Made by a program: the position numbers and the translations under genes. From Bombyx mori (lineage: Eukaryota; Arthropoda; Insecta; Lepidoptera; Bombycidae), in contig NC_085129.1 in the NCBI RefSeq assembly GCF_030269925.1, forward strand, positions 16,483,501-16,547,500: a stretch of DNA of 64,000 nucleotides, written 5' to 3'. Position 1 is the first letter of the stretch. Each line of letters opens with the position of its first letter. A model generated the notes under the pieces. The model did not search any database. It saw only the letters and a list, made by a program, of their open reading frames with translations, and had not been told where the DNA came from. This document shows, in pieces, positions 1 to 64,000 of the stretch.

Positions 1-103
1 TGGAATAAAGAAAGCTTTATTATTATTATTATTAATAAGTATTACGTAATATAATAAGAATTTAAATGAAAAAGTTTCTATTTTAAATTACGTTAGATAA
101 GAT

Positions 104-430
104 TTATACTTGGGTCCTGTCATCGTCAAGATGAAACTGCAAATCAAACAGTATGGTAGTTAATAAGTTAATGTTTTCTTTCCGTGTTGCACTCGGAAAT
201 TTCTCCTGCCCTTCCAGTCGCCTGGGGTCGGCGTAACATGTTTTCTCCTTCCATACTCCTCTATCATATTCCATACCATTTCTTCGCTCACTCCCCTCTT
301 GTTCACGCAATCCATCTATTTCATCTTAGGTCTACCTCTTCCTCTATATCCTTCCACATTGATAGTTAACACTCTCTTACCAACCTCATTTTCATTGCGT
401 CTCATCACCATATCACATCGGAAATGTTAA
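104..430 (-). mobile_element. RTE-type LINE 3' remnant
   Basis: Read on the minus strand, this has the typical C-terminal tail of an RTE-like reverse transcriptase: a GRGRPKMK-like basic run, then MDCVNKRGVSEEMV and a final basic stretch. An in-frame stop after the basic run makes it dead. The family call rests on the tail pattern only. Confidence 0.5.
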
Positions 431-629
431 TATACATCACTATTGAAAATTTGAAGGTCGTTAACACAATATACAAAATTAAAACACAGTCGTCTTGGAA
501 ACTGTACAGTTTTCGTAATGTCCGCAATAACAAAAACAGTCAATGCAGTTTTAATTATTTTAACGACTCGCCAGAACCAAAGTAAATACAAACTACCTAA
601 TACAAAGATGTACTATGTTTTTTTTTTAT

Positions 630-882
630 TGCCCTTGTAGGCAGACGAGCATACGGCACACCTGATGGTGAGTGGTTACCGTCGCCCATGGACTTCAGCA
701 ATGCCAGGGACAGAGCCAAGCCGTTGCCTACCGTTTAATACTCTCCACAAGCCTTGTTTGAAGAAGGACATGTCATAGCGCTCAGGAAACACCGTGGAGG
801 GGAGCTCATTCCATAGCCGGATGGTACGTGGCAAATAAAGACCTCTGGAAACGCACTGTGGATATATGCACGGAATTGTGTC
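630..882 (-). mobile_element. CR1-like LINE 3' end fragment
   Basis: On the plus strand it starts with the pattern tttattgcccttgtaggcag and continues with the text shared by the copies near 16.3, 26.1 and 33.1 kb (gagtggttaccgtcgccc, then gccggatggtacgtggcaa). The element therefore runs on the minus strand with its tail at about 630. Confidence 0.7.
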
Positions 883-1348
883 TATTATCTATGATTTAAT
901 GACTGGATTCATTTGAATGTAGGTACATCTTTCGTATTGTGTACTATATATTATAAAATATATGTACTGTATATTTCGTTCATAGCTAATACAAATTCTG
1001 CTCTATCATGGGGTTGTATTCAGCCGATTCGTTCCAGAAGCACAGGTAATACCATTTTATGCCTATTTTAATGATAAATACGAGAAAATGTGAAATTTTG
1101 AGCAAAGGGCCGATGGTGTATATCATCTGTATCAAAAAAAAGTCAAGAAGATAAAGTTGCGTTCTGGGCGCTCGATTAGAACCGAATTCCCTTAGCTGTA
1201 TCTCTTTGTATCTTGATATTAGTTGAAAAATAATATTTTTAAGAGAAATTTCTGGAATATAAAAGTGATCGAATATAATATTATATCTCTATTTTATTAT
1301 TTTTGCATATTCTCAATATCTGGCAAGCTGAATCGATAGAAAACATGC

Positions 1349-1565
1349 AGGTGAGCTCACGGGGCTCAAACCGGAGTGTTGCTAACACTGGCCCTAGCAA
1401 GAGCAGTGCTTCGCAGAATCTACCACTGGATTGGAAACGCGACCCACTGAGAAGATCTGGCGAGAAACTCAGTGGGCTGTGTCTATGGGTTAATTCGCTC
1501 GTCGAGCCCTTCGTCGTAAGCGACGGGTTCGACGAGGACGGTGACCGGGCAAAAGGCTCTTAGGC
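1349..1565 (-). mobile_element. BMC1-like LINE 3' end fragment
   Basis: It contains ggctcaaaccggagtgttgc, gccctagcaagagcagtgct and the gtcgagcccttcgtcg block that mark this LINE 3' end elsewhere in the window. It lies upstream of the first visible exon of the unknown gene at 1632. Confidence 0.7.
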
Positions 1566-1631
1566 TACCAGCGAATAGATAGAGGAAAAAGAAAGTCCCT
1601 GTATTGTAAATATTAATTGTCTTTCACACAG

Positions 1632-3423
1632 AACGAGCCCACTATTGTCTCGTGGTCCAACAAAGAATACATCGTTTACCCAGACTTGTATAAAATACGA
1701 ATCAATGCTGTGAGTATTTCAATTTGCTACGTTTTGAACCTTAACATTTATACATTTAAAAGTTCATGTGTGTTCATTTTTGTTATTACAGAAACACACC
1801 CCAGCTATTGACAATGACCATGCAATAGATTTACAAACAGCAAAGACCGATGAATCAGGTAGCAGCTCAAGAAAAGTAAATAAACTACATAACTATGTAA
1901 CGATTGATTGTAAAGATACTTTTAATGACAAAGTTATATCCAGTGACTCAAATCACTTAACCGCACCTGTTCATTCAGACATAAAAGATACTGTGGACGC
2001 AGCTCATGATGGAAATAAAAATCCCATAAAAGATATAAACGTTGATTCGCATCATGATCTAAGACCGATTGATTCAGATGCACATCACTCGGTCGCTGAC
2101 ACGAAAGACAATTCGAATCATTCGATGCATGAAGCAAAAACAAATCATACAACAGGAGCTGTGAGTGATAGTGATGAATCAATTTCGAAATCTTTTCATT
2201 TGAACGAGAAAGAATTGAAAGAATTCAAAAAAAATATTATGGACGATTTCGAAAAATTATTAAATAATGTTCTTCATAATAAAACGAATCAAAAAGGCGA
2301 TAAAGATAATTCTAAAGGACATAATAAGCAAGATATTCGGAGCTATTTGGACGAATTGAAAGAATCCATCAATGATATGCTTAAGGCTTACAATCATGTT
2401 GATGATACGGTTCGCAGTCAAGTCGGTAATGATGAACCAGAAGTCCAACTACCGAACAATCAAACTGTAGACGTTAATGGAGAGAAGGTAAGTTTGTGGC
2501 ACTTATTTTTTTATTTTATTGATTAGATAGGTGGACGAGTTCACAGCCCACCTGGTGTTAAGTGGTTACCGAGCCCATATACATCTACAACCTAAATGCG
2601 CCACCTACTTTGAGATCTAAGGTCTCAAGCTTAGTTACAGCGGCTGCCCCGCCCTTCAAACCGAAACGCATTACTGCTTCACGGCAGAAATAGGCAGAGC
2701 GGTGGTACCTACCCGCGCGGACTCACAAGACATCCTACCACCATGACTGCTTCACGGCAGATACAGGCGGATGCGGGTGATTCGTTTGATGACAGCAATT
2801 CATGCTACACTCAATTGCCTTCTCCTCTACTGGGATGTAACAATAAAATCTGTTCTTAGCGCATTGGAGACGTGATACAAGAAAAAACTGCAGTCAATTT
2901 GGACCACTACTTTCAAGAGCACGACGCTAATGTTAATAACAATGTCAATGAGCCAACGAATGAGGTTAATGCAGATCCAAACGCTGATAATGTGAGTGGA
3001 AGCAATAAATGTTATTGTGGTACTGTTGGTGGACATAAAAATTATGAAGATCACAATGCCCAGTTTAATCCAGCAAGCGTTGCCAACGAAGATCATCCGG
3101 ACAAGCTGAAAGCGAATCTATTTAGCGGCAATTCTATTCGTAAAAATAACGTTCTTAATTTGTTCGTCCTTAAAGTCGATCCTAAAGAATGTTTCGAAAT
3201 CAAATTGAATAATAAAAATGAAAAGCACCGGAATTTTGGTGAGGAAGTAGTCGGAGGCTATAATAAAGGAAATATTAATGAAAATTCTGATAAAGAAATT
3301 AATAAAACTCCAGAAGAATTCACTGATATTTCTGATAAAACTGATCTGAAATTACCAGGAGATAATAAGGAACAGGAGTTAATTAATGACGACAATTCAA
3401 AAGAATTATATTTACATATTTAA
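1632..3423 (+). CDS. Unknown hydrophilic Asp/Asn/His-rich protein (3 exons, 5' end missing)
   Basis: Three exons join in phase 0: 1632-1709 (acceptor cacacag, donor gtgagt), 1792-2487 (acceptor attacag, donor gtaagt) and 2860-3423 (acceptor ttcttag, stop TAA). They give 445 codons after an undetermined start. The first exon encodes a short ordered-looking segment (VSWSNKEYIVYPDLYKIRI). The rest is low-complexity and charged, rich in Asp, Asn, His, Lys and Ser, with an amphipathic region (LNEKELKEFKKNIMDDFEKL) around the middle of exon 2 and one Cys pair (CYC) in exon 3. I see no catalytic motif or membrane segment and do not recognise the family. The second intron has received a Bm1. The nearest AATAAA motifs lie near 3887-3950, so the fold-back MITE at 3521-3654 would be in the 3' UTR. 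Exon structure is inferred from splice signals and phase; the function is unknown. Confidence 0.7.
2506..2745 (-). mobile_element. Bm1 SINE, 5'-truncated
   Basis: Carries the Bm1 tail half (ggtggacgagttcacagccc to gactcacaagacatcctacc) inside intron 2 of the unknown gene. A short repeat of the ctgcttcacggcag block follows its end. Confidence 0.85.
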
Positions 3424-3520
3424 TATTATTATTAAATTCGACGGAATAACAAAAAATATTATGTAGAAGTGCTTGACAATGGCAACAAACAGTGTTCTGA
3501 CTCTGAGTGCTTAGTGCGAT

Positions 3521-3654
3521 TTTAACGTTCTCGATAGCGTAAAAGTTAACTCAAATTTGTATGGAGTTGCAAAGTTTGCCTACGTTTGCCGCTAGGGGCG
3601 CTGTTCCAACTCCATACAAATTTGAGTTAACTTTTACGCTATCGAGAACGTTGA
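3521..3654. mobile_element. Fold-back MITE A
   Basis: Near-perfect palindrome: the arm ttaacgttctcgatagcgta...caaatttgtatggagtt is repeated inverted around the core gccgctaggggcgctgtt. Related copies lie near 18.6, 29.5, 31.4 and 53.0 kb. It sits about 100 bp after the stop of the unknown gene. Confidence 0.85.
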
Positions 3655-3660
3655 AAAACT

Positions 3661-4101
3661 CGAACTAAGCACACTAAACATCATATAGAGCAAGATTGAG
3701 AAACTGCTACTAAATAGCCTTTGGAGCTGGTACTTATGAAAGACTCAAAAAATAGTAGTAAATAGCGTCAGATATTAATTTCAAATGTTAAAAAAGTGGG
3801 AGTGGTCGCGCTTTAGGTGGTGACGGGGGTGAAGGGGCGGGTTGCCTACTGCTCGTAAGGCACATGGGATTAGACACATAAACAAAATAAAAAATGATGA
3901 CTAAATAAAAATTAATAAATGAATAAATGAAATAATAAATAAATAAAAAACAATAGAACTTTTAGAAGTTTATATTGTACCTTTCTAATTATATTGCAAT
4001 TAATAGTAAAATAAATAAAAAAGAAATTAAGTATATGAAATTATTCTGACATATTTTAATGATATATGAAATGATTTAATTAACATATACTTATATCAAA
4101 A
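3661..4101. other. AT-rich spacer, no gene seen
   Basis: Contains many AATAAA-like motifs between about 3885 and 4025, which could serve as poly(A) signals for the plus-strand gene. A short GC-rich patch lies at about 3795-3850. No coding pattern was seen. Confidence 0.5.
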
Positions 4102-4177
4102 TTACTCTGACATATCTTCTGCATCACTTGATTCTGAACTGTCTGAACTTGATTCAGAATCATCTTGTAAGTTTAGC
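4102..4177 (-). CDS. Candidate acidic terminal exon, gene unknown
   Basis: After a good minus-strand acceptor (ttggttttatag) the frame reads LNLQDDSESSSDSSESSDAE, then DMSE and a TAA stop. Acidic Ser/Asp/Glu tails of this kind are casein-kinase-2-like and common at protein C-termini. It would be entered in phase 2. I could not find a convincing upstream exon: an open stretch at about 4695-4605 (-) after an acceptor ttatttag is possible but unproven. It may be a chance open frame or a decayed exon. Confidence 0.3.
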
Positions 4178-4920
4178 CTATAAAACCAATAACATAATTT
4201 CAGAACTTAATACTAGATAAGATACTCAGATTATTGAGGGAAATCAATAAAATATATCAAAACAATAAGACTAGTGAACACAATAAATAAACTAAAGAGC
4301 AAAATTAAAAATACTAGTGATTTTGAAGTTTAAAACTCCAAAAACCTCCATGCATATTAAGGAAGCCATCATTAAAGATATCCAATCCCTTTAAACTACT
4401 AAGAACGCAGTTACATTATATAGAAATCATTACTCCAAAAAAAAAACACCGTATTTAAACATCGTTCTATAAAAGAGAGGCTATTCAATCAACAGAATCT
4501 ACTAATGTTGAAATACTATTAGGAGATTATAAGCCTGAAGGTGATAGCCATTTCAAACAGCTTAAGTCACACTACATAAAGTAGACGTTTTTTAAAATCA
4601 AATTAAGACGGGCATATCATTATGATTTAGTGATGCACTATTGCTTTCAATGGCACTGGTTTTGTCCCGAGTTGTGCTGCCATCTCTGGACCAGGGCTTG
4701 TACTAAATAACAGCTATAAATTATCATTTGACCTACAGAAGAAGATTGGATGGTTGGTCAAAATTCCCAATCCCATAAGGTCATGTGTATTTTTCACAGG
4801 GGATTTCGCTCTCTGTATTTTCTGAACTGACAATTATTATTTATTTTAATTGTAACTTATAATCGTTAATTATAAGATATTTGATGGTATTTAAATAGTT
4901 TAAAATCTCTTTATAATATT
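4178..4920. other. Unannotated AT-rich stretch
   Basis: No recognisable repeat. One minus-strand open segment (about 4695-4605, YKPWSRDGSTTRDK) follows an acceptor-like ttatttag, but no donor is clear. Otherwise nothing supportable. Confidence 0.4.
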
Positions 4921-5125
4921 TCAATGATTCCACTTACACGCATGGACTTGTTTCAGAAATAAATGTGTTTTATTTTTATTTTTATTAATATTATTTTTGA
5001 ATAGGGCTTGTAAAAATACATTTCCTTGTTTTTTATTTGTTGCGTTGTGGCAAACAAACAACAAAAGATATTTGACAGATGCCTGAATCTCGCTTAAAAC
5101 ATTTTCAAGATAAGCTTGCATATAA
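4921..5125. repeat. Dispersed repeat D, copy 1
   Basis: Shares cttacacgcatggacttgtt, a T/A-rich middle, and the block gacagatgcctgaatctcgc plus aagataagcttgcatat with an inverted copy at 27163-27382. A fragment of the same text is at about 51900-51970. Class unknown. Confidence 0.65.
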
Positions 5126-5667
5126 AATATACAAGTTCCGCACAATAACATTTAAAGCAATATCACCCGCTCGGTGGAAGATCTTCCCTTTGTCGTATAC
5201 CCCTACAGCGTAAACCAGGGCCCCGAAACTGCGATACTTTAAAACAAATATTTTTTGTATGGAAACTAGCGACATCTTGTAGCGGATGCCCCTAAACATA
5301 TATGTTGTTAAAGTTAAGGCATTTAATTATTGTATAACTAAAAGCAGAAAATTCAAAAAATATAAATCATAAGTCTTTATTTATTATAAACAAACTGATT
5401 AAATTAAATAATAATTTGTGGTTTCTAAAAATTTACAAAATCCTTCATTAAAAGTAATATATAGGATAGGTAATATGTTACTGCCATCTACAGGAGCAAA
5501 CATCTTTGTTGAGTGCTTGAGTTGCTTAACTATAACTAATTTAGGTATGTGTATTATCTATGGCGTGATCGTGCTCACGGCTAATGTTATGTTATGATAT
5601 CAGGGCCTCACAACGTATATATCACCATTCACCATCAAACATGAGGCCTAAGTGTTACTAAGTACTA
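5126..5667. other. Spacer without recognised feature
   Basis: Mixed AT-rich sequence with no convincing exon or known repeat apart from degenerate text near its right end. Confidence 0.4.
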
Positions 5668-5746
5668 CTAAATTGCAGCAGAAATAAGTAGCATAGTGGT
5701 ATCACCCCGTGCGTGGTCACAAGACGTTCCGCCACCAATAAAGCGA
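5668..5746 (-). mobile_element. Bm1 SINE fragment
   Basis: Degenerate 80-bp piece covering the ttgcagcagaaataagtagc to cgttccgccaccaataaagc block of Bm1. Confidence 0.55.
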
Positions 5747-6001
5747 GGGATTCATAACAATTATCGACATGTATGTATTCTCAACCTAAAATGTGTGTTC
5801 CTCCTGGACAAAAAACCGGCGTACTCATATTGGTATAGCGCTAGTGCCGCTTCACACGTTAGACAGGGCAATTTCTCTAAAAATAACTGCTCATTACCAA
5901 TTCACAAATGAAGGTGACATCTGAGAATTCGATACCATGCTTGTACGATTGAAACGCAAGATAGTCAACGTGGCCTAAAGAATAAGGATAAATATATTTT
6001 T

Positions 6002-6228
6002 TAGTGGTGGTAGGACCTCTTGTGAGTCCGCACGAGTAGGTACCACCATCGCCGTTTCGGTTTGAAGGGCGGGGCAGCCGTCGTAACTACACTGAGACCT
6101 TAGAACTCATATCTCAAGGTAGGTGGCGGCATTTACGTTGTAGATGTCTATGGGCTCCGATGACCACTTAACACCAGGTGGGTCGTGAGCTCATCCCGAC
6201 ATCTATGCAATAAATAAATAAAAAACTC
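6002..6228 (+). mobile_element. Bm1 SINE, 5'-truncated
   Basis: Runs from gtggtggtaggacctcttgt to the tail atgcaataaataaataaa. A small internal deletion removes the gaagcagtaatgc block. Confidence 0.85.
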
Positions 6229-6234
6229 TAGGCC

Positions 6235-6645
6235 ACGTCTTTTAGTTTTCTACGGCGAAGACGTAAGTGTCGTCGTAACAGAAGTACCTACTCGTATACA
6301 TTATTCTCTTCAATCGGTCCCTCATTGCTGAGGATCGTGACTCCGTTTAATTCTGTCAACTAGCTGTCTCCATCAATTCCGTTCTGTAGCTTGGTGGAGT
6401 GCGTCGCTGACAGGTATTTTTAGTTCCTCTGCTATTTGGTCCGACCATCGTTTGTGACCTCTACCTCTAGGCCATTTTCCCTCGATTTTACCGGTAACCA
6501 CAAGGCGTTCCAAACTGCTGGTATCACTGCGTGCAACATGACCATACCGCAATATTCTTTGTAGACAGATTGTGGATAGACGTTGACTCTTTTCTATCTT
6601 TAACTGCTTGAGAATAGAGATGTTGGTGCGGCGGGCGGCAAATCA
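6235..6645 (-). mobile_element. RTE-type LINE 3' remnant
   Basis: The minus strand encodes RYGHVARSDTSSLERL, GKIEGKWPRGRGHKRWSDQ and AEELKIPVSDALHQATERN, the typical C-terminus of RTE-like non-LTR reverse transcriptases. An in-frame TGA replaces the expected Trp after ERN, so it is a dead fragment. Confidence 0.7.
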
Positions 6646-7041
6646 TCATTAGACCGTAGAAAATAAAAGTCGAATAATATATACGCAAAATATTTTTTAT
6701 TGTAATGTTTACCTACACACATCCACGACTACATCGGTAGCTAGAAGGTTAAATTTACAATTCTTATAACGAACTTCGTGATTGGAGCATTCAGAACGAA
6801 GACGATGTGTTCGGATAACGAAGACAATTTGGCGTACTTCGTTCGACAATCCACAAACACTCTTTTCTCGTGTGATCTTCCTTTATAGTTTATTGCATAG
6901 CAAAGGCAGAATATTACAGTTTGTATGTACCAATATAAATCGAGAAAACACAAATTAATATTGATCAGTGGCTCGTCTTGCATCCATCAAGGAATATTAC
7001 AAAATAAAAGCTAAACTGGTTTTTCAGATTGTACTTATACA

Positions 7042-7607
7042 TATCGAGGGGTGAAAGTTATATGGTTGCGACATTTTTGGAACTTTACAGGAGAACCATT
7101 TAACAGGTTACCGGACCGGAGCGGTCCCTATGGGTGGATAATATTTACTTGCCAAATTACTTTGGCAATTACTTTACCAAAACAAAATCGCAACTCACTT
7201 GCCTAGAATACCCCTAACCGCAAGCAATATGTAAGAAACGCGGACCGCCATTCCTCATCTAGGCTAATAGCTATAGCATACTGAACATATAAGAATTATA
7301 TCGACAATATAATTGCTTAATCAAAAAACTAAAAGTAGGAAATAGGAAATAGGTAGAAAAAGGAATAGCTTATTTGAGTAATTCTTTATCCATAAGTATG
7401 CATATAATTACTATTAGCAAAAAATCGCTAAAAAATCTCGGTTCTTAACCTGTTAAAGTTTAAAAAATAAAAAAAAAATCCTATGAAAGATTAAACTTCT
7501 TCAGCTATTCGAATGGGGTAAACTTAATTGAAGTTCAATTAAAAACATCGAACCGTTGATGCTGACACCAAATAAAACGCACCTTTAATTACAAAGATAA
7601 ATGTCGC
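7042..7607. mobile_element. Fold-back MITE B, interrupted copy
   Basis: The left arm (atcgaggggtgaaagttata, 7042-7110) and right arm (gaagttcaattaaaaacatc to gataaatgtcgcgtgtta, 7440-7607) belong to the same fold-back family. They are separated by about 330 bp of unrelated AT-rich DNA. Confidence 0.6.
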
Positions 7608-7965
7608 GTGTTATTTATATTACATATATTTTTATTTCACCCGTCGATATGTAGGTTTAAATACAAAATACAAATAAAAAAAACAAAAACTTTAGATCTC
7701 TTTAGAGACAAATGTGAGGTGGTTCTCATAATCTTGGAGGCGGTTATTCTCTCTGCGACTGTAATGTCGCGATCAGCGAGTGACACGTACAGAGATCTCA
7801 TTCCGGAAGCTCAGATATACTTCAGGTCACTACAGTCGGAAAAATTGCAAGACAATGCCCAGTGTTGAGTACTCTCTGTACATCCTCGTTCAAACGTATC
7901 CTCCCGTCACAGGACTCAGGCGTGAAGGTAAGCTTCAGCCCAAAGCTCATGGGGCGTGACCAAAA
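7608..7965. other. Unassigned, GC-richer stretch
   Basis: The part at 7720-7960 is GC-richer than its surroundings and open in one plus frame, but has no start or splice context I trust. It may be an old LINE piece. Confidence 0.3.
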
Positions 7966-8216
7966 CTTTTTTTTTATATATCATAGATGGGTAGACGAGC
8001 TCACAGCCCACTTGGTGTGAAGTGGTTACCGGAGCCCATAGACATCTATAACGTAAATGCGCCACCCACCTTGAAGTATAAGTTCTAAGGTCTCTGTGTA
8101 GTTACAACGGTCACCCCGCCCTTCAAACCGAAACGCATTACTGCTTCACGGCAGAAATAGGCAGGGTGGTGGTATCTACTCGTGCGGACTCACAAGAGTT
8201 CCTACCACCAGTATAC
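7966..8216 (-). mobile_element. Bm1 SINE, 5'-truncated
   Basis: Tail-first on the plus strand (atgggtagacgagctcacag), ending at gagttcctaccaccagtata. Confidence 0.88.
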
Positions 8217-8790
8217 AGCTATATAGTATATATCTATGATAAGCGGCCCGAAGCTCTCGTTTTGAAATCAGATCTCGTTTCGGAACCCAATATACACTTC
8301 GCTCGTCACTCGCCAGATACTAGATTACTTATGCAGAGATACCAGATCATTTTCCACCACCACGCTTTATCATCGATGGGTGACGTGGATCTACTAATTG
8401 GGTGCCGGAAGCCGTGGACACTACCTCAGAGCAGCTACTGGATACGAGGGCTCTAAGTAACCTAAAACATTCATTACTTAGCAAGCATTTTCTTTTGGTA
8501 TATTTCCACAAAACCATCCCACACTTCATATTCTAACCGCAATAAACTAAGCACATAATTTATTAAGGTCTACATTCCACGACATCTAAAATTACTAGAA
8601 AGCAGATAATTTTTTACATTCATGTTTAAAAACGAAAGAGATTCCCTGTATTTACAATTCTAAAAATTACAATGAAATAAAACCTACTACATTGTTTGTT
8701 CATTTGTGTAATACTGAAAAAAAGTTGCCGCTTAAAATATTACTAAATACACTCTAATTTGCTGTCTTAGAAGCTTCGGTATCGGTGTCC
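8217..8790. other. Spacer, no gene seen
   Basis: The segment 8230-8455 is GC-richer and resembles TE-derived sequence with open frames on both strands; the rest is AT-rich. No splice-supported exon. Confidence 0.3.
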
Positions 8791-8932
8791 TAGTACCCTG
8801 ACAACAGATGGCGCTATGACATAAATATTCAGAGCCTTTTAAAACTATACACTGAAATGGAGCCCCGACAACAGATGGCGCTATAATATAAATATTCAGC
8901 ACTTCTAAAACTATACATTGAAATGTGTCTTG
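8791..8932. repeat. Tandem duplication, ~67-bp unit, two copies
   Basis: Two adjacent units each read gacaacagatggcgctat, ataaatattcag and aaaactatacactgaaatg with a few substitutions, so this is a direct duplication. Confidence 0.75.
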
Positions 8933-10100
8933 GAAGAAATTGTTGTACTACAAGACGAATTTATTTTTTAAATAATATTGAATTGAAACTAGAGCCGTTT
9001 CGAAACGCTCTTATTGGCTATGTTTGTTTGTACGTAATTGAATCTTTGAACGCCATTTACACTGACTTCAAGACGTCTTATTAACTTGACAATTCGCTCA
9101 CGCGTCAAGGATCGTTGACGATACAATAATATTATTTATATATAACTTCACTCTGACATCCTTTCCGGTGTCAACAGGAGATAATTGCCTCAGAATTGTT
9201 AGCTCGGTTTGCTAAATCGCATGTTTAAGTCTTTAAACTGTTTTTTTGGCTAGTGTGACATTTCGTGAAAACGACCACAGATTAAACTTTGGTTCGTTGA
9301 TAATATTCTAATAGCTGATGTGGTCGTTGCTGTTCTTAAATAAAACAAATAACAAAACCCAATTTATTTGTTCCACCGTCTCAGTGTATCCCAGTATTAA
9401 ATAGTGTCCCCTGAAAGAGCCAATCAAGATGGCGCCACAGTAGCAAGACTGCTAAAATCATATCATTTCCACTTCACTAGCGCTATTTCGATGAGTGTTC
9501 CAACGACTTACTGTTTACAGGCGGACACTTTTCAATTTGTCCCCGTACAAAAGATGGCGCTTACCTCCAAAAAAAAAAAGAAAGCTCTCATTTCATGCGA
9601 TTTTTTTAACACAACTCCGAACTTTCAGATGATAATTTGCGACATTTATCACTATCGTTTTCATTTATCATTGTCATTTCGATAGCTCGACAAACAACCA
9701 ATTTCCAAAGATTATGAAGTTTCGACGAAGCACTGAAATCAGGTTATGTTTTTTAGAAGTTAGGTTATGTGCGTAAAAAATCATTTGGTTAACAAAATGT
9801 CACTACCAAATTCCGAAAGACCATCTGATAAAATAATTAAATGCAATTATAATACTATTTTCCCTTTTCGACGCTGCAATTTTCAATTTCGTACAAAAAA
9901 AAACAGCCAAAAAAATTTTCGCACACTACATTTCTTTTCTATTTAATGATCATTTCATATTTGAGGCTTAGAATATTTACACTATTCTAAGATTTGAGGT
10001 TAAATAATTCTTATAAGTAATACACGATGGGTAATTGAATGATAAATCATTCTTGATCTTGACCTTTGATCATTTCTGAATGGGAAGCCGGAATTAACGC
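8933..10100. other. Spacer with degenerate repeats
   Basis: About 9000-9140 carries a degenerate piece related to the repeat near 13110-13260 and 51740-51850 (aatctttgaacgccatt, caaggatcgttgacgat). Two atggcgc-containing patches lie at 9428 and 9553. No gene is supported. Confidence 0.35.
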
Positions 10101-10117
10101 GAAAAAATTCTGTAACG

Positions 10118-10195
10118 TGACGTCATTCGTGGCTAAAGCAAGCGACGTGGTCATCATGTTGACGCGCGGCCACTGCTTAACCACATGTGACGTCA
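10118..10195. promoter_or_regulatory. Pair of CRE-like TGACGTCA palindromes
   Basis: Exact TGACGTCA at 10118-10125 and 10188-10195, 70 bp apart, in a GC-richer patch. CREB/ATF-type factors bind this octamer. No promoter is visible beside it, so function is conjectural; the site lies in the 3' flank of the BTB gene. Confidence 0.3.
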
Positions 10196-10294
10196 TACGT
10201 TGTTAAAAACTGATCAGTTGAACGTTTTATACTTCATAACTAGGTAGCTTTTTTTTACTGTATATTTAATCGACAATTGTTGACGTATGTAAAT

Positions 10295-10300
10295 TTTATT
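10295..10300 (-). terminator. Possible poly(A) signal for BTB isoform C
   Basis: AATAAA on the minus strand about 670 nt after the isoform C stop. Tentative, as the region is AT-rich. Confidence 0.25.
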
Positions 10301-10969
10301 CAATATTTTCACTTCACTCATGCATAGTCATATCGCCTTTTCGCATTAAAAGTGTATAATTTCCTAAAATATTCGAAATTGAGTCAATATGCGGAATCAT
10401 TTGGTATCACCAGTGTATTTTTCTCATAAATACTGTCAAAAGAGCGTAGTTTAGTTTTAGTTTTTTTTTTTAAGTTTACCTATATTTTGACCACTATTAA
10501 CAAGATTAATAGGTACATGATTTCATCTTACTTTAAAAGACAGATAATGTAACTAATAAAAAATAAATGTTGCAGAGATGACTAATACTAAAAATATTAC
10601 ATGCTAAACCTTTAAAACACTCTCCTGCAAAATTAGTAAGTTTTGAGATTATACAGTTTTAATGCGACAAGACGATATGTACATGTAAAATCAATTGAAA
10701 TCGCAATAATTATTAAATACACATTCAATTAGAGACAACATAAGGGCCTAGTTTTTAGATTGTACCGTTATCGGGGTCTAGTTGCCTATTGTTGCATTTC
10801 TGAGAGGTACACGCTGCCTATATTAACTACCAAAGTCCTTTGGGATTCCTGCTGGAGCGACAGGAACGGACCGCACAACAGACCCACAACTGACTCGCTG
10901 CGTCTCCCAATATTGAATGAGGGTAGTTACGAAATGTCTTGCTATTCACAATCCTAAAACTCCTATGTC

Positions 10970-11077
10970 CTACGTGTTCGCCGATGGCTCCTCGTCGTCC
11001 TCCTTCAGCGCTACCATCTCGGGCAGCTTGAAGTGCTGCATGTGGAATGGGGGCTCGGGACTGCTACACGCTGGAGT
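10970..11077 (-). CDS. BTB gene, isoform C terminal exon
   Basis: Acceptor caaggttcag, then 35 codons in phase 0 beginning TPACSSPEPPFHMQHFKLPE and ending EEPSANT with a TAG stop. The exon is GC-rich compared with its flanks. It follows the 19-codon exon at 12866-12923 in phase, giving the isoform a short Pro-rich and then acidic C-terminus. No domain is recognised. Confidence 0.72.
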   Translation of the reverse strand, partial: TPACSSPEPPFHMQHFKLPEMVALKEDDEEPSANT

Positions 11078-11107
11078 CTGAACCTTGAGTAGATGGGCAG
11101 CATTTTA

Positions 11108-11514
11108 AGCTAAAGTGTTAAGTGGTTACTGGAGCCCATAGAAATCTACGACGTAAATGCCGCCATCTACCTTGCGATATGAGTTCTAAGGTCTCTCAAG
11201 TATAGTTACAACGGCTGCCCCGCCCTACAAACCGAAACGCATTACTGCTTCAAGGCAGAAATAGGCAAGGTGGTGGTACCTACCCGTGCGGACTCACAAG
11301 AGGTCCTACCACCAGTAAAGTACGCTAATTATAATTTTGCGGGTTTGATTTTTATTACACATTATGTTATTCCTTCACCGTGGAAGTCAATCGTGAACAT
11401 TTGTTAAGTACGTATTCATTAGAAAAATTGGTACCCGCCTGCGGGATTCGAACACCGGTGCATCGCTACATACGAATGCACCGGACGTCTTATCCTTTAG
11501 GCCACGACGACTTC
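11108..11514 (-). mobile_element. Bm1 SINE, nearly full length
   Basis: Retains the tRNA-like head (cctgcgggattcgaacaccg and aggccacgacgactt on the plus strand) and lacks only the last few dozen tail bases. It lies in the last isoform C intron. Confidence 0.9.
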
Positions 11515-11839
11515 AATGTATGTGGCGTGGTCTTCTTCAATGGCCGAGGAGAATAGTCAGCGGTATACAGCTGCTTCACGGGCGGTAATGATCGGTCACC
11601 ACCAGGCCCGTAAGCCGGTCTCCCAACAAAAGGTAATGGAGCAACCCAACATGTCTATGTTATGGGAGAGCTGTTACAAAACTGAGACTTCGGATTCGAT
11701 GTCTATGGGATCTGCCGTTGGCTTTCGGCAGCAGTGGGAGACGCTTCCAGATGTCTACTAAATAGACGAAAAGTTCAAATAGCTTTTGTCATATACCGTC
11801 CACTGGAGAATGGATTTGGAAGGGTCCATGGTCTTCGCC

Positions 11840-11990
11840 GACCGCTGTGACGTATCCTTCTTTAAACGAGGCTAAGGGAGAGTCCTCAGGTAGCTAGAGG
11901 GTCCTTGATACTGCTGACGTCCATGAGGGATAGTAACCACTCACCACCAGAGCGCTAACCTCGTCTACTCGGAAAGACAATAAAATATAT
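11840..11990 (+). mobile_element. Degenerate CR1-like LINE 3' fragment
   Basis: The order gaccgctgtgacgtatcctt, taaacgaggctaagggagag, tagtaaccactcaccaccag parallels the 16.3-kb copy. The preceding 11515-11840 may be more of the same element but is too diverged to assign. Confidence 0.5.
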
Positions 11991-11999
11991 TCTTTCCAC

Positions 12000-12350
12000 A
12001 GCTGCTTATAGTCAAAATCTCGCCAAAACCCCCCTTAACAAGGACCTTCCACTTCTATCGAGACAAACTGCGGAAAGCTGTGATTATTTTGCATCAGGAC
12101 CGTATCCTGATGATTGAAGAGATACTTAAAGGATGTACCACTCACCACCATTTGCGGCTGCTCTTCCACTTTCGTGAACTGTTGATAAAAGAATTAATAG
12201 TATAATACTAATTTATTTATGTCGATGTGGCCTGAAATGCTCTTGGAGTCTGAAATCTTGGAGTTCTGGGGTGAACACGATTGCATAATCAAATCGACTG
12301 ATTAGCGACAGAATTGACGAAGATGATGTAGTAACGCAGATTTGCAAGAT
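12000..12350. other. Intronic spacer, possibly old LINE
   Basis: Contains gtaccactcaccaccatttg near 12135, reminiscent of the CR1-like tail. Otherwise no feature seen. Confidence 0.3.
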
Positions 12351-12351
12351 T

Positions 12352-12527
12352 AACCGGTTTTATTTTTATTACACGATGTTATTCCTTCACCGTGGAAGTC
12401 AATCTTGAACATTTGTTAAGTACGTGTAGTTCATTACAAAAATTGGTACCCGCCTGCGGGATTCGAACACCGGTGCATCGCTACATGCGAATGCACCGGA
12501 AGTCTTTATTTCGCAGGCCACGACGAA
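12352..12527 (-). mobile_element. Bm1 SINE head fragment
   Basis: Only the tRNA-like head and following 100 bp remain (acacgatgttattccttcac to gcaggccacgacgaa). Confidence 0.85.
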
Positions 12528-12865
12528 ATTACTAGAAAAATCCACGTACCTATCCAGGAAACACGAATGTCAGGCATGGAATCAAGAATTACTAGTCTTT
12601 TTAATTACTAATTTACTATTTTTCGATTTAGTTACAAAGTTTTTTATTTATTTTGGAAACTTCATAATAAAATCAATTTCGTTTAAAAAAAATGTATATT
12701 ACAGCAATACGCATAGGAGTTGCTATAAATTGTTTTTAAGGTATCTACGCGTTTACTATTTTCAAATTTACAATTAATTTGCGTTCAAAACGGTAAAACG
12801 TTAATGGTAAACCGTAAAAATCTTGAAACATGAAATAAATGTATTCATGAAATATGTGCACTTAC

Positions 12866-12923
12866 ATAATTAGTTCGCCCACGCCTTCGTTTCGGCAAGA
12901 TGCCTTTTCTCGCCATAAAGAAT
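12866..12923 (-). CDS. BTB gene, isoform C exon 9 (end of psq HTH)
   Basis: Acceptor ttccattgcag, entry in phase 2, then FFMARKGILPKRRRGRTNY, donor gtaagt, exit in phase 0. The FMARKGILPKRRRGR text is the standard completion of the isoform C psq helix-turn-helix begun in exon 14232-14383 (ISTI-R joined to FFMARKG). The basic RRRGR at its end resembles an AT-hook or nuclear-localisation run. Confidence 0.85.
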
Positions 12924-12979
12924 CTGCAATGGAAACAGAACTGTGAGGTTTTGTTCGAGAGATACCCTGAATCTTCTGG

Positions 12980-13110
12980 TCTACCATCGCATCGCCCGCC
13001 ACCGGAGCAGAGCTAATCATCACAGACAGTTTCCAGAGATGCTTTCTGCCACGTACCATTCGGCGTCTGTAATAAGCTCCACGACGTTTCCCGAGCGCTA
13101 CGACACGTCT
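12980..13110 (+). mobile_element. CR1-like LINE 3' fragment
   Basis: Shares cgcccgccaccggagcagag, gccacgtaccattcggcgtc and cccgagcgctacgacacgtc with the 16.3-kb copy. It begins within 60 bp of the 58-bp coding exon at 12866-12923. Confidence 0.65.
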
Positions 13111-13290
13111 TTAAAATACGCCTTTATTAGCTTCAGACGTATGTATGTTAGTATGTAACGGAATCTTTGAACATGATTTTGACCCCCTTCAAAACGTCGG
13201 ATTAACTCGAAATTTCGTATACTTATTAAGGACCGATGATATTCAACATTAAAAAAAAAATTTGAAAAAACTATTGAAATTCAACTAAAA
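13110..13290. repeat. Dispersed repeat F
   Basis: The text aacggaatctttgaacatga and cttcaaaacgtcggattaac recurs inverted at 51740-51850 and, more diverged, near 9000-9140. Confidence 0.5.
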
Positions 13291-13586
13291 AATTAAAAAT
13301 AAATATAAAAATGAATTGCTGTTCGTTAGTCTCGCTAAAACTCGAGTACGGCTGGACCGATTTGGCTAATTTTAGTCTAGAATTATTTGTGGAAGTCCAG
13401 AGAAAGTTCAAAAGGTAGATAAATATCAAAATGCTCGGAAATAAACAAAAATAACAATTTTGTTTTCGCTTTGATATGTCCCCCGTCGGACGGATTCCTT
13501 TTGTTTTGTTTTAAGTTTATTTTATACAAAAGTTTAGATCTTTTATTTATAGATTGAGGCACTACGAAGTCTGCCGGGTCAGCTAG
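13291..13586 (+). mobile_element. Non-autonomous Helitron-like element
   Basis: Begins near aaatgaattgctgttcgtta and ends tctgccgggtcagctag, then t. The CTAG terminus followed by T is Helitron-like. A shorter copy is at 35456-35679. The 5' boundary is approximate. Confidence 0.6.
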
Positions 13587-13619
13587 TGAAAAATAAATAA
13601 TATTTTAAAAAAACTAACA

Positions 13620-13840
13620 AAATACGCTTTTATAGAAAAAAATATTTTATTGTAACAAAAGCGTGGGGTGCATTGTGTCAGTAGTTATAAATATTTTATG
13701 AACAGATATGAGTAGAAGGGTTATTAACAAATTTTTTTTTTCTTACACTTCATATTTTTAATTTATTTTATTTTCTATTTTTTAGTTGGATTTTCTATAA
13801 ATGCGTATTTTGTTAGTTTTTTTAAACTATACTTTTTTCA
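13620..13840. repeat. Dispersed repeat E, copy 1
   Basis: Shares aatattttattgtaacaaaa, gcgtggggtgcattgtg and ttttttagttggattttcta with the copy around 51484-51730. Confidence 0.6.
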
Positions 13841-13952
13841 ATCTTAGGTCTGTGGAGAGTTCTCAGTAGTAGGTAGCGATTTGTGTCTCTAGCATTGGCT
13901 GATACATCAGCCATAAGGACCGGTCGCAGGAAGACACTTCAGAACAATTTAT

Positions 13953-14194
13953 TGGTGGTAGGACCTCTTATGAGTCCACACGGGTAGATACCACCACCCC
14001 GCCTATTTCTGCCGTGAAGCAGTAGTGCGTTTCGGTTTGAAGGGTGGGGCAGCCGTTGTAACTATACTTGAGACCCTAGAACTCATATCTCAATGTGGAT
14101 AGCGCAGTTACGTTGTAACGGTCTATGGGCTCCAGTAACCACTAAACACCAGGTGGACCATGAACTCGTTCTTCAATCTAAGCAATAAAAAAAA
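13953..14194 (+). mobile_element. Bm1 SINE, 5'-truncated
   Basis: Runs from tggtggtaggacctcttatg to the tail taagcaataaaaaaaa, 38 bp from the isoform C HTH exon. Confidence 0.88.
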
Positions 14195-14231
14195 ACTCTA
14201 GTACCGATTTTGGCTCCTTTGGGAGACTAAC

Positions 14232-14383
14232 CTTATAGTAGATATCGGGATGTTGAACTGTTCGGAAACCGTTTGGAAAGTGGACCCTCGACTGACGCAG
14301 TCCGCGGCCTGTCTCAAGACGACCTCACTGCGACGGATCCTCTTGTTTATGTGGTATTCCATCGGTTGAGACGACTGGCTCAC
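14232..14383 (-). CDS. BTB gene, isoform C exon 8 (psq-type HTH)
   Basis: Acceptor aactatgtttcag, entry in phase 0, 50 codons, donor AAG|gttagt, exit in phase 2. The protein reads VSQSSQPMEYHINKRIRRSE, then a psq-type helix-turn-helix with QAADCVSRGSTFQTV and EQFNIPISTI. The invariant continuation FFMARKGIL is supplied by the next exon at 12923. Pipsqueak-type HTH domains bind DNA in insect BTB proteins. The open frame continues upstream of the acceptor for about 20 codons, so an alternative longer 5' edge is possible. Confidence 0.85.
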
Positions 14384-14559
14384 CTGAAACATAGTTAACC
14401 TAACTGTCTCTCGGCAGCTACTGATGGCATCTTCGGCGTCAGTGCTGTGATGACCTATTGACTACTAGCCCATGTGTGTGCTGGTTTAAGATATTAGGTA
14501 GAAGTCCTGGGTTGGAGTTTAGAGAAAGAGATATCGCCCACCCACCCACCTATACGCGA

Positions 14560-14985
14560 AGGAAAAACTTTGTATCCCTTTTTACGAAAATTGCGCGGAC
14601 GGAGGAGCATGAAATTTCCCACACTTATAGGGAATATAGAGAAAGAGTGCAGAATGTTAATATTTTTTTAAATGATGCCTAAAAATACATTAAATCAATA
14701 AAAAAACATTACACACGTATATATTTGATACACACACGCACGTATAGGTACTATTTATTTATTGTCAAACTTTTGTTATTGTTTAAAGTCTGTGGTCAAA
14801 TTGAGAATAGATTAATGTTTTTTGTCTTTAAAAATTTTTTTTTAAAGTGTAGTAGCCATGTCCAAATTTGTGATTATAGAAGTATAAATAGCCTTTGACA
14901 ATAGAATCCTAGTAATGTTCAAACTTATAATTTCAATTATTTATAGTCGAATTTCGACTACTGGGCGACCACTAGTTGTTATAAT
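14560..14985. repeat. Dispersed repeat G, uninterrupted copy
   Basis: Same text as the flanks of the 1101-bp elements at 41797-41890 (inverted) and 43286-43870: gaaatttcccacacttatag, gtctgtggtcaaattgagaa, gtcgaatttcgactactggg. It preserves the undisturbed target site cacac-TTA-tag at about 14630 and is the empty-site reference for the inversion described in the findings. Confidence 0.75.
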
Positions 14986-15038
14986 ATGACAATGATGATT
15001 TAATGAGAGAGACATCTGGAAATTTCGATGGTGATTAC

Positions 15039-15152
15039 CTGGGGCTGATCTCGGACTTGTATCAGGTTTACCGACGGCGAGCTCCCGGGACTGATGGTCA
15101 TGATCTTCGGTCTGATCTCTAGGAAGGTAGGTGGTATCGCTGGGACCGTATT
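15039..15152 (-). CDS. BTB gene, extra phase-1 cassette exon
   Basis: Acceptor ctatcttctcag, 114 bp, donor CCCAG|gtaatc, entry and exit both in phase 1. It encodes a hydrophilic segment (EYGPSDTTYLPRDQTEDHDH through SPRSAPG). It can follow the common exon at 34569 in frame but cannot feed the HTH frame of exon 14232-14383 through that exon's usual acceptor. Entry there in phase 1 reads 19 other codons and stops. If retained without splicing it ends at 14941 inside repeat G. It could be a truncating isoform, use another acceptor, or be a decayed module. Confidence 0.5.
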
Positions 15153-15339
15153 CTGAGAAGATAGAACGCGATCCAAACATTATTTAATAAAAGTATGTAC
15201 ATAAAGTAAAATAATAAATAATGAGATTGATTCGAGCTATCTTCTTTCCATGATTTCATTTGAATGTAGTCGTATTTCTGCGCGTCCTAAAAAGACCTTC
15301 CACGTGACCACTTCTCGAAATATACTTCTCTTTTGTCCG

Positions 15340-15720
15340 TAGATTTTTTTTTATCTTTGAAGGTTTACTATGGGCCCGGAGGCCTTTCCAGTTTAACCAG
15401 GACATGTGGGCGAACAAAGGCTCAGCTAGGAGGGGTGGGATTTGCTAACAGCTGCCCGAGCGCCTCCGAAGGAGACCTAACAACTCAAAAGCAGCTGCTT
15501 CGCGAATCTACTACCGGATCGGAATCGCGACCCGCTGAGAAGATCCGGCGAGAAACTCAGCGGGCTGATGCATGAGTTAGGTTGCACGTCGAATTCGACA
15601 AAGAGTTCGACGAGTACGGTTACCGGGGTCCCTAAACCTGCTCTTAGTGTTAGAACTGAAGGCATCTAATTCAAGAGTTATTGGATCTGATGGATCCGTC
15701 AGGAGGTGACGTCCGTAGAT
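15340..15720 (-). mobile_element. LINE 3' end, BMC1-related
   Basis: The minus strand carries the DPSDPITLELDAF-like C-terminal text seen in Bombyx R1/L1-like ORFs, then the gatccggtagtagattcgcg block of the BMC1-like family. The plus-strand text aggcctttccagttt also occurs at about 57090. Confidence 0.55.
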
Positions 15721-16300
15721 CTTGTAGGTTGTATGATACTGAATTCTCTAATACTGACATCTTTTGTTTGACACTTGTAGCGTATAGAAATGCTATTTTG
15801 GAATAATAATAATTATTATAAGGTGATTTAGTCCGATGAGTATTATTTAGTTTTATAGTGTAAGTTGATGTACACAATAATATGTGCGTATTGTGTTGCT
15901 TTTGTTGTTAGTGTAAACTTAAATTTTAAATATATGTTTTTGTTCACTCTCTACTTATATGTCATTTTGACGGTGGAAACATGTTTGGTTATTGTTTTAA
16001 CTATTTTTTATTATATGTTTGCATTGTACTGTTGGTTTTCCAAATAAATAAATAAATTAAGCCGACATTATTGACAACACTCTTACGACTTAATCTCGCT
16101 TATAATATTGTCATTACAGCCAATCTTAACACGGTTAAGCGTTTGTTATGTAAAACCTTTACAACTCTTTAGTTTAAAAGATTTTTTTCCGAGAGATTAT
16201 CTGTATTGTCTGTCATGGAGAGAAAAAGGACTTCGGTTCCCTCTGTATTTTGTACCGTATGTTCCACGGGGAGTGCTCTGAGAATTGTTTCAGATGAGTT
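15721..16300. other. Intronic AT-rich stretch
   Basis: No exon or recognised repeat between the LINE fragments. It contains a short plus-strand AT-rich open frame with no coding character. Confidence 0.4.
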
Positions 16301-16319
16301 TGATGTTCATCTCGTTTTT

Positions 16320-16600
16320 ACTATTGCACCGCCCGCCACCGAAGCGGAGTTCATCAATACAACCTGGAGCCACTGCGGTCATCCACAGTGCGTTTCTAGA
16401 GATCTTTTTTGCGACGTACCATCCGACTTTGGAATGAGCTCCCCTCCACGCTGTTTCCCGAGCGCTATGATATGTCCTTCAAACGAGGCTTGTGGAGAGT
16501 ACTTAGCGGTAGACAGCGGCCTGGCTCTGCACCTGACATTGCTGAAGTCCATTGGTGACGGTAACCACTCACCATCACAAAAAACATTTTTCAATAATAC
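16320..16600 (+). mobile_element. CR1-like LINE 3' end
   Basis: One of the best-preserved copies: accgcccgccaccgaagcgg, gacgtaccatccgactttgg, tgctgaagtccattggtgac, ggtaaccactcaccatcac. It lies 75 bp from the isoform C exon at 16675. Confidence 0.75.
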
Positions 16601-16674
16601 TGTTTAAAATAATAATTTGAAAAGACGATTAAAGTGTTTCAATGTTGCTGTAGTAAGGACAAGGGATATCTTAC

Positions 16675-16820
16675 GGTTTTCACGTGCTGTATAATAAAGG
16701 CTGGAGGCTCGTCCTTCGTGCCGTAAGTGTGGTCGTCTGTGACGGTCACACGCCGGGTCGACTCCGCTTCTGAATCGGAGGGGCTGTCGTATTGGCACTG
16801 AACGTTGGCTATGGCGAACT
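16675..16820 (-). CDS. BTB gene, isoform C exon 7 (linker)
   Basis: Acceptor gtttatttcag, entry in phase 1, donor AAAACC|gtaaga, exit in phase 0. After the split Glu codon it encodes FAIANVQCQYDSPSDSEAES, then a Thr/Asp-rich stretch and FIIQHVKT. Phase 1 in matches the last common exon (34569), and phase 0 out matches the HTH exon (14383), so isoform C totals 375 aa. No domain is recognised. The GC-rich codons stand out from the AT-rich intron. Confidence 0.78.
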
Positions 16821-16937
16821 CTGAAATAAACGGCTCGTGATAAAATATTCCTAGATGTTTTTTTTTTTTTTAAGTATGGCAATTGGTTTCTTGCGATTTT
16901 TTTTTATGTCGAAGAGTGAAAGGCTCGTTTTTATTGC

Positions 16938-17240
16938 TTTGTTGAATGGACAAGCTCACGGCCTACCTAGTGTTAAGTGGTTACCGAAGCCCAAAGACAT
17001 CTACAACGTAAATGCCGCCACCTACCTTGAGATATCTAAGGTCTCAGTTTTTACAGTACAACGGCTGCCCCGCCCTTCGAACCGAAATGCGTTGTTGCTT
17101 CACGGCAGAAACAGGCAGGGTGATGATACCTACTCGTGCGGAATCACAAGAGGTTCTACCACCAGTAATTACACTATATATTTTTTGAGTTTCTTTTCAT
17201 TGCTTTCGTTATTCCTTCATTGTGGAAGTCATTCATGGAC
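16938..17240 (-). mobile_element. Bm1 SINE, diverged
   Basis: Tail half well preserved (gctcacggcctacctagtgt to gaggttctaccaccagtaat), head half decayed. A second partial Bm1 tail piece follows at about 17240-17335 (cctgctcatggcccatccgg). Confidence 0.8.
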
Positions 17241-17335
17241 CTGCTCATGGCCCATCCGGTGTCGGGCCGCCCGAAGCCCATAGACATCAGTAATGTAAGC
17301 GCACCTTAAGATATGAGTTCTAAGTCTTAGTAACT

Positions 17336-17855
17336 TTTTTTATGTACCCAAGCATATGCAGGATGTATATACGAATATGAAGAAGGAGTTACGTTAAGGA
17401 AGCAAGAGATGGGCCCCGGGATAAACCCCTCTAAACGGGCAAGAACTCCCTGCTCCTGCGAGCGGGGGTGAGTTTGGGAGGGGGGTGCGTGTCTGCGTGT
17501 TCTCGGCCGGAGAAACGTTGACTTGATATATGGTATATGACGGGTCATGATATCCCTAGCCTGTATAGACTAATGCTTACCAAGCACCTTAATCATCATA
17601 AGCCCTCTCACAAAGATTTTATGAGAACATACCAGGCTCAGTTCGGGTCAGATATTCATTGAAGTGAGACGTTTGCCAATTTTCCTCACTATCTCCAAAT
17701 TCTTTTATTACAATTAGTTATTCATTATAAATATTGTGTAGTGTCGAATAAATCCTTTTTTAAAAAAGAGTTCGGCCTTTTCACTACTAACATGGATGCG
17801 AACCCACCGCTGCGCTGTCGCCCTGTTAGTAGTTCTCAATACAAACAGGGCGACA
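17336..17855. other. Intronic spacer
   Basis: A GC-rich patch at 17400-17515 is open on the minus strand but has no splice context. The rest is AT-rich. No feature assigned. Confidence 0.35.
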
Positions 17856-18299
17856 TCTTTTTTTAAATTTTTTATTGCATTATGGTCGAGCTCACAGCCC
17901 ACCTGGTGTTAAGTGGTTACTGGAGCCCATAGACATCTACAACGTAAATGCGCCACCCACCTTGAGATATAAGTTCTAAGATCTCAGTATAGTTACAACA
18001 GCTGCTCCGCCCTTCAAATCGAAACGCATTGCTGCTTCACGGCAGAAATAGGCAGGGCGGTGGTACCTACCCGCGCGGACTCACAAGAGGTCCTACCACC
18101 AGTAATTACGCAAATTTTAATTTTGCAGGTTTGATTTTTATTACACGATGTTGTTCCTTCATCGTGGAAGTCAATCGTAAACATTTGTTAAGTACGTATT
18201 TCATTAGAAAAATTGGTACCCGCCTGCGGGATTCGAACACCGGTGCATCGCTACATACGAACGCACCGGACATCTTATCCTTTAGGCCACGACAACTTC
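17856..18299 (-). mobile_element. Bm1 SINE, full length
   Basis: Complete from the tRNA-like head (ggccacgacaact on the plus strand at 18299) to the tail. The head has a B-box-like GTGTTCGAATCCCG on the minus strand. Confidence 0.92.
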
Positions 18300-18634
18300 A
18301 ACTCTGTGCACGAGACTGGTAATTCAAATAATACACTTCGTTTATTTGTTTTTGTATTTAGAAAAATCATATATTATATCATACAAATACAGAGACCCGT
18401 AAATTCATAATTATTCATGAATAATTAATATTCATTATACCAATATTTCGATGGTCTTAATGCTAAGTTAAAACAAACAGTATGCAAGTTTTATTTGGAG
18501 TCTCTCGTGAGAGAACAAAGTTATACAATGTTATATAGCTCCGGATAAACATGCGCTTTGGAGAATATTTCGTATTTGAACACAAATATATAGAACTGGT
18601 TACAATTCAGTGCGGTTTGTGCGAGTTTTTTTTA

Positions 18635-18990
18635 ACGTTCTCGATAGCGTAAAAGTTAACTCAAATTTGTATGGAGTTTTTTTCTTATTGCTTAGATGGG
18701 TGGACGAGCTCACGGCCCACCTGGTGTTAAGTGGTTACCGGAGCCCATAGACATCTACAAAGTGAATGCCGCCACCTATCTTGAGATATGAGTTCCAAGG
18801 TCTCAGTATAGTTACAACGGCTACCCCACCCTTCAAACCGAAACGCTTTACTGCTTCACGGCGGAAATAGGCAGGGTGGTGGATCTACCCGCGTGGACTC
18901 AAAACACGCCCTACTACCAGTAAAAAAAGGTTCTACGATTACCTACGTTTGCCGCTAGAGGTGCTGTTCCAACTGCCTACAAATTCGTAC
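18635..18990. mobile_element. Fold-back MITE A split by a Bm1
   Basis: Left arm acgttctcgatagcgtaaaa at 18635-18676; the core and partial right arm (ttgccgctagaggtgctgtt) resume after 18926. The Bm1 at 18677-18926 lies between, so the SINE arrived later. Confidence 0.8.
18677..18926 (-). mobile_element. Bm1 SINE inside MITE A
   Basis: 5'-truncated copy, cttagatgggtggacgagct to cacgccctactaccagt, nested in the fold-back element. Confidence 0.88.
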
Positions 18991-19057
18991 TACGTTAAAA
19001 AGCTCGCACTAAGTACACAAAAGCATTGCAATTTGAATGCTTCATAATAAACAAATA

Positions 19058-19326
19058 CGAGGGGTGACAGGCCATTTATCTTTTATCTTATCATATCTTT
19101 ATCTTATACATTTTATCTTTGTAATTAAAGATCCCTTTTATTTGGTATCAGCATCGACAATTTGATGTTTTTAATTGGACTTCAATTAAGCTTACGCCAT
19201 TAGCCAAATAGCTGAAAAAGTTTTTGTGTTATAATATTTTTTCCAAATGCTTTAACTTCAAATGGCTCTCTCGTGTAAAGTTCCAAAAATGTCGCTTAAA
19301 CCAAATAGCCTTTCGCCCCTCGATAT
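19058..19326. mobile_element. Fold-back MITE B
   Basis: Arms acgaggggtgacaggccatt and accaaatagcctttcgcccc, with the internal marker cttcaattaagcttacg. One of the more complete copies. Confidence 0.78.
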
Positions 19327-19654
19327 GTACTTACGAAGTACCTTAGGTCTACAAGGAAAAAAAATCGAAGAAAAAAAACTAAACTTTATAAATCATCTAT
19401 AATATCAAACGTGAAAATAACGAAACAACTTTAATGCGATTCAATAATATTTTATTTCATTAGTTTAACAAATAAAAAAAAACATTTTAAGTCCATAAAA
19501 ATAAATTAATGACTCTATTGATATATATTTCTTTACGGCCAACTAAGCAGACATAAGCTCTGATGTCATAAGGGGTTAGTGTAAATAAATGTAGCATCTA
19601 GGGTTGCCAGACGTCACGTATTTCCTGGGACGTCCCGTATTTTAGGCCTAGTTT
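19327..19654. other. Intronic AT-rich spacer
   Basis: No recognised feature. Confidence 0.4.
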
Positions 19655-20000
19655 CAAATGTCCCGACGGGACTGACTCTGCCCCTACACCTCATTACGAA
19701 TCCTCCCGATCCATTAACGGTGCTTTTAGGCACCACAAGAACCGGTCACCGTCCTCGTCAAACCCGTCGCTTGTGACGATTCACTCGACGAGTCAATTAA
19801 CCCACATACACAGCGCACTGAATTTCTCGCCGGATCTTCTCAGTGTGTCGCGTTTCTGATCCAGTGGTAGATTCAGCGAAGCACGGCTCTTGCTAGGGCC
19901 ATTGTTAGCAACGTTCCGGTTTGAGCCCCGTGATCTCACCTACATGTTAGGGCGAAGCTGAAATAGCCTATCAAGGCTATCAGCATAGGTGGGAAAAAAA
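19655..20000 (+). mobile_element. BMC1-like LINE 3' end
   Basis: Starts near ccgatccattaacggtgctt, passes the cctcgtcaaacccgtcgctt and tcttgctagggccattgtta blocks, and ends ggctatcagcataggtggga followed by A's, so the strand and a 3' poly(A) end are clear. Confidence 0.78.
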
Positions 20001-20644
20001 TTGTCCAGTATTCGAACCGTACGATTATCTGTATTGATTTATATAAATATGTTAAAAGCGATAAAAATAAGTTAAAACTGACTTGCTCCTCGGAATAATA
20101 TCAAAAAAATAAAGAATGTCACTCCTTATATAATTTTGTTTTTTATTTGTCCCGGGCAAACAACTAAATTCCCGTATTTTTGGCCTGTTTAAGCATTTGC
20201 CCCTTATAGGCTAAAAAAAAATCTGGCAACCCCAGTAGCATCTATAGTGAAATCGTTAATTTTCATCTAAAATGACGTCACAAGTACCTAATGGTGTTCC
20301 CCTGAGACTAGTTTCAAAGGTATTCGCTGCTAATAAAATTAAATACTATATTAAATAAAATAAAAAATACTTTTCGGTTCCTTATTGATGAAGAACGGAC
20401 TCAAAACACGCGAAAGATGCGTTTTAAATTCCAATTAAGTATCTTCAAACGTTTTTATAAGCACAAGCGATGCGTATTAGCGCTATGAAATTTATTATTT
20501 TCTTACGTACGAAAGATTGTATCTTAACAAAATAGCGAGGGAAATCGAAATTAAGGCGATGCTTGAATACACAATCTATAGACGCAAAAGATCGCTATAT
20601 AAATATGCATACAACAAACTGTGAAACAAGAATTATAATTCGAA
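20001..20644. other. Intronic AT-rich spacer
   Basis: Includes an isolated atgacgtca-like motif at about 20271. No gene or known repeat seen. Confidence 0.4.
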
Positions 20645-21032
20645 GGATGAAAAGCTATATAAGCGACATTTGTAACTAAACTTGAGACCTTAGAACTTAT
20701 ATCTCAAGGTGGGTGGCGCATTTACATTGTGGATGTCCATAGACTCCAGTAACCACTCAACACCAGGTGGGCTGTGAGCTCGTACACTCATCTAAGGAAT
20801 AAAAAATAAAAATAAATTATTGTTACTTTCAAGCCATTTAAAGTTTAAGCATTTGAAAAAAAATTCATTAAAAAAATCTTCTAGCTATTTCAACGGAGTA
20901 AACTTAATTGAAGTTCAATTAAAGATGTCGAACTGTTGATGCTGATACCAAATAAAACGCATCTTGAATTAAAAAGATAAATGTCGCGTGTTAAGCGAAA
21001 TGTCACTTAAACCAAACCTTTCACCCCTCGTT
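20645..21032. mobile_element. Fold-back MITE B split by a Bm1
   Basis: Left arm cgaaggatgaaaagctatat and right arm gtcacttaaaccaaaccttt are separated by a Bm1 tail fragment at 20672-20812. Confidence 0.72.
20672..20812 (+). mobile_element. Bm1 SINE tail fragment
   Basis: From aaacttgagaccttagaact to ctaaggaataaaaaataaa, inserted in MITE B. Confidence 0.85.
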
Positions 21033-21589
21033 ATGCATATTATATAAGTTATGTCTATAATGATCGAAAGGGAGGACACGAAATAAAAACTTAAAATGAA
21101 AAACAAATTAACGTATCTATATTAATCTAACGTAAAATTCGTTAATACGTTCTAAATTTAGTAAATAACATATTTTTGGATTCCGCTTTAAAATTACTTT
21201 GGCTTCGTAGGAACGCTAAAAATAGGAAAAAATAATAAAGAAAACGAAACAAAAACTTCAAACGTAAAAAATCGTTGCAAAAAAAACGAAAAAAAAAACA
21301 AATTTCTTAATAACAAACATGGGAGACTTCGACTTTTTGGCGGGAACGCGACGGACGAAATTGCGGGAATTGTTTTATTTTGATAATTTAGCGTCTCTCC
21401 GCGGGCTTAAGCTTGTAATAACAGAGGTTTGTTAAAAGTTTAGCGTCTATTAAAGTCTAAGACTGTGAAGGTAATGAGACAAAATAGCTAGACCTGGCTT
21501 ATTGGGTTCGTTCAAAAAGTCAACTGAAGTTTTAGCGAACAACCATCATTATACCGAAACTTATTTCGTCTCATATCATCGCGTGTGAA
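21033..21589. other. Intronic spacer
   Basis: AT-rich; no recognised feature. Confidence 0.4.
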
Positions 21590-21860
21590 CCTCAAGCACC
21601 GGTCATCGTTCTCGTCGAACCCGTCGCTTGCTACGAAGGGCTCGACGAGTAAATTAACCCACAGACACAGTCCACTGAGTTTCTAGCCGGATCTTCTCAG
21701 TGGGTCGCGTTTCCGATCCGGTGGTAGATTCTGCAAAGCACGGCTCTTGCTGGGGTTCGTGTTAGCAACGTCGCCAGGTTTGAGCCCTGAGCTTACCTAC
21801 TAGTTAAGATAACGCTGAAATAACCTCTCAAGGCTATCAGATTATGTAGGTAGGTAGGTA
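21590..21860 (+). mobile_element. BMC1-like LINE 3' end
   Basis: From caagcaccggtcatcgttct through gctcttgctggggttcgtgt to aggctatcagattatg, followed by a short TAGG run at 21846-21862. Confidence 0.75.
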
Positions 21861-22082
21861 ATGGCGTGCAACCTCTTTGACAGGACATAAGACCTACAAC
21901 GATGTGACACAGACTAAAACAGACGCTTGACAAGAATTCAAATATAAAGAGAGAAATAGAACGAGGGCTTACGTGACTAGCGGCAGGCATGGTTTTTTTT
22001 TACTTCCTAAAAGACAGGCACGAACCAGACGACAAGGAACGAATTGATCGTTCTCGTATGTACATAAAATAGACGACAAAAG

Positions 22083-22276
22083 AATTAGCACACTGAATTT
22101 CTCGCCGGATCTTCTCAGTGGGTCGCGTTTCCGATCCGGTGGTAGATTCTGCGAAGCACTGCTCTTGTTAGGGCCAGTATTAGCAGCACACCCGGTGTGA
22201 GCCCCGTGAGCTCGCCTACACGTCAAGGAGAAGCTGATATAGCCTCTCAAGGCTATCAGCATAGGTAGGAAAAAAA
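22083..22276 (+). mobile_element. BMC1-like LINE 3' end, short
   Basis: From actgaatttctcgccggatc to ggctatcagcataggtagga plus an A-run. Confidence 0.75.
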
Positions 22277-22796
22277 TATGTAAGACCAACATTACAGAAC
22301 CGTACCCACATTGATTCATTTTATAAAAGTCGATATAAAAATTAGAGTGAACACGGCCTTCAACGAAATGGCTGCTAAGTTTCCATTAAACGTTGAGCTC
22401 CGGTTTGTATGTAACAGCCTATTTTAGATAGGTCAAGCTGCACGGTCGATGTTCAAGTTACACAAAATGGCCGCTGTTATACAGTAAATACATTTTCATA
22501 TTAATTAAGTATAATTAATTATGCATATTCCTTAAAAAATAATTTAAGTACATAAACTTTTTATTTTATCTTACAATTTACATATGATTTATTATAGTAA
22601 GTAGGTATATTTTTGCTATTCATAAATTACTAATATATTATTCTAAGTTATATTATAATATAAACATTATTAGTTATATTATTGTTGTATATTAAATAAT
22701 GACTATGAAATCCCTATATTCGATTAATAATTGGCAAAGGATAAGGTTGTGAGCAGATTCCTTATTGTAACAAACAGTATTTCGTGGTATTGTTAG
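22277..22796. other. Intronic AT-rich spacer
   Basis: Nothing recognisable. Confidence 0.4.
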
Positions 22797-23030
22797 AAAG
22801 AATATATCGAGAGGTGAAAAGCTATTTGGTTTCAGCGACATTTCTCATTGTAATTAAAGGTCCGTTTTATTTAGTATTAGTATCAATCAACAATTCGATG
22901 TTTTTAATTGAACTTCAATTAAGTTTCATTCGAAAGCTGAAGAAGTTTTTTTGTTATATTTTTTCCAAATTTTTACCTTTAACTGGCTCTCTTGTAAAAT
23001 TTAAGAAATGTCACAGCTCGATATAATAAT
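22797..23030. mobile_element. Fold-back MITE B
   Basis: atatcgagaggtgaaaagct and the internal cttcaattaagtttcattcg mark the family; the right arm is diverged (aatgtcacagctcgatat). Confidence 0.72.
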
Positions 23031-23408
23031 ATACTATATTTCACACAGTCTAAATTTAATTAAGTGTTTTTTGTACCTATTGTAAAATGACCGTGACAAA
23101 ATTTGTTAAAAACATAAAGAAATTCCCACGACAAGCGTGTTTTTAGTTTAGAAAATTAATATTGTTTACGTTATAGAAATTTGACCTAGGGAGACGATGA
23201 AAGAAATATTGTAGTTTTTTTAAACTATAACAGAATAAATAAGGGTAAAAAATTTCCGTTCCTATTGAACGTACGCCGGCAGCGGGTGTGGTCCGTCAGT
23301 CGTGAGCACTCGTGAGCACCGGTGAGCACACGTGAGTGCTTGTAAGCATTCGTGAGTAGTTTCAAATATACGTCTGCCAGCGTACGCGGACAAGATTTAG
23401 CATTTAAG
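23031..23408. other. 3' flank of BTB isoform B exon
   Basis: It would hold the 3' UTR of isoform B. A run of cgtgagca-like units lies at 23300-23355 (gtgagcactcgtgagcaccg). No AATAAA on the minus strand was noticed close to the stop. Confidence 0.35.
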
Positions 23409-23800
23409 TTAGAGCGATTCATCGTAGCGCTCCGAACGGGACTCCACCATCAGGTCCAAGGGATCTAAGATCTGAGTTGGTCTCGTCCCCCGCCTGCCTT
23501 TAGAAAATTGACTCTTTATATCATATTTCTCCATCCAATTCCTTAGAGTTTTCCTGGGCACTCCATATTTGTTTGATGCTGCGTACACGCTGTAACCCTT
23601 CTTGACGGCGATCAGAGCGTCTCTGAGATGCTGCGAGGAATATTGCTTATAAGACTTTTCTTGGAACACGTCGGTCTCGATATTCACGATGGCGTTAGGC
23701 CTCCGCCCCACGACCCGGGGCCTTGCGTGTATGTTCATTGGTATACCGTTATCCATATCAATAAAATGTCTTGTGACGATTTTCGTTGACGTCCTCAAAC
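23409..23800 (-). CDS. BTB gene, isoform B terminal exon (complete psq HTH)
   Basis: Acceptor gcttgttccag, entry in phase 1, 392 bp to a TAA stop. Joined to the common exon ending at 34569 it gives a 351-aa protein (this part residues 222-351). A complete, unsplit pipsqueak-type HTH lies at about residues 275-320 (SSQHLRDALIAVKKGYSVYA, then VPRKTLRNWMEK), preceded by a basic VVGRRPNAIV stretch and followed by a basic FSKGRRGTRP tail. The VPRK-LRNWM signature is nearly the same as in isoform A, so A and B probably share a structural class but differ in recognition residues. The link to the BTB exons is inferred from strand, splice phase and family; no transcript was available. Confidence 0.78.
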
Positions 23801-24594
23801 CTGGAACAAGCAAGGAAAAAGAATCGCCCGTTAGTATTTTTGTTTTTTGTTTAATTTAATTCTCCCGAGTTCTCGGTGGTCTCATTAAAGTTGGCAACAT
23901 TGTTTTGTTTGATACTATAAAGGGCGTTCCTTTTCCTGGCTTCCTACTGGGGAGGGGAACGTGTTCAAAAGCGAGGAAAAGCCGCTCTTCCGGGATTTAA
24001 AATAAAGTTTAATTTCATTTAAATTAACGGTACCATTGTTTAGCTAGTAAGTGTTCTGGCTATTAGGTGCAAGGAAGCGGTACAATGCAAATTACACTTC
24101 AACCTCACGTACCTCAAGGTGGGGGGCAATGATGCTTACCTTACTCACACTAGTAAAATCAAATAAAAAAAAGCTTTTTTTTAATACATTTTCCCAATAG
24201 AGATTGTAAAGCCTGATGTTAAGTATCCATACATATCAAATTGTACTATTTAACGATTGATGATAATCTCAGTAAAATGGTGGTCATTTACTGAGATTTT
24301 TTCAGTGGTCATTTTGGAGGATCCCGAGAAGTTAGGTCCGGCGGCTTTGTTTCATTTTCCCACTTTTGTGCACTTTCACAGATACTAAATACTTAGTTAA
24401 TAAACCATTGGTTATTACGCATTTAAACTTGAAGAAACACTAAATAGACAAAATAAAACAAATCACACAGATTAACTTCTCGCGTTCCCGCCAAAAAGAC
24501 CTTATATACGTTTAAATAAGTAGATATAGCTATAGATAATAAGGACCGAGACATAATGGAAAATAGTATGATGTTCACCATACAAATGTTTGTC
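23801..24594. other. Intronic spacer upstream of isoform B exon
   Basis: No exon found. A local inverted motif (atgataatctcagtaaaatg / catttactgagattttttca) lies at 24258-24305. Confidence 0.4.
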
Positions 24595-24872
24595 TGATGT
24601 GGGAAATGCATACCCGATCCTGTAGACCAAATGATAAACAGTCGACGTCGCCCTAAATACGTCATCACGGATCCTCCCGATTAACGGTGCTTTTAGGTAC
24701 CACAAATCAAATCAAATCAAATCCAATCCAGTGGTAGATTCTGCGAAGCACTGTTCTTGCTAGGGCCAGTGTTAGCAACACTCCCGGTTTGAGCCCCGCG
24801 AGCTTACCTACACGTCAAGGAGAAGCTGAAATAGCCTCTCAAGGCTGTCAGCATAGGTAGGGAAAAAAGTGG
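24595..24872 (+). mobile_element. BMC1-like LINE 3' end with AAATC microsatellite
   Basis: Encodes the DPPD-type C-terminal region and 3' UTR of the LINE. At 24706-24726 an (AAATC)n run replaces roughly 150 bp that other copies have between the tttaggtaccac and ccagtggtagattctgcg blocks. Confidence 0.75.
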
Positions 24873-25013
24873 GAAACGTATCCACATTATTCGACCCAGC
24901 GCGGTAGCGGTTAGAGCGCGCTACCAAATCATTTATACATATATCACCGCATTTTATTTAAATTGATAAATATTCAATATGTGTTTCCATATTGGGAATA
25001 CCGAAAACACCAT

Positions 25014-25668
25014 ATCAAGGGGTGAAAGGCTATTTGTTTTAAGCGACATTTCGCTTAACACGCGACATTAATTTTTGTAAAAGATCCGTTTTATTTGTAT
25101 TAGCATCAACAATTCGATGTTTGTAATTGAACTTCATTTATTTTTACAACATTCAAATAGCTGTTGACGATTTTAAGCTATTGCATAGCTTTTATTGCGG
25201 GCTTTGCGAGCGGCAACCAAATCAAGAAATTCCGTAACGAACATAAAACCTAGCACTCCCACTCCGCCTATCATGTAGTCCGCGTTCAACACATTCACAC
25301 GTTGCGCTTGTGTAGGTAGTGTTTGTAAATAAGCGCGTGGCGTGACGTCGCACTGCATGTGCATTATCAAAAGTCTGCCCATCTCTCTCTCGCGCGGTCT
25401 AGCTTATGAGTGTGAAGAGGACAGATAACGTTTTGCTTTTGTTAATGTTTATAAATACAGCGTGGTCTTATTTTATTATTGTTATAATATTAAATTATTA
25501 TTGTCTAATTATAATAATTGTATAAGTTGATAAAAAATGCTATGCAATGCTTTACCGCGGCAGTCCCCGGGTGCCCCAAGTGTTTTTTTGTCATGATATT
25601 TTTTCCAAACTTAAAGGGCTCACTTATAAAGTTTCAAAAACGTCGCTTAAACTAAATAGCACTGACAC
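25014..25668. mobile_element. Fold-back MITE B split by MITE C
   Basis: Left arm caaggggtgaaaggctattt and right arm aacgtcgcttaaactaaata flank the MITE C copy at 25164-25590. Confidence 0.72.
25164..25590. mobile_element. MITE C (about 425 bp), copy 1
   Basis: Ends are inverted repeats of ttgcatagctttt (aagctattgcatagctttta at the left, tgctatgcaatgctttaccg at the right). The copy at 48126-48540 is about 85-90% alike by eye and in the same orientation. Short open frames inside it are shared repeat text, not host genes. Confidence 0.72.
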
Positions 25669-26105
25669 GTCTATAGCATCAGTCGATTTAGAGAAAAACA
25701 CAAAAAAATAATCATATAAATTTCATTCTTTATTTACTAACACCAAACAGAAATTAGACCGCGTTCACTAACATAATACTGCATGTATAATATATATATA
25801 TTATGTATGTATATAACTTTTCAATTACACAACTACTTACATACTATAATACACCTTAAATACTATAATGTATTATTACTGGTAATAACAGACAATAGGT
25901 AATCGATGTTTTAAAAGCAATTAATCGACATTTCGATTCGCTCTAGAGTCAGAAAATCACATTTTTTTTAAATTATTAGTATTATTATTATCAGTAGGAT
26001 ATATACAAACATTTTGTCTGCCTTAGCTGAGACTATAGAATCAATTTCATCAAATTTTAATGAACTTTTCTTTATATTCGTTAAAGCACTATAACCCAAT
26101 TTGGA
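25669..26105. other. Intronic AT-rich spacer
   Basis: A short (TA)n lies at about 25785-25805. No other feature. Confidence 0.4.
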
Positions 26106-26235
26106 CTTTTTTTATTGCGCTTGTAGGCAGACGACCATACGGCCCACTTGATGGTGTATGGTTACCGTCGCCCATGGACTTCAGCAATGTCAGGGTCAGA
26201 GCCAAGCCGCTGCCTATCGTTATAGGCAGAAAACA
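26106..26235 (-). mobile_element. CR1-like LINE 3' tip
   Basis: cgcttgtaggcagacgacca to agagccaagccgctgcctat, the terminal 130 bp of this family. Confidence 0.7.
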
Positions 26236-26905
26236 CGCATTTCCGAAATCATTAACGACCTAATACTAGCACATCATAGATAAGTCTTTAAATAGAAATC
26301 ACAACGAAACAGAATAGTAAGGCACAATTATTTTAGTCAATGCAACGGTCAAACGTGTTGCCAGACTCGTAGTGGAATCACCACGAAATTTTAAGTTTTT
26401 TTTACTGGCAACATTGCTACATAACGTTGCCGGTAACTATAGTATATTACCTACTAATTCGGTATTTAATAAGCACATATCTTAAATTAGAATTCTCTGT
26501 GCTAGTTTTTCGGAAGAGTTCACGGCCCGCCTTGCGTTAAGTGTGCAAGAGTCCGTAATCATCAACAATCTTCGAGATTCTGGTCAGGATATTAGGTTAA
26601 ATTATTAATATTTTTATAGTAACATCGGTCTTGACACTTGTGAAATTTGTCAATTCAATTACCTTGATAGATTCCATTACATAGGTTTAAAGATACAGAA
26701 AGAGCTAATAGGCGTATTAAAACTGCAACTAAATATTGGTATTTCTATCAATTTGTATACAAGCAGTCCTTTGGGAGTTTTCTTCAAAAAAATTGTTGTT
26801 TTATTTATTTACTTTGAAAGATCTTTCGGTAGGCTTAACGAAAAAAGATCTTGAATCGAGGGAGTGTAGACCGACACTTCAAATGTTATCGTTCGGAACT
26901 TGCTT
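26236..26905. other. Intronic spacer
   Basis: A Bm1-like scrap at about 26520-26550 (cacggcccgccttgcgttaa). No gene seen. Confidence 0.4.
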
Positions 26906-27152
26906 TTTTTATTGCTTAGATGGGTGAACGAGCTCAGAGCTCACCTGGTGTTAAGTGGTTACTGGAGCCCATAGACATCTACAACGTAAATGCGCCACCC
27001 ACCTTGAAATATAAGTTCTAAGGTCTCAGCATATTTACAACGGCTACCCCACTCTTCAAACCGAAACGCATTACTACTTCACAGCAGAAATAGCGGGGTG
27101 GTGGTACTTACTCGTGCGGACTCACAAGACGTCCTACCACCAATAAAGTACC
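26906..27152 (-). mobile_element. Bm1 SINE, 5'-truncated
   Basis: cttagatgggtgaacgagct to acgtcctaccaccaataaag. Confidence 0.88.
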
Positions 27153-27162
27153 ACCAGTACAT

Positions 27163-27382
27163 ATGCAAGCTTATCTTGGTAATGTCGTAAGCGAGATTCA
27201 GGCATCTGTCAAATATCTTGTGTTCTATGCTAGCTACCCGCCAAAACGCAATAAATAAATAAAAATAAGGAAATGTATTTTTTCAAACCTTTTTCAATGA
27301 TCATATTAATTAAAATAAAAATAAAAAATCATTTATATCTGAAACAAGTCCATGCGTGTAAGTAGAATCATTGAAGTGCCAT
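27163..27382. repeat. Dispersed repeat D, copy 2 (inverted to copy 1)
   Basis: gcaagcttatcttggtaatg, gagattcaggcatctgtcaa and gaaacaagtccatgcgtgta are the inverted equivalents of the text at 4921-5125. Confidence 0.65.
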
Positions 27383-27641
27383 TAAGAGATTTTAAACTAT
27401 TTAAATACCATTAATATTATTTTGTATATACATATTATGTAAACGGTATATATCTGTTTATTGTATGTATATATTTTCTATATTAAGGTATTGTCAATGG
27501 TACACCGTAACATACCTACTATATTTATCGCTTTTAGCGGTAAGACCGCCTAATGTACAAATCTATCTGCCTTTTGACTGTTTTTGAATGTAAATTGTGT
27601 TTTGGGTGCAATAAAGTGTATTCTCTCTCTCTCTCTCTCTC
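27383..27641. repeat. Retroelement-like tail ending in (CT)n
   Basis: The text ttttgggtgcaataaagtgt followed by a pure (TC) run at 27622-27641 looks like a LINE 3' terminus with an AATAAA signal and a simple-repeat tail. Family not identified. Confidence 0.4.
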
Positions 27642-28298
27642 AATTATTTTACATGTAACTATTATAATAGTTACAATTAAAATAAATAATAATTGTCAGT
27701 TCAGAACATGGACAAAACTAAAGCCCCTGTGAAACACGCATGATCCAAATTTTAGGTAGTCAGGGCAAAACTGGCCTAACCTTTACATAGTTAGTATGGA
27801 GATAATGAGGTTAGAATTTACTTTTATATTGGTTCGTAGGCAAAAACAATACGCGCGAAAAATAATATTTACAAATCCATCTGTTCTCTATGGGTGAGAC
27901 TAGAGATAGGCGGGTTTTGCATCAAAATATATTGTGTTTTAAATAAATTGCAATATACATATAAGCACGAATCCGAAAAATTGTGGGTTAGGCCACTTTT
28001 GCACTGACGGTCTCATTTATATGATTGGAAATTTCGACCGCCGTATTCAATCAATCAATCAATATCCAATCAGCACCAAGATTTAGGAGGCGTTTAACTT
28101 TTGCTCTGTTATTACCAGTACTCACATAGGCACTTGTCGGGCGTTAAAACCGCATTACAAAGATTTTTGTATAATCACTAGCAACACACCAATGTCGCAG
28201 AGATGAAGCAACATGAATTACTTTTTCGTAACGATAAATCGACAATGTTTTCTTTTGTAATGTTATATTAGAACATGTTTTAGGCCGCAAACAAAAAT
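27642..28298. other. Intronic spacer
   Basis: A short AATC run at about 28046-28068. No exon or other recognised repeat. Confidence 0.4.
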
Positions 28299-28732
28299 AC
28301 AGGGTGTCCCAAAAAGAATGGATAGTCCTGAAACACCTCATAGTAGAGCTATTGGGGACACAAAATAAAAAAATAAATAAAAAAATTCTCAGGTAGTACC
28401 CAAATTCAGTATTTTAAAAAAAAGTTGATATTTTCCATACTGCTATGCGTTTTGGAATATACAATAGCTACAAATAAATGAAATCCATAGGCTTTTTGGT
28501 GTTATAATATTATACATGGACTATACTAAGGAATATGCCGTATAATCGTATGAGTAGCTAGTGTAATTTTTTATAAAAGTTAATTAGAACTTAAATTTTA
28601 ATCATTAATTTTGGTATTTTTTTCTTTATTTTTAATTTGGGTACTACCTAATAAATATTATTTTTAATTTTTTATTTTGAGTCCCCATTGAGGTGTTTCA
28701 GGATTATCCATTCTTTCTGGGACACCCTGTAT
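28299..28732. mobile_element. TIR element (mariner-type MITE), ~430 bp
   Basis: Terminal inverted repeats of about 40 bp: tacagggtgtcccaaaaaga... at the left and ...ctttctgggacaccctgta at the right. TA-type ends and an AT-rich, non-coding interior fit a mariner-derived MITE. Confidence 0.75.
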
Positions 28733-28974
28733 ATAGTTTCACCGTAAACTTAACACTTTCGCTTGCTTTTTTCGCACAATAAATAAATGAAAAACAATTT
28801 TAATAAAAATACCCTTAACGTGATTTGCCTTTTTAAACGAAAACCTACATTGTTGTCAGTAAAATAAATCGAAAAATCTTATTCTCCCATTTAAATTTCG
28901 AGATGAAATTGATTATGGTCGATCATGGAGCGTACACTAGTTAAATTAATACTCCTAACATATGGTCAGTAGGC

Positions 28975-29066
28975 AGAGGCTTGGTCGTACCCCTGGCAGT
29001 GATGAATTAACAGTAACCACTCACCATCAAACGGGTCCTATGCTCGTCTGCCGATTTAATAAAAAA
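28975..29066 (+). mobile_element. CR1-like LINE 3' tip
   Basis: gtaaccactcaccatcaaac and tgctcgtctgccgatttaat plus an A-run are the usual terminus. Confidence 0.65.
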
Positions 29067-29109
29067 TATCGTATCGCTTTTATTGGAATCGGAAACGAAG
29101 ACACTTGAT

Positions 29110-29297
29110 GAACTATCAAGTCGTGAAAGGCTATTTTTGCACATTTACCGGAAAGTCATTTATAGTTTAAATTTTTGAAAAACTTATTATTGAAGTTCAA
29201 TTAAAAACATCGAACTGTTGATGCCGATGCCAAATAAAACGCAACTTTAATTACAAAGATAAATGTCGCGTGTTAAGCGAAATGTCGCTTGAACCAA
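29110..29297. mobile_element. Fold-back MITE B, truncated by Bm1
   Basis: Internal and right arm text (gaagttcaattaaaaacatc, gtgttaagcgaaatgtcgct) stops at the Bm1 head at 29301. Confidence 0.68.
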
Positions 29298-29300
29298 GTC

Positions 29301-29468
29301 TGAAGTCGTCGTGGCCTAAAGGATAAGACGTCCGGTGCATTTGTATCTAGCGATACACCGATGTTCGAATCCCGCAGGCGGGTACCAATTTCTCTAATAA
29401 AATACGTACTCAGCAAATGTTCACGATTGACTTCCACGGTGAAGGAATAACATCGTGTAATAAAAATG
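29301..29468 (+). mobile_element. Bm1 SINE head fragment
   Basis: tcgtcgtggcctaaaggata through the B-box-like tgttcgaatcccgcaggcgg to aacatcgtgtaataaaaatg; 3'-truncated, which is unusual for a retroposed SINE. Confidence 0.88.
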
Positions 29469-29519
29469 CTTGACGTACTGATTAAAAGGCAAATCTTGTT
29501 AAGTTATTAGTGCGAATTT

Positions 29520-29652
29520 TTTAACGTTCTCGATAGCGTAAAAGTTAACTTGAATTTGTATGAAGTCGGATCGTTTGCCTACGTTTGTCGCTAGGGGCGC
29601 TGTTCTAACTCCATACAAATTCGAGTTAACTTTTACGCGATCGAGAACGTTC
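29520..29652. mobile_element. Fold-back MITE A
   Basis: Complete palindrome around cgctaggggcgctgttctaa; arms cgttctcgatagcgtaaaag and cttttacgcgatcgagaacg. Confidence 0.85.
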
Positions 29653-29754
29653 GCAAATGACACGCGAAAAACACACTCAATCGAATAAGGTTAAATTACT
29701 AAGTTTTATTAAGTAACGTTTAGGAACATATTTGTATTAATTAAATATTATTGA

Positions 29755-29760
<6 letters not shown>

Positions 29761-29791
<31 letters not shown>

Positions 29792-29988
29792 GGGGATGAA
29801 AGGTTATTTGGTTTAAGGGATATTTTTGCAGCTATACAGGAGAGCCACTTAAAGTTCAAACATTTGGAAAAAATATCATAACAACAAAAAAACGGCTTCA
29901 GCTATTAAAACGGAGTAAACTTAATTGAAGCTCAATTAAAAACATCGAAATGTTATAGCTAATAAACCACCTTTCATCCTACGATATG
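29761..29988. mobile_element. (TA)n plus Fold-back MITE B
   Basis: A 28-bp (TA) run at 29761-29788 directly abuts the MITE arm cgggggatgaaaggttattt. The element continues to about 29988 (cctttcatcctacgatatgc). Confidence 0.7.
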
Positions 29989-30506
29989 CAATCTTTAATG
30001 TTTGTTATTCTGACACCGCTAGCGCCATCTATTGGGTTTAGTGGAAAACGTAAAGTTGTTTCACTTCGTTTTAATTCGCTTGAACTAGAGTTAGTGACGC
30101 GATGAGGACTGTTGCAGCTACATTGGCGTACAGTATCGATCGCGTATCGGACTCTACACACTTGATTTTTATGTTCATCGTTTTAACGCAATTCCCGAAA
30201 TTCCGGGGAATTTTCGCGAGCTGACAGCACCGGCTCCAAGGCTTTCCTATTGCACGTGTTTTTGTTACAAACACTTTTTTGTCTTAACGAAATAAAAACG
30301 GAAACTAAAAAATTAATAAGAACAGTTTTTTTGTAAATCAATACGAATTAAATTTTCACGTGAAGCTTATAACAGATTTCGGGTTAAAGCTCAGCTTTTA
30401 TATACTTTTAAAGTGAAGTTAAGGTCATTAAGTGGTCCTACGCTTTTTACATGACAGGTTACGAGATCCACTTGACGAAATACTTTGATTTACAAACGAA
30501 TATTTA
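29989..30506. other. Intronic spacer, GC-richer start
   Basis: 29990-30270 is open on the minus strand but shows no splice-compatible phase with the BTB gene and no domain. Not called. Confidence 0.35.
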
Positions 30507-30692
30507 TTTATTTATTTATTGCATAGATGGTTGGACGAGCTCACAGACCACCTGGTGTTGAGTGGTTACCGGGGCCCATAAAAATCTACACCTTGAGATA
30601 TGAGTTCTAAAGTCTCAGTATAGTTACAACGGCTGCCCCGCCCTTCGAACCGAAACGCATTACTGCTTCACGGCAGAAATAGGCATAATTTC
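30507..30692 (-). mobile_element. Bm1 SINE fragment
   Basis: attgcatagatggttggacg to cacggcagaaataggcat, with an internal gap after ggcccataaaaatctacacc. Confidence 0.82.
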
Positions 30693-31380
30693 CTGTCAGC
30701 CCCTTGGCTTCATCTCCTCTCTGGCTTTAATGGCTTCGAGTCTTCAACTTTACGATCTGGTGTTACCAGCGTTTTATGACGTCACATTCATTACGCGCGC
30801 GCGTGCGAGAGGGATAGCTAAATTACCCTATTCCACGCCCATTTTGGCCTAATACCCAAAACTGTTTTATCATTTCGCAAGTTAAATTGACAATTTAAGT
30901 ACATATTCCATTTAAATTGCATTCAACATTGTCATTGTTATTATACACAACAATGCAAGATGCGATAATTAAAACTTACATACATGTACGAACAGGTAAA
31001 AAGCTAAAACCGTTTTATTAATATACATAAAAACTTTACATAAACATTTTCAAGTCTTTTAATATTTCTTAAATTTTTTTTAAACGAATGGACGTTGTCC
31101 CTTTAAGCACTCAATATTAATAATTTTCAAGGCCAAGTTTGTTTTTAAAACTAGTAAAAAGTTTTTAGTTTTTTTTTTTTTAATAACAAATTTGACGAAA
31201 ATGATATTTTAACAAGTCACTGCATTTCTTAGTGGGTCACAGTACGTGACGTCATACGTGTGGAGCTGGGTTGTGGCTACAAGTGACGGTTGCTCTCTCA
31301 GTCGAGTTCTGTGGTTTCCCATAAATCTTGGGAGGCTCATTTTGATTGAACAGTCTCCCTTCTGTGTGCTTAGTTTTTTA
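30693..31380. other. Intronic spacer with CRE-like site
   Basis: An exact TGACGTCA is at 31247-31254 in the setting cgTGACGTCAtacgt, which also occurs at 10188. A short (CG)-rich run lies at about 30795. No gene seen. Confidence 0.35.
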
Positions 31381-31510
31381 ACTTTTCGACCGCGTTAAAG
31401 TTAACTCAAATTTGTATGGAGTTAGAAGGTTTGCCTGCGTTTGCCGCTAGGGGCGCTGTTGCAACTCCATACAAATTTGATTTAACTTTAACGCTATCGA
31501 GAACGTTAAC
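31381..31510. mobile_element. Fold-back MITE A
   Basis: Palindrome around ccgctaggggcgctgttgca; arms slightly diverged (cttttcgaccgcgttaaagt). Confidence 0.82.
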
Positions 31511-32285
31511 GGACACGTATTACGCAGAAGTTTCACTTGAAACCTTGGTGCCCATCCATGAAAACTTTCAATCGCACAATTATTGAAGCGAATCCAAATC
31601 TTTACTTGTGTTAACTATAGTGTCAATGGAGGGCAGATTTCTGCATAAAATTTGCACGATTTTTCCGGCGTCTCAATGACAATGTCAGTGTAAAAAGTAA
31701 TTTTAATACGATTTTCGTCAAATCTATTAAAACACACTTATTTATAAATATGTATAACTAACATTAATAAGTAAAAGAAATACGTTACAACATTAAGTAT
31801 CAATAATTAAAGAATAAATAATCAAATTTAAATATACTTTTTTTCAATGGCAACATTACGAAAATGCTACCACACGAAACACGTTTTTTTCCCGTAATTT
31901 TAAAACTCTTTGGATTCTATTGCAACATTATCAATAATTTATAATTTCTTTGGGAAAATCGTTTGTTTAAAATACATTCGTTAAATATATTAAATATCTT
32001 TGCTTATTTCTTTGGCAGTTATATATCCTCGTATACAAACGACAGGCCACATTTTTTTATTTTTCTATATAATTAGATATTAATTTTAATATATAAGTTA
32101 CAGTCATTTTGTATTATTAATTTTCTGAACACGTTTCCATACTGCGAATTCTCTATTAATATACTTGTATTTAGAATTTGTTTGACAGTACAAATTAGAG
32201 TGGACTTAGAATACGCCCAGCCATCGGCGCATAGACAATTTTTTTAATTTTTTACAGTATTTTATTTTATTAGACACAATGATTA
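31511..32285. other. AT-rich 3' flank of BTB isoform A
   Basis: No repeat or exon recognised. Confidence 0.4.
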
Positions 32286-32291
32286 TTTATT
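32286..32291 (-). terminator. Likely poly(A) signal of BTB isoform A
   Basis: AATAAA on the minus strand about 107 nt beyond the isoform A stop codon, at a normal distance. Confidence 0.45.
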
Positions 32292-32397
32292 ATTATAAGA
32301 TTAGAGGCATGGTTTTCTTAATTTAAATCAGAATAGCACCGCGCAAAACATTCAGTGTCTTCATTCCACAAACCGCAGTATGGCAACACAAGACAAA

Positions 32398-35300
32398 TTA
32401 TTCATGCAATGACATATCAAGGACGGTATTGCCATCGCAGTCGCCCTTTAATTCGGGAGATTTCTCCCCAGTTTTGGGGGCTTCGTCCTCGCTGGACACA
32501 TTATTCGCGAACGACAGGAAATGCTTGCCAAAGTCCAGTTCGGTTTCGTTCTCGCTCTTGTCCTGAGGCTGAGGGTCGCCCGCGTTGAGGCACTCGTAAT
32601 GCTTATACTCCTTCTGACGCTTGCTGTTCTCGACGAACTGCTTCAGTTGCTGCGGCATCGGGAAGGACGACTTGATGTGGCAGCGCTTCATCCAGTTACG
32701 CAGCGATTTTCTGGGCACTTTATGAGTTTGGGCGGCCCTGCAGCGAGACAGTCTCGTTGAGGCTCGTTTATGGGTCACATTGTTTAAACGAATTCAATAA
32801 TTACTGGTGGTAAGACCTCTTGTGAGTCCACACGGGTAGGTACCACCACCCCGCCTATTTCTGAAGTGAAGCAGTAATGCGTTTCGGTTTCAAGAGTGCG
32901 ATAGGCGTTTAACTATACTGAGACCTTAGAAATTGTATCTCAAGGTGGCTGGCGAATTTGCGTTGTAGACTTCTATGGGCTCCAGTAACTACTTAACACC
33001 AGGGGGGCCGTGAGCTCGTCCACCCATCTAAGCAATAAGAAAAAAACCAGATGGTGAGTGGTTACCGTCGCCCATAGACTTCAGCAATGCCAGGGGCGGA
33101 GCCAGGCCGCTGCCTACCGTTAAGTACTCTCCACAAGCCTCGTTTGAAGAAGGACATGTCATACCGCTCGGGAAACACCGTGGAGGGGAGCTCATTCCAA
33201 AGCCGGATGGTACGTGGCAAATAAGATCTCTGGGAGCGCACTGTGGATGAACGCAGTGGCTCCAGGTAGTATGGATTTACTCTACTTCGGTCACCAACAC
33301 AAAGATCCAATACAAACCTATTTATCTTAATGATTATACAAAATATATTACCTGTAAATACTCCCGCCCTTCTTGACATCCATTAGGGCTGCCCACATGG
33401 CCTCGTTCGAGTACCTCCTATTAGGATTGAATTTCCCCATCATGACCCTCTCCAGGTCTTTACGCGACAAGCCCGAGGAACTGATCTCTTTGCCCTCCAA
33501 GAACTGATCCAGGTCCGACTTGAGCACCGTGTCGCCTATATCAACGTTTTTATCTTTGAAAATAGGCGGCCTGCCCCTTCGTCTGATCTGCGCTTTTTCC
33601 CCGATTTTCCGGTAAATCTCTTTGTTGACAACACTTTTGGGGATCAGTTCCACCTCGGATTTTTGCGGTTTCTGCTCGATCCTCGACTTCTTCACTTGGC
33701 TCGCTCTCAGGAGAGACACTTCGAGCTCGCCATTTTGCTCCAACCATGATTTGTAATAGTCATTCTCTGCTTTCTCTGCGTTCTTCTGCTGTAAATATTC
33801 TTCTGTGGCGTTCGTATTGAGCCCGTATTTGGAAAATTCATTTTTTATTTCCACAGCGTTCATTTTGGATAGCCTGTTGATGTATTCGGAATTGGCTTTC
33901 GCTAAATTCTGCAGTTTATTTTGAAAAAACAATTCGCTCTCCGGCTTCACGCGCACGTAGTCGCGGCGGCTCCCTAAAAACATAAGTGTTGCCAGTGAAA
34001 AAAATTCAAATTACCACCATTGAACCATGAATGGGAATATGGAAGGTAAATAAAAAAATAATTAAATAAAAAAAATGTCTGTAAGATCAGCCCTGGAAAG
34101 GACTTAAAATAAACTTAAAAATTAATAAATAAAAAATTAAAACATTTACAACTACTTTAGAACATTCATGGTCCAATTGTATTTCTTTTTTCTTGTTTAA
34201 ATAACATTCTACTGATTCACAAATACATCAAAACAGGCCTACCTTACAGACATTTTTTTACTCTTCTTACGCACATTGGAAATAAAAAACAAGGATCACT
34301 TCACAGATTAAGAAAGAAAAAAAAAACGATTCATCGCGACGCCATTTTGAAAATTTGTACACTTGTTTTTTTTTTGAGTTTTTTCTTTTATCGGCCGAGA
34401 CAAACGTATAAAATAATCAAGGATTTTATTTTATCGGTGAATTATCCGAGGAATTTTCCGAAAATCAAATCACAGATATCGATGGAAACTTTCGAGCGAA
34501 ATTCATTTAATAGTTATCCCACAAATTATTAATTAATTAACAAACAAGCGTGCTGCTAAAAGTCTTACCTGATGGCTGACCAAGACTGCTGCCCGGTTTC
34601 CCTGGTTCGTCGTCCTGAAAGATAAAAAAAACCATAAACTTTAAGCTCGCATTTGTTAATAAAGCCCGTAAGTAAGCCGGTATGAATGGTTGCCAATGGC
34701 AAAAATAGACTTTTGGACGAAAATTGCGATATTCTTACTTGTTGTTGCCTCTTAAACTGACAATGAACACAGCTAATTTAAAGGTTTACAATTTCGGTCC
34801 AAAAGCATATTTTTCATCTTTATTTTATTTATATACTGCTTAGATAGGTGGATGAGCTCAGAGCCCACCTGGTATTAAGTGGTTACTGGACCCCATAGGC
34901 ATCTACAACGTAAATGCCGCCACCCACCTTGAGACATGAGTTCTAAGGTCTCAGTATAGTTACAATGGCTGCCCCGCCCTTCAAGCATTACTGCTTTTTT
35001 TTTTTTTTTCTTTGATGGTTGGACAAACTCACAGCCACACAGGTGTTAAGTGGTTACTGGAGCCCAAGGACATCTACAACGTAAATGCGCCACCCACCTT
35101 GAGACATGAGTTCTAAGGTCTCAGTTTAGTTACAACGGCTGCCCCGCCCTTCAAGCATTACTGCTTGATGGCTGAAATAGGGTGGTGGTACCTACCCACA
35201 ACACCTCCTACCACCACTAAGCTACTCCTCACCTCGTTGTATTCCATGGGGTCGTTATCCATTTCGCCGTAATACAGTCCGTCTTCCTCGACGGTTTCCT

Positions 35301-38300
35301 CCTTCACATCAGCAGCCAGGTCTTCAGATTTCCGTTTCTTAGGTCCGTTGGGAGATGACTGGGGTATCGACTTAGGCGCTTGACTCGGTCCTGACGAAAT
35401 AAGGGTGTCTGCTTAATTCATTTGTTACAGCCGAATTTGGACACGATTTCAAATAAATACATATATATATTTAAAAATGAATTGCTGTTCGTTCGTCTCG
35501 TTAAAACTCGAGAACGGCTAGACCGATTTGGCTAATTTTGGTCTTGAATTATGATGGTTTGGAATTGATGTGTCCCCCGTCAGACGGATTCGTTTTGTTT
35601 GTTTAAAGTTTATTTTTTACAAAAGATTAGGTCTTTTCTTTATCGATTGAAGCACTACGAAGTCTGCCGGGTCAGCTAGTACATACATTATATATGAACA
35701 CCGTAAATTACTTTGACGCGTGAGGTCTGCCCCTCAATCTGAATGCAAATTATTATTATATCACATTGTGTATTTGTACATATATATGTAGGTATGGTAT
35801 TTGTGTATGTGTGTGTGTATGTATATATTTCAATAGATTGGTACACCGCGTGTAATTCGTTTCCAAATTATTCTTGTCCACCTGATGGTTGTCTGGTAAA
35901 GATCGCCTCTATCTCTGTCTCTCTCTCTCTCTCTCTCTTTCACACTCTCTCACTCTCTCACAGATTTTGCTATAGTTCAAGTCTAACATCTTTGTTGACT
36001 AAAAAAGCACGTTGCCTTACCATTGGTAGTGGGGTTGTCCTTCTGTGCGTTCGCGACGAGGGCGTCGCTGGCGACGGTGAAGTCCTTCGTCTCGGGTTTG
36101 CTGTCGGTCAGACCGGAACTGTCGTTTGAGCAGAGACCTGTGGAGGAATTGACCATCACCGACCGGAGCTATCCGAATTTACAGTATACTACTCAAGGGG
36201 TTATACTAAATTCACAAAACCAGTATGTGAGCTCACGGGGCTCAAACTAGGGGTGTTGCTAACACTGGCCCTAGCAAGAGCAGTGCTTCGCAGAATCTAC
36301 CCCCGGATCGGAAACGCGACCCACTCAGAAGATCCAGCGAGAAGCTCAGCGGGCTGTGTCTATGGGTTGATGGAATCATAAGATGTGTACAAAGCTATAT
36401 ATCGCATCCCGGCACGATAAAGGAAGCAAAGTCACGCCATCTAGCGGACCTGGGCTGCAAATACCCGTCAAACATCGGCTCACTTCGGAGTCGCTTCGGT
36501 AGAGTCGAGATGTCATCACTCGGGAATCGAAGCACATTTTTGGCCTGATATCTTAGATTTGTGACCACGCTTTGTAACGCCAGTAATACTAGGGACAAAA
36601 CCAAGTCGCTGGGTAACTGAGTAACGACCTTATTAAAATTCTTTTGAAGAAAGATATTCCATAGCAGCCAGAGCCGGACGGTACGTCATCATCGTCATTA
36701 CTATTTCAGCCTAAAGCTGTCCACTGCTGATCTCCACTCATACCCACCAACAACACCACCAGCACACCACACACTACACCACAACGTAAGCCAGCGATTT
36801 TCACCAGGTCGTCGGTCCATTTGGTAGGTCACAAATAAGATCTTTGGAAACGCACTGCGGATGAATGCAGCGGTTCTATCTAGTATAGATGAACTCCTAT
36901 CAACGGTAATGGGATGGTAATAACGCGATAATTCCATAATTTTCTAATTATGCGTCTACCCGATGCTTCGTATAATTAACAGATCGTATTGGATCCATAC
37001 CGGCAGTGAAACTTAAAAGCCGACAGAAGAAACTCACCTCTGATCTGCAGAGCCTCGGCTGACTTCAGGAGGCTCGGCAGCTCCTCTTGGGTCACGTTCA
37101 CTTCCCCTTTGTACATAAAGTCGACTAGTGCCTGCATTTCACTGAACCTGAATTCAACATAAGATATACTCTCACAACCACCATTCTTATTTGAAGCAGC
37201 AATGAACATAAAATTTATCTTAATTCTTTACCCTTTACGAGTAAACGGCAAAAGGAAGATCTTTCATTGAGCAGGTGATATTACCCTCTAATATTATTCA
37301 ATGTTACATAAGAAATACTCAAGAAAATAATTTTTTACAATATTTGACGGTATTTGGCATTAAATTTAAACGTCGTCTAATAACACCCCAGCCATCCGTA
37401 AGTGACCACGGAAACAGTATAGTAGTCGAAACGTCTGCAATAATAAACGCAAGATTGAACAATAAAGGCAGTTTTTTATGTCGAAAATACCGAAGAAGAA
37501 ACTTTATCGTAGTCTATTTGTACAGTGTGAATACAAGTGGAGGGTTTTATCAGATCGCGTGGGAGCTACCATCCTGACAATTTCTGTTGCAAAACATGCC
37601 AGTTTCAATAGTGAGACAACTGTAATACAACTGATCACATGTCGAGCTATAGACGAATAATGTTCTTGACTTAAATAAAAGGTGCTCACCTCATGTCCCG
37701 CATCAGGACGATGGGATGGTCGCAGGGGTTCTGCAGCAATAGCCTCTCGAGGTACGCCGAGCATGCTGACAAGACCAGCTTGTGGCATCGCAGCTGACGC
37801 GATTCGCACGCTAACGTGACGTCAGCGAATTGTTCGGTCAGTAACAGGCGCGGGAAAACGGCCTGTTGAAGAGCCGAACTATCAGACCAAAAGGGTCTAT
37901 GTGAAAGCATCATATTGTCTCCAAACACGACCCGGGGATGACTAATATTGATGACTAGCTATTACACGCGGCTTCTTCTGCATGCTCAAGGAAAAATGTC
38001 ACATAATTTTTTCTAAACATAACAAAGCAGTTTTCAGAAGTTCCTCTTTAGGTAACTTATAGCAAGAAAACAATTATCTTTAAAAAAAACCATTTGATAT
38101 TCACACAAACAGATTTTTATAGCATATCTTTTATTATTTTCCGCGATATAAGGAACCGATAACGCTGTTAGGTACATATTGAACTGACTTAAAAACAATG
38201 GGAGGATGTTTTAGAATTGGGCTCTATTTTTTGGTGTATTATTAACCTCAGAACTATTTTCCAGGTGACACCAATATTCATTATTGTTTTCTTATTTGAA

Positions 38301-38617
38301 AGCCAGTGCTTCTGGTGTGGTCTCGTATAATTGTACCAATATCTAACCAATCACTTTTGATTTAATAATGCATGTTCAATTGAACTTTAACTATATTGAT
38401 GACATTCGATTTCCTTTTTTTGTTACCGAAATAGAGAACTATTTAAAGAAATATATCAGCAACACTAAAGCCCGATAATTGGTACTAAACAAAAGACTAA
38501 ATGCCGAGAGAAAGGTACTTAAATGCCTGCAAATTTATATATATACAGAGCACTCACCTGTAGATTAGTGTGATAAGAATTCCAACGGACGCAAAACTGC
38601 TGGGGTTGCAGCGCCAT
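32398..38617 (-). CDS. BTB/POZ-psq transcription factor, isoform A
   Basis: Eight coding exons join in perfect phase: 38617-38558, 37862-37690, 37147-37038, 36137-36021, 35390-35233, 34614-34569, 33973-33352 and 32737-32398; 541 aa. The start [20 protein letters not shown] is the classic N-terminus of tramtrack-type BTB domains, and the BTB fold runs to about residue 115 ([33 protein letters not shown]). Then come a Ser/Thr/Asn linker, a KKRK basic signal (about 171-174), an acidic stretch, a Lys/Glu-rich probably helical region, an AT-hook-like RRRGRPP (352-358) and a pipsqueak-type HTH (about 407-455, [11 protein letters not shown]). The HTH is split by a phase-2 intron inside an Arg codon. 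It is expected to be a nuclear DNA-binding regulator that dimerises through BTB. The psq text resembles Drosophila Ribbon/Bab-type proteins, but I cannot assign an orthologue. The first six exons are shared with isoforms B and C. Confidence 0.85.
32803..33038 (+). mobile_element. Bm1 SINE, 5'-truncated
   Basis: ttactggtggtaagacctct to ctaagcaataagaaaaaaa, in the intron that splits the isoform A psq domain. Confidence 0.88.
33046..33300 (-). mobile_element. CR1-like LINE 3' end, coding remnant
   Basis: The minus strand encodes [19 protein letters not shown] and [19 protein letters not shown], the standard C-terminus of CR1/jockey-like reverse transcriptases, then the 3' UTR. It lies about 50 bp beyond the splice donor at 33352 and must not be mistaken for a BTB exon. 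Confidence 0.82.
34836..35221 (-). mobile_element. Two Bm1 SINE fragments in tandem
   Basis: 34836-34997 and 35000-35221, each starting at the tail text (ggtggatgagctcagagccc; ggttggacaaactcacagcc). The second reaches ccacaacacctcctaccacc, 12 bp short of the splice donor at 35233. Confidence 0.85.
35456..35679 (+). mobile_element. Non-autonomous Helitron-like element
   Basis: aaaaatgaattgctgttcgt to gtctgccgggtcagctag, followed by T; shorter sibling of 13291-13586. Confidence 0.62.
35790..35960. repeat. Simple repeats (TG/TA and TC)
   Basis: tgtatgtgtgtgtgtatgta at about 35803 and a TC-rich run at 35911-35959, in the intron just downstream of exon 36021-36137. Confidence 0.8.
36222..36372 (-). 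mobile_element. BMC1-like LINE 3' end fragment
   Basis: gtgagctcacggggctcaaa, gccctagcaagagcagtgct, gagaagctcagcgggctgtg. Confidence 0.75.
36390..36950 (-). mobile_element. CR1-like LINE remnants, interrupted
   Basis: 36655-36690 (agccggacggtacgtcatc) and 36830-36950 (ggaaacgcactgcggatgaa, ggttctatctagtatagatg) are pieces of one LINE 3' end. Foreign text between them (ccaccaacaacaccaccagc) looks like another old insertion. 36390-36610 is unassigned. Confidence 0.5.
37148..37689. other. BTB gene intron between exons 37690 and 37147
   Basis: AT-rich, no repeat recognised. It splits the BTB domain in phase 2. Confidence 0.5.
37863..38557. other. BTB gene first coding intron
   Basis: Non-repetitive by eye, phase 0, bounded by CTACAG|gtgagt and cttcaacag|GCC. 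Confidence 0.5.
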
Positions 38618-38893
38618 CACGGAATCACCTCGACCGGAATACACTAAATCATTTAGCACTAACCGCTCACGTTATGCGGTGTATAAACGGAATTGCACAT
38701 TCCTATTGCACTCTCCACTAAATAATTATATCACAGTTTTTTTTTTAATTACTATTATTATTAAAAATTTAATTGTATACTAAATATTTTTGTATATGAA
38801 TAGAAGTATATTTAAGTACGATACTAAGTAGAAACTACGTCAGACTAGAAGGTCTCGGGTTTTCTTTTGAATACTGGATTAACTTTGGTGTGC
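38618..38893 (-). other. BTB gene 5' UTR part of first coding exon
   Basis: A strong acceptor (tttttttcattccag) at 38894 is followed by sequence with no long frame up to gattccgtgATG at 38617. This makes 38893-38618 the likely untranslated part of the exon. Confidence 0.5.
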
Positions 38894-38975
38894 CTGGAAT
38901 GAAAAAAATATATATTAATAAATTAAAATACTTAAAAATTTTATTAATGAACATCTTTGTTTTTTTCTGATGAGG

Positions 38976-39184
38976 AGGGTGGATGGTGAGACGATCTCAC
39001 GGTCCACCTAAATGGTTATCGGAACGTAATTGCCGCCACCCACCTTGACACATGTGTTCTGAGTATCAGTTTTTACAATAGAACGGCTGCCCCAACCTTC
39101 AAACCGAAATGCATTACTGCTTCACGGCAGAAATAGGCAGGGTAGGGTAGCCGTACGGACTCACCAGACGCCCTAACACCACTA
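38976..39184 (-). mobile_element. Bm1 SINE, diverged
   Basis: ggatggtgagacgatctcac to gacgccctaacaccactaag, with a deletion after ggtccacctaaatgg. Confidence 0.75.
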
Positions 39185-39283
39185 AGTCTGGTACGTAGTC
39201 ATTTGTTAAAGATCGCGACTTTTCCCTACCTATTGGATCGTAGCCTAAGGTGCTATTCTAGTTACGCCCTGGATGGTAAATGC

Positions 39284-39378
39284 CACGGTCTCAACCTGAC
39301 AGTTTGCTAGCACTGGCCCTAGCAAGAGCAGTGCTTTGCTGAATCTACCACCGGATCGGAGTTGAAACCCACTGAGGA
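39284..39378 (-). mobile_element. BMC1-like LINE fragment
   Basis: ctagcactggccctagcaag to aacccactgaggagatatg. Confidence 0.65.
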
Positions 39379-40189
39379 GATATGATCGCAACTATTCCGT
39401 GCTGTTCTCACTCTCACTCTCTATTCCCATCTTTTGCCTAGTGGAGAGCTTTGTTCAGAATATCGGAAAGAAAATGCTACCTTGAGATATAGGACCATAA
39501 CTGTATTATAGAATAAAAAACCGGCCTTCAAACTTAAAACCCACTTACACAGGACCTGTAAAGCAATGGAGCCCCACGCGCGTGTAAACAGCCATCTTTC
39601 CCAATTATCGTTCAGACACTAGCCGTCTCTGTCTGGCGCCATTAAATTCATAACGAATGACAGAGATAGAGCAAACGTCTGGACGAGGGGGAAAAGTTAC
39701 AAAAAGTCAATTTTAACGCGAAAATCGATACAGGGTACCGAGCTTTTAAACTATGTACATATATCTATTTATTATGAGTAAGACGTGTTTTGTGTTTGTG
39801 TCTAATTTTCACTCATTTATTTTAAATATGATTCGTGATTTTTATTATCTGATCGGCTTCCCGGTGTTAAGTGGTCACCAGCGCCTAAATGGCCCAGGAG
39901 TGCCAAAACCCTCAATGAATACCGTGCGAGCGAAGTTTCCAAGCCGGATGGTATATCGCTAATATAATGGAAACAAATGCAATGTGGGTTAGCGGTAGGG
40001 TTTCAGACAGCACCTTTGAACTATTACCGTGACTTGTCGCAGAAGGAAATTACGGGATCATCACGTGAAGAAGCTTTATGCCCCATGCCTCCATGATACT
40101 TCAATGGTCACGGACGATTCACGGTCCGGCGTCGTCCATAATAAATGCGATATTAAAACGTAAGAGTGACTTTAATAACTTGATCCTTC
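39379..40189. other. Unassigned; degenerate TE text
   Basis: 39855-39965 (cggtgttaagtggtcaccag, aagccggatggtatatcgct) looks like very old CR1-like LINE 3' sequence. No gene seen. Confidence 0.35.
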
Positions 40190-40330
40190 TCTTCCTACTT
40201 CCTCAGCACTGAGGAACACGATGCACCTCTACGGAGCAATTTTGTTTGGACTATATTCCTCCATGGGGTCCTGTCCTCTGCGCAGCGGATAGCGACATTG
40301 ATGCTGAAGTCCAATGTCGTCTTAAGAACT
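40190..40330 (-). mobile_element. LINE reverse-transcriptase tail remnant
   Basis: The minus strand reads AIRCAEDRTPWRNIVQTKLL, the AEDR-x-WR motif near the C-terminus of non-LTR polymerases. Confidence 0.5.
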
Positions 40331-40616
40331 CGATAAATGTTCAAAATTAGTAAGGGTTGTAAGCATTGATTCAAAAAAAAAGTGGTACCTCTACCATCGA
40401 CCATCGCAAGCTAACGTGAATCATTAACATATCTTTTATCTTATCGAAGTATTGATGCGAACGCCCTATACGAAGTAGGAAAAGCCAAATAGTAATATAA
40501 ATTACAGGCCACAATATAAATTGTTATTAGATAAAGAGACAGATGGCAAACTAAACCGCGTCTAAAGAGTGTATTTGTTTTAATTAGCCCAAAAAAAATA
40601 ACACCAGGCAAAAGGT

Positions 40617-40692
40617 AGATGGTGGTAGGACTTCTTGTGAGTCCGCGCGGTTAGGTACCACCACCGTACCTATTTCTGCCGTGAAGCAGTAA
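40617..40692 (+). mobile_element. Bm1 SINE, one half of a split copy
   Basis: tggtggtaggacttcttgtg to ctgccgtgaagcagtaa, cut exactly at the TAA target site of the 1101-bp element. The missing half lies inverted at 42028-42184. Confidence 0.85.
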
Positions 40693-41793
40693 CAGCCTGG
40701 CCACGGGACATTCGCCGATGCGAATATTCGCGCGGTGCGAACGGCGAAGCGTCTAGCGACTAAAACAAGCGCATAGAAATGTACCTAACAAGCCACGCGC
40801 ACCGGCGACCGGCGAAGCGACCGGCGAAATGTACCGAGCGAATCGCGCGATGCGGCGGGCGAGCAAAACAAATGCATGAATACGGACGGCGCGAGCCACG
40901 GAGTCGAGCGGTAGTCGCGGCGAATAGTGCAGTGATTAAATGAGTTTAGTTGTTTTCGCCGCGAAAAATTAACGCCGAAATTTTTATATTTTTTATTTAT
41001 TTTTTATTTTATATTTTTAAAGTCGTCGTGGCCTAACGGACGTCCGGTGCAATCGTGTTGAGCGATGCACCGGTGTTCGAATATCAGGCGGGTACCAATT
41101 TTTGTAATGAAATACGTACTCAACAACACTCAACGTTCACGATTGATTTCCACGGTGAAGGAATAACATCGTGTGATAAAAATGAAATCTTCAAAATAAT
41201 AATTTGCGTAATTACTGGTGGTAGGACCTCTTGTGAGTCTACACGGGTGGGTACTACCACCCTGCCTATTTCTGCCGTGAAGTAGTAATGCGTTTCGGTT
41301 TGAAGGGTGAGGCAGCCATTATAACTATACTTGAGACCTTAGAACTTATATCTCAAGGTGGGTGGCGCATTTACGTTGTGGATGTCTATGGGCTCCAGTA
41401 ACCACTTAACACAAGGTGGGCTGTGAGCTCGTCCACCCATCTAAGCAATAAAAAAATAAAATAGCTGAAATACTAGCTAGACCAGCTATTTGGAAGTCTA
41501 GCCACCCAAAGTATTTCTCGTACTTCTTGTGGAATTCTCCATCTATAGGTATACTCCGATTCTTATTCAAATCATGTACTTCACAATCTTTTCCAAATAA
41601 TAGGTCCTGAACCAAAAAACTATTAATTTGTAAGCAATATCGAGATAATTTCGATATAGACATTTCGCTGTCGGACTTCCTTACTAGTCGCGGCGGCGAA
41701 CGTGAGTACCCGTGGCCTGCAAACGGTGCTGCGCGAATGGTCGCCTCGCCCACCGCTTCGCTGTTCGCACCGCCGATCCCCGTGGCCAGGCCG
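40693..41793 (+). mobile_element. Harbinger-like TIR element, 1101 bp, copy 1
   Basis: Starts CAGCCTGGCCACGGGACATT and ends CGTGGCCAGGCCG, so about 14 bp of terminal inverted repeat. It is flanked by TAA on both sides (40690-40692 and 41794-41796); 3-bp TWA duplications suit the PIF/Harbinger class. Sub-terminal regions are very GC/CpG-rich with repeated ggcgaagcg units. A full Bm1 (41022-41455) is embedded. The 115-codon frame on the minus strand at the right end runs through TIR, unique and Bm1 sequence and is not a transposase I recognise. Copy 2 (42185-43285) has exactly the same length and is identical in every segment compared. Confidence 0.82.
41022..41455 (+). mobile_element. Bm1 SINE inside element copy 1
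   Basis: Full length, from aagtcgtcgtggcctaacgg to the tail ctaagcaataaaaaaataaa. It shares unusual small deletions with its twin in copy 2 (for example cgaatatcaggcgg in the head). Confidence 0.92.
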
Positions 41794-41796
41794 TAA

Positions 41797-42027
41797 GTGT
41801 GGGAAATTTCATACTCCTCCGCCCGCGCAGTTTTCGTAAAAAGGGGTACAAAGTTTTTGTTTCACGTATTGTATATAATGTAGATAATTGTCATTTTGAA
41901 TTGCTTCTTTAATCATTCTTCTTCTTATTGCTATTATCCTACATTACGTGAGATCGGTACAGCATGTTCTTTCACCATGCTGCATAGGGGTTAAGCGTGA
42001 ATTTTATAATAAGCTTTTGTTTTTTTT
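41797..42027 (-). repeat. Repeat G, inverted piece between the two elements
   Basis: 41797-41880 (gtgtgggaaatttcatactc) is the reverse complement of the text just left of the empty site at 14630. The rest up to 42027 is AT-rich spacer. Confidence 0.7.
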
Positions 42028-42184
42028 TTTTTTTAGATGGGTGGACGAGCTCACAGCCCACCTGGTGTTAAGTGGTTACCCATAGACATCTACAATGTAA
42101 ATGCGCCACCCACCTTGAGACATGAGTTCTAAGATCTCAGTATAGTTACAACGGTTGCCCCACCCTTCAAACCGAAACGCATTA
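42028..42184 (-). mobile_element. Bm1 SINE, other half of a split copy
   Basis: Tail half, cttttttttttttttagatg region to ccgaaacgcatta. It stops at TTA, the target site of element copy 2, and is complementary in content to 40617-40692. Confidence 0.85.
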
Positions 42185-43285
42185 CGGCCTGGCCACGGGG
42201 ATCGGCGGTGCGAACAGCGAAGCGGTGGGCGAGGCGACCATTCGCGCAGCACCGTTTGCAGGCCACGGGTACTCACGTTCGCCGCCGCGACTAGTAAGGA
42301 AGTCCGACAGCGAAATGTCTATATCGAAATTATCTCGATATTGCTTACAAATTAATAGTTTTTTGGTTCAGGACCTATTATTTGGAAAAGATTGTGAAGT
42401 ACATGATTTGAATAAGAATCGGAGTATACCTATAGATGGAGAATTCCACAAGAAGTACGAGAAATACTTTGGGTGGCTAGACTTCCAAATAGCTGGTCTA
42501 GCTAGTATTTCAGCTATTTTATTTTTTTATTGCTTAGATGGGTGGACGAGCTCACAGCCCACCTTGTGTTAAGTGGTTACTGGAGCCCATAGACATCCAC
42601 AACGTAAATGCGCCACCCACCTTGAGATATAAGTTCTAAGGTCTCAAGTATAGTTATAATGGCTGCCTCACCCTTCAAACCGAAACGCATTACTACTTCA
42701 CGGCAGAAATAGGCAGGGTGGTAGTACCCACCCGTGTAGACTCACAAGAGGTCCTACCACCAGTAATTACGCAAATTATTATTTTGAAGATTTCATTTTT
42801 ATCACACGATGTTATTCCTTCACCGTGGAAATCAATCGTGAACGTTGAGTGTTGTTGAGTACGTATTTCATTACAAAAATTGGTACCCGCCTGATATTCG
42901 AACACCGGTGCATCGCTCAACACGATTGCACCGGACGTCCGTTAGGCCACGACGACTTTAAAAATATAAAATAAAAAATAAATAAAAAATATAAAAATTT
43001 CGGCGTTAATTTTTCGCGGCGAAAACAACTAAACTCATTTAATCACTGCACTATTCGCCGCGACTACCGCTCGACTCCGTGGCTCGCGCCGTCCGTATTC
43101 ATGCATTTGTTTTGCTCGCCCGCCGCATCGCGCGATTCGCTCGGTACATTTCGCCGGTCGCTTCGCCGGTCGCCGGTGCGCGTGGCTTGTTAGGTACATT
43201 TCTATGCGCTTGTTTTAGTCGCTAGACGCTTCGCCGTTCGCACCGCGCGAATATTCGCATCGGCGAATGTCCCGTGGCCAGGCTG
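42185..43285 (-). mobile_element. Harbinger-like TIR element, 1101 bp, copy 2 (inverted)
   Basis: Exact-length reverse complement of copy 1, flanked by TTA on both sides (42182-42184, 43286-43288). Both termini, the embedded Bm1, the A/T spacer next to it and the encoded short frames match copy 1 base for base where compared. Confidence 0.82.
42523..42956 (-). mobile_element. Bm1 SINE inside element copy 2
   Basis: Mirror image of 41022-41455, including the same head deletion. Confidence 0.92.
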
Positions 43286-43870
43286 TTATAGAGAATAAAG
43301 AGAATGAATGCAGAATTCAATAACTTTTTTAATTATGCATGAAAAATACATTAAATCGATTAAAAAACCATTACACAAACTACCATGTATTTGACACAGA
43401 CCCACATAATATACCTATACTATTTTGTTTATTGTTTAAAGTTTGTGGTCAAATTGAGAATAGAGTCATATTGTTTGTCTCTAGTGTATAAGTCTTGTGG
43501 CGAAATCTGTGGTTAAAGAAGTTTAATAGTCTTTTTTGTATTGCTTAGATGGGTGGACGATCTCACTGCCCACCTGGTGTTAAGTGGTTATCGGAGCCCA
43601 TAGACATCAATAACGTAAATACTGCCACCCAGCTTGAAATATGAGTTCTAAGGCCTCAGTATAATTACAACGGCTGTCCCACCCGTCGAACCGAAACGCA
43701 TTACATCTGCGTCACCGCAGAAATAGGCAGGACGGTGTTACCTACCCGTGCGGACTCACAAAACGTCCCACCACCAGTAAATTTGACAATAGAACCATAA
43801 TAATGTTCAAACTTATAATTTCAATTAATTATAGTCGAATTTCGACTACTGGGGACCAATAAGTAGTAGT
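43286..43870. repeat. Repeat G, right part, with a Bm1 insertion
   Basis: tatagagaataaagagaatg, gtttgtggtcaaattgagaa and gtcgaatttcgactactggg parallel 14630-14985; a Bm1 splits it at 43532-43782. Confidence 0.72.
43532..43782 (-). mobile_element. Bm1 SINE, 5'-truncated
   Basis: cttagatgggtggacgatct to aacgtcccaccaccagtaaa, inside repeat G. Confidence 0.87.
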
Positions 43871-44149
43871 ATTTAAATACGTTTACCTTCTCTAGCCCAC
43901 GAAATAGTGTGCTCGAAATAGATTCAAAACCATCGGGAAATACGATTTTCAATAAACATTCGCTATGTTAAAGGAAATGCAATTCAAATATAACGGACAT
44001 TACATTATAACACGCGGCGTTGGGTTGTCGACTTTAAAAAATAATTGCTCCACATACGTATATTTTTATTTTTAGTGACCATATTTATTTGACAAACGTA
44101 GCAATGACATTGTCATAGGATACTTTTATGTATGGTGGTATGATGGTAG

Positions 44150-44280
44150 CTTATTTTGGCTTTGTAAACAGTGGAGCATACGGCCCATTTGACGGTGACT
44201 GGTTAACATCGCTCGTGGACATCGGCAACGCCAGAACAACAGCCGCAGACACACAGGCGGACCGCTGCCTAAAAGCTCTT
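44150..44280 (-). mobile_element. CR1-like LINE 3' tip, diverged
   Basis: gtggagcatacggcccattt, gacatcggcaacgccagaac, cggaccgctgcctaaaagct. Confidence 0.55.
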
Positions 44281-44402
44281 GAAATTGTAATAATAATAAC
44301 TGGAAACAAACCACGCACGATCGTCCAGCCCCAAATTAGGATTCCCAGATAGTCGGAAGACTATCAAAGACTGTTAAATATTTTTCTAAATTTATACATA
44401 TA

Positions 44403-44701
44403 TCTATAAAAAGAAATAAAATTGGAGTGTATGTTTGTAACCATAAAATAACAACTTTTTACTAAATGTGTAACTATGTATACAGTATAGTACATAATAT
44501 ACCAAACTAACATTTTTTTGTAAATTTTGTGTCTGTCTGTCTGTTTGTTCCGGCTAATCTCTGGAACGGCTGGACCGACTTTGACGGGAGTTTCACTGAT
44601 AGGTAGCTGATGATATAAGGAGTAACTTAAGCTACTTAATTTAGAATAGCTTCGCCCCGCGGCTTCACCTAACCTTCAATAACATCGCGGGACTCAGCTA
44701 G
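44403..44701 (+). mobile_element. Non-autonomous Helitron-like element
   Basis: 5' TCTATAAAAAGAAATAAAAT after A, the usual ctggaacggctggaccgact block, and the 3' end cgcgggactcagCTAG before T. Confidence 0.68.
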
Positions 44702-44702
44702 T

Positions 44703-44783
44703 AGATAATAAACGTGGGAACCGAACCCATGACCCTCGACGCATCAGTCAGGACTGCTAACTACCGCACCACCGAGTCAGCTT
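44703..44783 (-). repeat. tRNA-like SINE head or tRNA pseudogene
   Basis: The minus strand reads a D-loop-like ggtggtgcggtagttagcag and a B-box-like ATGGGTTCGGTTCCCACG about 35 bp later, but the acceptor ends do not pair cleanly. Probably a SINE head. Confidence 0.5.
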
Positions 44784-45123
44784 AACTAAAATGAAACTTT
44801 ACAAATGATTATTTTAATGGTAATGCGCTATTTATAAATCTACTATAGGTAATGTATTATTAATTACCTCGAAAACGGTAGGATGTTAAAGGAATTTTCC
44901 AATTCGTAATCTTCAGCTAAAAATATACTGAAGTTCCTTTAGAAGAACCCTCGATAATTATTGTTTAAAATTAATTATAATGAATTTTTTTTTTGGGTTT
45001 TACTGCAGTTATAACGTAACTAAAAACCGTCTGGCCGTAACTGGAATGTCCCCTTAGCCCTTAGGCTACCAGGGAATAGTAGATAAAAAAAAGCAATTGT
45101 TTTAGACTTTTTTATTCAAAAGT
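44784..45123. other. Intronic spacer
   Basis: AT-rich; a scrap of BMC1-like text (cttaggctaccagggaatag) lies at about 45061. Confidence 0.35.
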
Positions 45124-45529
45124 TTTTTTTTGTTGCATAAATGGGTGGACGATCTCACAGCCCACCTGGTTTAAGTGGTTACCGGAACCCATAGACATCT
45201 ACAACGTAAATGCTGTATATATTTACAACGGATGCCCCACCCTACAAACCGAAACGCATTACTGCTTCACGGCAGAAATGGGTAGGGTGGTGGTACCTAC
45301 CCGTGCGGATTCACAGGATGTTCTACCACCAGTAATTACGCAAATTATAATTTTGCGGGTTTGATTTTTATTACACGATGTTATTCCTTCACCGTGGAAG
45401 CCGATCGTGGACATTTGTTAAGTACGTATTTCATTAGAAAAATTGGTACCCGCCTGCGGGATTCGAACACCGGTGCATCGCTACATACGAATGCACCGGA
45501 CGTCTTATCCTTTAGGCCACGACGACTTC
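45124..45529 (-). mobile_element. Bm1 SINE, nearly full length
   Basis: ttgcataaatgggtggacga to cctttaggccacgacgactt, with an internal deletion after acgtaaatgctgtatata. Confidence 0.9.
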
Positions 45530-45934
45530 TAGGTTGGCCAAGCATTGTACAATCAACGAGACTACATTTGTACCGTGAAAATGCAACAAAATTTTTATTA
45601 CTAGTTAACGCCGACGCACAACCCTATGATACAGGCGTTTAATGAAGAAAATATCAGTTATTCGGATCTATGAATGTCTCAAGATCACAGCGACATCGAA
45701 GCAATTAGCAGTCAACACTTCGTGACAGCTGCCCACTAGTCGTCATGAAGCCAATGTGGGATATATTCAACTCACGGCTAATGGAAGATAGGTAGGTGAA
45801 ATAAGCGACAACCCTATTGCAAGATTACGTCATAAATCTTATTATTTGTGTAACAGGCATTCAGGGCCACCTTGTTACTTTGAAACGAAAAAAAAATGTA
45901 ATACCATACAGTATAATTTTACCTCACTTTACTT
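45530..45934. other. Spacer
   Basis: No recognised feature. Confidence 0.4.
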
Positions 45935-45995
45935 CAGAGGAAGAGGAAGAGGTGGACCTAACAAGAAATGAATGGATTGCGTGAAAGACGATATA
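45935..45995 (+). mobile_element. RTE-like LINE scrap
   Basis: agaggaagaggaagaggtgg and gaatggattgcgtgaaagac match the same C-terminal tail as at 104-430. Confidence 0.45.
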
Positions 45996-45998
45996 TTT

Positions 45999-46126
45999 TT
46001 TTATTGCTTAGGTTAGTGGACGAGCTCACAGACCAGCTGGTGTTAAGTGGTTACTGAAGCCCATAGACATCAATAACGTAAATGCGCCACCCACCTTGAG
46101 ATATAAGTTCTAAGGTCTCATGTATA
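45999..46126 (-). mobile_element. Bm1 SINE, left part (split by maT)
   Basis: cttaggttagtggacgagct to taaggtctcatgtata. The copy continues at 47367-47459 (gttacaacagaagccccacc to acccgtgtggactga). Confidence 0.85.
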
Positions 46127-47364
46127 CTTAGTCTGGCCATAAATACTGTTACAATTAAAAATAAACAAAATATTACATTTGAATTTGGAATCTGTCATTT
46201 TTATATGATTACTCATTGAGTTTTCTCATTTTGGCGCCAATACATTGTACAATATTTTGCGATATTAAAATGGAGTGGGGTGATAAAGAGAACCGAATCG
46301 CTGTGATTGCATTACACAAAGTAGGTATGGAGCCAAATGCAATTTTTAAAACTCTCCATACGCTTGGTATTAGTAAAATGTTTGTGTACCGGGCGATTAA
46401 TAGGTGCAATGAGACCTCCTCTGTTTGTGACAGAAAAAGATCTGGCCGTCCACGTAGTGTTCGTACAAAAAAGGTGGTCAAAGCAGTAAGGGAAAGAATT
46501 CGAAGAAATCCTGTCCGAAAGCAAAAGATTTTATCTCGGGAGATGAAGATAGCACCTAGAACCATGTCGTGTATTTTAAAAGATGACTTAGGACTTGCAG
46601 CCTATAAGAGACGTACTGGTCATTTCTTAACTGATAATTTAAAAGAGAATAGGGTGGTAAAATCGAAACAACTACTGAAGCGGTACGCAAAGGGAGGTCA
46701 TAGAAATTTTTTGTTTACGGATGAGAAAATTTTTACAATTGAGCAACACTTTAACAAACAAAATGACCGTATTTATGCTCAAAGCTCTTAGCTATGAAGC
46801 AGTGACTGAGCCATACTTTTGTGAAAAAGGTATCAAAACATCGGCACAAGTGTATCAAGATACCATTCTTGAGAAGGTAGGGAAGCCCCTTAACAACACC
46901 ATGTTCAATAATCAAGAATGGTCCTTCCAGCAAGACTCGGCGCCAAGTCATAAAGCTCGGTCTACGCAGTCTTGGTTAGAAACGAACGTTTCGGACTTCA
47001 TCAGAGCTGAAGACTGGCCGTCGTCTAGTCCCGATCTTAATCCGCTGGATTATTATTATTCTACTATTTCTAGAGAGTACGGCTTGCTCTAAGCGCCATG
47101 ATAATTTGGAGTCCCTAAAACAATCCGTACGATTGGCAGTGAAAAATTTTCCCATGGAAAGAGTGCGTGCTTCTATTGATAACTGGCCTCAACATTTAAA
47201 GGACTGTATTGCAGCCAATGGAGACCACTTCGAATAAGCTTTTTATATTTTAAATTGTTTTATATTTATGTATTAAACTGTAAACACTGTAAAAGTAATA
47301 AATGTTGTTATTTGCCATAGATTTTTTTGTTTTCCTTTGTAACAGTATTTATGGCCAGACTAAG
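46127..47364 (+). mobile_element. maT-type Tc1/mariner element, 1238 bp
   Basis: Terminal inverted repeats cttagtctggccataaatac and gtatttatggccagactaag, each next to a TA duplication. It landed in a Bm1: removing one TA restores the Bm1 text ctcatgtata-gttacaac. Confidence 0.9.
46270..47237 (+). pseudogene. maT (DD37D) transposase, broken
   Basis: The first frame (46270-46791) starts MEWGDKENRIAVIALHKVG, carries two HTH-like segments and the first catalytic Asp in LFTDEK, and stops after IYAQSS. An apparent internal deletion plus frameshift follows. The second frame (to 47092) has the second Asp in FQQDSAPSHK and the third in SSPDLNPLDY, 37 residues apart, which defines the DD37D maT group. 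Another shift then leads to the genuine C-terminus (SKRHDNLESLK to AANGDHFE, TAA at 47235-47237). At least two frame breaks make it inactive. Confidence 0.9.
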
Positions 47365-47366
47365 TA

Positions 47367-47459
47367 GTTACAACAGAAGCCCCACCCTTCAAGCCGAAAC
47401 GCATTACTGCTTTACGGTAGAAATAGGCAGGGTGGTGGTACCTACCCGTGTGGACTGAA
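47367..47459 (-). mobile_element. Bm1 SINE, right part (split by maT)
   Basis: Continuation of 45999-46126 after the transposon. Confidence 0.85.
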
Positions 47460-47461
47460 AT

Positions 47462-47765
47462 AATTTGAAATTTTTGTAATGAATTACGTACTCAGTAAAT
47501 GTTCACGATTGACTTACACGGTGAAGGAATAACATCGTGTAATAAAAATCAAACCGGAAAAATTTTAATTTGCGTAATTTCTGGTGGTAGGACCTCTTGT
47601 GAGTCCGCACGGGTAGGTACCACCGCCCTGCCTATTTCTGCCGTGGAGCAGTAATGCGATTCGGTTCGAAGGGTGGGGCAGCCGTTGTAAATATACTTGA
47701 GACCTCCAGTAACCACTTAACACCAGGTGGGCTGTGAGCTCGTCCACCCTACTAAGCAACAAAAA
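47462..47765 (+). mobile_element. Bm1 SINE, 5'-truncated
   Basis: tttttgtaatgaattacgta to the tail ctaagcaacaaaaac; opposite in orientation to the adjacent split copy, with an internal deletion after acttgagacct. Confidence 0.88.
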
Positions 47766-47789
47766 CATTCTTTGCTTTTCGCGATCCAT

Positions 47790-47866
47790 AAACGTCCATG
47801 GGCGACATTAACCACTCACCATCAGGTGGGCGTATGCTTGTCTGCCTATAACGGCAATAAAAAAAA
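47790..47866 (+). mobile_element. CR1-like LINE 3' tip
   Basis: gtccatgggcgacattaacc, tgcttgtctgcctataacgg, then caataaaaaaa. Confidence 0.7.
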
Positions 47867-47957
47867 CGCTAGCCCTAGCAAGAGCAGTGCTTCGTTGAAT
47901 CTACCACCGGATCGAAAACGCGACGCACTGAGATGATCCGGCGAGAAAATCAGAGGG
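47867..47957 (-). mobile_element. BMC1-like LINE fragment
   Basis: agccctagcaagagcagtgc to atccggcgagaaaatcagag, directly abutting the CR1-like tip. Confidence 0.7.
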
Positions 47958-48125
47958 TACTATTATTTTATAAGTACCTACATATTATTATTATGATTAG
48001 TACGATATATGCAACCCAGAGTCGGTCTTCTTAACTTTTGTTAACCTTAAAAAAAACTGACCCAAATATTATTTTCTTCTCATAAACATAATTAAAACAA
48101 CTTTTACAGTTTAACCTGGCTATTT

Positions 48126-48540
48126 TTTTAAGCTATTGCATAGCTTTTATCGCGGGCTTTTGTGCGCGGCAACCGAATCAAGAAATTCCGTAACGAAAAT
48201 AAAACCTAACACACCCCCCTCCGCTTACCATGTACCTCACGTTCAACAAGTTCACACCTTGCGCTTGTGTAGTGTTTGTGAATATGCGTGCGGCGTGACG
48301 TCACACTGCATGCACATCATGAAAAAAGTCTGCCCATCTCTCTCTCGCGCGGTCTAGCTTATGAGTGTGAAGAGGACAATTAATGTTTTTCTTTTGTTAA
48401 TGTTTATAAATATAGAGTGGATCTTATTTTATTATTGTTTTAATATTAAATTATTATTGTCTAATTATAATTGTATAAGCTGATAAAAAATACTATGCAA
48501 TAGCTTTACCGCAGCAGTCCCCGAGTACCACACGTGGTTT
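48126..48540. mobile_element. MITE C, copy 2
   Basis: aagctattgcatagctttta at the left and actatgcaatagctttaccg at the right; same interior as 25164-25590 (gtctgcccatctctctctcg, tagcttatgagtgtgaagag). Confidence 0.72.
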
Positions 48541-49079
48541 TTTTTTGTACCTAAATACATATTATGTACGTCGACAAACGACAACCTCAACTGTCAGTGG
48601 ACCACTAACACCAACATACGTACTTCACTACGTAAAACACTTTAAAATATTTAGTATGAAAATGATTAGATAACGTTTTGGAAATTGCATAATATTCAAT
48701 TGTTTTTTGGCTCTAAAAAACAAAAAAAAAAAAATGCTATTTCGAAAAGGGATATGTCGCATATTTTGTCAAATACATTTTTTCATATACATGTAGTTTT
48801 GAGGCTCACCTACACCCATTTTATAATAATTCCAGTAATTTGCTAATTAACCCTAAAATATATCTCAAAAGTTAATATTTTAAAATTTACACTGCTCTAG
48901 AAAATAATCAGTTTTTTTTTATTTCCTGAACATTTTACATTGTCAGAGATGTGCCCTTTTCGAAATTGCATATTCATTTAAATAAATTATCTAATAACAA
49001 AATCAATGTGGGAACCCGAAATTGTAATCTCAATTAATATGACCATAATTTAATGACCAAAAAAAATAATTAATCAAAT
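48541..49079. other. AT-rich spacer
   Basis: No feature recognised. Confidence 0.4.
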
Positions 49080-49335
49080 TAATTTCGATATTTAAATTTA
49101 AAACCCCAAAAACCCGAAGACGTTATGGAAACGCTTCTAAAAACGGTAAAAGGGGTCGTCAAGAATGGGGTGCTGAGTGAGGATAAAAAGTTGTAAGGGT
49201 CCCGTCGGGCGCGGGTCGTCGACCTTAGGGGCGCCACTGAAATAGACCGCGTGGGGGTCTCTGAACACGTGTTGGACTTGGTTATATTTGGAACAAGAGA
49301 GAATACGGCGCACCGACACATTTCTCAGAATCCCG
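49080..49335. other. GC-rich, coding-like patch of unknown origin
   Basis: Two strands are open here. Plus: KPEDVMETLLKTVKGVVKNG then a stop. Minus: RRILSCSKYNQVQHVFRDPH, SGAPKVDDPRPTG. No splice sites or family are recognised; possibly a retrocopy or TE exon relic. Confidence 0.3.
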
Positions 49336-49439
49336 CTAGCAAGTACCAATTTTTCTAATGAAATACGTTACCCCCCTTACGCATATCGTCTTTCATCCAA
49401 CAATTTTTATTATACACATACATATATTTAATATACATC

Positions 49440-49556
49440 CATAACCCTGGAAAAGACATTTATATTTATCATACAAATATCTTCCCTTGGCGGAATTCGA
49501 ACCCGCGACCCCCTTGTGTAGTGACCATGTCACTTACCACTACACCAGACGGCCGT
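49440..49556 (-). mobile_element. tRNA-derived SINE head (second family)
   Basis: Minus strand: GGCCGTCTGGTGTAGTGGTA (A-box region) and CGCGGGTTCGAATTCCGCC (B-box), then aagggaagatatttgtatga. The tRNA-like part is followed by an unrelated tail, so it is a SINE, not a tRNA gene. Confidence 0.62.
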
Positions 49557-49635
49557 TTTTGCCCGCGACTTCGTCCGCGTGGAATAGTTACTTTGGCATA
49601 ACGCAAAATTTTACCCGCGACTTCATTTACGTAGA
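49557..49635. repeat. Lepidopteran TE scrap
   Basis: The motif cccgcgacttcgtccgcgtg appears in many lepidopteran repeats; a diverged second copy (cccgcgacttcatttacgta) is 50 bp downstream. Confidence 0.45.
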
Positions 49636-50068
49636 AGTCGTCGTGGCCTAAAGGATAAGACGTCCGGTGCATTCGTATGTAGCGATGCAACGGTGTTCGA
49701 ATCCCGCAGGCGGGTACCAATTTTTCTAATGAAATACGTACTTAACAAATGTTTACGATTGACTTCCACGGTGAAGGAATAACGTCGTGTAATAAAAATC
49801 TAATCGACAAAATTATAATTTGAGTAAATAATGGTGGTAGGACGTGTTGTGAGTCCGCACAGGTAGGTACCAGCACCCTGCCTATTGCTGCCGTGAAGCA
49901 GTAACGCCTTTCAGTTCGAAGGGTGGGGCAGCCGTTGTAACTATGACCTTAGAACTCATATCTCAAGGTGGGTGGCGTCATTTACGTTGTAGTTGTCTAT
50001 ATACTCCAGTAACCACTTAGCACCAGGTGGGCTGTGAGCTCGTCCACCTATCTATGCAATAAAAAAAT
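49636..50068 (+). mobile_element. Bm1 SINE, full length
   Basis: gtcgtcgtggcctaaaggat to ctatgcaataaaaaaatc; head B-box-like tgttcgaatcccgcaggcgg. Confidence 0.92.
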
Positions 50069-50105
50069 CAAAAAAATCTTTACAGACCACATTCCCCATG
50101 AATAT

Positions 50106-50362
50106 AATTTGGGGGGTGAAAGGGGTGGTCAAGCGACATTTCGCTTAGCATGCGACATTTATCTTTGTAATTAAAGGTCCTTTAAAGTGGATATCAGCAT
50201 CAACAGTTCGATGTATTTTATTGAACTTCAATTAATTTTGCTCTATTCGTTTTTGTTATGATATTATTAATTTTCCAAAATTTAAACTTTATATGGCTCT
50301 CCTGTGTTTTTGCAAAAATGTCGCTTGAAAAAGAAACAGCCTTCCACCCCTCCACATACATA
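50106..50362. mobile_element. Fold-back MITE B
   Basis: gggggtgaaaggggtggtca to aaaaagaaacagccttccac; internal cttcaattaattttgctcta. Confidence 0.72.
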
Positions 50363-50786
50363 CGAGTATATACAGATTGTACAGGTTCGTTTTATGTAGA
50401 ATTAATCTACGTCTGTCTTTAATCTTTAAAAAAGCGGCCACGAATGGAGTTCGCGATGAATTATTTTAATATAAAAAAAAGTATTGCCACTCCACGCCAT
50501 CCTAATTCTGACTCGTAAAAAAATCCGTATATCATCCGCTTGTTGTAGCTATGCTTCGAAATCGCTTGTCATAGTTGTTAGACTAATGTGGTATTAATTA
50601 TGAGAGGGTTTCATTTCATTTAGTTAATAAATCAGTTTCAAAATTACAGATTTATATTTTAAGATGAAAATCCTTATATATTTTTCTCTTTGTATTTCAT
50701 TATCGCAAAATCTTCACAAACGATAATATAATACTTATTGGAAATTTTTGTTTTATTTTACTAGCATCATTGGCAAACATACGGCC
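50363..50786. other. Spacer
   Basis: No feature recognised. Confidence 0.4.
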
Positions 50787-50850
50787 CAACTCATATCTCA
50801 AGATCTATGGGCTCCGGTAACCACTTAGCTCGTCCACTCATCTATGCAAA
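50787..50850 (+). mobile_element. Bm1 SINE tail scrap
   Basis: actcatatctcaagatctat to cactcatctatgcaaaaata; a CR1-like scrap (ctcatggacatcagcatagg) follows at about 50890. Confidence 0.6.
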
Positions 50851-51181
50851 AATAATAATGAAAAAAAAACCTCAAAGTTAATCGCCATCGCTCATGGACA
50901 TCAGCATAGGCACAACTAAGCCGCTGCCCACTGTCCATGGCTTTGGAAAAATTAAAACAAATATAAATTATTATGCATACTATGATTTCAAAAGTTACAA
51001 ATATTAAAAAAAAAAAAACATTTCCGCTCTATCAGCGATGTTGTTCTAAGAAAGCGGACACGTAGCCTCGCTTCTGCGAATTTAAACACACTTATATCAT
51101 ATTTTATTATTGTTTGGTTTGGTTAAGCTATTGTCACATCGAAAATTACTTGTACGAGTATAGATAGATATTATAACGATA

Positions 51182-51366
51182 CTAGCTGTCCCGGCAAACG
51201 TTGTATTGCCATATAAATTATTTCTAGGAAAGATACCTAAATCTGAATCTAAACCATCCAGAGCACCACCCAAATGCATACAAAAAAAAAAACATTCAAA
51301 TCGGTCGAACCGTTTAGGAGTTTAGTGACAAAAACACGCACAGAAGAAATATATAGGATATAAAGA
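51182..51366 (-). mobile_element. Non-autonomous Helitron-like element
   Basis: On the minus strand it starts TCTTTATATCCTATATATTT and ends acgtttgccgggacagCTAG before T. The cggttcgaccgatttgaatg region is typical of lepidopteran Helitrons. Confidence 0.68.
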
Positions 51367-51483
51367 TGGAATACTTCAGAATAAGTAAACAATAAAATAC
51401 TTATGTAATTGTGTTTTGCGTGATTTAATAAAATCTATCTAAAAAATAGAAAATAATTTTAATATATTTTGAATTAAAAATAA

Positions 51484-51730
51484 TGTAAGAAAAAAATATT
51501 TTATTGTAAAAAAGCGTGGGGTGCTTTTGGTGGGGTGGATATTATCAAAATAACCCTTCTACTCATATCTGTTCATAAAATATTTATAACCACTGATACC
51601 ATACACCCCACGATTTTTCTACAATAAAACCATTTTTTCTTAAACTATGTTTAATTCAAATTTATTAAAATTTGTTTTCTATTTTTTAGTTGGATTTTCT
51701 ATAAAAGCGTATTTTTTTAGGTTTTTTAAA
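51484..51730. repeat. Dispersed repeat E, copy 2
   Basis: aatattttattgtaaaaaag, cgtggggtgcttttggt and an inverted partner accccacgatttttctacaa about 100 bp on, then ttttttagttggattttcta as at 13620-13840. Confidence 0.6.
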
Positions 51731-51850
51731 CTATTATTTATTTTTAATTTTTCGTTGAAGTTGAATACGTTTTGAAGGTGGTCAAAATCATGTTCAAAGA
51801 TTCCGTTACATACATACGTCTGACGCTAACAAAACGTATTAAAAAAACAA
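51731..51850. repeat. Dispersed repeat F, inverted copy
   Basis: acgttttgaaggtggtcaaa and catgttcaaagattccgtta mirror the text at 13110-13200. Confidence 0.5.
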
Positions 51851-51984
51851 TATTTAAAGACTTTAATTTCTGTTAAAAATAATAATTAGTGGCTATCGTA
51901 AAACACAAGATAATTGTCACATGCCTGAATCGCGCTAACGAAATTTTCAAGGTAAGATTGCATATCGCACGTTTAAACTAAAGT

Positions 51985-52390
51985 GGTTGTGAGATCAGCT
52001 CACGGGGCTCAAGCCTGACGATGTTGTTAACACGAACCCTAGCAAGAGCAGTGATTCGCAAAATCTAACACCGGATCGGAAACACGACCCACTGAGAAGA
52101 TCCGGCCAGAAACTCAGTGGGCTGTGTCTGTGGGTTAATTCGCTCGTCGAGCCCTTCGTCGCAAGCGACGGGTTCGACGAGGACAGTGACCGGTGCTTGG
52201 GATACCTAAAAGCACCGTTAGTGGATCAGGAGGATCGGAAATGACGTATTTTAGGCGACGTCGACTGTTTACCATTTGGTCCGCGGATCGGCTATGTAGT
52301 TTCCGGCGGCCACGATGAGAGGATTCTCATATCGTACCGCTTTATCGAAGTAAGCGGCGGCGGTCAAGTTCATATCGAAGGTAATGTTTT
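51985..52390 (-). mobile_element. BMC1-like LINE 3' end with coding remnant
   Basis: Longest copy here. The minus strand encodes FDMNLTAAAYFDKAVRYENP and LIVAAGNYIADPRTKW; after a small frameshift come SRRRLKYVISDPPDPLTV and the Arg-rich end, then the 3' UTR to ccccgtgagctgatctc. This copy fixes the true strand of the whole family in the window. Confidence 0.8.
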
Positions 52391-52599
52391 TTTTTAATCT
52401 TATCCCGGATATATTGAGTTAGGATGGTCCTCTATGGAAAATGGTCGTCACTTTTAAATAGGAAGGAAGCATAAAATCAACAAGTGCAAGGAATAACATT
52501 GTAACTGTAATTTTGGCTAAACATCAGTTACAATGTTATTCTTTGCATACATATATATGTATCGAAATAAATACAAATATTACGTTACGAAAATTCAGA

Positions 52600-52890
52600 A
52601 CAACATTATATTTCACTCTCCAATGGTACGGTACGGCCACTTAAGCCTCAAACCATCAGGCTACGTCGGAAATATATGGCCAAGCCACAACGCACCAACC
52701 AGGCCCAAGATCCTGCGGTAGGCCCAAAAATAGGGCGGATATGAAGGAGAATAACCTGACCCAGATCGATGCCGAAGACCGGACAAAGTGGAGGAGTTTA
52801 AGAAGAGAAACAGACTCTGGTAATAGACCAGAAAAACGCTGGGAAGAAGAACAAGACCAGTCGAGTGGTAGACTAGAATCTTGTACCAAA
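52600..52890 (+). mobile_element. RTE-like LINE 3' remnant
   Basis: The plus strand reads MKENNLTQIDAEDRTKWRSL, then RRETDSGNRPEKRWEEEQDQ: the AEDR-x-KWR C-terminal signature of RTE-type polymerases. Confidence 0.68.
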
Positions 52891-52954
52891 AAACCCTTTG
52901 GCTTTTATTTTACATGCCATTCGGTGGCTCCGAAAAGGTGGTCTTAGTGTGAAC

Positions 52955-53060
52955 TCAAATTTGTATGGAGTTGGAACAGCTTCCCTACGTTTGCCGCTAG
53001 GGGCGCTGTGTTATCTCCATACAAAATTGAGTTAACTTTTACGCGATCGAGAACGTTAGA
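52955..53060. mobile_element. Fold-back MITE A, left arm truncated
   Basis: gtgaactcaaatttgtatgg, core gccgctaggggcgctgtgtt, complete right arm cttttacgcgatcgagaacg. Confidence 0.82.
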
Positions 53061-53186
53061 AAACTCGCAATAAGCAATCTGGCCTCCCGACGTGAATACA
53101 ATTCAATTACCTAACAAATTAGAATCAAATTGCATTGGCACACTAGACTCTTTATCTTCCAACAGAACGAATCGCTTTGAGATTAT

Positions 53187-53432
53187 TCTTTTTATTGCTT
53201 AGATTGAAGAACGAGTTCATGGTCCACCTGGTGTTAAATGGTTACCGGAGCCCATAGACATCTACAACGTAGCTGCCGCCACCCATCTTGAGACATGAGT
53301 TCAGTTTTTACAGTACAACGGCTGTCCCACCTTTCAAATCGAAACGCATTACTGCTTCACGGCAGAAACAGGCGTGGTACCTACCCGCGGGAACTCAAAA
53401 CACGGCGTATAATACCACCAGCAAAAACTACT
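53187..53432 (-). mobile_element. Bm1 SINE, 5'-truncated
   Basis: cttagattgaagaacgagtt to gcgtataataccaccagcaa. Confidence 0.85.
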
Positions 53433-54792
53433 TTATTTACAGCAAACGATTTTTAAATATCGCTACACGTAATGAGGTCTTTTTAAATTTACGTGAATCA
53501 CCTATTGTTTCATTTCGTTATTATTTTTTATCACAACGAAAACACAGCGACACTATCGAAACTATATAATAATATATGTATCTACATTTTTTTTTCTAAG
53601 TATCAAAATCGAATCATTTCTCAGAGAGAAAAACATGAAAATCCAAAATGTCGAATTTGATATTTTTCAGCAAAGTTTTTTTTTTTTTTCAATGAGAGCC
53701 CCTCTTCCGTGCCTTGCTTAGGGTCCCAGAAAACACTAATGTGGCTTAAAAAATAAGGTCCTTATGCTTCGAAACTTCGTGATTTAATTACCCCTGGACT
53801 TTAGGGTACTTTTCTGGTTTTTTTTTTTCGTTTAATCTTTACAACTGAAGTGACGCGAAAATGTATCTTATCAGAATTTCACACGCCCGGCAAATAATGT
53901 TTGACTGATAACACAGCTATACTGGCTATTCGTGAGCTGTATACCTTATTGCATTTCGAAGGATTATTTCATATTTGGTTTTCGGCGTAACTAGAACAGT
54001 CTTATTGGACAACTAAAATGCATTGAAGGAAGATTTTTTTTTTCTGTTATGATCAATACCAATTACCGCATAATATTTATTTAAACAGCAAACTTACCAC
54101 GCTAATTAATCACGTTATTAAATGAAATGAAAAAAAAAGAAAAACTTAATACACATCGCATAGTCTCGCAACATTGATACTAACACAAAAAAAAACACAA
54201 TTAAAAAGGTCAAAAATACACTTTAAAGATAGACACGAGCGCTCACACAGTTCAAACTTGGCGTAATATCTTCGTTGATACGTTTGGGTGTTCCAAAAAT
54301 AGTGGGACGCAGCCGCAGGCCCCCAACAAGACAACGCGGCCAAGGAACTTGAATCACGAAAAAAAAAACGCAAATATTTATTTAGACACGCGCTAACATG
54401 AAAAACGACTCGTGAAAAATTATGTTTTAAGATAACAAACTCACTCTGAACACACTAGAGCGCACTAGTGCAATTAGAATTAAACATTTTCTCAGCGTGT
54501 GTTAAAAGAAAACAAAAATCAATAATTTTTATAGTACACTCGCACACTAAATACACATTTTTTTGTTCATATCTTTTTCCATAAGACATCGACTTTCTCT
54601 CTCGCACGTACGTTTAAAAATGAAAAATCTATAAAGAGAAAAACGAAAGAGCGAGACGAACGTAGAGTCGTTTTGTAAATAAATGACACCGACGAATCAT
54701 AACAAACGAGCGAGACAGATGATTCGTTTCACGAATACACTCCAAATTACGTAATTAATTGTTGTTTGGATTTAATCGAACCTTGTACTCAC
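53433..54792. other. Unassigned AT-rich DNA
   Basis: Several poly-T runs (for example 53677-53692). No coding pattern, and no Bm1 or LINE seen. It would be the start of the BTB gene's large 5' intron. Confidence 0.4.
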
Positions 54793-54960
54793 CCGTAAAT
54801 TGCGAACACTTCACTTTTGGATAGCACTTTTGTGTTATTTAACGTTTTTTTTAAGTCATTTCGCCTGTTTTAGTTTGTGCGCGGACACCCGTATTAATGA
54901 CGCCATTTGCAAGTGCGGGCGACTGAACCAATCTGAACACTGAAATTGATTTGTGACTCG
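54793..54960 (-). other. Putative non-coding first exon / promoter zone of BTB gene
   Basis: The minus strand shows a consensus donor AATTTACGG|gtgagtacaa at 54793, preceded by a GC-richer patch with gcaaatggcgtcattaatac (GCCAT motif) and no long frame. CpG-rich motifs continue to about 54590. A 16-kb intron to 38893 would follow. Strand, donor and position fit, but there is no transcript evidence. Confidence 0.33.
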
Positions 54961-57900
54961 ATTCAGACGAGTTTTCCGATACAATTGCCAATGTGAAAAT
55001 ACTGATATTATTATACTATGTTGTACGCGTGGTTTTGCTTTTATTTTTTTAATGTTCAGTTGTTTTTTTTTAACTCGATAATTCTACATGGTGCACGATT
55101 ACAGAGCATACAAAGTAAAATGTACGACCGAAAAAAAACTTGAATAATATAAAATACAGAAGTGCGGAAATTACTCATTAATATTATGTTATAATATTAA
55201 AAAAATATAACATGCATTTAGTTAATTATATATATAAAACAACGTTGTTAGTTTCATTTCATAAAATGTTTGTTTAAATTGACAATAAGTGATGTAAGAC
55301 TTGAAAAATATAAAAGTAACAATAAAATGGGTAGACTAAAAAGCTCAATAATAATTCTAATAATTGATATTTGACATTGCGATTTTGCTTGTGGCAAATT
55401 AATGGAATTTTAATTTAAAAGAATGTAAATAGTTTATAGGTTATGCTTTAAGCTTATGAACTGTAAAGTATATCTTGAAAATCTAGTATGTAAGCTGTTG
55501 TGGTATCTTTAAGCTGAAGTTACAGCAGATAAACGATGATTGAGTCTATTGTCTAAATAATCTAAGCAATGGTTAAATTAATTTGAATTTGACATAATCG
55601 ATTCTCTAAAATCTAAAGTTTCTTGAAGCTAGCTGTTCGAAAGAATTGCAGGTATTTTATATATAGGAAAATTCTTCTAAATCTACCTAATAATATTGAT
55701 AATAATCTTTGTGGTAATCTTTTTTGTAACTTTGATTATTGTTTATCAAATACTGTTTACTTTATTTTTAATAAAGGTAAAAATAATGCGATTTGTCCGA
55801 AAAAAAATATTGTTTTAATTAAGTACAAAAAAATCATAAAGTTCTACATACAATTATAAAAAACTACTAAATCCCTCAAGTACAAAATTTAGTATAATGG
55901 TCACACCTAATAAGAAATTTTCTTTTGGCGGGAATTTCATTTTGTCAAACGACATGACTGTATGTAGTTTGTGCATAATACTTTTTAAACAAAAATGTGT
56001 CAGCTTAAAAATTATTACGTTAAATAATTACGTTTGGAATGCGTTGAGATGATGTTTTTTTAAATTGATTTCTGTATGGGAAATCAAACGGGCGACTAGT
56101 CATATCTGTTTGAGATCAACGCATCATAAATATCCGGATCCTTGAGAGAACCTCCTTTTTAATACGCTTTATTTATATTTGGAGGCAGTTATAAGGTTCA
56201 CTATCGGGCTTACATAACACTTTAAGTGTAATTAGGACTATATGTACGGATACTATACGAACGATCTAGGACGCCAAGAAAACTGTAATGTATTCGTAAC
56301 ATCGGAATAGTAATGAGTAAAATTGGTCTTGTAAAAAACCCAACACCAAGACGAAATGTGCAAGAACAAACGGAGAAATATAAACTCCGTTGCAAATAAG
56401 AGTTAAAACATTTGTCTTAACCTGAAAATGTGCTTTACGTACATCTGGGAATATTCTTTTTTTTTTGTATTTCAAATTTACAATTTACTTCACCAGATTT
56501 TAATAACGAGCATTAAAAAAAATACAATTCAACAGTTTGAAAAATAGGATCTACATGAATGTTCTTGAATAATGAGTCGTTTCTATTGTTTAATAAGCAA
56601 TAATTCAAGGGCATTTAAATATTTTAATATGAAAATTAATGAATACCTACTGATTCGTTTTTTCGATCGAAATAAAGTGTTATGATATAACTTATATATT
56701 TATTGTGTATAATATCCAATTTATGCCCTTAAATATGGTAATAAAATATTTGGGAAGATTACTCAAAAAAAAAACAAAGTATCAGATCAAATGAGTAAAA
56801 CGAAGAATAGAAGTATTTAAGATCAATGGCCAATCTATATTTCAGAAATGATAATACAAGATTACACTTTAATAGCTTTAATTGCTACGATTCGTTAAAC
56901 CTAAAAAAAACATTGTTTATTACGATTTATAATGTATTAATGAATCAAATGCAAGATTTTGATACAGCAATGCATTCGTTCCATTCCATGTTTATATAAA
57001 TGTTTTTGTACAAAATAATTTAAATTTATTTCAAAATGTAAAAAATGTTGGAAGTCAATATATTTTTTTATGTTTGAGAGATTACTGGTGGCTCGGAGGC
57101 CTTTCCAGTTTTACCAGGGCAGATGGGTGAAGTCGATATAAACACACCTTTCAAGTACCAAATCAGAGATTGACAGTTTATCAGAAAAAATGTTTATTGT
57201 ATGGCCATTAAATTTTTTTTTACCTGATGTTTTCAAGGATAAAAAGAATCAACACTTCAAAAACGATGTAAAGATTTTTTTAAGGACATATTGTTATTAT
57301 ATTGGTGAATTTTTAAATGATAATAGTAAATGCAATTGATTAGATCTATTATTTTATGATTATGAATGTAATTAAATCCTTAATAATTATAATTTATGAA
57401 TGTTATATTATAAATTGACATGTTAGCCAATTAATTTTATATTCATTTTATATTTGCACACTTTTTATTCAAGTAAGTACATGTTGGAATGTTAAAATTT
57501 TATAATACCGTTATGTATGTACCATGTCTCTGGCAAATTAATCATTAGGTATAGGTGACATTATAAGACTTACCATAGATTGGGGGGAATAGGGACTAGG
57601 GGTAGAATAGGGACATATCTGGGTTGTTTTTGTGAGATTTAAATTTGTTGAATTGAAAAGAACTTTTAGTTAGTGTTTAAGAATATTAAATAGTTTAATT
57701 TAGTCATAAGAGTTTTGTAACTGATTAAAGATATTGAAAGTAATTACCTAAAGGTAACAACAGTGCCAGCCCTATCGAAAAACTATTGTCCCCATACGTG
57801 ACCCTATTCACCCCAAAGCCGAGGTGAATCGGGTCGGTATTATTTACAATGAACTATGTATAATAATGCATCGTATATGAAAATTTAAACCTTCGAAACC

Positions 57901-58084
57901 ATTTTATTGCTGAATCTACTATACTTAATACGTAAAACTAATACACATCAAATAATAATAAAACAAACATTCTATTTATCAATATTTATTTATGTATTTA
58001 ATGTTTTATTTTAGATTCCTCCCGTTGATCTCTGAATGAATCTGAAAACAAAACAAAAGTTAAATTTGTGATTCGTTCTGTTAT
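54961..58084. other. AT-rich, repeat-poor intergenic DNA
   Basis: The longest stretch here without clear TEs. At 57085-57125 a LINE scrap (ggaggcctttccagttttac) matches the one at 15375. At 57575-57620 a gggaatagggac-type motif is repeated. No exon is supported. Confidence 0.45.
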
Positions 58085-58097
58085 GTTATTATCCTCT

Positions 58098-58190
58098 ACG
58101 TGCACGTGTTGGAGTCTCGGGACGCGACGCTCACCGACTTCAACACGTGCCGTTACCGTGACGAGAGGCGCACGTGTCGAGGAGCGATTT
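58098..58190. promoter_or_regulatory. GC-rich patch with three CACGTG E-boxes
   Basis: CACGTG at 58103-58108, 58144-58149 and 58171-58176 within a 90-bp GC-rich island in AT-rich DNA; the first two form an imperfect inverted repeat (gcacgtgttg / caacacgtgc). bHLH factors bind CACGTG. Both strands are also open here, so an exon relic is an alternative. Confidence 0.35.
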
Positions 58191-58208
58191 CTTTCTAAAT
58201 TCCATTTT

Positions 58209-58214
58209 TTTAAT
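58209..58214 (-). terminator. Possible SINE-derived poly(A) signal of PSMD13
   Basis: ATTAAA on the minus strand, supplied by the tail of the Bm1 that follows the PSMD13 stop. AATAAA motifs farther on (about 57986 and 58004) are alternatives. Confidence 0.3.
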
Positions 58215-58631
58215 GCTTAGATGGGTGGACGAGCTCACAGCCCACCTGGTGTTAAGTGGTTACCGGACATCATAGACATCTACAACGTAAATGCGCCACC
58301 CACCTTGAGATGTGAGTTCTTAGGTCTCAGTTTAGTTACAACGGCTGCCCCACCCTTCAAACCGAAACGCATTACTGTTTCACGGTAGAAATAGACAGAT
58401 ACCTACCCGTGCGGACTTACAAGAGGTCCTACCAGCAGTAATTACGCAAATTATAACTTTGCGGGTTTGATTTTTATTACACGACGTTATTCCTTCATCG
58501 TGGAAGTCAATTGTGAAGATTTCTTTAGTACGTATTTTATAAGAAAAATTGGTACCCGCCTGCGGAATTTCGAACACCGGGTGTATCGCTATCTACGAAT
58601 GCACCGGACGTCTTATCTTTTAGGCCACGAC
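58210..58631 (-). mobile_element. Bm1 SINE, full length, in PSMD13 3' UTR
   Basis: The head begins about 30 nt after the PSMD13 stop codon, in the same (minus) orientation as the gene, so it would be transcribed in sense as 3' UTR. Confidence 0.92.
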
Positions 58632-58660
58632 ACGAAAAGGGCAGAAGAGTGATGATACCT

Positions 58661-61600
58661 TCAAGCGATGATGAGGTCGGGCTGCACGGTAGCCAGCAGG
58701 TCGGCGGCCGCGGAGACCGCCTCTCGCCACGCGTCCACCCGCGCTGCCGTCAGCACGGCGCCTGCCCCGGCCAGCGCACGCGGCCGCACCCATTGCACCG
58801 TCGCGCACGACCGCACCTGCAACAGTGAGGTAACAACACTGGTAACGACGCTGGTAGCAACACTAGTAACAACGCTGGTAACAACACTGGTAACAACGCT
58901 GGTAACAACACTGGTAACAACGCTGGTAACAACCTTGATGACAACACTCATAACAATGCTGGTAACAACGGTGGTGACAACACCAGTAACAACACTGGTA
59001 ACAATGCTTGTACTGGTGGCAGGACGGTTTGCGAGTCTGCGCAGATGTGTAACATATCATATCAGATGAAATGCAAGCTTGTCCCTTTATAAAACACATG
59101 TCATTTCAATCTACTTTGTCTGCGCTTTATAAACTAACTGCGAGATTATACATATTTCACTATTGGCCTCATATGACATCATGCCCCATGCCTAATGTTT
59201 AGTCAATACGGCAGCTTCTAAGCAAGATACCAAATTACCAGAATCTTCTCATGTAATAATGTATTTAATGTTGGCATTATGTCAATCATATATTATAATG
59301 ATTTCAGAATCAAATATTGGTATTCCCACAAATAATTTAGATGTTAAAAAAGGTAATTGAAACCATAAATAATGAATGGCTCTTAGTTCAATTATAGAGA
59401 AAAACATCTCATCTAAACTAAAAATTATTTGAATATTTCTCAAACGCTTGATTGCCAGGTCTAGGATGACTAATATCTATGACAAAGGTTTTGACTAACT
59501 CGGTAACACAATTGTTAGTGCTCCTGGTTGCTGGGCCAAAGGTTGTGGGTTTGATTACTATATCAGATAACTGACTCTGTGAGGTACATGTTTGTTCGCT
59601 CTGTGTCTGAGTTGGGAAATCTATACTTAATATTATAAAGAGGAAAGATTTGTTTGTTTGTTTGTTTCGAATAGGCTCCGAAACTACTGGACCGATTTGA
59701 AAATTTCTTTTTCCATTAGAAGCCGACATTGTCCCTGATGAACATAGGCTACTTTTTTGTAATTTTTTTTAATTTTATTTTTTTGGTTTCATGTGTGTTT
59801 TAATGTTTCCGAAGCGAAGCGAGGGCGGGTCGCTAGTATGTATATATGTTTATTAATACAAGTATGACTCCATGATACAAACTGGATCACATTCACATGG
59901 TCATTGAAGAGCTATCCATTATTAATGTTTAACAAATAATTGGCATTATTAAACTAACCTGATCTATATGTCCTCTAATTAACTTTTCAGCCAAAGCCTT
60001 CATGATGAGGAGTTCGACTTCGTCGAGGGGTATTCTGGCTTCACGGGCTATCTCCTCGAACGACAGCTTCCTCTGAGATGAGGATTTATTGAAGGCCATC
60101 TGTAAGAGGCAAAATTCAGATTTACTAATATCAAGCTGTTCATAGGGATGTTACATTAATACTATTTCCCGGTAACTATAATTTTTTTAATAGTATTAAA
60201 AAATCTCCAAGTTAATACAATGGTTTACAAAATAAAAAGTGAATGAATGATATGTCATTGAAATTAAAAATGATTAACATCTCATTTTTCTCTAGCTCAT
60301 GCATCACTGATGGTGATGTCATCATGTACAATAACATGTCATTATTTGTTATGCTATTCCATTTACAGACATGGCTTTTCTTTTATATCGTTAAATGAAT
60401 GATAGTAACTATGGAACCTTAATCGTTTAAAATTCAAGATAATACAAAAAAATGCATCTTAGATGAATTAAAATGATTCTATTTTTATCATATTAAAGTG
60501 CATTATGTTACCATGAGACTATAATTATATCCAAAATCCCTTTCGCTAAAATGAGACTCCAAGTCAGAGTCAGTTTTCTACAAAACCTCCTCGAGATTTG
60601 AATCTGTATAATGTGGTGCATGGGGAATAAACACTAAAATGTTGCCGTCATACTGGCATACCTCCATTAAGCACAGAATCGCAATTTTCTGTCTCAGTTG
60701 CCTGTCTGCTTTGTGTAATTCGTCGCAGTTGGATTTGGCCCGGATCCTCTCGAAGGCACCAACGTCTCCAACCGATACAGCTTTGACCAGTTCACAGGCC
60801 CATTCATTGGGCGTGCCCCTCAGAGAATGAAGAATTGGGTGAGCCAACTGAAATTTTCGTTTAAATTTTTTTATTGATTTTGTCACCTAGTAATGTAAAA
60901 GCACAATGGTCAAAAATATCTCAATATTTTGTTTTTAATTTTCATGTAAACATAAATAAGCTCTCCCTAATTTTGCCACAATTTTGAGGGGATGTCGGAT
61001 TTGAGTGTAACACCTATGTCAGATATACACTGTTAGATTAAGTTGGAAAAAGATGGTGCAGTCAACTTTTCTTTTGAATTACTCAACTTACCCAGTGGTG
61101 GTAATCAATATGAAATTACGCAATGTGAATGCCACCACCTTGACTTTGGGACATGAAATTCCAATTTGTATAAGGGGTTGCTATCCCACTCGTCACAGAG
61201 CGTGACTACATTGTCATAGGAAGTACAGCAAGTCCTATACTCAAATAATATTTAAAAACTGCTTTATAAGTGTTCTTACCAATTCTCCCAAATCATATAC
61301 GTCCGGAGCCAGCACTCCAGAGAGAGCTAGTCTGAAGGCGATATCAGCACGTTCCGTGGCAGGTAGGGCCTCACCCCCGTCGGCGCAGCCAACGTACCGA
61401 AGCGCTGCGCGGTAGTAACGGCCAGTCGGACCACGGACTCTAAAATGAAATTGATATTAAAACCATTTTTTTTATTGCTTAGATGGGTGAACGAGCTCAC
61501 AGCCCACCTGGTGTGAAGTGGTTACTGAAGCCCATAGATATCTACGACGTAAATGCACCAGCTACTTTCAGATATAAGTTCTAATGTCTCAGTATAGTTA

Positions 61601-63486
61601 CAACGGCTGCCCCACCCTTCGAGCCGAAACGCATTACTGCTTCACAGCAAAAATAGGCAGGGTGGTGGTATCTACCCGCACGGACTCACAAGAGGTCCTA
61701 CCACCATTAAAACTCACAAGAGGTCCTACCACCAATACACAAAAATTTCACAATTTTTTGAGTCGCCAGCTGAAATAGGCAGCAACAGGGGGATTGAATG
61801 CATATACCACAATATCTCAGAATTGAACCAATTAATTTTGTAATCAGTTCAACAAGGTTAACAGAACAGAAACTCATTAAAAATTTAGTTTTTACCTGTA
61901 ATATTCCGAGGCTAACTTATAGAATCGTCCGTGAACTGGAGTCACACCGTCAGCATCTTCGAGTGTACTTTCTAAATGTTCAATTATTTTCTCAGCTGCA
62001 TCATAATCATTCAGCTGTTCAATATATATTTGTCCTTGTAGCACCTTGGAATTAAGAAATATTTAGTATTTTGACACAGGTTCTGCTCTGTACAAGACTA
62101 GTGAGTTGCAGGTTCGTCATCCGGCTGGGTCGATCTCCTGTTAGATATTATGACTCACCTTACAAAGAGCCAGTGCTTCATCATTCATTTTAACTTTCGT
62201 TTCCACCTTCTCAAGGAATGTGACAGCATCTCTCTTGTTGACATACTGTTCCACGATATGAGCAATGATCTCAACTAATGATAGGGGATTTATTCTGGAA
62301 CCCATTTGAATATTATGTTACTTTAATCACCGCAGACATTTTAAAAAGTATATAATTAAACAAGAATGTTATACTGCATGGTAGACAATGGGGATATTGA
62401 AACGTTAATTATCAATCTTGAATGTTACTGCCATATTACAATATATCCAAATAAAATCAAAATGATTATATAAATGTATTTGTATATGGGCTTAAGTGTG
62501 TATATCTTATGTTATATTTGTTGCCTTTTTGTAAACCTTCTCTATTCTCTTTCTACTCATCTGTGATATCGATTGTGGAAACTTAGTTTTTGTTTACTTA
62601 TTTTTCATATATTATGTGTCGGTTTGTGTTTCACACATCCCAAATATATAATCTGAATTTACTACATAATTTAGAAAAATTTTATCTGAAAAATTTGTGT
62701 GTTATCATTCACAAATGAGTATGTACAATAATGTCTGTAATGTTAATTCTTACAGATTCTTAGTTTAAAAAATAAAGAATATTGTGCTCTAAATATCACT
62801 GTACTATACATTCATTTAATGGATATATACATAAGATTTTCAGATATTTTACAAGCTTGAGGTTTATATGCTTCTTTGTATCCCAGAAAATATCCTTTTC
62901 TTTAATTTACGTTTAAAGCTGGTGATGTGAATTAAATATTTGATTTTAATTTAATTTTTGTTAGTGGTGACTATATGAAAATATATATGTAAAAAGGGGT
63001 TAATAATGAATCATGGTATGTTTTAGAAATGAAGAAAACGCAGTTTTGGCGTTGTCTTCTTTGCAAAAAGTCAGTAATTGTTTTCGTAAACAGTGCAGCC
63101 TTTCTTTGACATTATTTAACAGACAATCCTACTAAATAAAAAAGATATATGTAATGACTTGCAGAAGGGAACATACTTGCTTTCGAAGGTGGTCAAAAAG
63201 TTATTGTACAACTGTATGAGGTTGTCTCCCCTCTGCAGAGCCGGATTCTTGACGAATTCTTGCAGTTTTAAAGTCAGTTGGTGCCATAGTCTGGAAGAAA
63301 AACAAAGAAAGTTGTTTTCATATGAATAGATATCTTCAGTATTTTAACCAAGAAATTCGTTCGAACTTACTTTTTATTGTAAAGTTCCTCTAATTTCGCC
63401 CAATCCGCAGCTAAAGCAGGCTCGCTAGCTTGCTTTTTAGTTAAAAAATCACTAACATCGATAACTGCAAACTTAACAGTCGCCAT
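58661..63486 (-). CDS. PSMD13: 26S proteasome lid subunit Rpn9 / PSMD13
   Basis: Eight exons join in phase: 63486-63371, 63290-63177, 62294-62159, 62044-61896, 61439-61280, 60847-60662, 60099-59959 and 58816-58661 (TGA); 385 aa against about 376 in mammals. Rpn9 is a PCI-domain scaffold subunit of the 19S regulatory particle lid, needed for stable 26S proteasome assembly. Supporting text: N-terminus MATVKFAVIDVSDFLTKKQA; helical repeats with INPLSLVEIIAHIVEQYV, AVTFLEKVETKVK and GVTPVHGRFYKLASEYYR; the PCI winged-helix core RKLSFEEIAREARIPLDEVE, LIMKALAEKLIRGHID; and the C-terminal VQWVRPRAL, matching the family's WVQPRVL. All splice sites are GT-AG. The last exon is far more GC-rich and Ala-rich than the others. 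The start ATG is the first in frame after cggaaaac at the 5' end. Housekeeping expression is expected. Confidence 0.96.
58822..58995. repeat. Minisatellite, 15/30-bp units
   Basis: About eleven tandem units of the type aacaacactggtaac / aacaacgctggtaac, with a small number of variants (aaccttgatgac, aacggtggtgac) at the right side. It sits in the last PSMD13 intron, ending 6 bp from the acceptor at 58816. Confidence 0.92.
58996..59619. other. PSMD13 last intron, unique part
   Basis: No repeat except a Bm1-like scrap at about 59012-59045 (ctggtggcaggacggtttgc). Confidence 0.4.
59620..59836 (+). mobile_element. Lep1-type Helitron
   Basis: 5' TCTATACTTAATATTATAAA after A, internal ggctccgaaactactggacc, 3' end gcgagggcgggtcgCTAG before T: the hallmark ends of the abundant lepidopteran Lep1 Helitrons. 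Located in the last PSMD13 intron. Confidence 0.82.
60848..61279. other. PSMD13 intron 5
   Basis: At 61090-61200 a very degenerate Bm1-like text (tgaatgccaccaccttgact). Otherwise nothing. Confidence 0.35.
61466..61735 (-). mobile_element. Bm1 SINE, 5'-truncated, with short duplication
   Basis: cttagatgggtgaacgagct to agaggtcctaccaccattaa, immediately repeated as aactcacaagaggtcctacc. In the PSMD13 intron between exons 61896 and 61439. Confidence 0.88.
62295..63176. other. PSMD13 intron 2
   Basis: 880 bp, AT-rich, no recognised repeat or exon. Confidence 0.5.
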
Positions 63487-64000
63487 GTTTTCGGAACTCT
63501 GAAATTTTGAATTTGTAATGGAGTGAAGTTGTCCTTTAATCTGTGAAGTTTCTCTGTTGTCAACTTGACACTGACAAGCATTTCATTATTGTTTTTGTCG
63601 ATCTTGCAAGCAAAAGCAATATAAACTACACAATCGAGTGTTTTGTTCAAAATCATCCAAACTTATTGTTAGAAAAAAGTTTTATGGAATTAAATAAAAA
63701 ACTGTTGCCAAATTAATTAGATTCAATGTACTTTTCGGGGTTGACGCAAAAAGCAACGCGTATTCGATTTGAGACCATTTTTTAAACTTGAACATTTATT
63801 AAATACTAAATTTAAATTAAATTAAAAAATGTGAGCCGTCACGGGACGCCTGGCAGATGTGAAACATCGACATTATTTTTTAAAAGTAATATGCAGAAAA
63901 GAACAGATTGTGATAGGAACTAAATATGTCATAATGATAAAATAAAATATTACGAAAAAATAATTTGTTTTCAAGTAAAACACAGAGAGAATTGTACATT
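63487..64000. other. PSMD13 5' flank
   Basis: Probable 5' UTR and promoter region next to 63487. No TATA box or divergent exon could be assigned. The window ends in AT-rich sequence. Confidence 0.4.

Follow-up and report, generated by a model that had tools for sequence, protein, structure and literature searches.

Constant 5' exons encoding a Tramtrack-group BTB domain, joined to variable 3' exons encoding DNA-binding domains, have been described for the genes lola and mod(mdg4) in two papers (PMC11426971, PMC4667647). The same plan, which these sources give for Drosophila and other insects, was found here by means of gene models and comparison at a locus of Bombyx mori contained in a 64 kb stretch of DNA (hereafter, the window), itself part of a searched silkworm genome of 461.7 Mb in 30 contigs. 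As judged from its sequence, this locus is very probably a single Tramtrack-group BTB gene with alternative 3' terminal exons, each of the resulting tails (A, B and C) carrying a psq-like HTH. No literature on this gene or on the swapping of psq HTHs was found among the matches listed in open-licence papers. A preliminary description of this DNA had called such swapping less familiar than the lola and mod(mdg4) designs.

The gene is encoded on the minus strand (Table 1). Its common part, which codes for the BTB domain followed by an acidic linker, consists of 664 nt over six exons (38617–34569) and has a phase 1 end; the coordinates, GT-AG sites and phase proposed for these exons were all verified. 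The same holds for the three alternatives, each of which lies on the minus strand, begins at a phase 1 acceptor with GT-AG sites and continues the common part. The joined open frames of A (541 aa) and B (351 aa) have the lengths initially proposed. For C, the four exons starting at 16820, 14383, 12923 and 11077 were correctly placed, but two more (15152–15039 and 12178–12146), both represented in protein P0001, had been missed, so that the 375 aa first proposed correspond to a four-exon form and the full six-exon form has 424 aa. The four-exon form was dropped as the main product, it being the six-exon form that equals P0001; as the two added exons each have a length divisible by three, a 375-aa C may also arise through exon skipping. 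An intron interrupts the HTH of A after ...GGSIYR and that of C after ...STIR, with that of B being undivided. The first AATAAA or ATTAAA is located 107 to 349 nt past the stops, such hexamers being common locally (the scanned stretches contain 44, 19 and 35 of them).

Table 1. Exons of the common part and of tails A, B and C, in window coordinates.
Feature	Position	Strand	Remarks
Common exon 1, start codon	38558..38617	-	same start in P0001 and P0120
Common exon 2, BTB	37690..37862	-	PF00651, E 1.5e-23 to 3.3e-23
Common exon 3, BTB end	37038..37147	-	open frame, PF00651
Common exon 4, linker	36021..36137	-	open frame, splice sites
Common exon 5, linker	35233..35390	-	open frame, splice sites
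Common exon 6, phase 1 end, donor ATCAG/GTAAGA	34569..34614	-	donor from which all three tails diverge
Tail A exon 1, linker with RRRGRPP and first HTH half	33352..33973	-	equals P0120
Tail A exon 2, second HTH half and stop	32398..32737	-	first AATAAA 107 nt past stop
Tail B, single exon, undivided psq-like HTH and stop	23409..23800	-	first ATTAAA 349 nt past stop
Tail C exon 1, EFAIANVQCQYDS...	16675..16820	-	P0001; genome search with C tail
Tail C exon 2, 114 nt, in frame	15039..15152	-	P0001; genome search with C tail
Tail C exon 3, most of HTH	14232..14383	-	HMM; genome search with C tail
Tail C exon 4, HTH end FFMARKGILPKRRRGR	12866..12923	-	HMM; genome search with C tail
Tail C exon 5, 33 nt, in frame	12146..12178	-	P0001; absent from genome-search rows, probably too short
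Tail C exon 6 and stop	10970..11077	-	first ATTAAA 307 nt past stop

Since the gene models at this locus match Bombyx mori proteins exactly, we take it to be the silkworm gene LOC101737369. Letter for letter, the predicted isoform A is P0120 (Bombyx LOC101737369 isoform X1) and the predicted six-exon isoform C is P0001 (Bombyx 'bric-a-brac 2 isoform X3'). No Bombyx-named record joining the BTB to tail B was present among the 20 matches of that tail, and the B junction in Bombyx itself is predicted from the sequence and from other moths. The database name of P0001 looks doubtful, as the BTB is only 36% identical to that of the silkworm locus C13:8273614-8274714, which we take to be bab and which has its BTB and psq HTH in one 520-aa frame. 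The common region had at least 45 matches in the silkworm genome, five of these being exons of the region itself; among the remaining matches (at least 40), the highest identity is 47%. Relatives of LOC101737369 carry many names (bric-a-brac, tramtrack, lola, abrupt and fruitless), a scattering through which its isoforms are readily overlooked.

The BTB/POZ domain (PF00651) was identified in all three isoforms. A search of the PDB aligned the BTB of CG6765 (8rc6) from residue 7 (E 3e-11), at rank 6 after entries for ZBTB17/BCL6 and KBTBD4. We take 8rc6 to be of the TTK type. Tramtrack-group BTBs possess an N-terminal extension of the QQFCxRWNN type, for which a 14-residue stretch at the N-terminus of the silkworm protein is a candidate. 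According to PMC11426971, BTBs of this group are able to form hexamers, and the label 'dimerisation domain' given to the BTB in the preliminary description may thus be too narrow.

HMMs were built from 71 HTHs of the A/B type and 95 of the C type, and a six-frame scan of the window with these identified three strong HTHs, those of A, B and C, with no strong match for a fourth HTH tail. A weak C-type candidate at 29155–29030, within intronic sequence separating A from B (E 0.047), scored 11.5 bits against 11.4 for the best of 20 shuffled windows and would be either chance or a remnant. A string like FxIPIxxIRYF is retained in this stretch.

The tails had been said to carry psq-class HTHs. Profile comparison, together with the folds predicted for B and C, supports kinship with psq, but the scores with the Pfam psq model (PF05225) are below its cut-off of 20.4 bits in A (16.4) and B (17.2, or 19.2 for the tail alone) and there was no psq match in tail C; 'psq-like' is therefore the safe term for all three. 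Among 28 members of the A/B type, Pfam matched HTH_Tnp_1 in 28 and psq in 26, with weak E-values. The matches among 33 C homologues (MerR 17, MerR_1 10, psq 5) do not allow C to be classed by Pfam alone, because the five psq matches may include P0002, which also has the B HTH, and P0050, which has other HTHs. For comparison with psq domains of the silkworm, 20 of its 26 psq matches were used as source, one of which (L024) was omitted from both the tree and the hhalign set. Pairwise hhalign to the remaining 19 domains, a measure not calibrated against a library, gave 98.6% for A/B and 97.1% for C. The predicted folds comprise three helices each, at 55-66, 71-78 and 82-91 in B and at 153-165, 170-177 and 181-191 in C (modelled on its relative P0022), with a 10-residue mean pLDDT of 77-96 over the HTHs. 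In fold searches the human LCoR HTH (2cob) was ranked first for B (E 0.038) and third for C (E 0.39), these being weak matches amid many other HTH folds.

Comparison of the three domains with one another showed two types, with the HTHs of A and B as sisters and that of C distinct. A and B are identical at 24 of 48 positions and have the block VPRK[S/T]LRNWM in common at the position of helix 3, while B and C are identical at 11 of 37 aligned positions and A and C at 6 of 27. In a tree of 27 rows A and B were grouped (87/84) and C stood apart (100/98); the branches of this tree are long, 12 of its 24 forks are open, and the starred branches are two inside the C group and one pair of other silkworm rows, the A–B branch not being starred. 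As the recognition helices of A and B are nearly the same, the 'several DNA specificities' first proposed may be two rather than three. These resemblances would also fit a reading in which the swap alters regulation, through linker, stability or partners, with A and B binding the same sites and only two DNA specificities arising from the three tails. Against it, the basic stretches flanking the HTHs differ (RRRGRPP in A, GRRP in B, KRRRGR in C). We regard this reading, which is compatible with the explanation preferred here, as a possibility of some weight that is nonetheless doubtful.

The swapping of tails on one BTB front is best seen across species. Database matches numbered 54 for tail A, 20 for tail B and 104 for tail C, so the pattern exceeds chance. 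In a comparison based on one BTB-bearing protein per tail per named species (P0032, P0164 and P0169 were unused), the isoforms were identical up to the splice boundary in all six species with three tails, namely Manduca, Helicoverpa, Amyelois, Battus, Papilio machaon and Ostrinia furnacalis, the identical stretch being 216–233 aa, or 143 aa for the Ostrinia A protein, whose start is missing. The same was found in 12 of 13 species with two tails, the exception being Nymphalis io, where the identity of A and B extends over no more than 114 aa. Three further species, Spodoptera exigua, Iphiclides and Brenthis, fell outside this comparison, their B or C models being without a BTB. Tail B is 88–92% identical in 11 moth and butterfly species, in each case with a BTB in front. 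With splice phases that fit, A and C annotated in Bombyx and the tails recurring on identical fronts in moths and butterflies, the claim of one BTB front with three swappable HTH tails is upheld.

Short contigs also join the BTB to the tails. In the set P0132 (A), P0115 (B) and P0019 (C), which was picked out by the identity of its members and is encoded on contigs no longer than 1861, 1838 and 2121 nt, respectively, A and B agree completely along 231 aa, as does C along its available 149 aa. Given that in Bombyx the intron leading to B measures 10.8 kb and that leading to C 17.7 kb, the best reading of these contigs is spliced RNA. P0117 (1276 nt) and P0119 (1566 nt) similarly join the BTB to B, and P0048 and P0051 join it to C. 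Some contigs from the same source look genomic, such as that of P0111, which has B and no BTB and was apparently read out of an intron.

Among the 173 proteins, a BTB was found by motif in 46 of 50 with tail A, 15 of 21 with tail B and 95 of 103 with tail C. The remaining models (4, 6 and 8, respectively) have no BTB. Five of these BTB-less models (P0002, P0007, P0008, P0013 and P0030) run B into C, from which it appears that some annotators saw a separate gene. Such fusions, along with one of A and B in P0143, are probably gene-model artefacts, because their joints differ.

The common donor at 34569 would be spliced to one of the three same-phase acceptors at 33973 (A), 23800 (B) and 16820 (C), with each tail supplying its own stop, to give a product of one self-associating BTB module and one of three psq-like HTHs. 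The alternative terminal exons most likely operate in cis, in that an early tail with its poly(A) site would compete with splicing onward to a later tail, so that splicing to A would be set against skipping on to B or C. The tails would bind DNA, A and B presumably reading similar sites and C different ones. An improbable alternative is that the tails are transcribed from separate promoters and trans-spliced to the BTB RNA, in the manner of mod(mdg4) and lola; PMC4667647 reports trans-splicing of mod(mdg4) in Lepidoptera and Diptera, and separate tail transcripts would account for P0111 and for the models lacking a BTB, but with the tails on the same strand, in order and less than 24 kb from the donor, cis-splicing suffices and two RNAs are unneeded. 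That the B and C exons form an independent gene further downstream, with a promoter and a start of its own, the BTB junctions being annotation artefacts, as might be supposed from the moth and butterfly models with B and C and no BTB and from P0022 with C alone, is scarcely credible in the face of the BTB fronts on most B and C proteins, the short contigs joining the BTB to both tails, the fit of all three acceptors to the phase of a single BTB donor, and the different points at which P0007, P0008 and P0013 exit B, as ab initio predictions do.

The preferred explanation, alternative terminal exons on a single BTB gene, can be carried further by the distribution of the tails. Matches of tail C include moths, beetles, flies, a lacewing, a damselfly and mayflies. 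Those of tail A include 48 moths and butterflies and one Anopheles. For tail B, 16 of the 20 matches bear a species name and all 16 are Lepidoptera; no dipteran tail B was found among these 20 matches of a word-based search, and its absence outside Lepidoptera is weak evidence, as such a search needs shared words. Dipteran BTB proteins resemble the silkworm gene in that the BTBs of P0039, P0082 and P0173 are 59–62% identical to the silkworm BTB. The tail is C in P0039, P0082 and P0088 and A in P0173, with P0082 and P0088 called dipteran by likeness, and these four proteins probably belong to the CG8924 group. As the BTB of P0173 from Anopheles christyi is 92% identical to that of P0039 from Phlebotomus, one dipteran gene very likely carries both A and C tails. 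The best match of tail B outside the window is the C13 locus, with 38% identity over 53 aa, compared with 50% to the HTH of A, and tail C had no strong match elsewhere in the silkworm genome (E 8.7 at best). We tentatively suggest, as a plausible history, an old psq-swapping locus in which C dates at least from winged insects and A predates the divergence of flies from moths, B would have derived from A through local duplication in the line of Lepidoptera, losing the HTH intron and then becoming nearly fixed, and a change of tail would send one BTB complex to another of two or three sets of sites in the genome.

Compared with the systems described, the locus adds psq-like HTHs to the zinc fingers and FLYWCH domains that serve as the variable DNA-binding part in the constant-BTB design. 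It resembles BTB-psq proteins such as bric-a-brac and pipsqueak in having a Tramtrack-group BTB ahead of a psq-type HTH, but in those proteins a single frame contains both BTB and HTH, whereas here the HTH is chosen among three tails. It differs from lola and mod(mdg4), which have C2H2 fingers or FLYWCH, approximately 20–30 variants and trans-splicing, in having three psq-like HTH tails on one strand. With only three tails it offers a tractable case, as each could be removed alone in the silkworm or a laboratory moth, which is hard at lola and mod(mdg4). The pattern is a psq variant of the published Tramtrack-group design whose parts are not wholly new, since two of the isoforms, A and C, are annotated in databases. 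It appears to represent a known insect route to obtaining several gene switches out of one gene, though with tails of an unusual kind.

The weak frame resembling the C-type HTH, located within the intron that separates tail A from tail B, scored 11.5 bits, with the top score among 20 shuffled windows used as background being 11.4 bits, and is either a chance match or a remnant. The frames which we take to be a mariner-like transposase are spread over overlapping reading frames and the element is therefore probably broken; the HTH matches of its first frame were all under the Pfam cut-offs. The perfect inverted repeat may have arisen very recently by inverted duplication, may be part of the structure of a mobile element, or may be an artefact of the assembly.

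Features in the window beyond the exons of the BTB gene
Feature	Position	Strand	Particulars
C-type HTH-like frame	29030-29155	-	
Mariner-like frames	46183-47237	+	
Inverted repeat	40690-43288		arms 1107 nt (40690-41796, 42182-43288), spacer 385 nt
Tandem repeat	58829-59004		12-bp unit, 14.7 copies, 78% matches
Long open frames (two)	1738-2526, 2860-3423	+	Asn-, Asp-, His- and Lys-rich
Open frame	60578-60886	-	

The Pfam scan, which covered the first of the two long open frames, gave nothing over cut-off. The open frame at 60578-60886, presumably with likeness to a proteasome subunit (e.g., PSMD13), had no match in its Pfam scan.

Among the database gene models for this locus, that of P0158 (Eumeta) had taken a mariner transposase into the linker; tails A and B were fused in P0143 (Leptosia) and tails B and C in P0002, P0007, P0008, P0013, and P0030. 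All of these models are probably prediction errors; the fused ones may alternatively be real double-HTH isoforms. The naming of the tail C proteins (P0038–P0097) varies by species, with tramtrack, bric-a-brac, abrupt, fruitless, lola, jim lovell, GAGA factor, and zinc finger 131 all having been applied.
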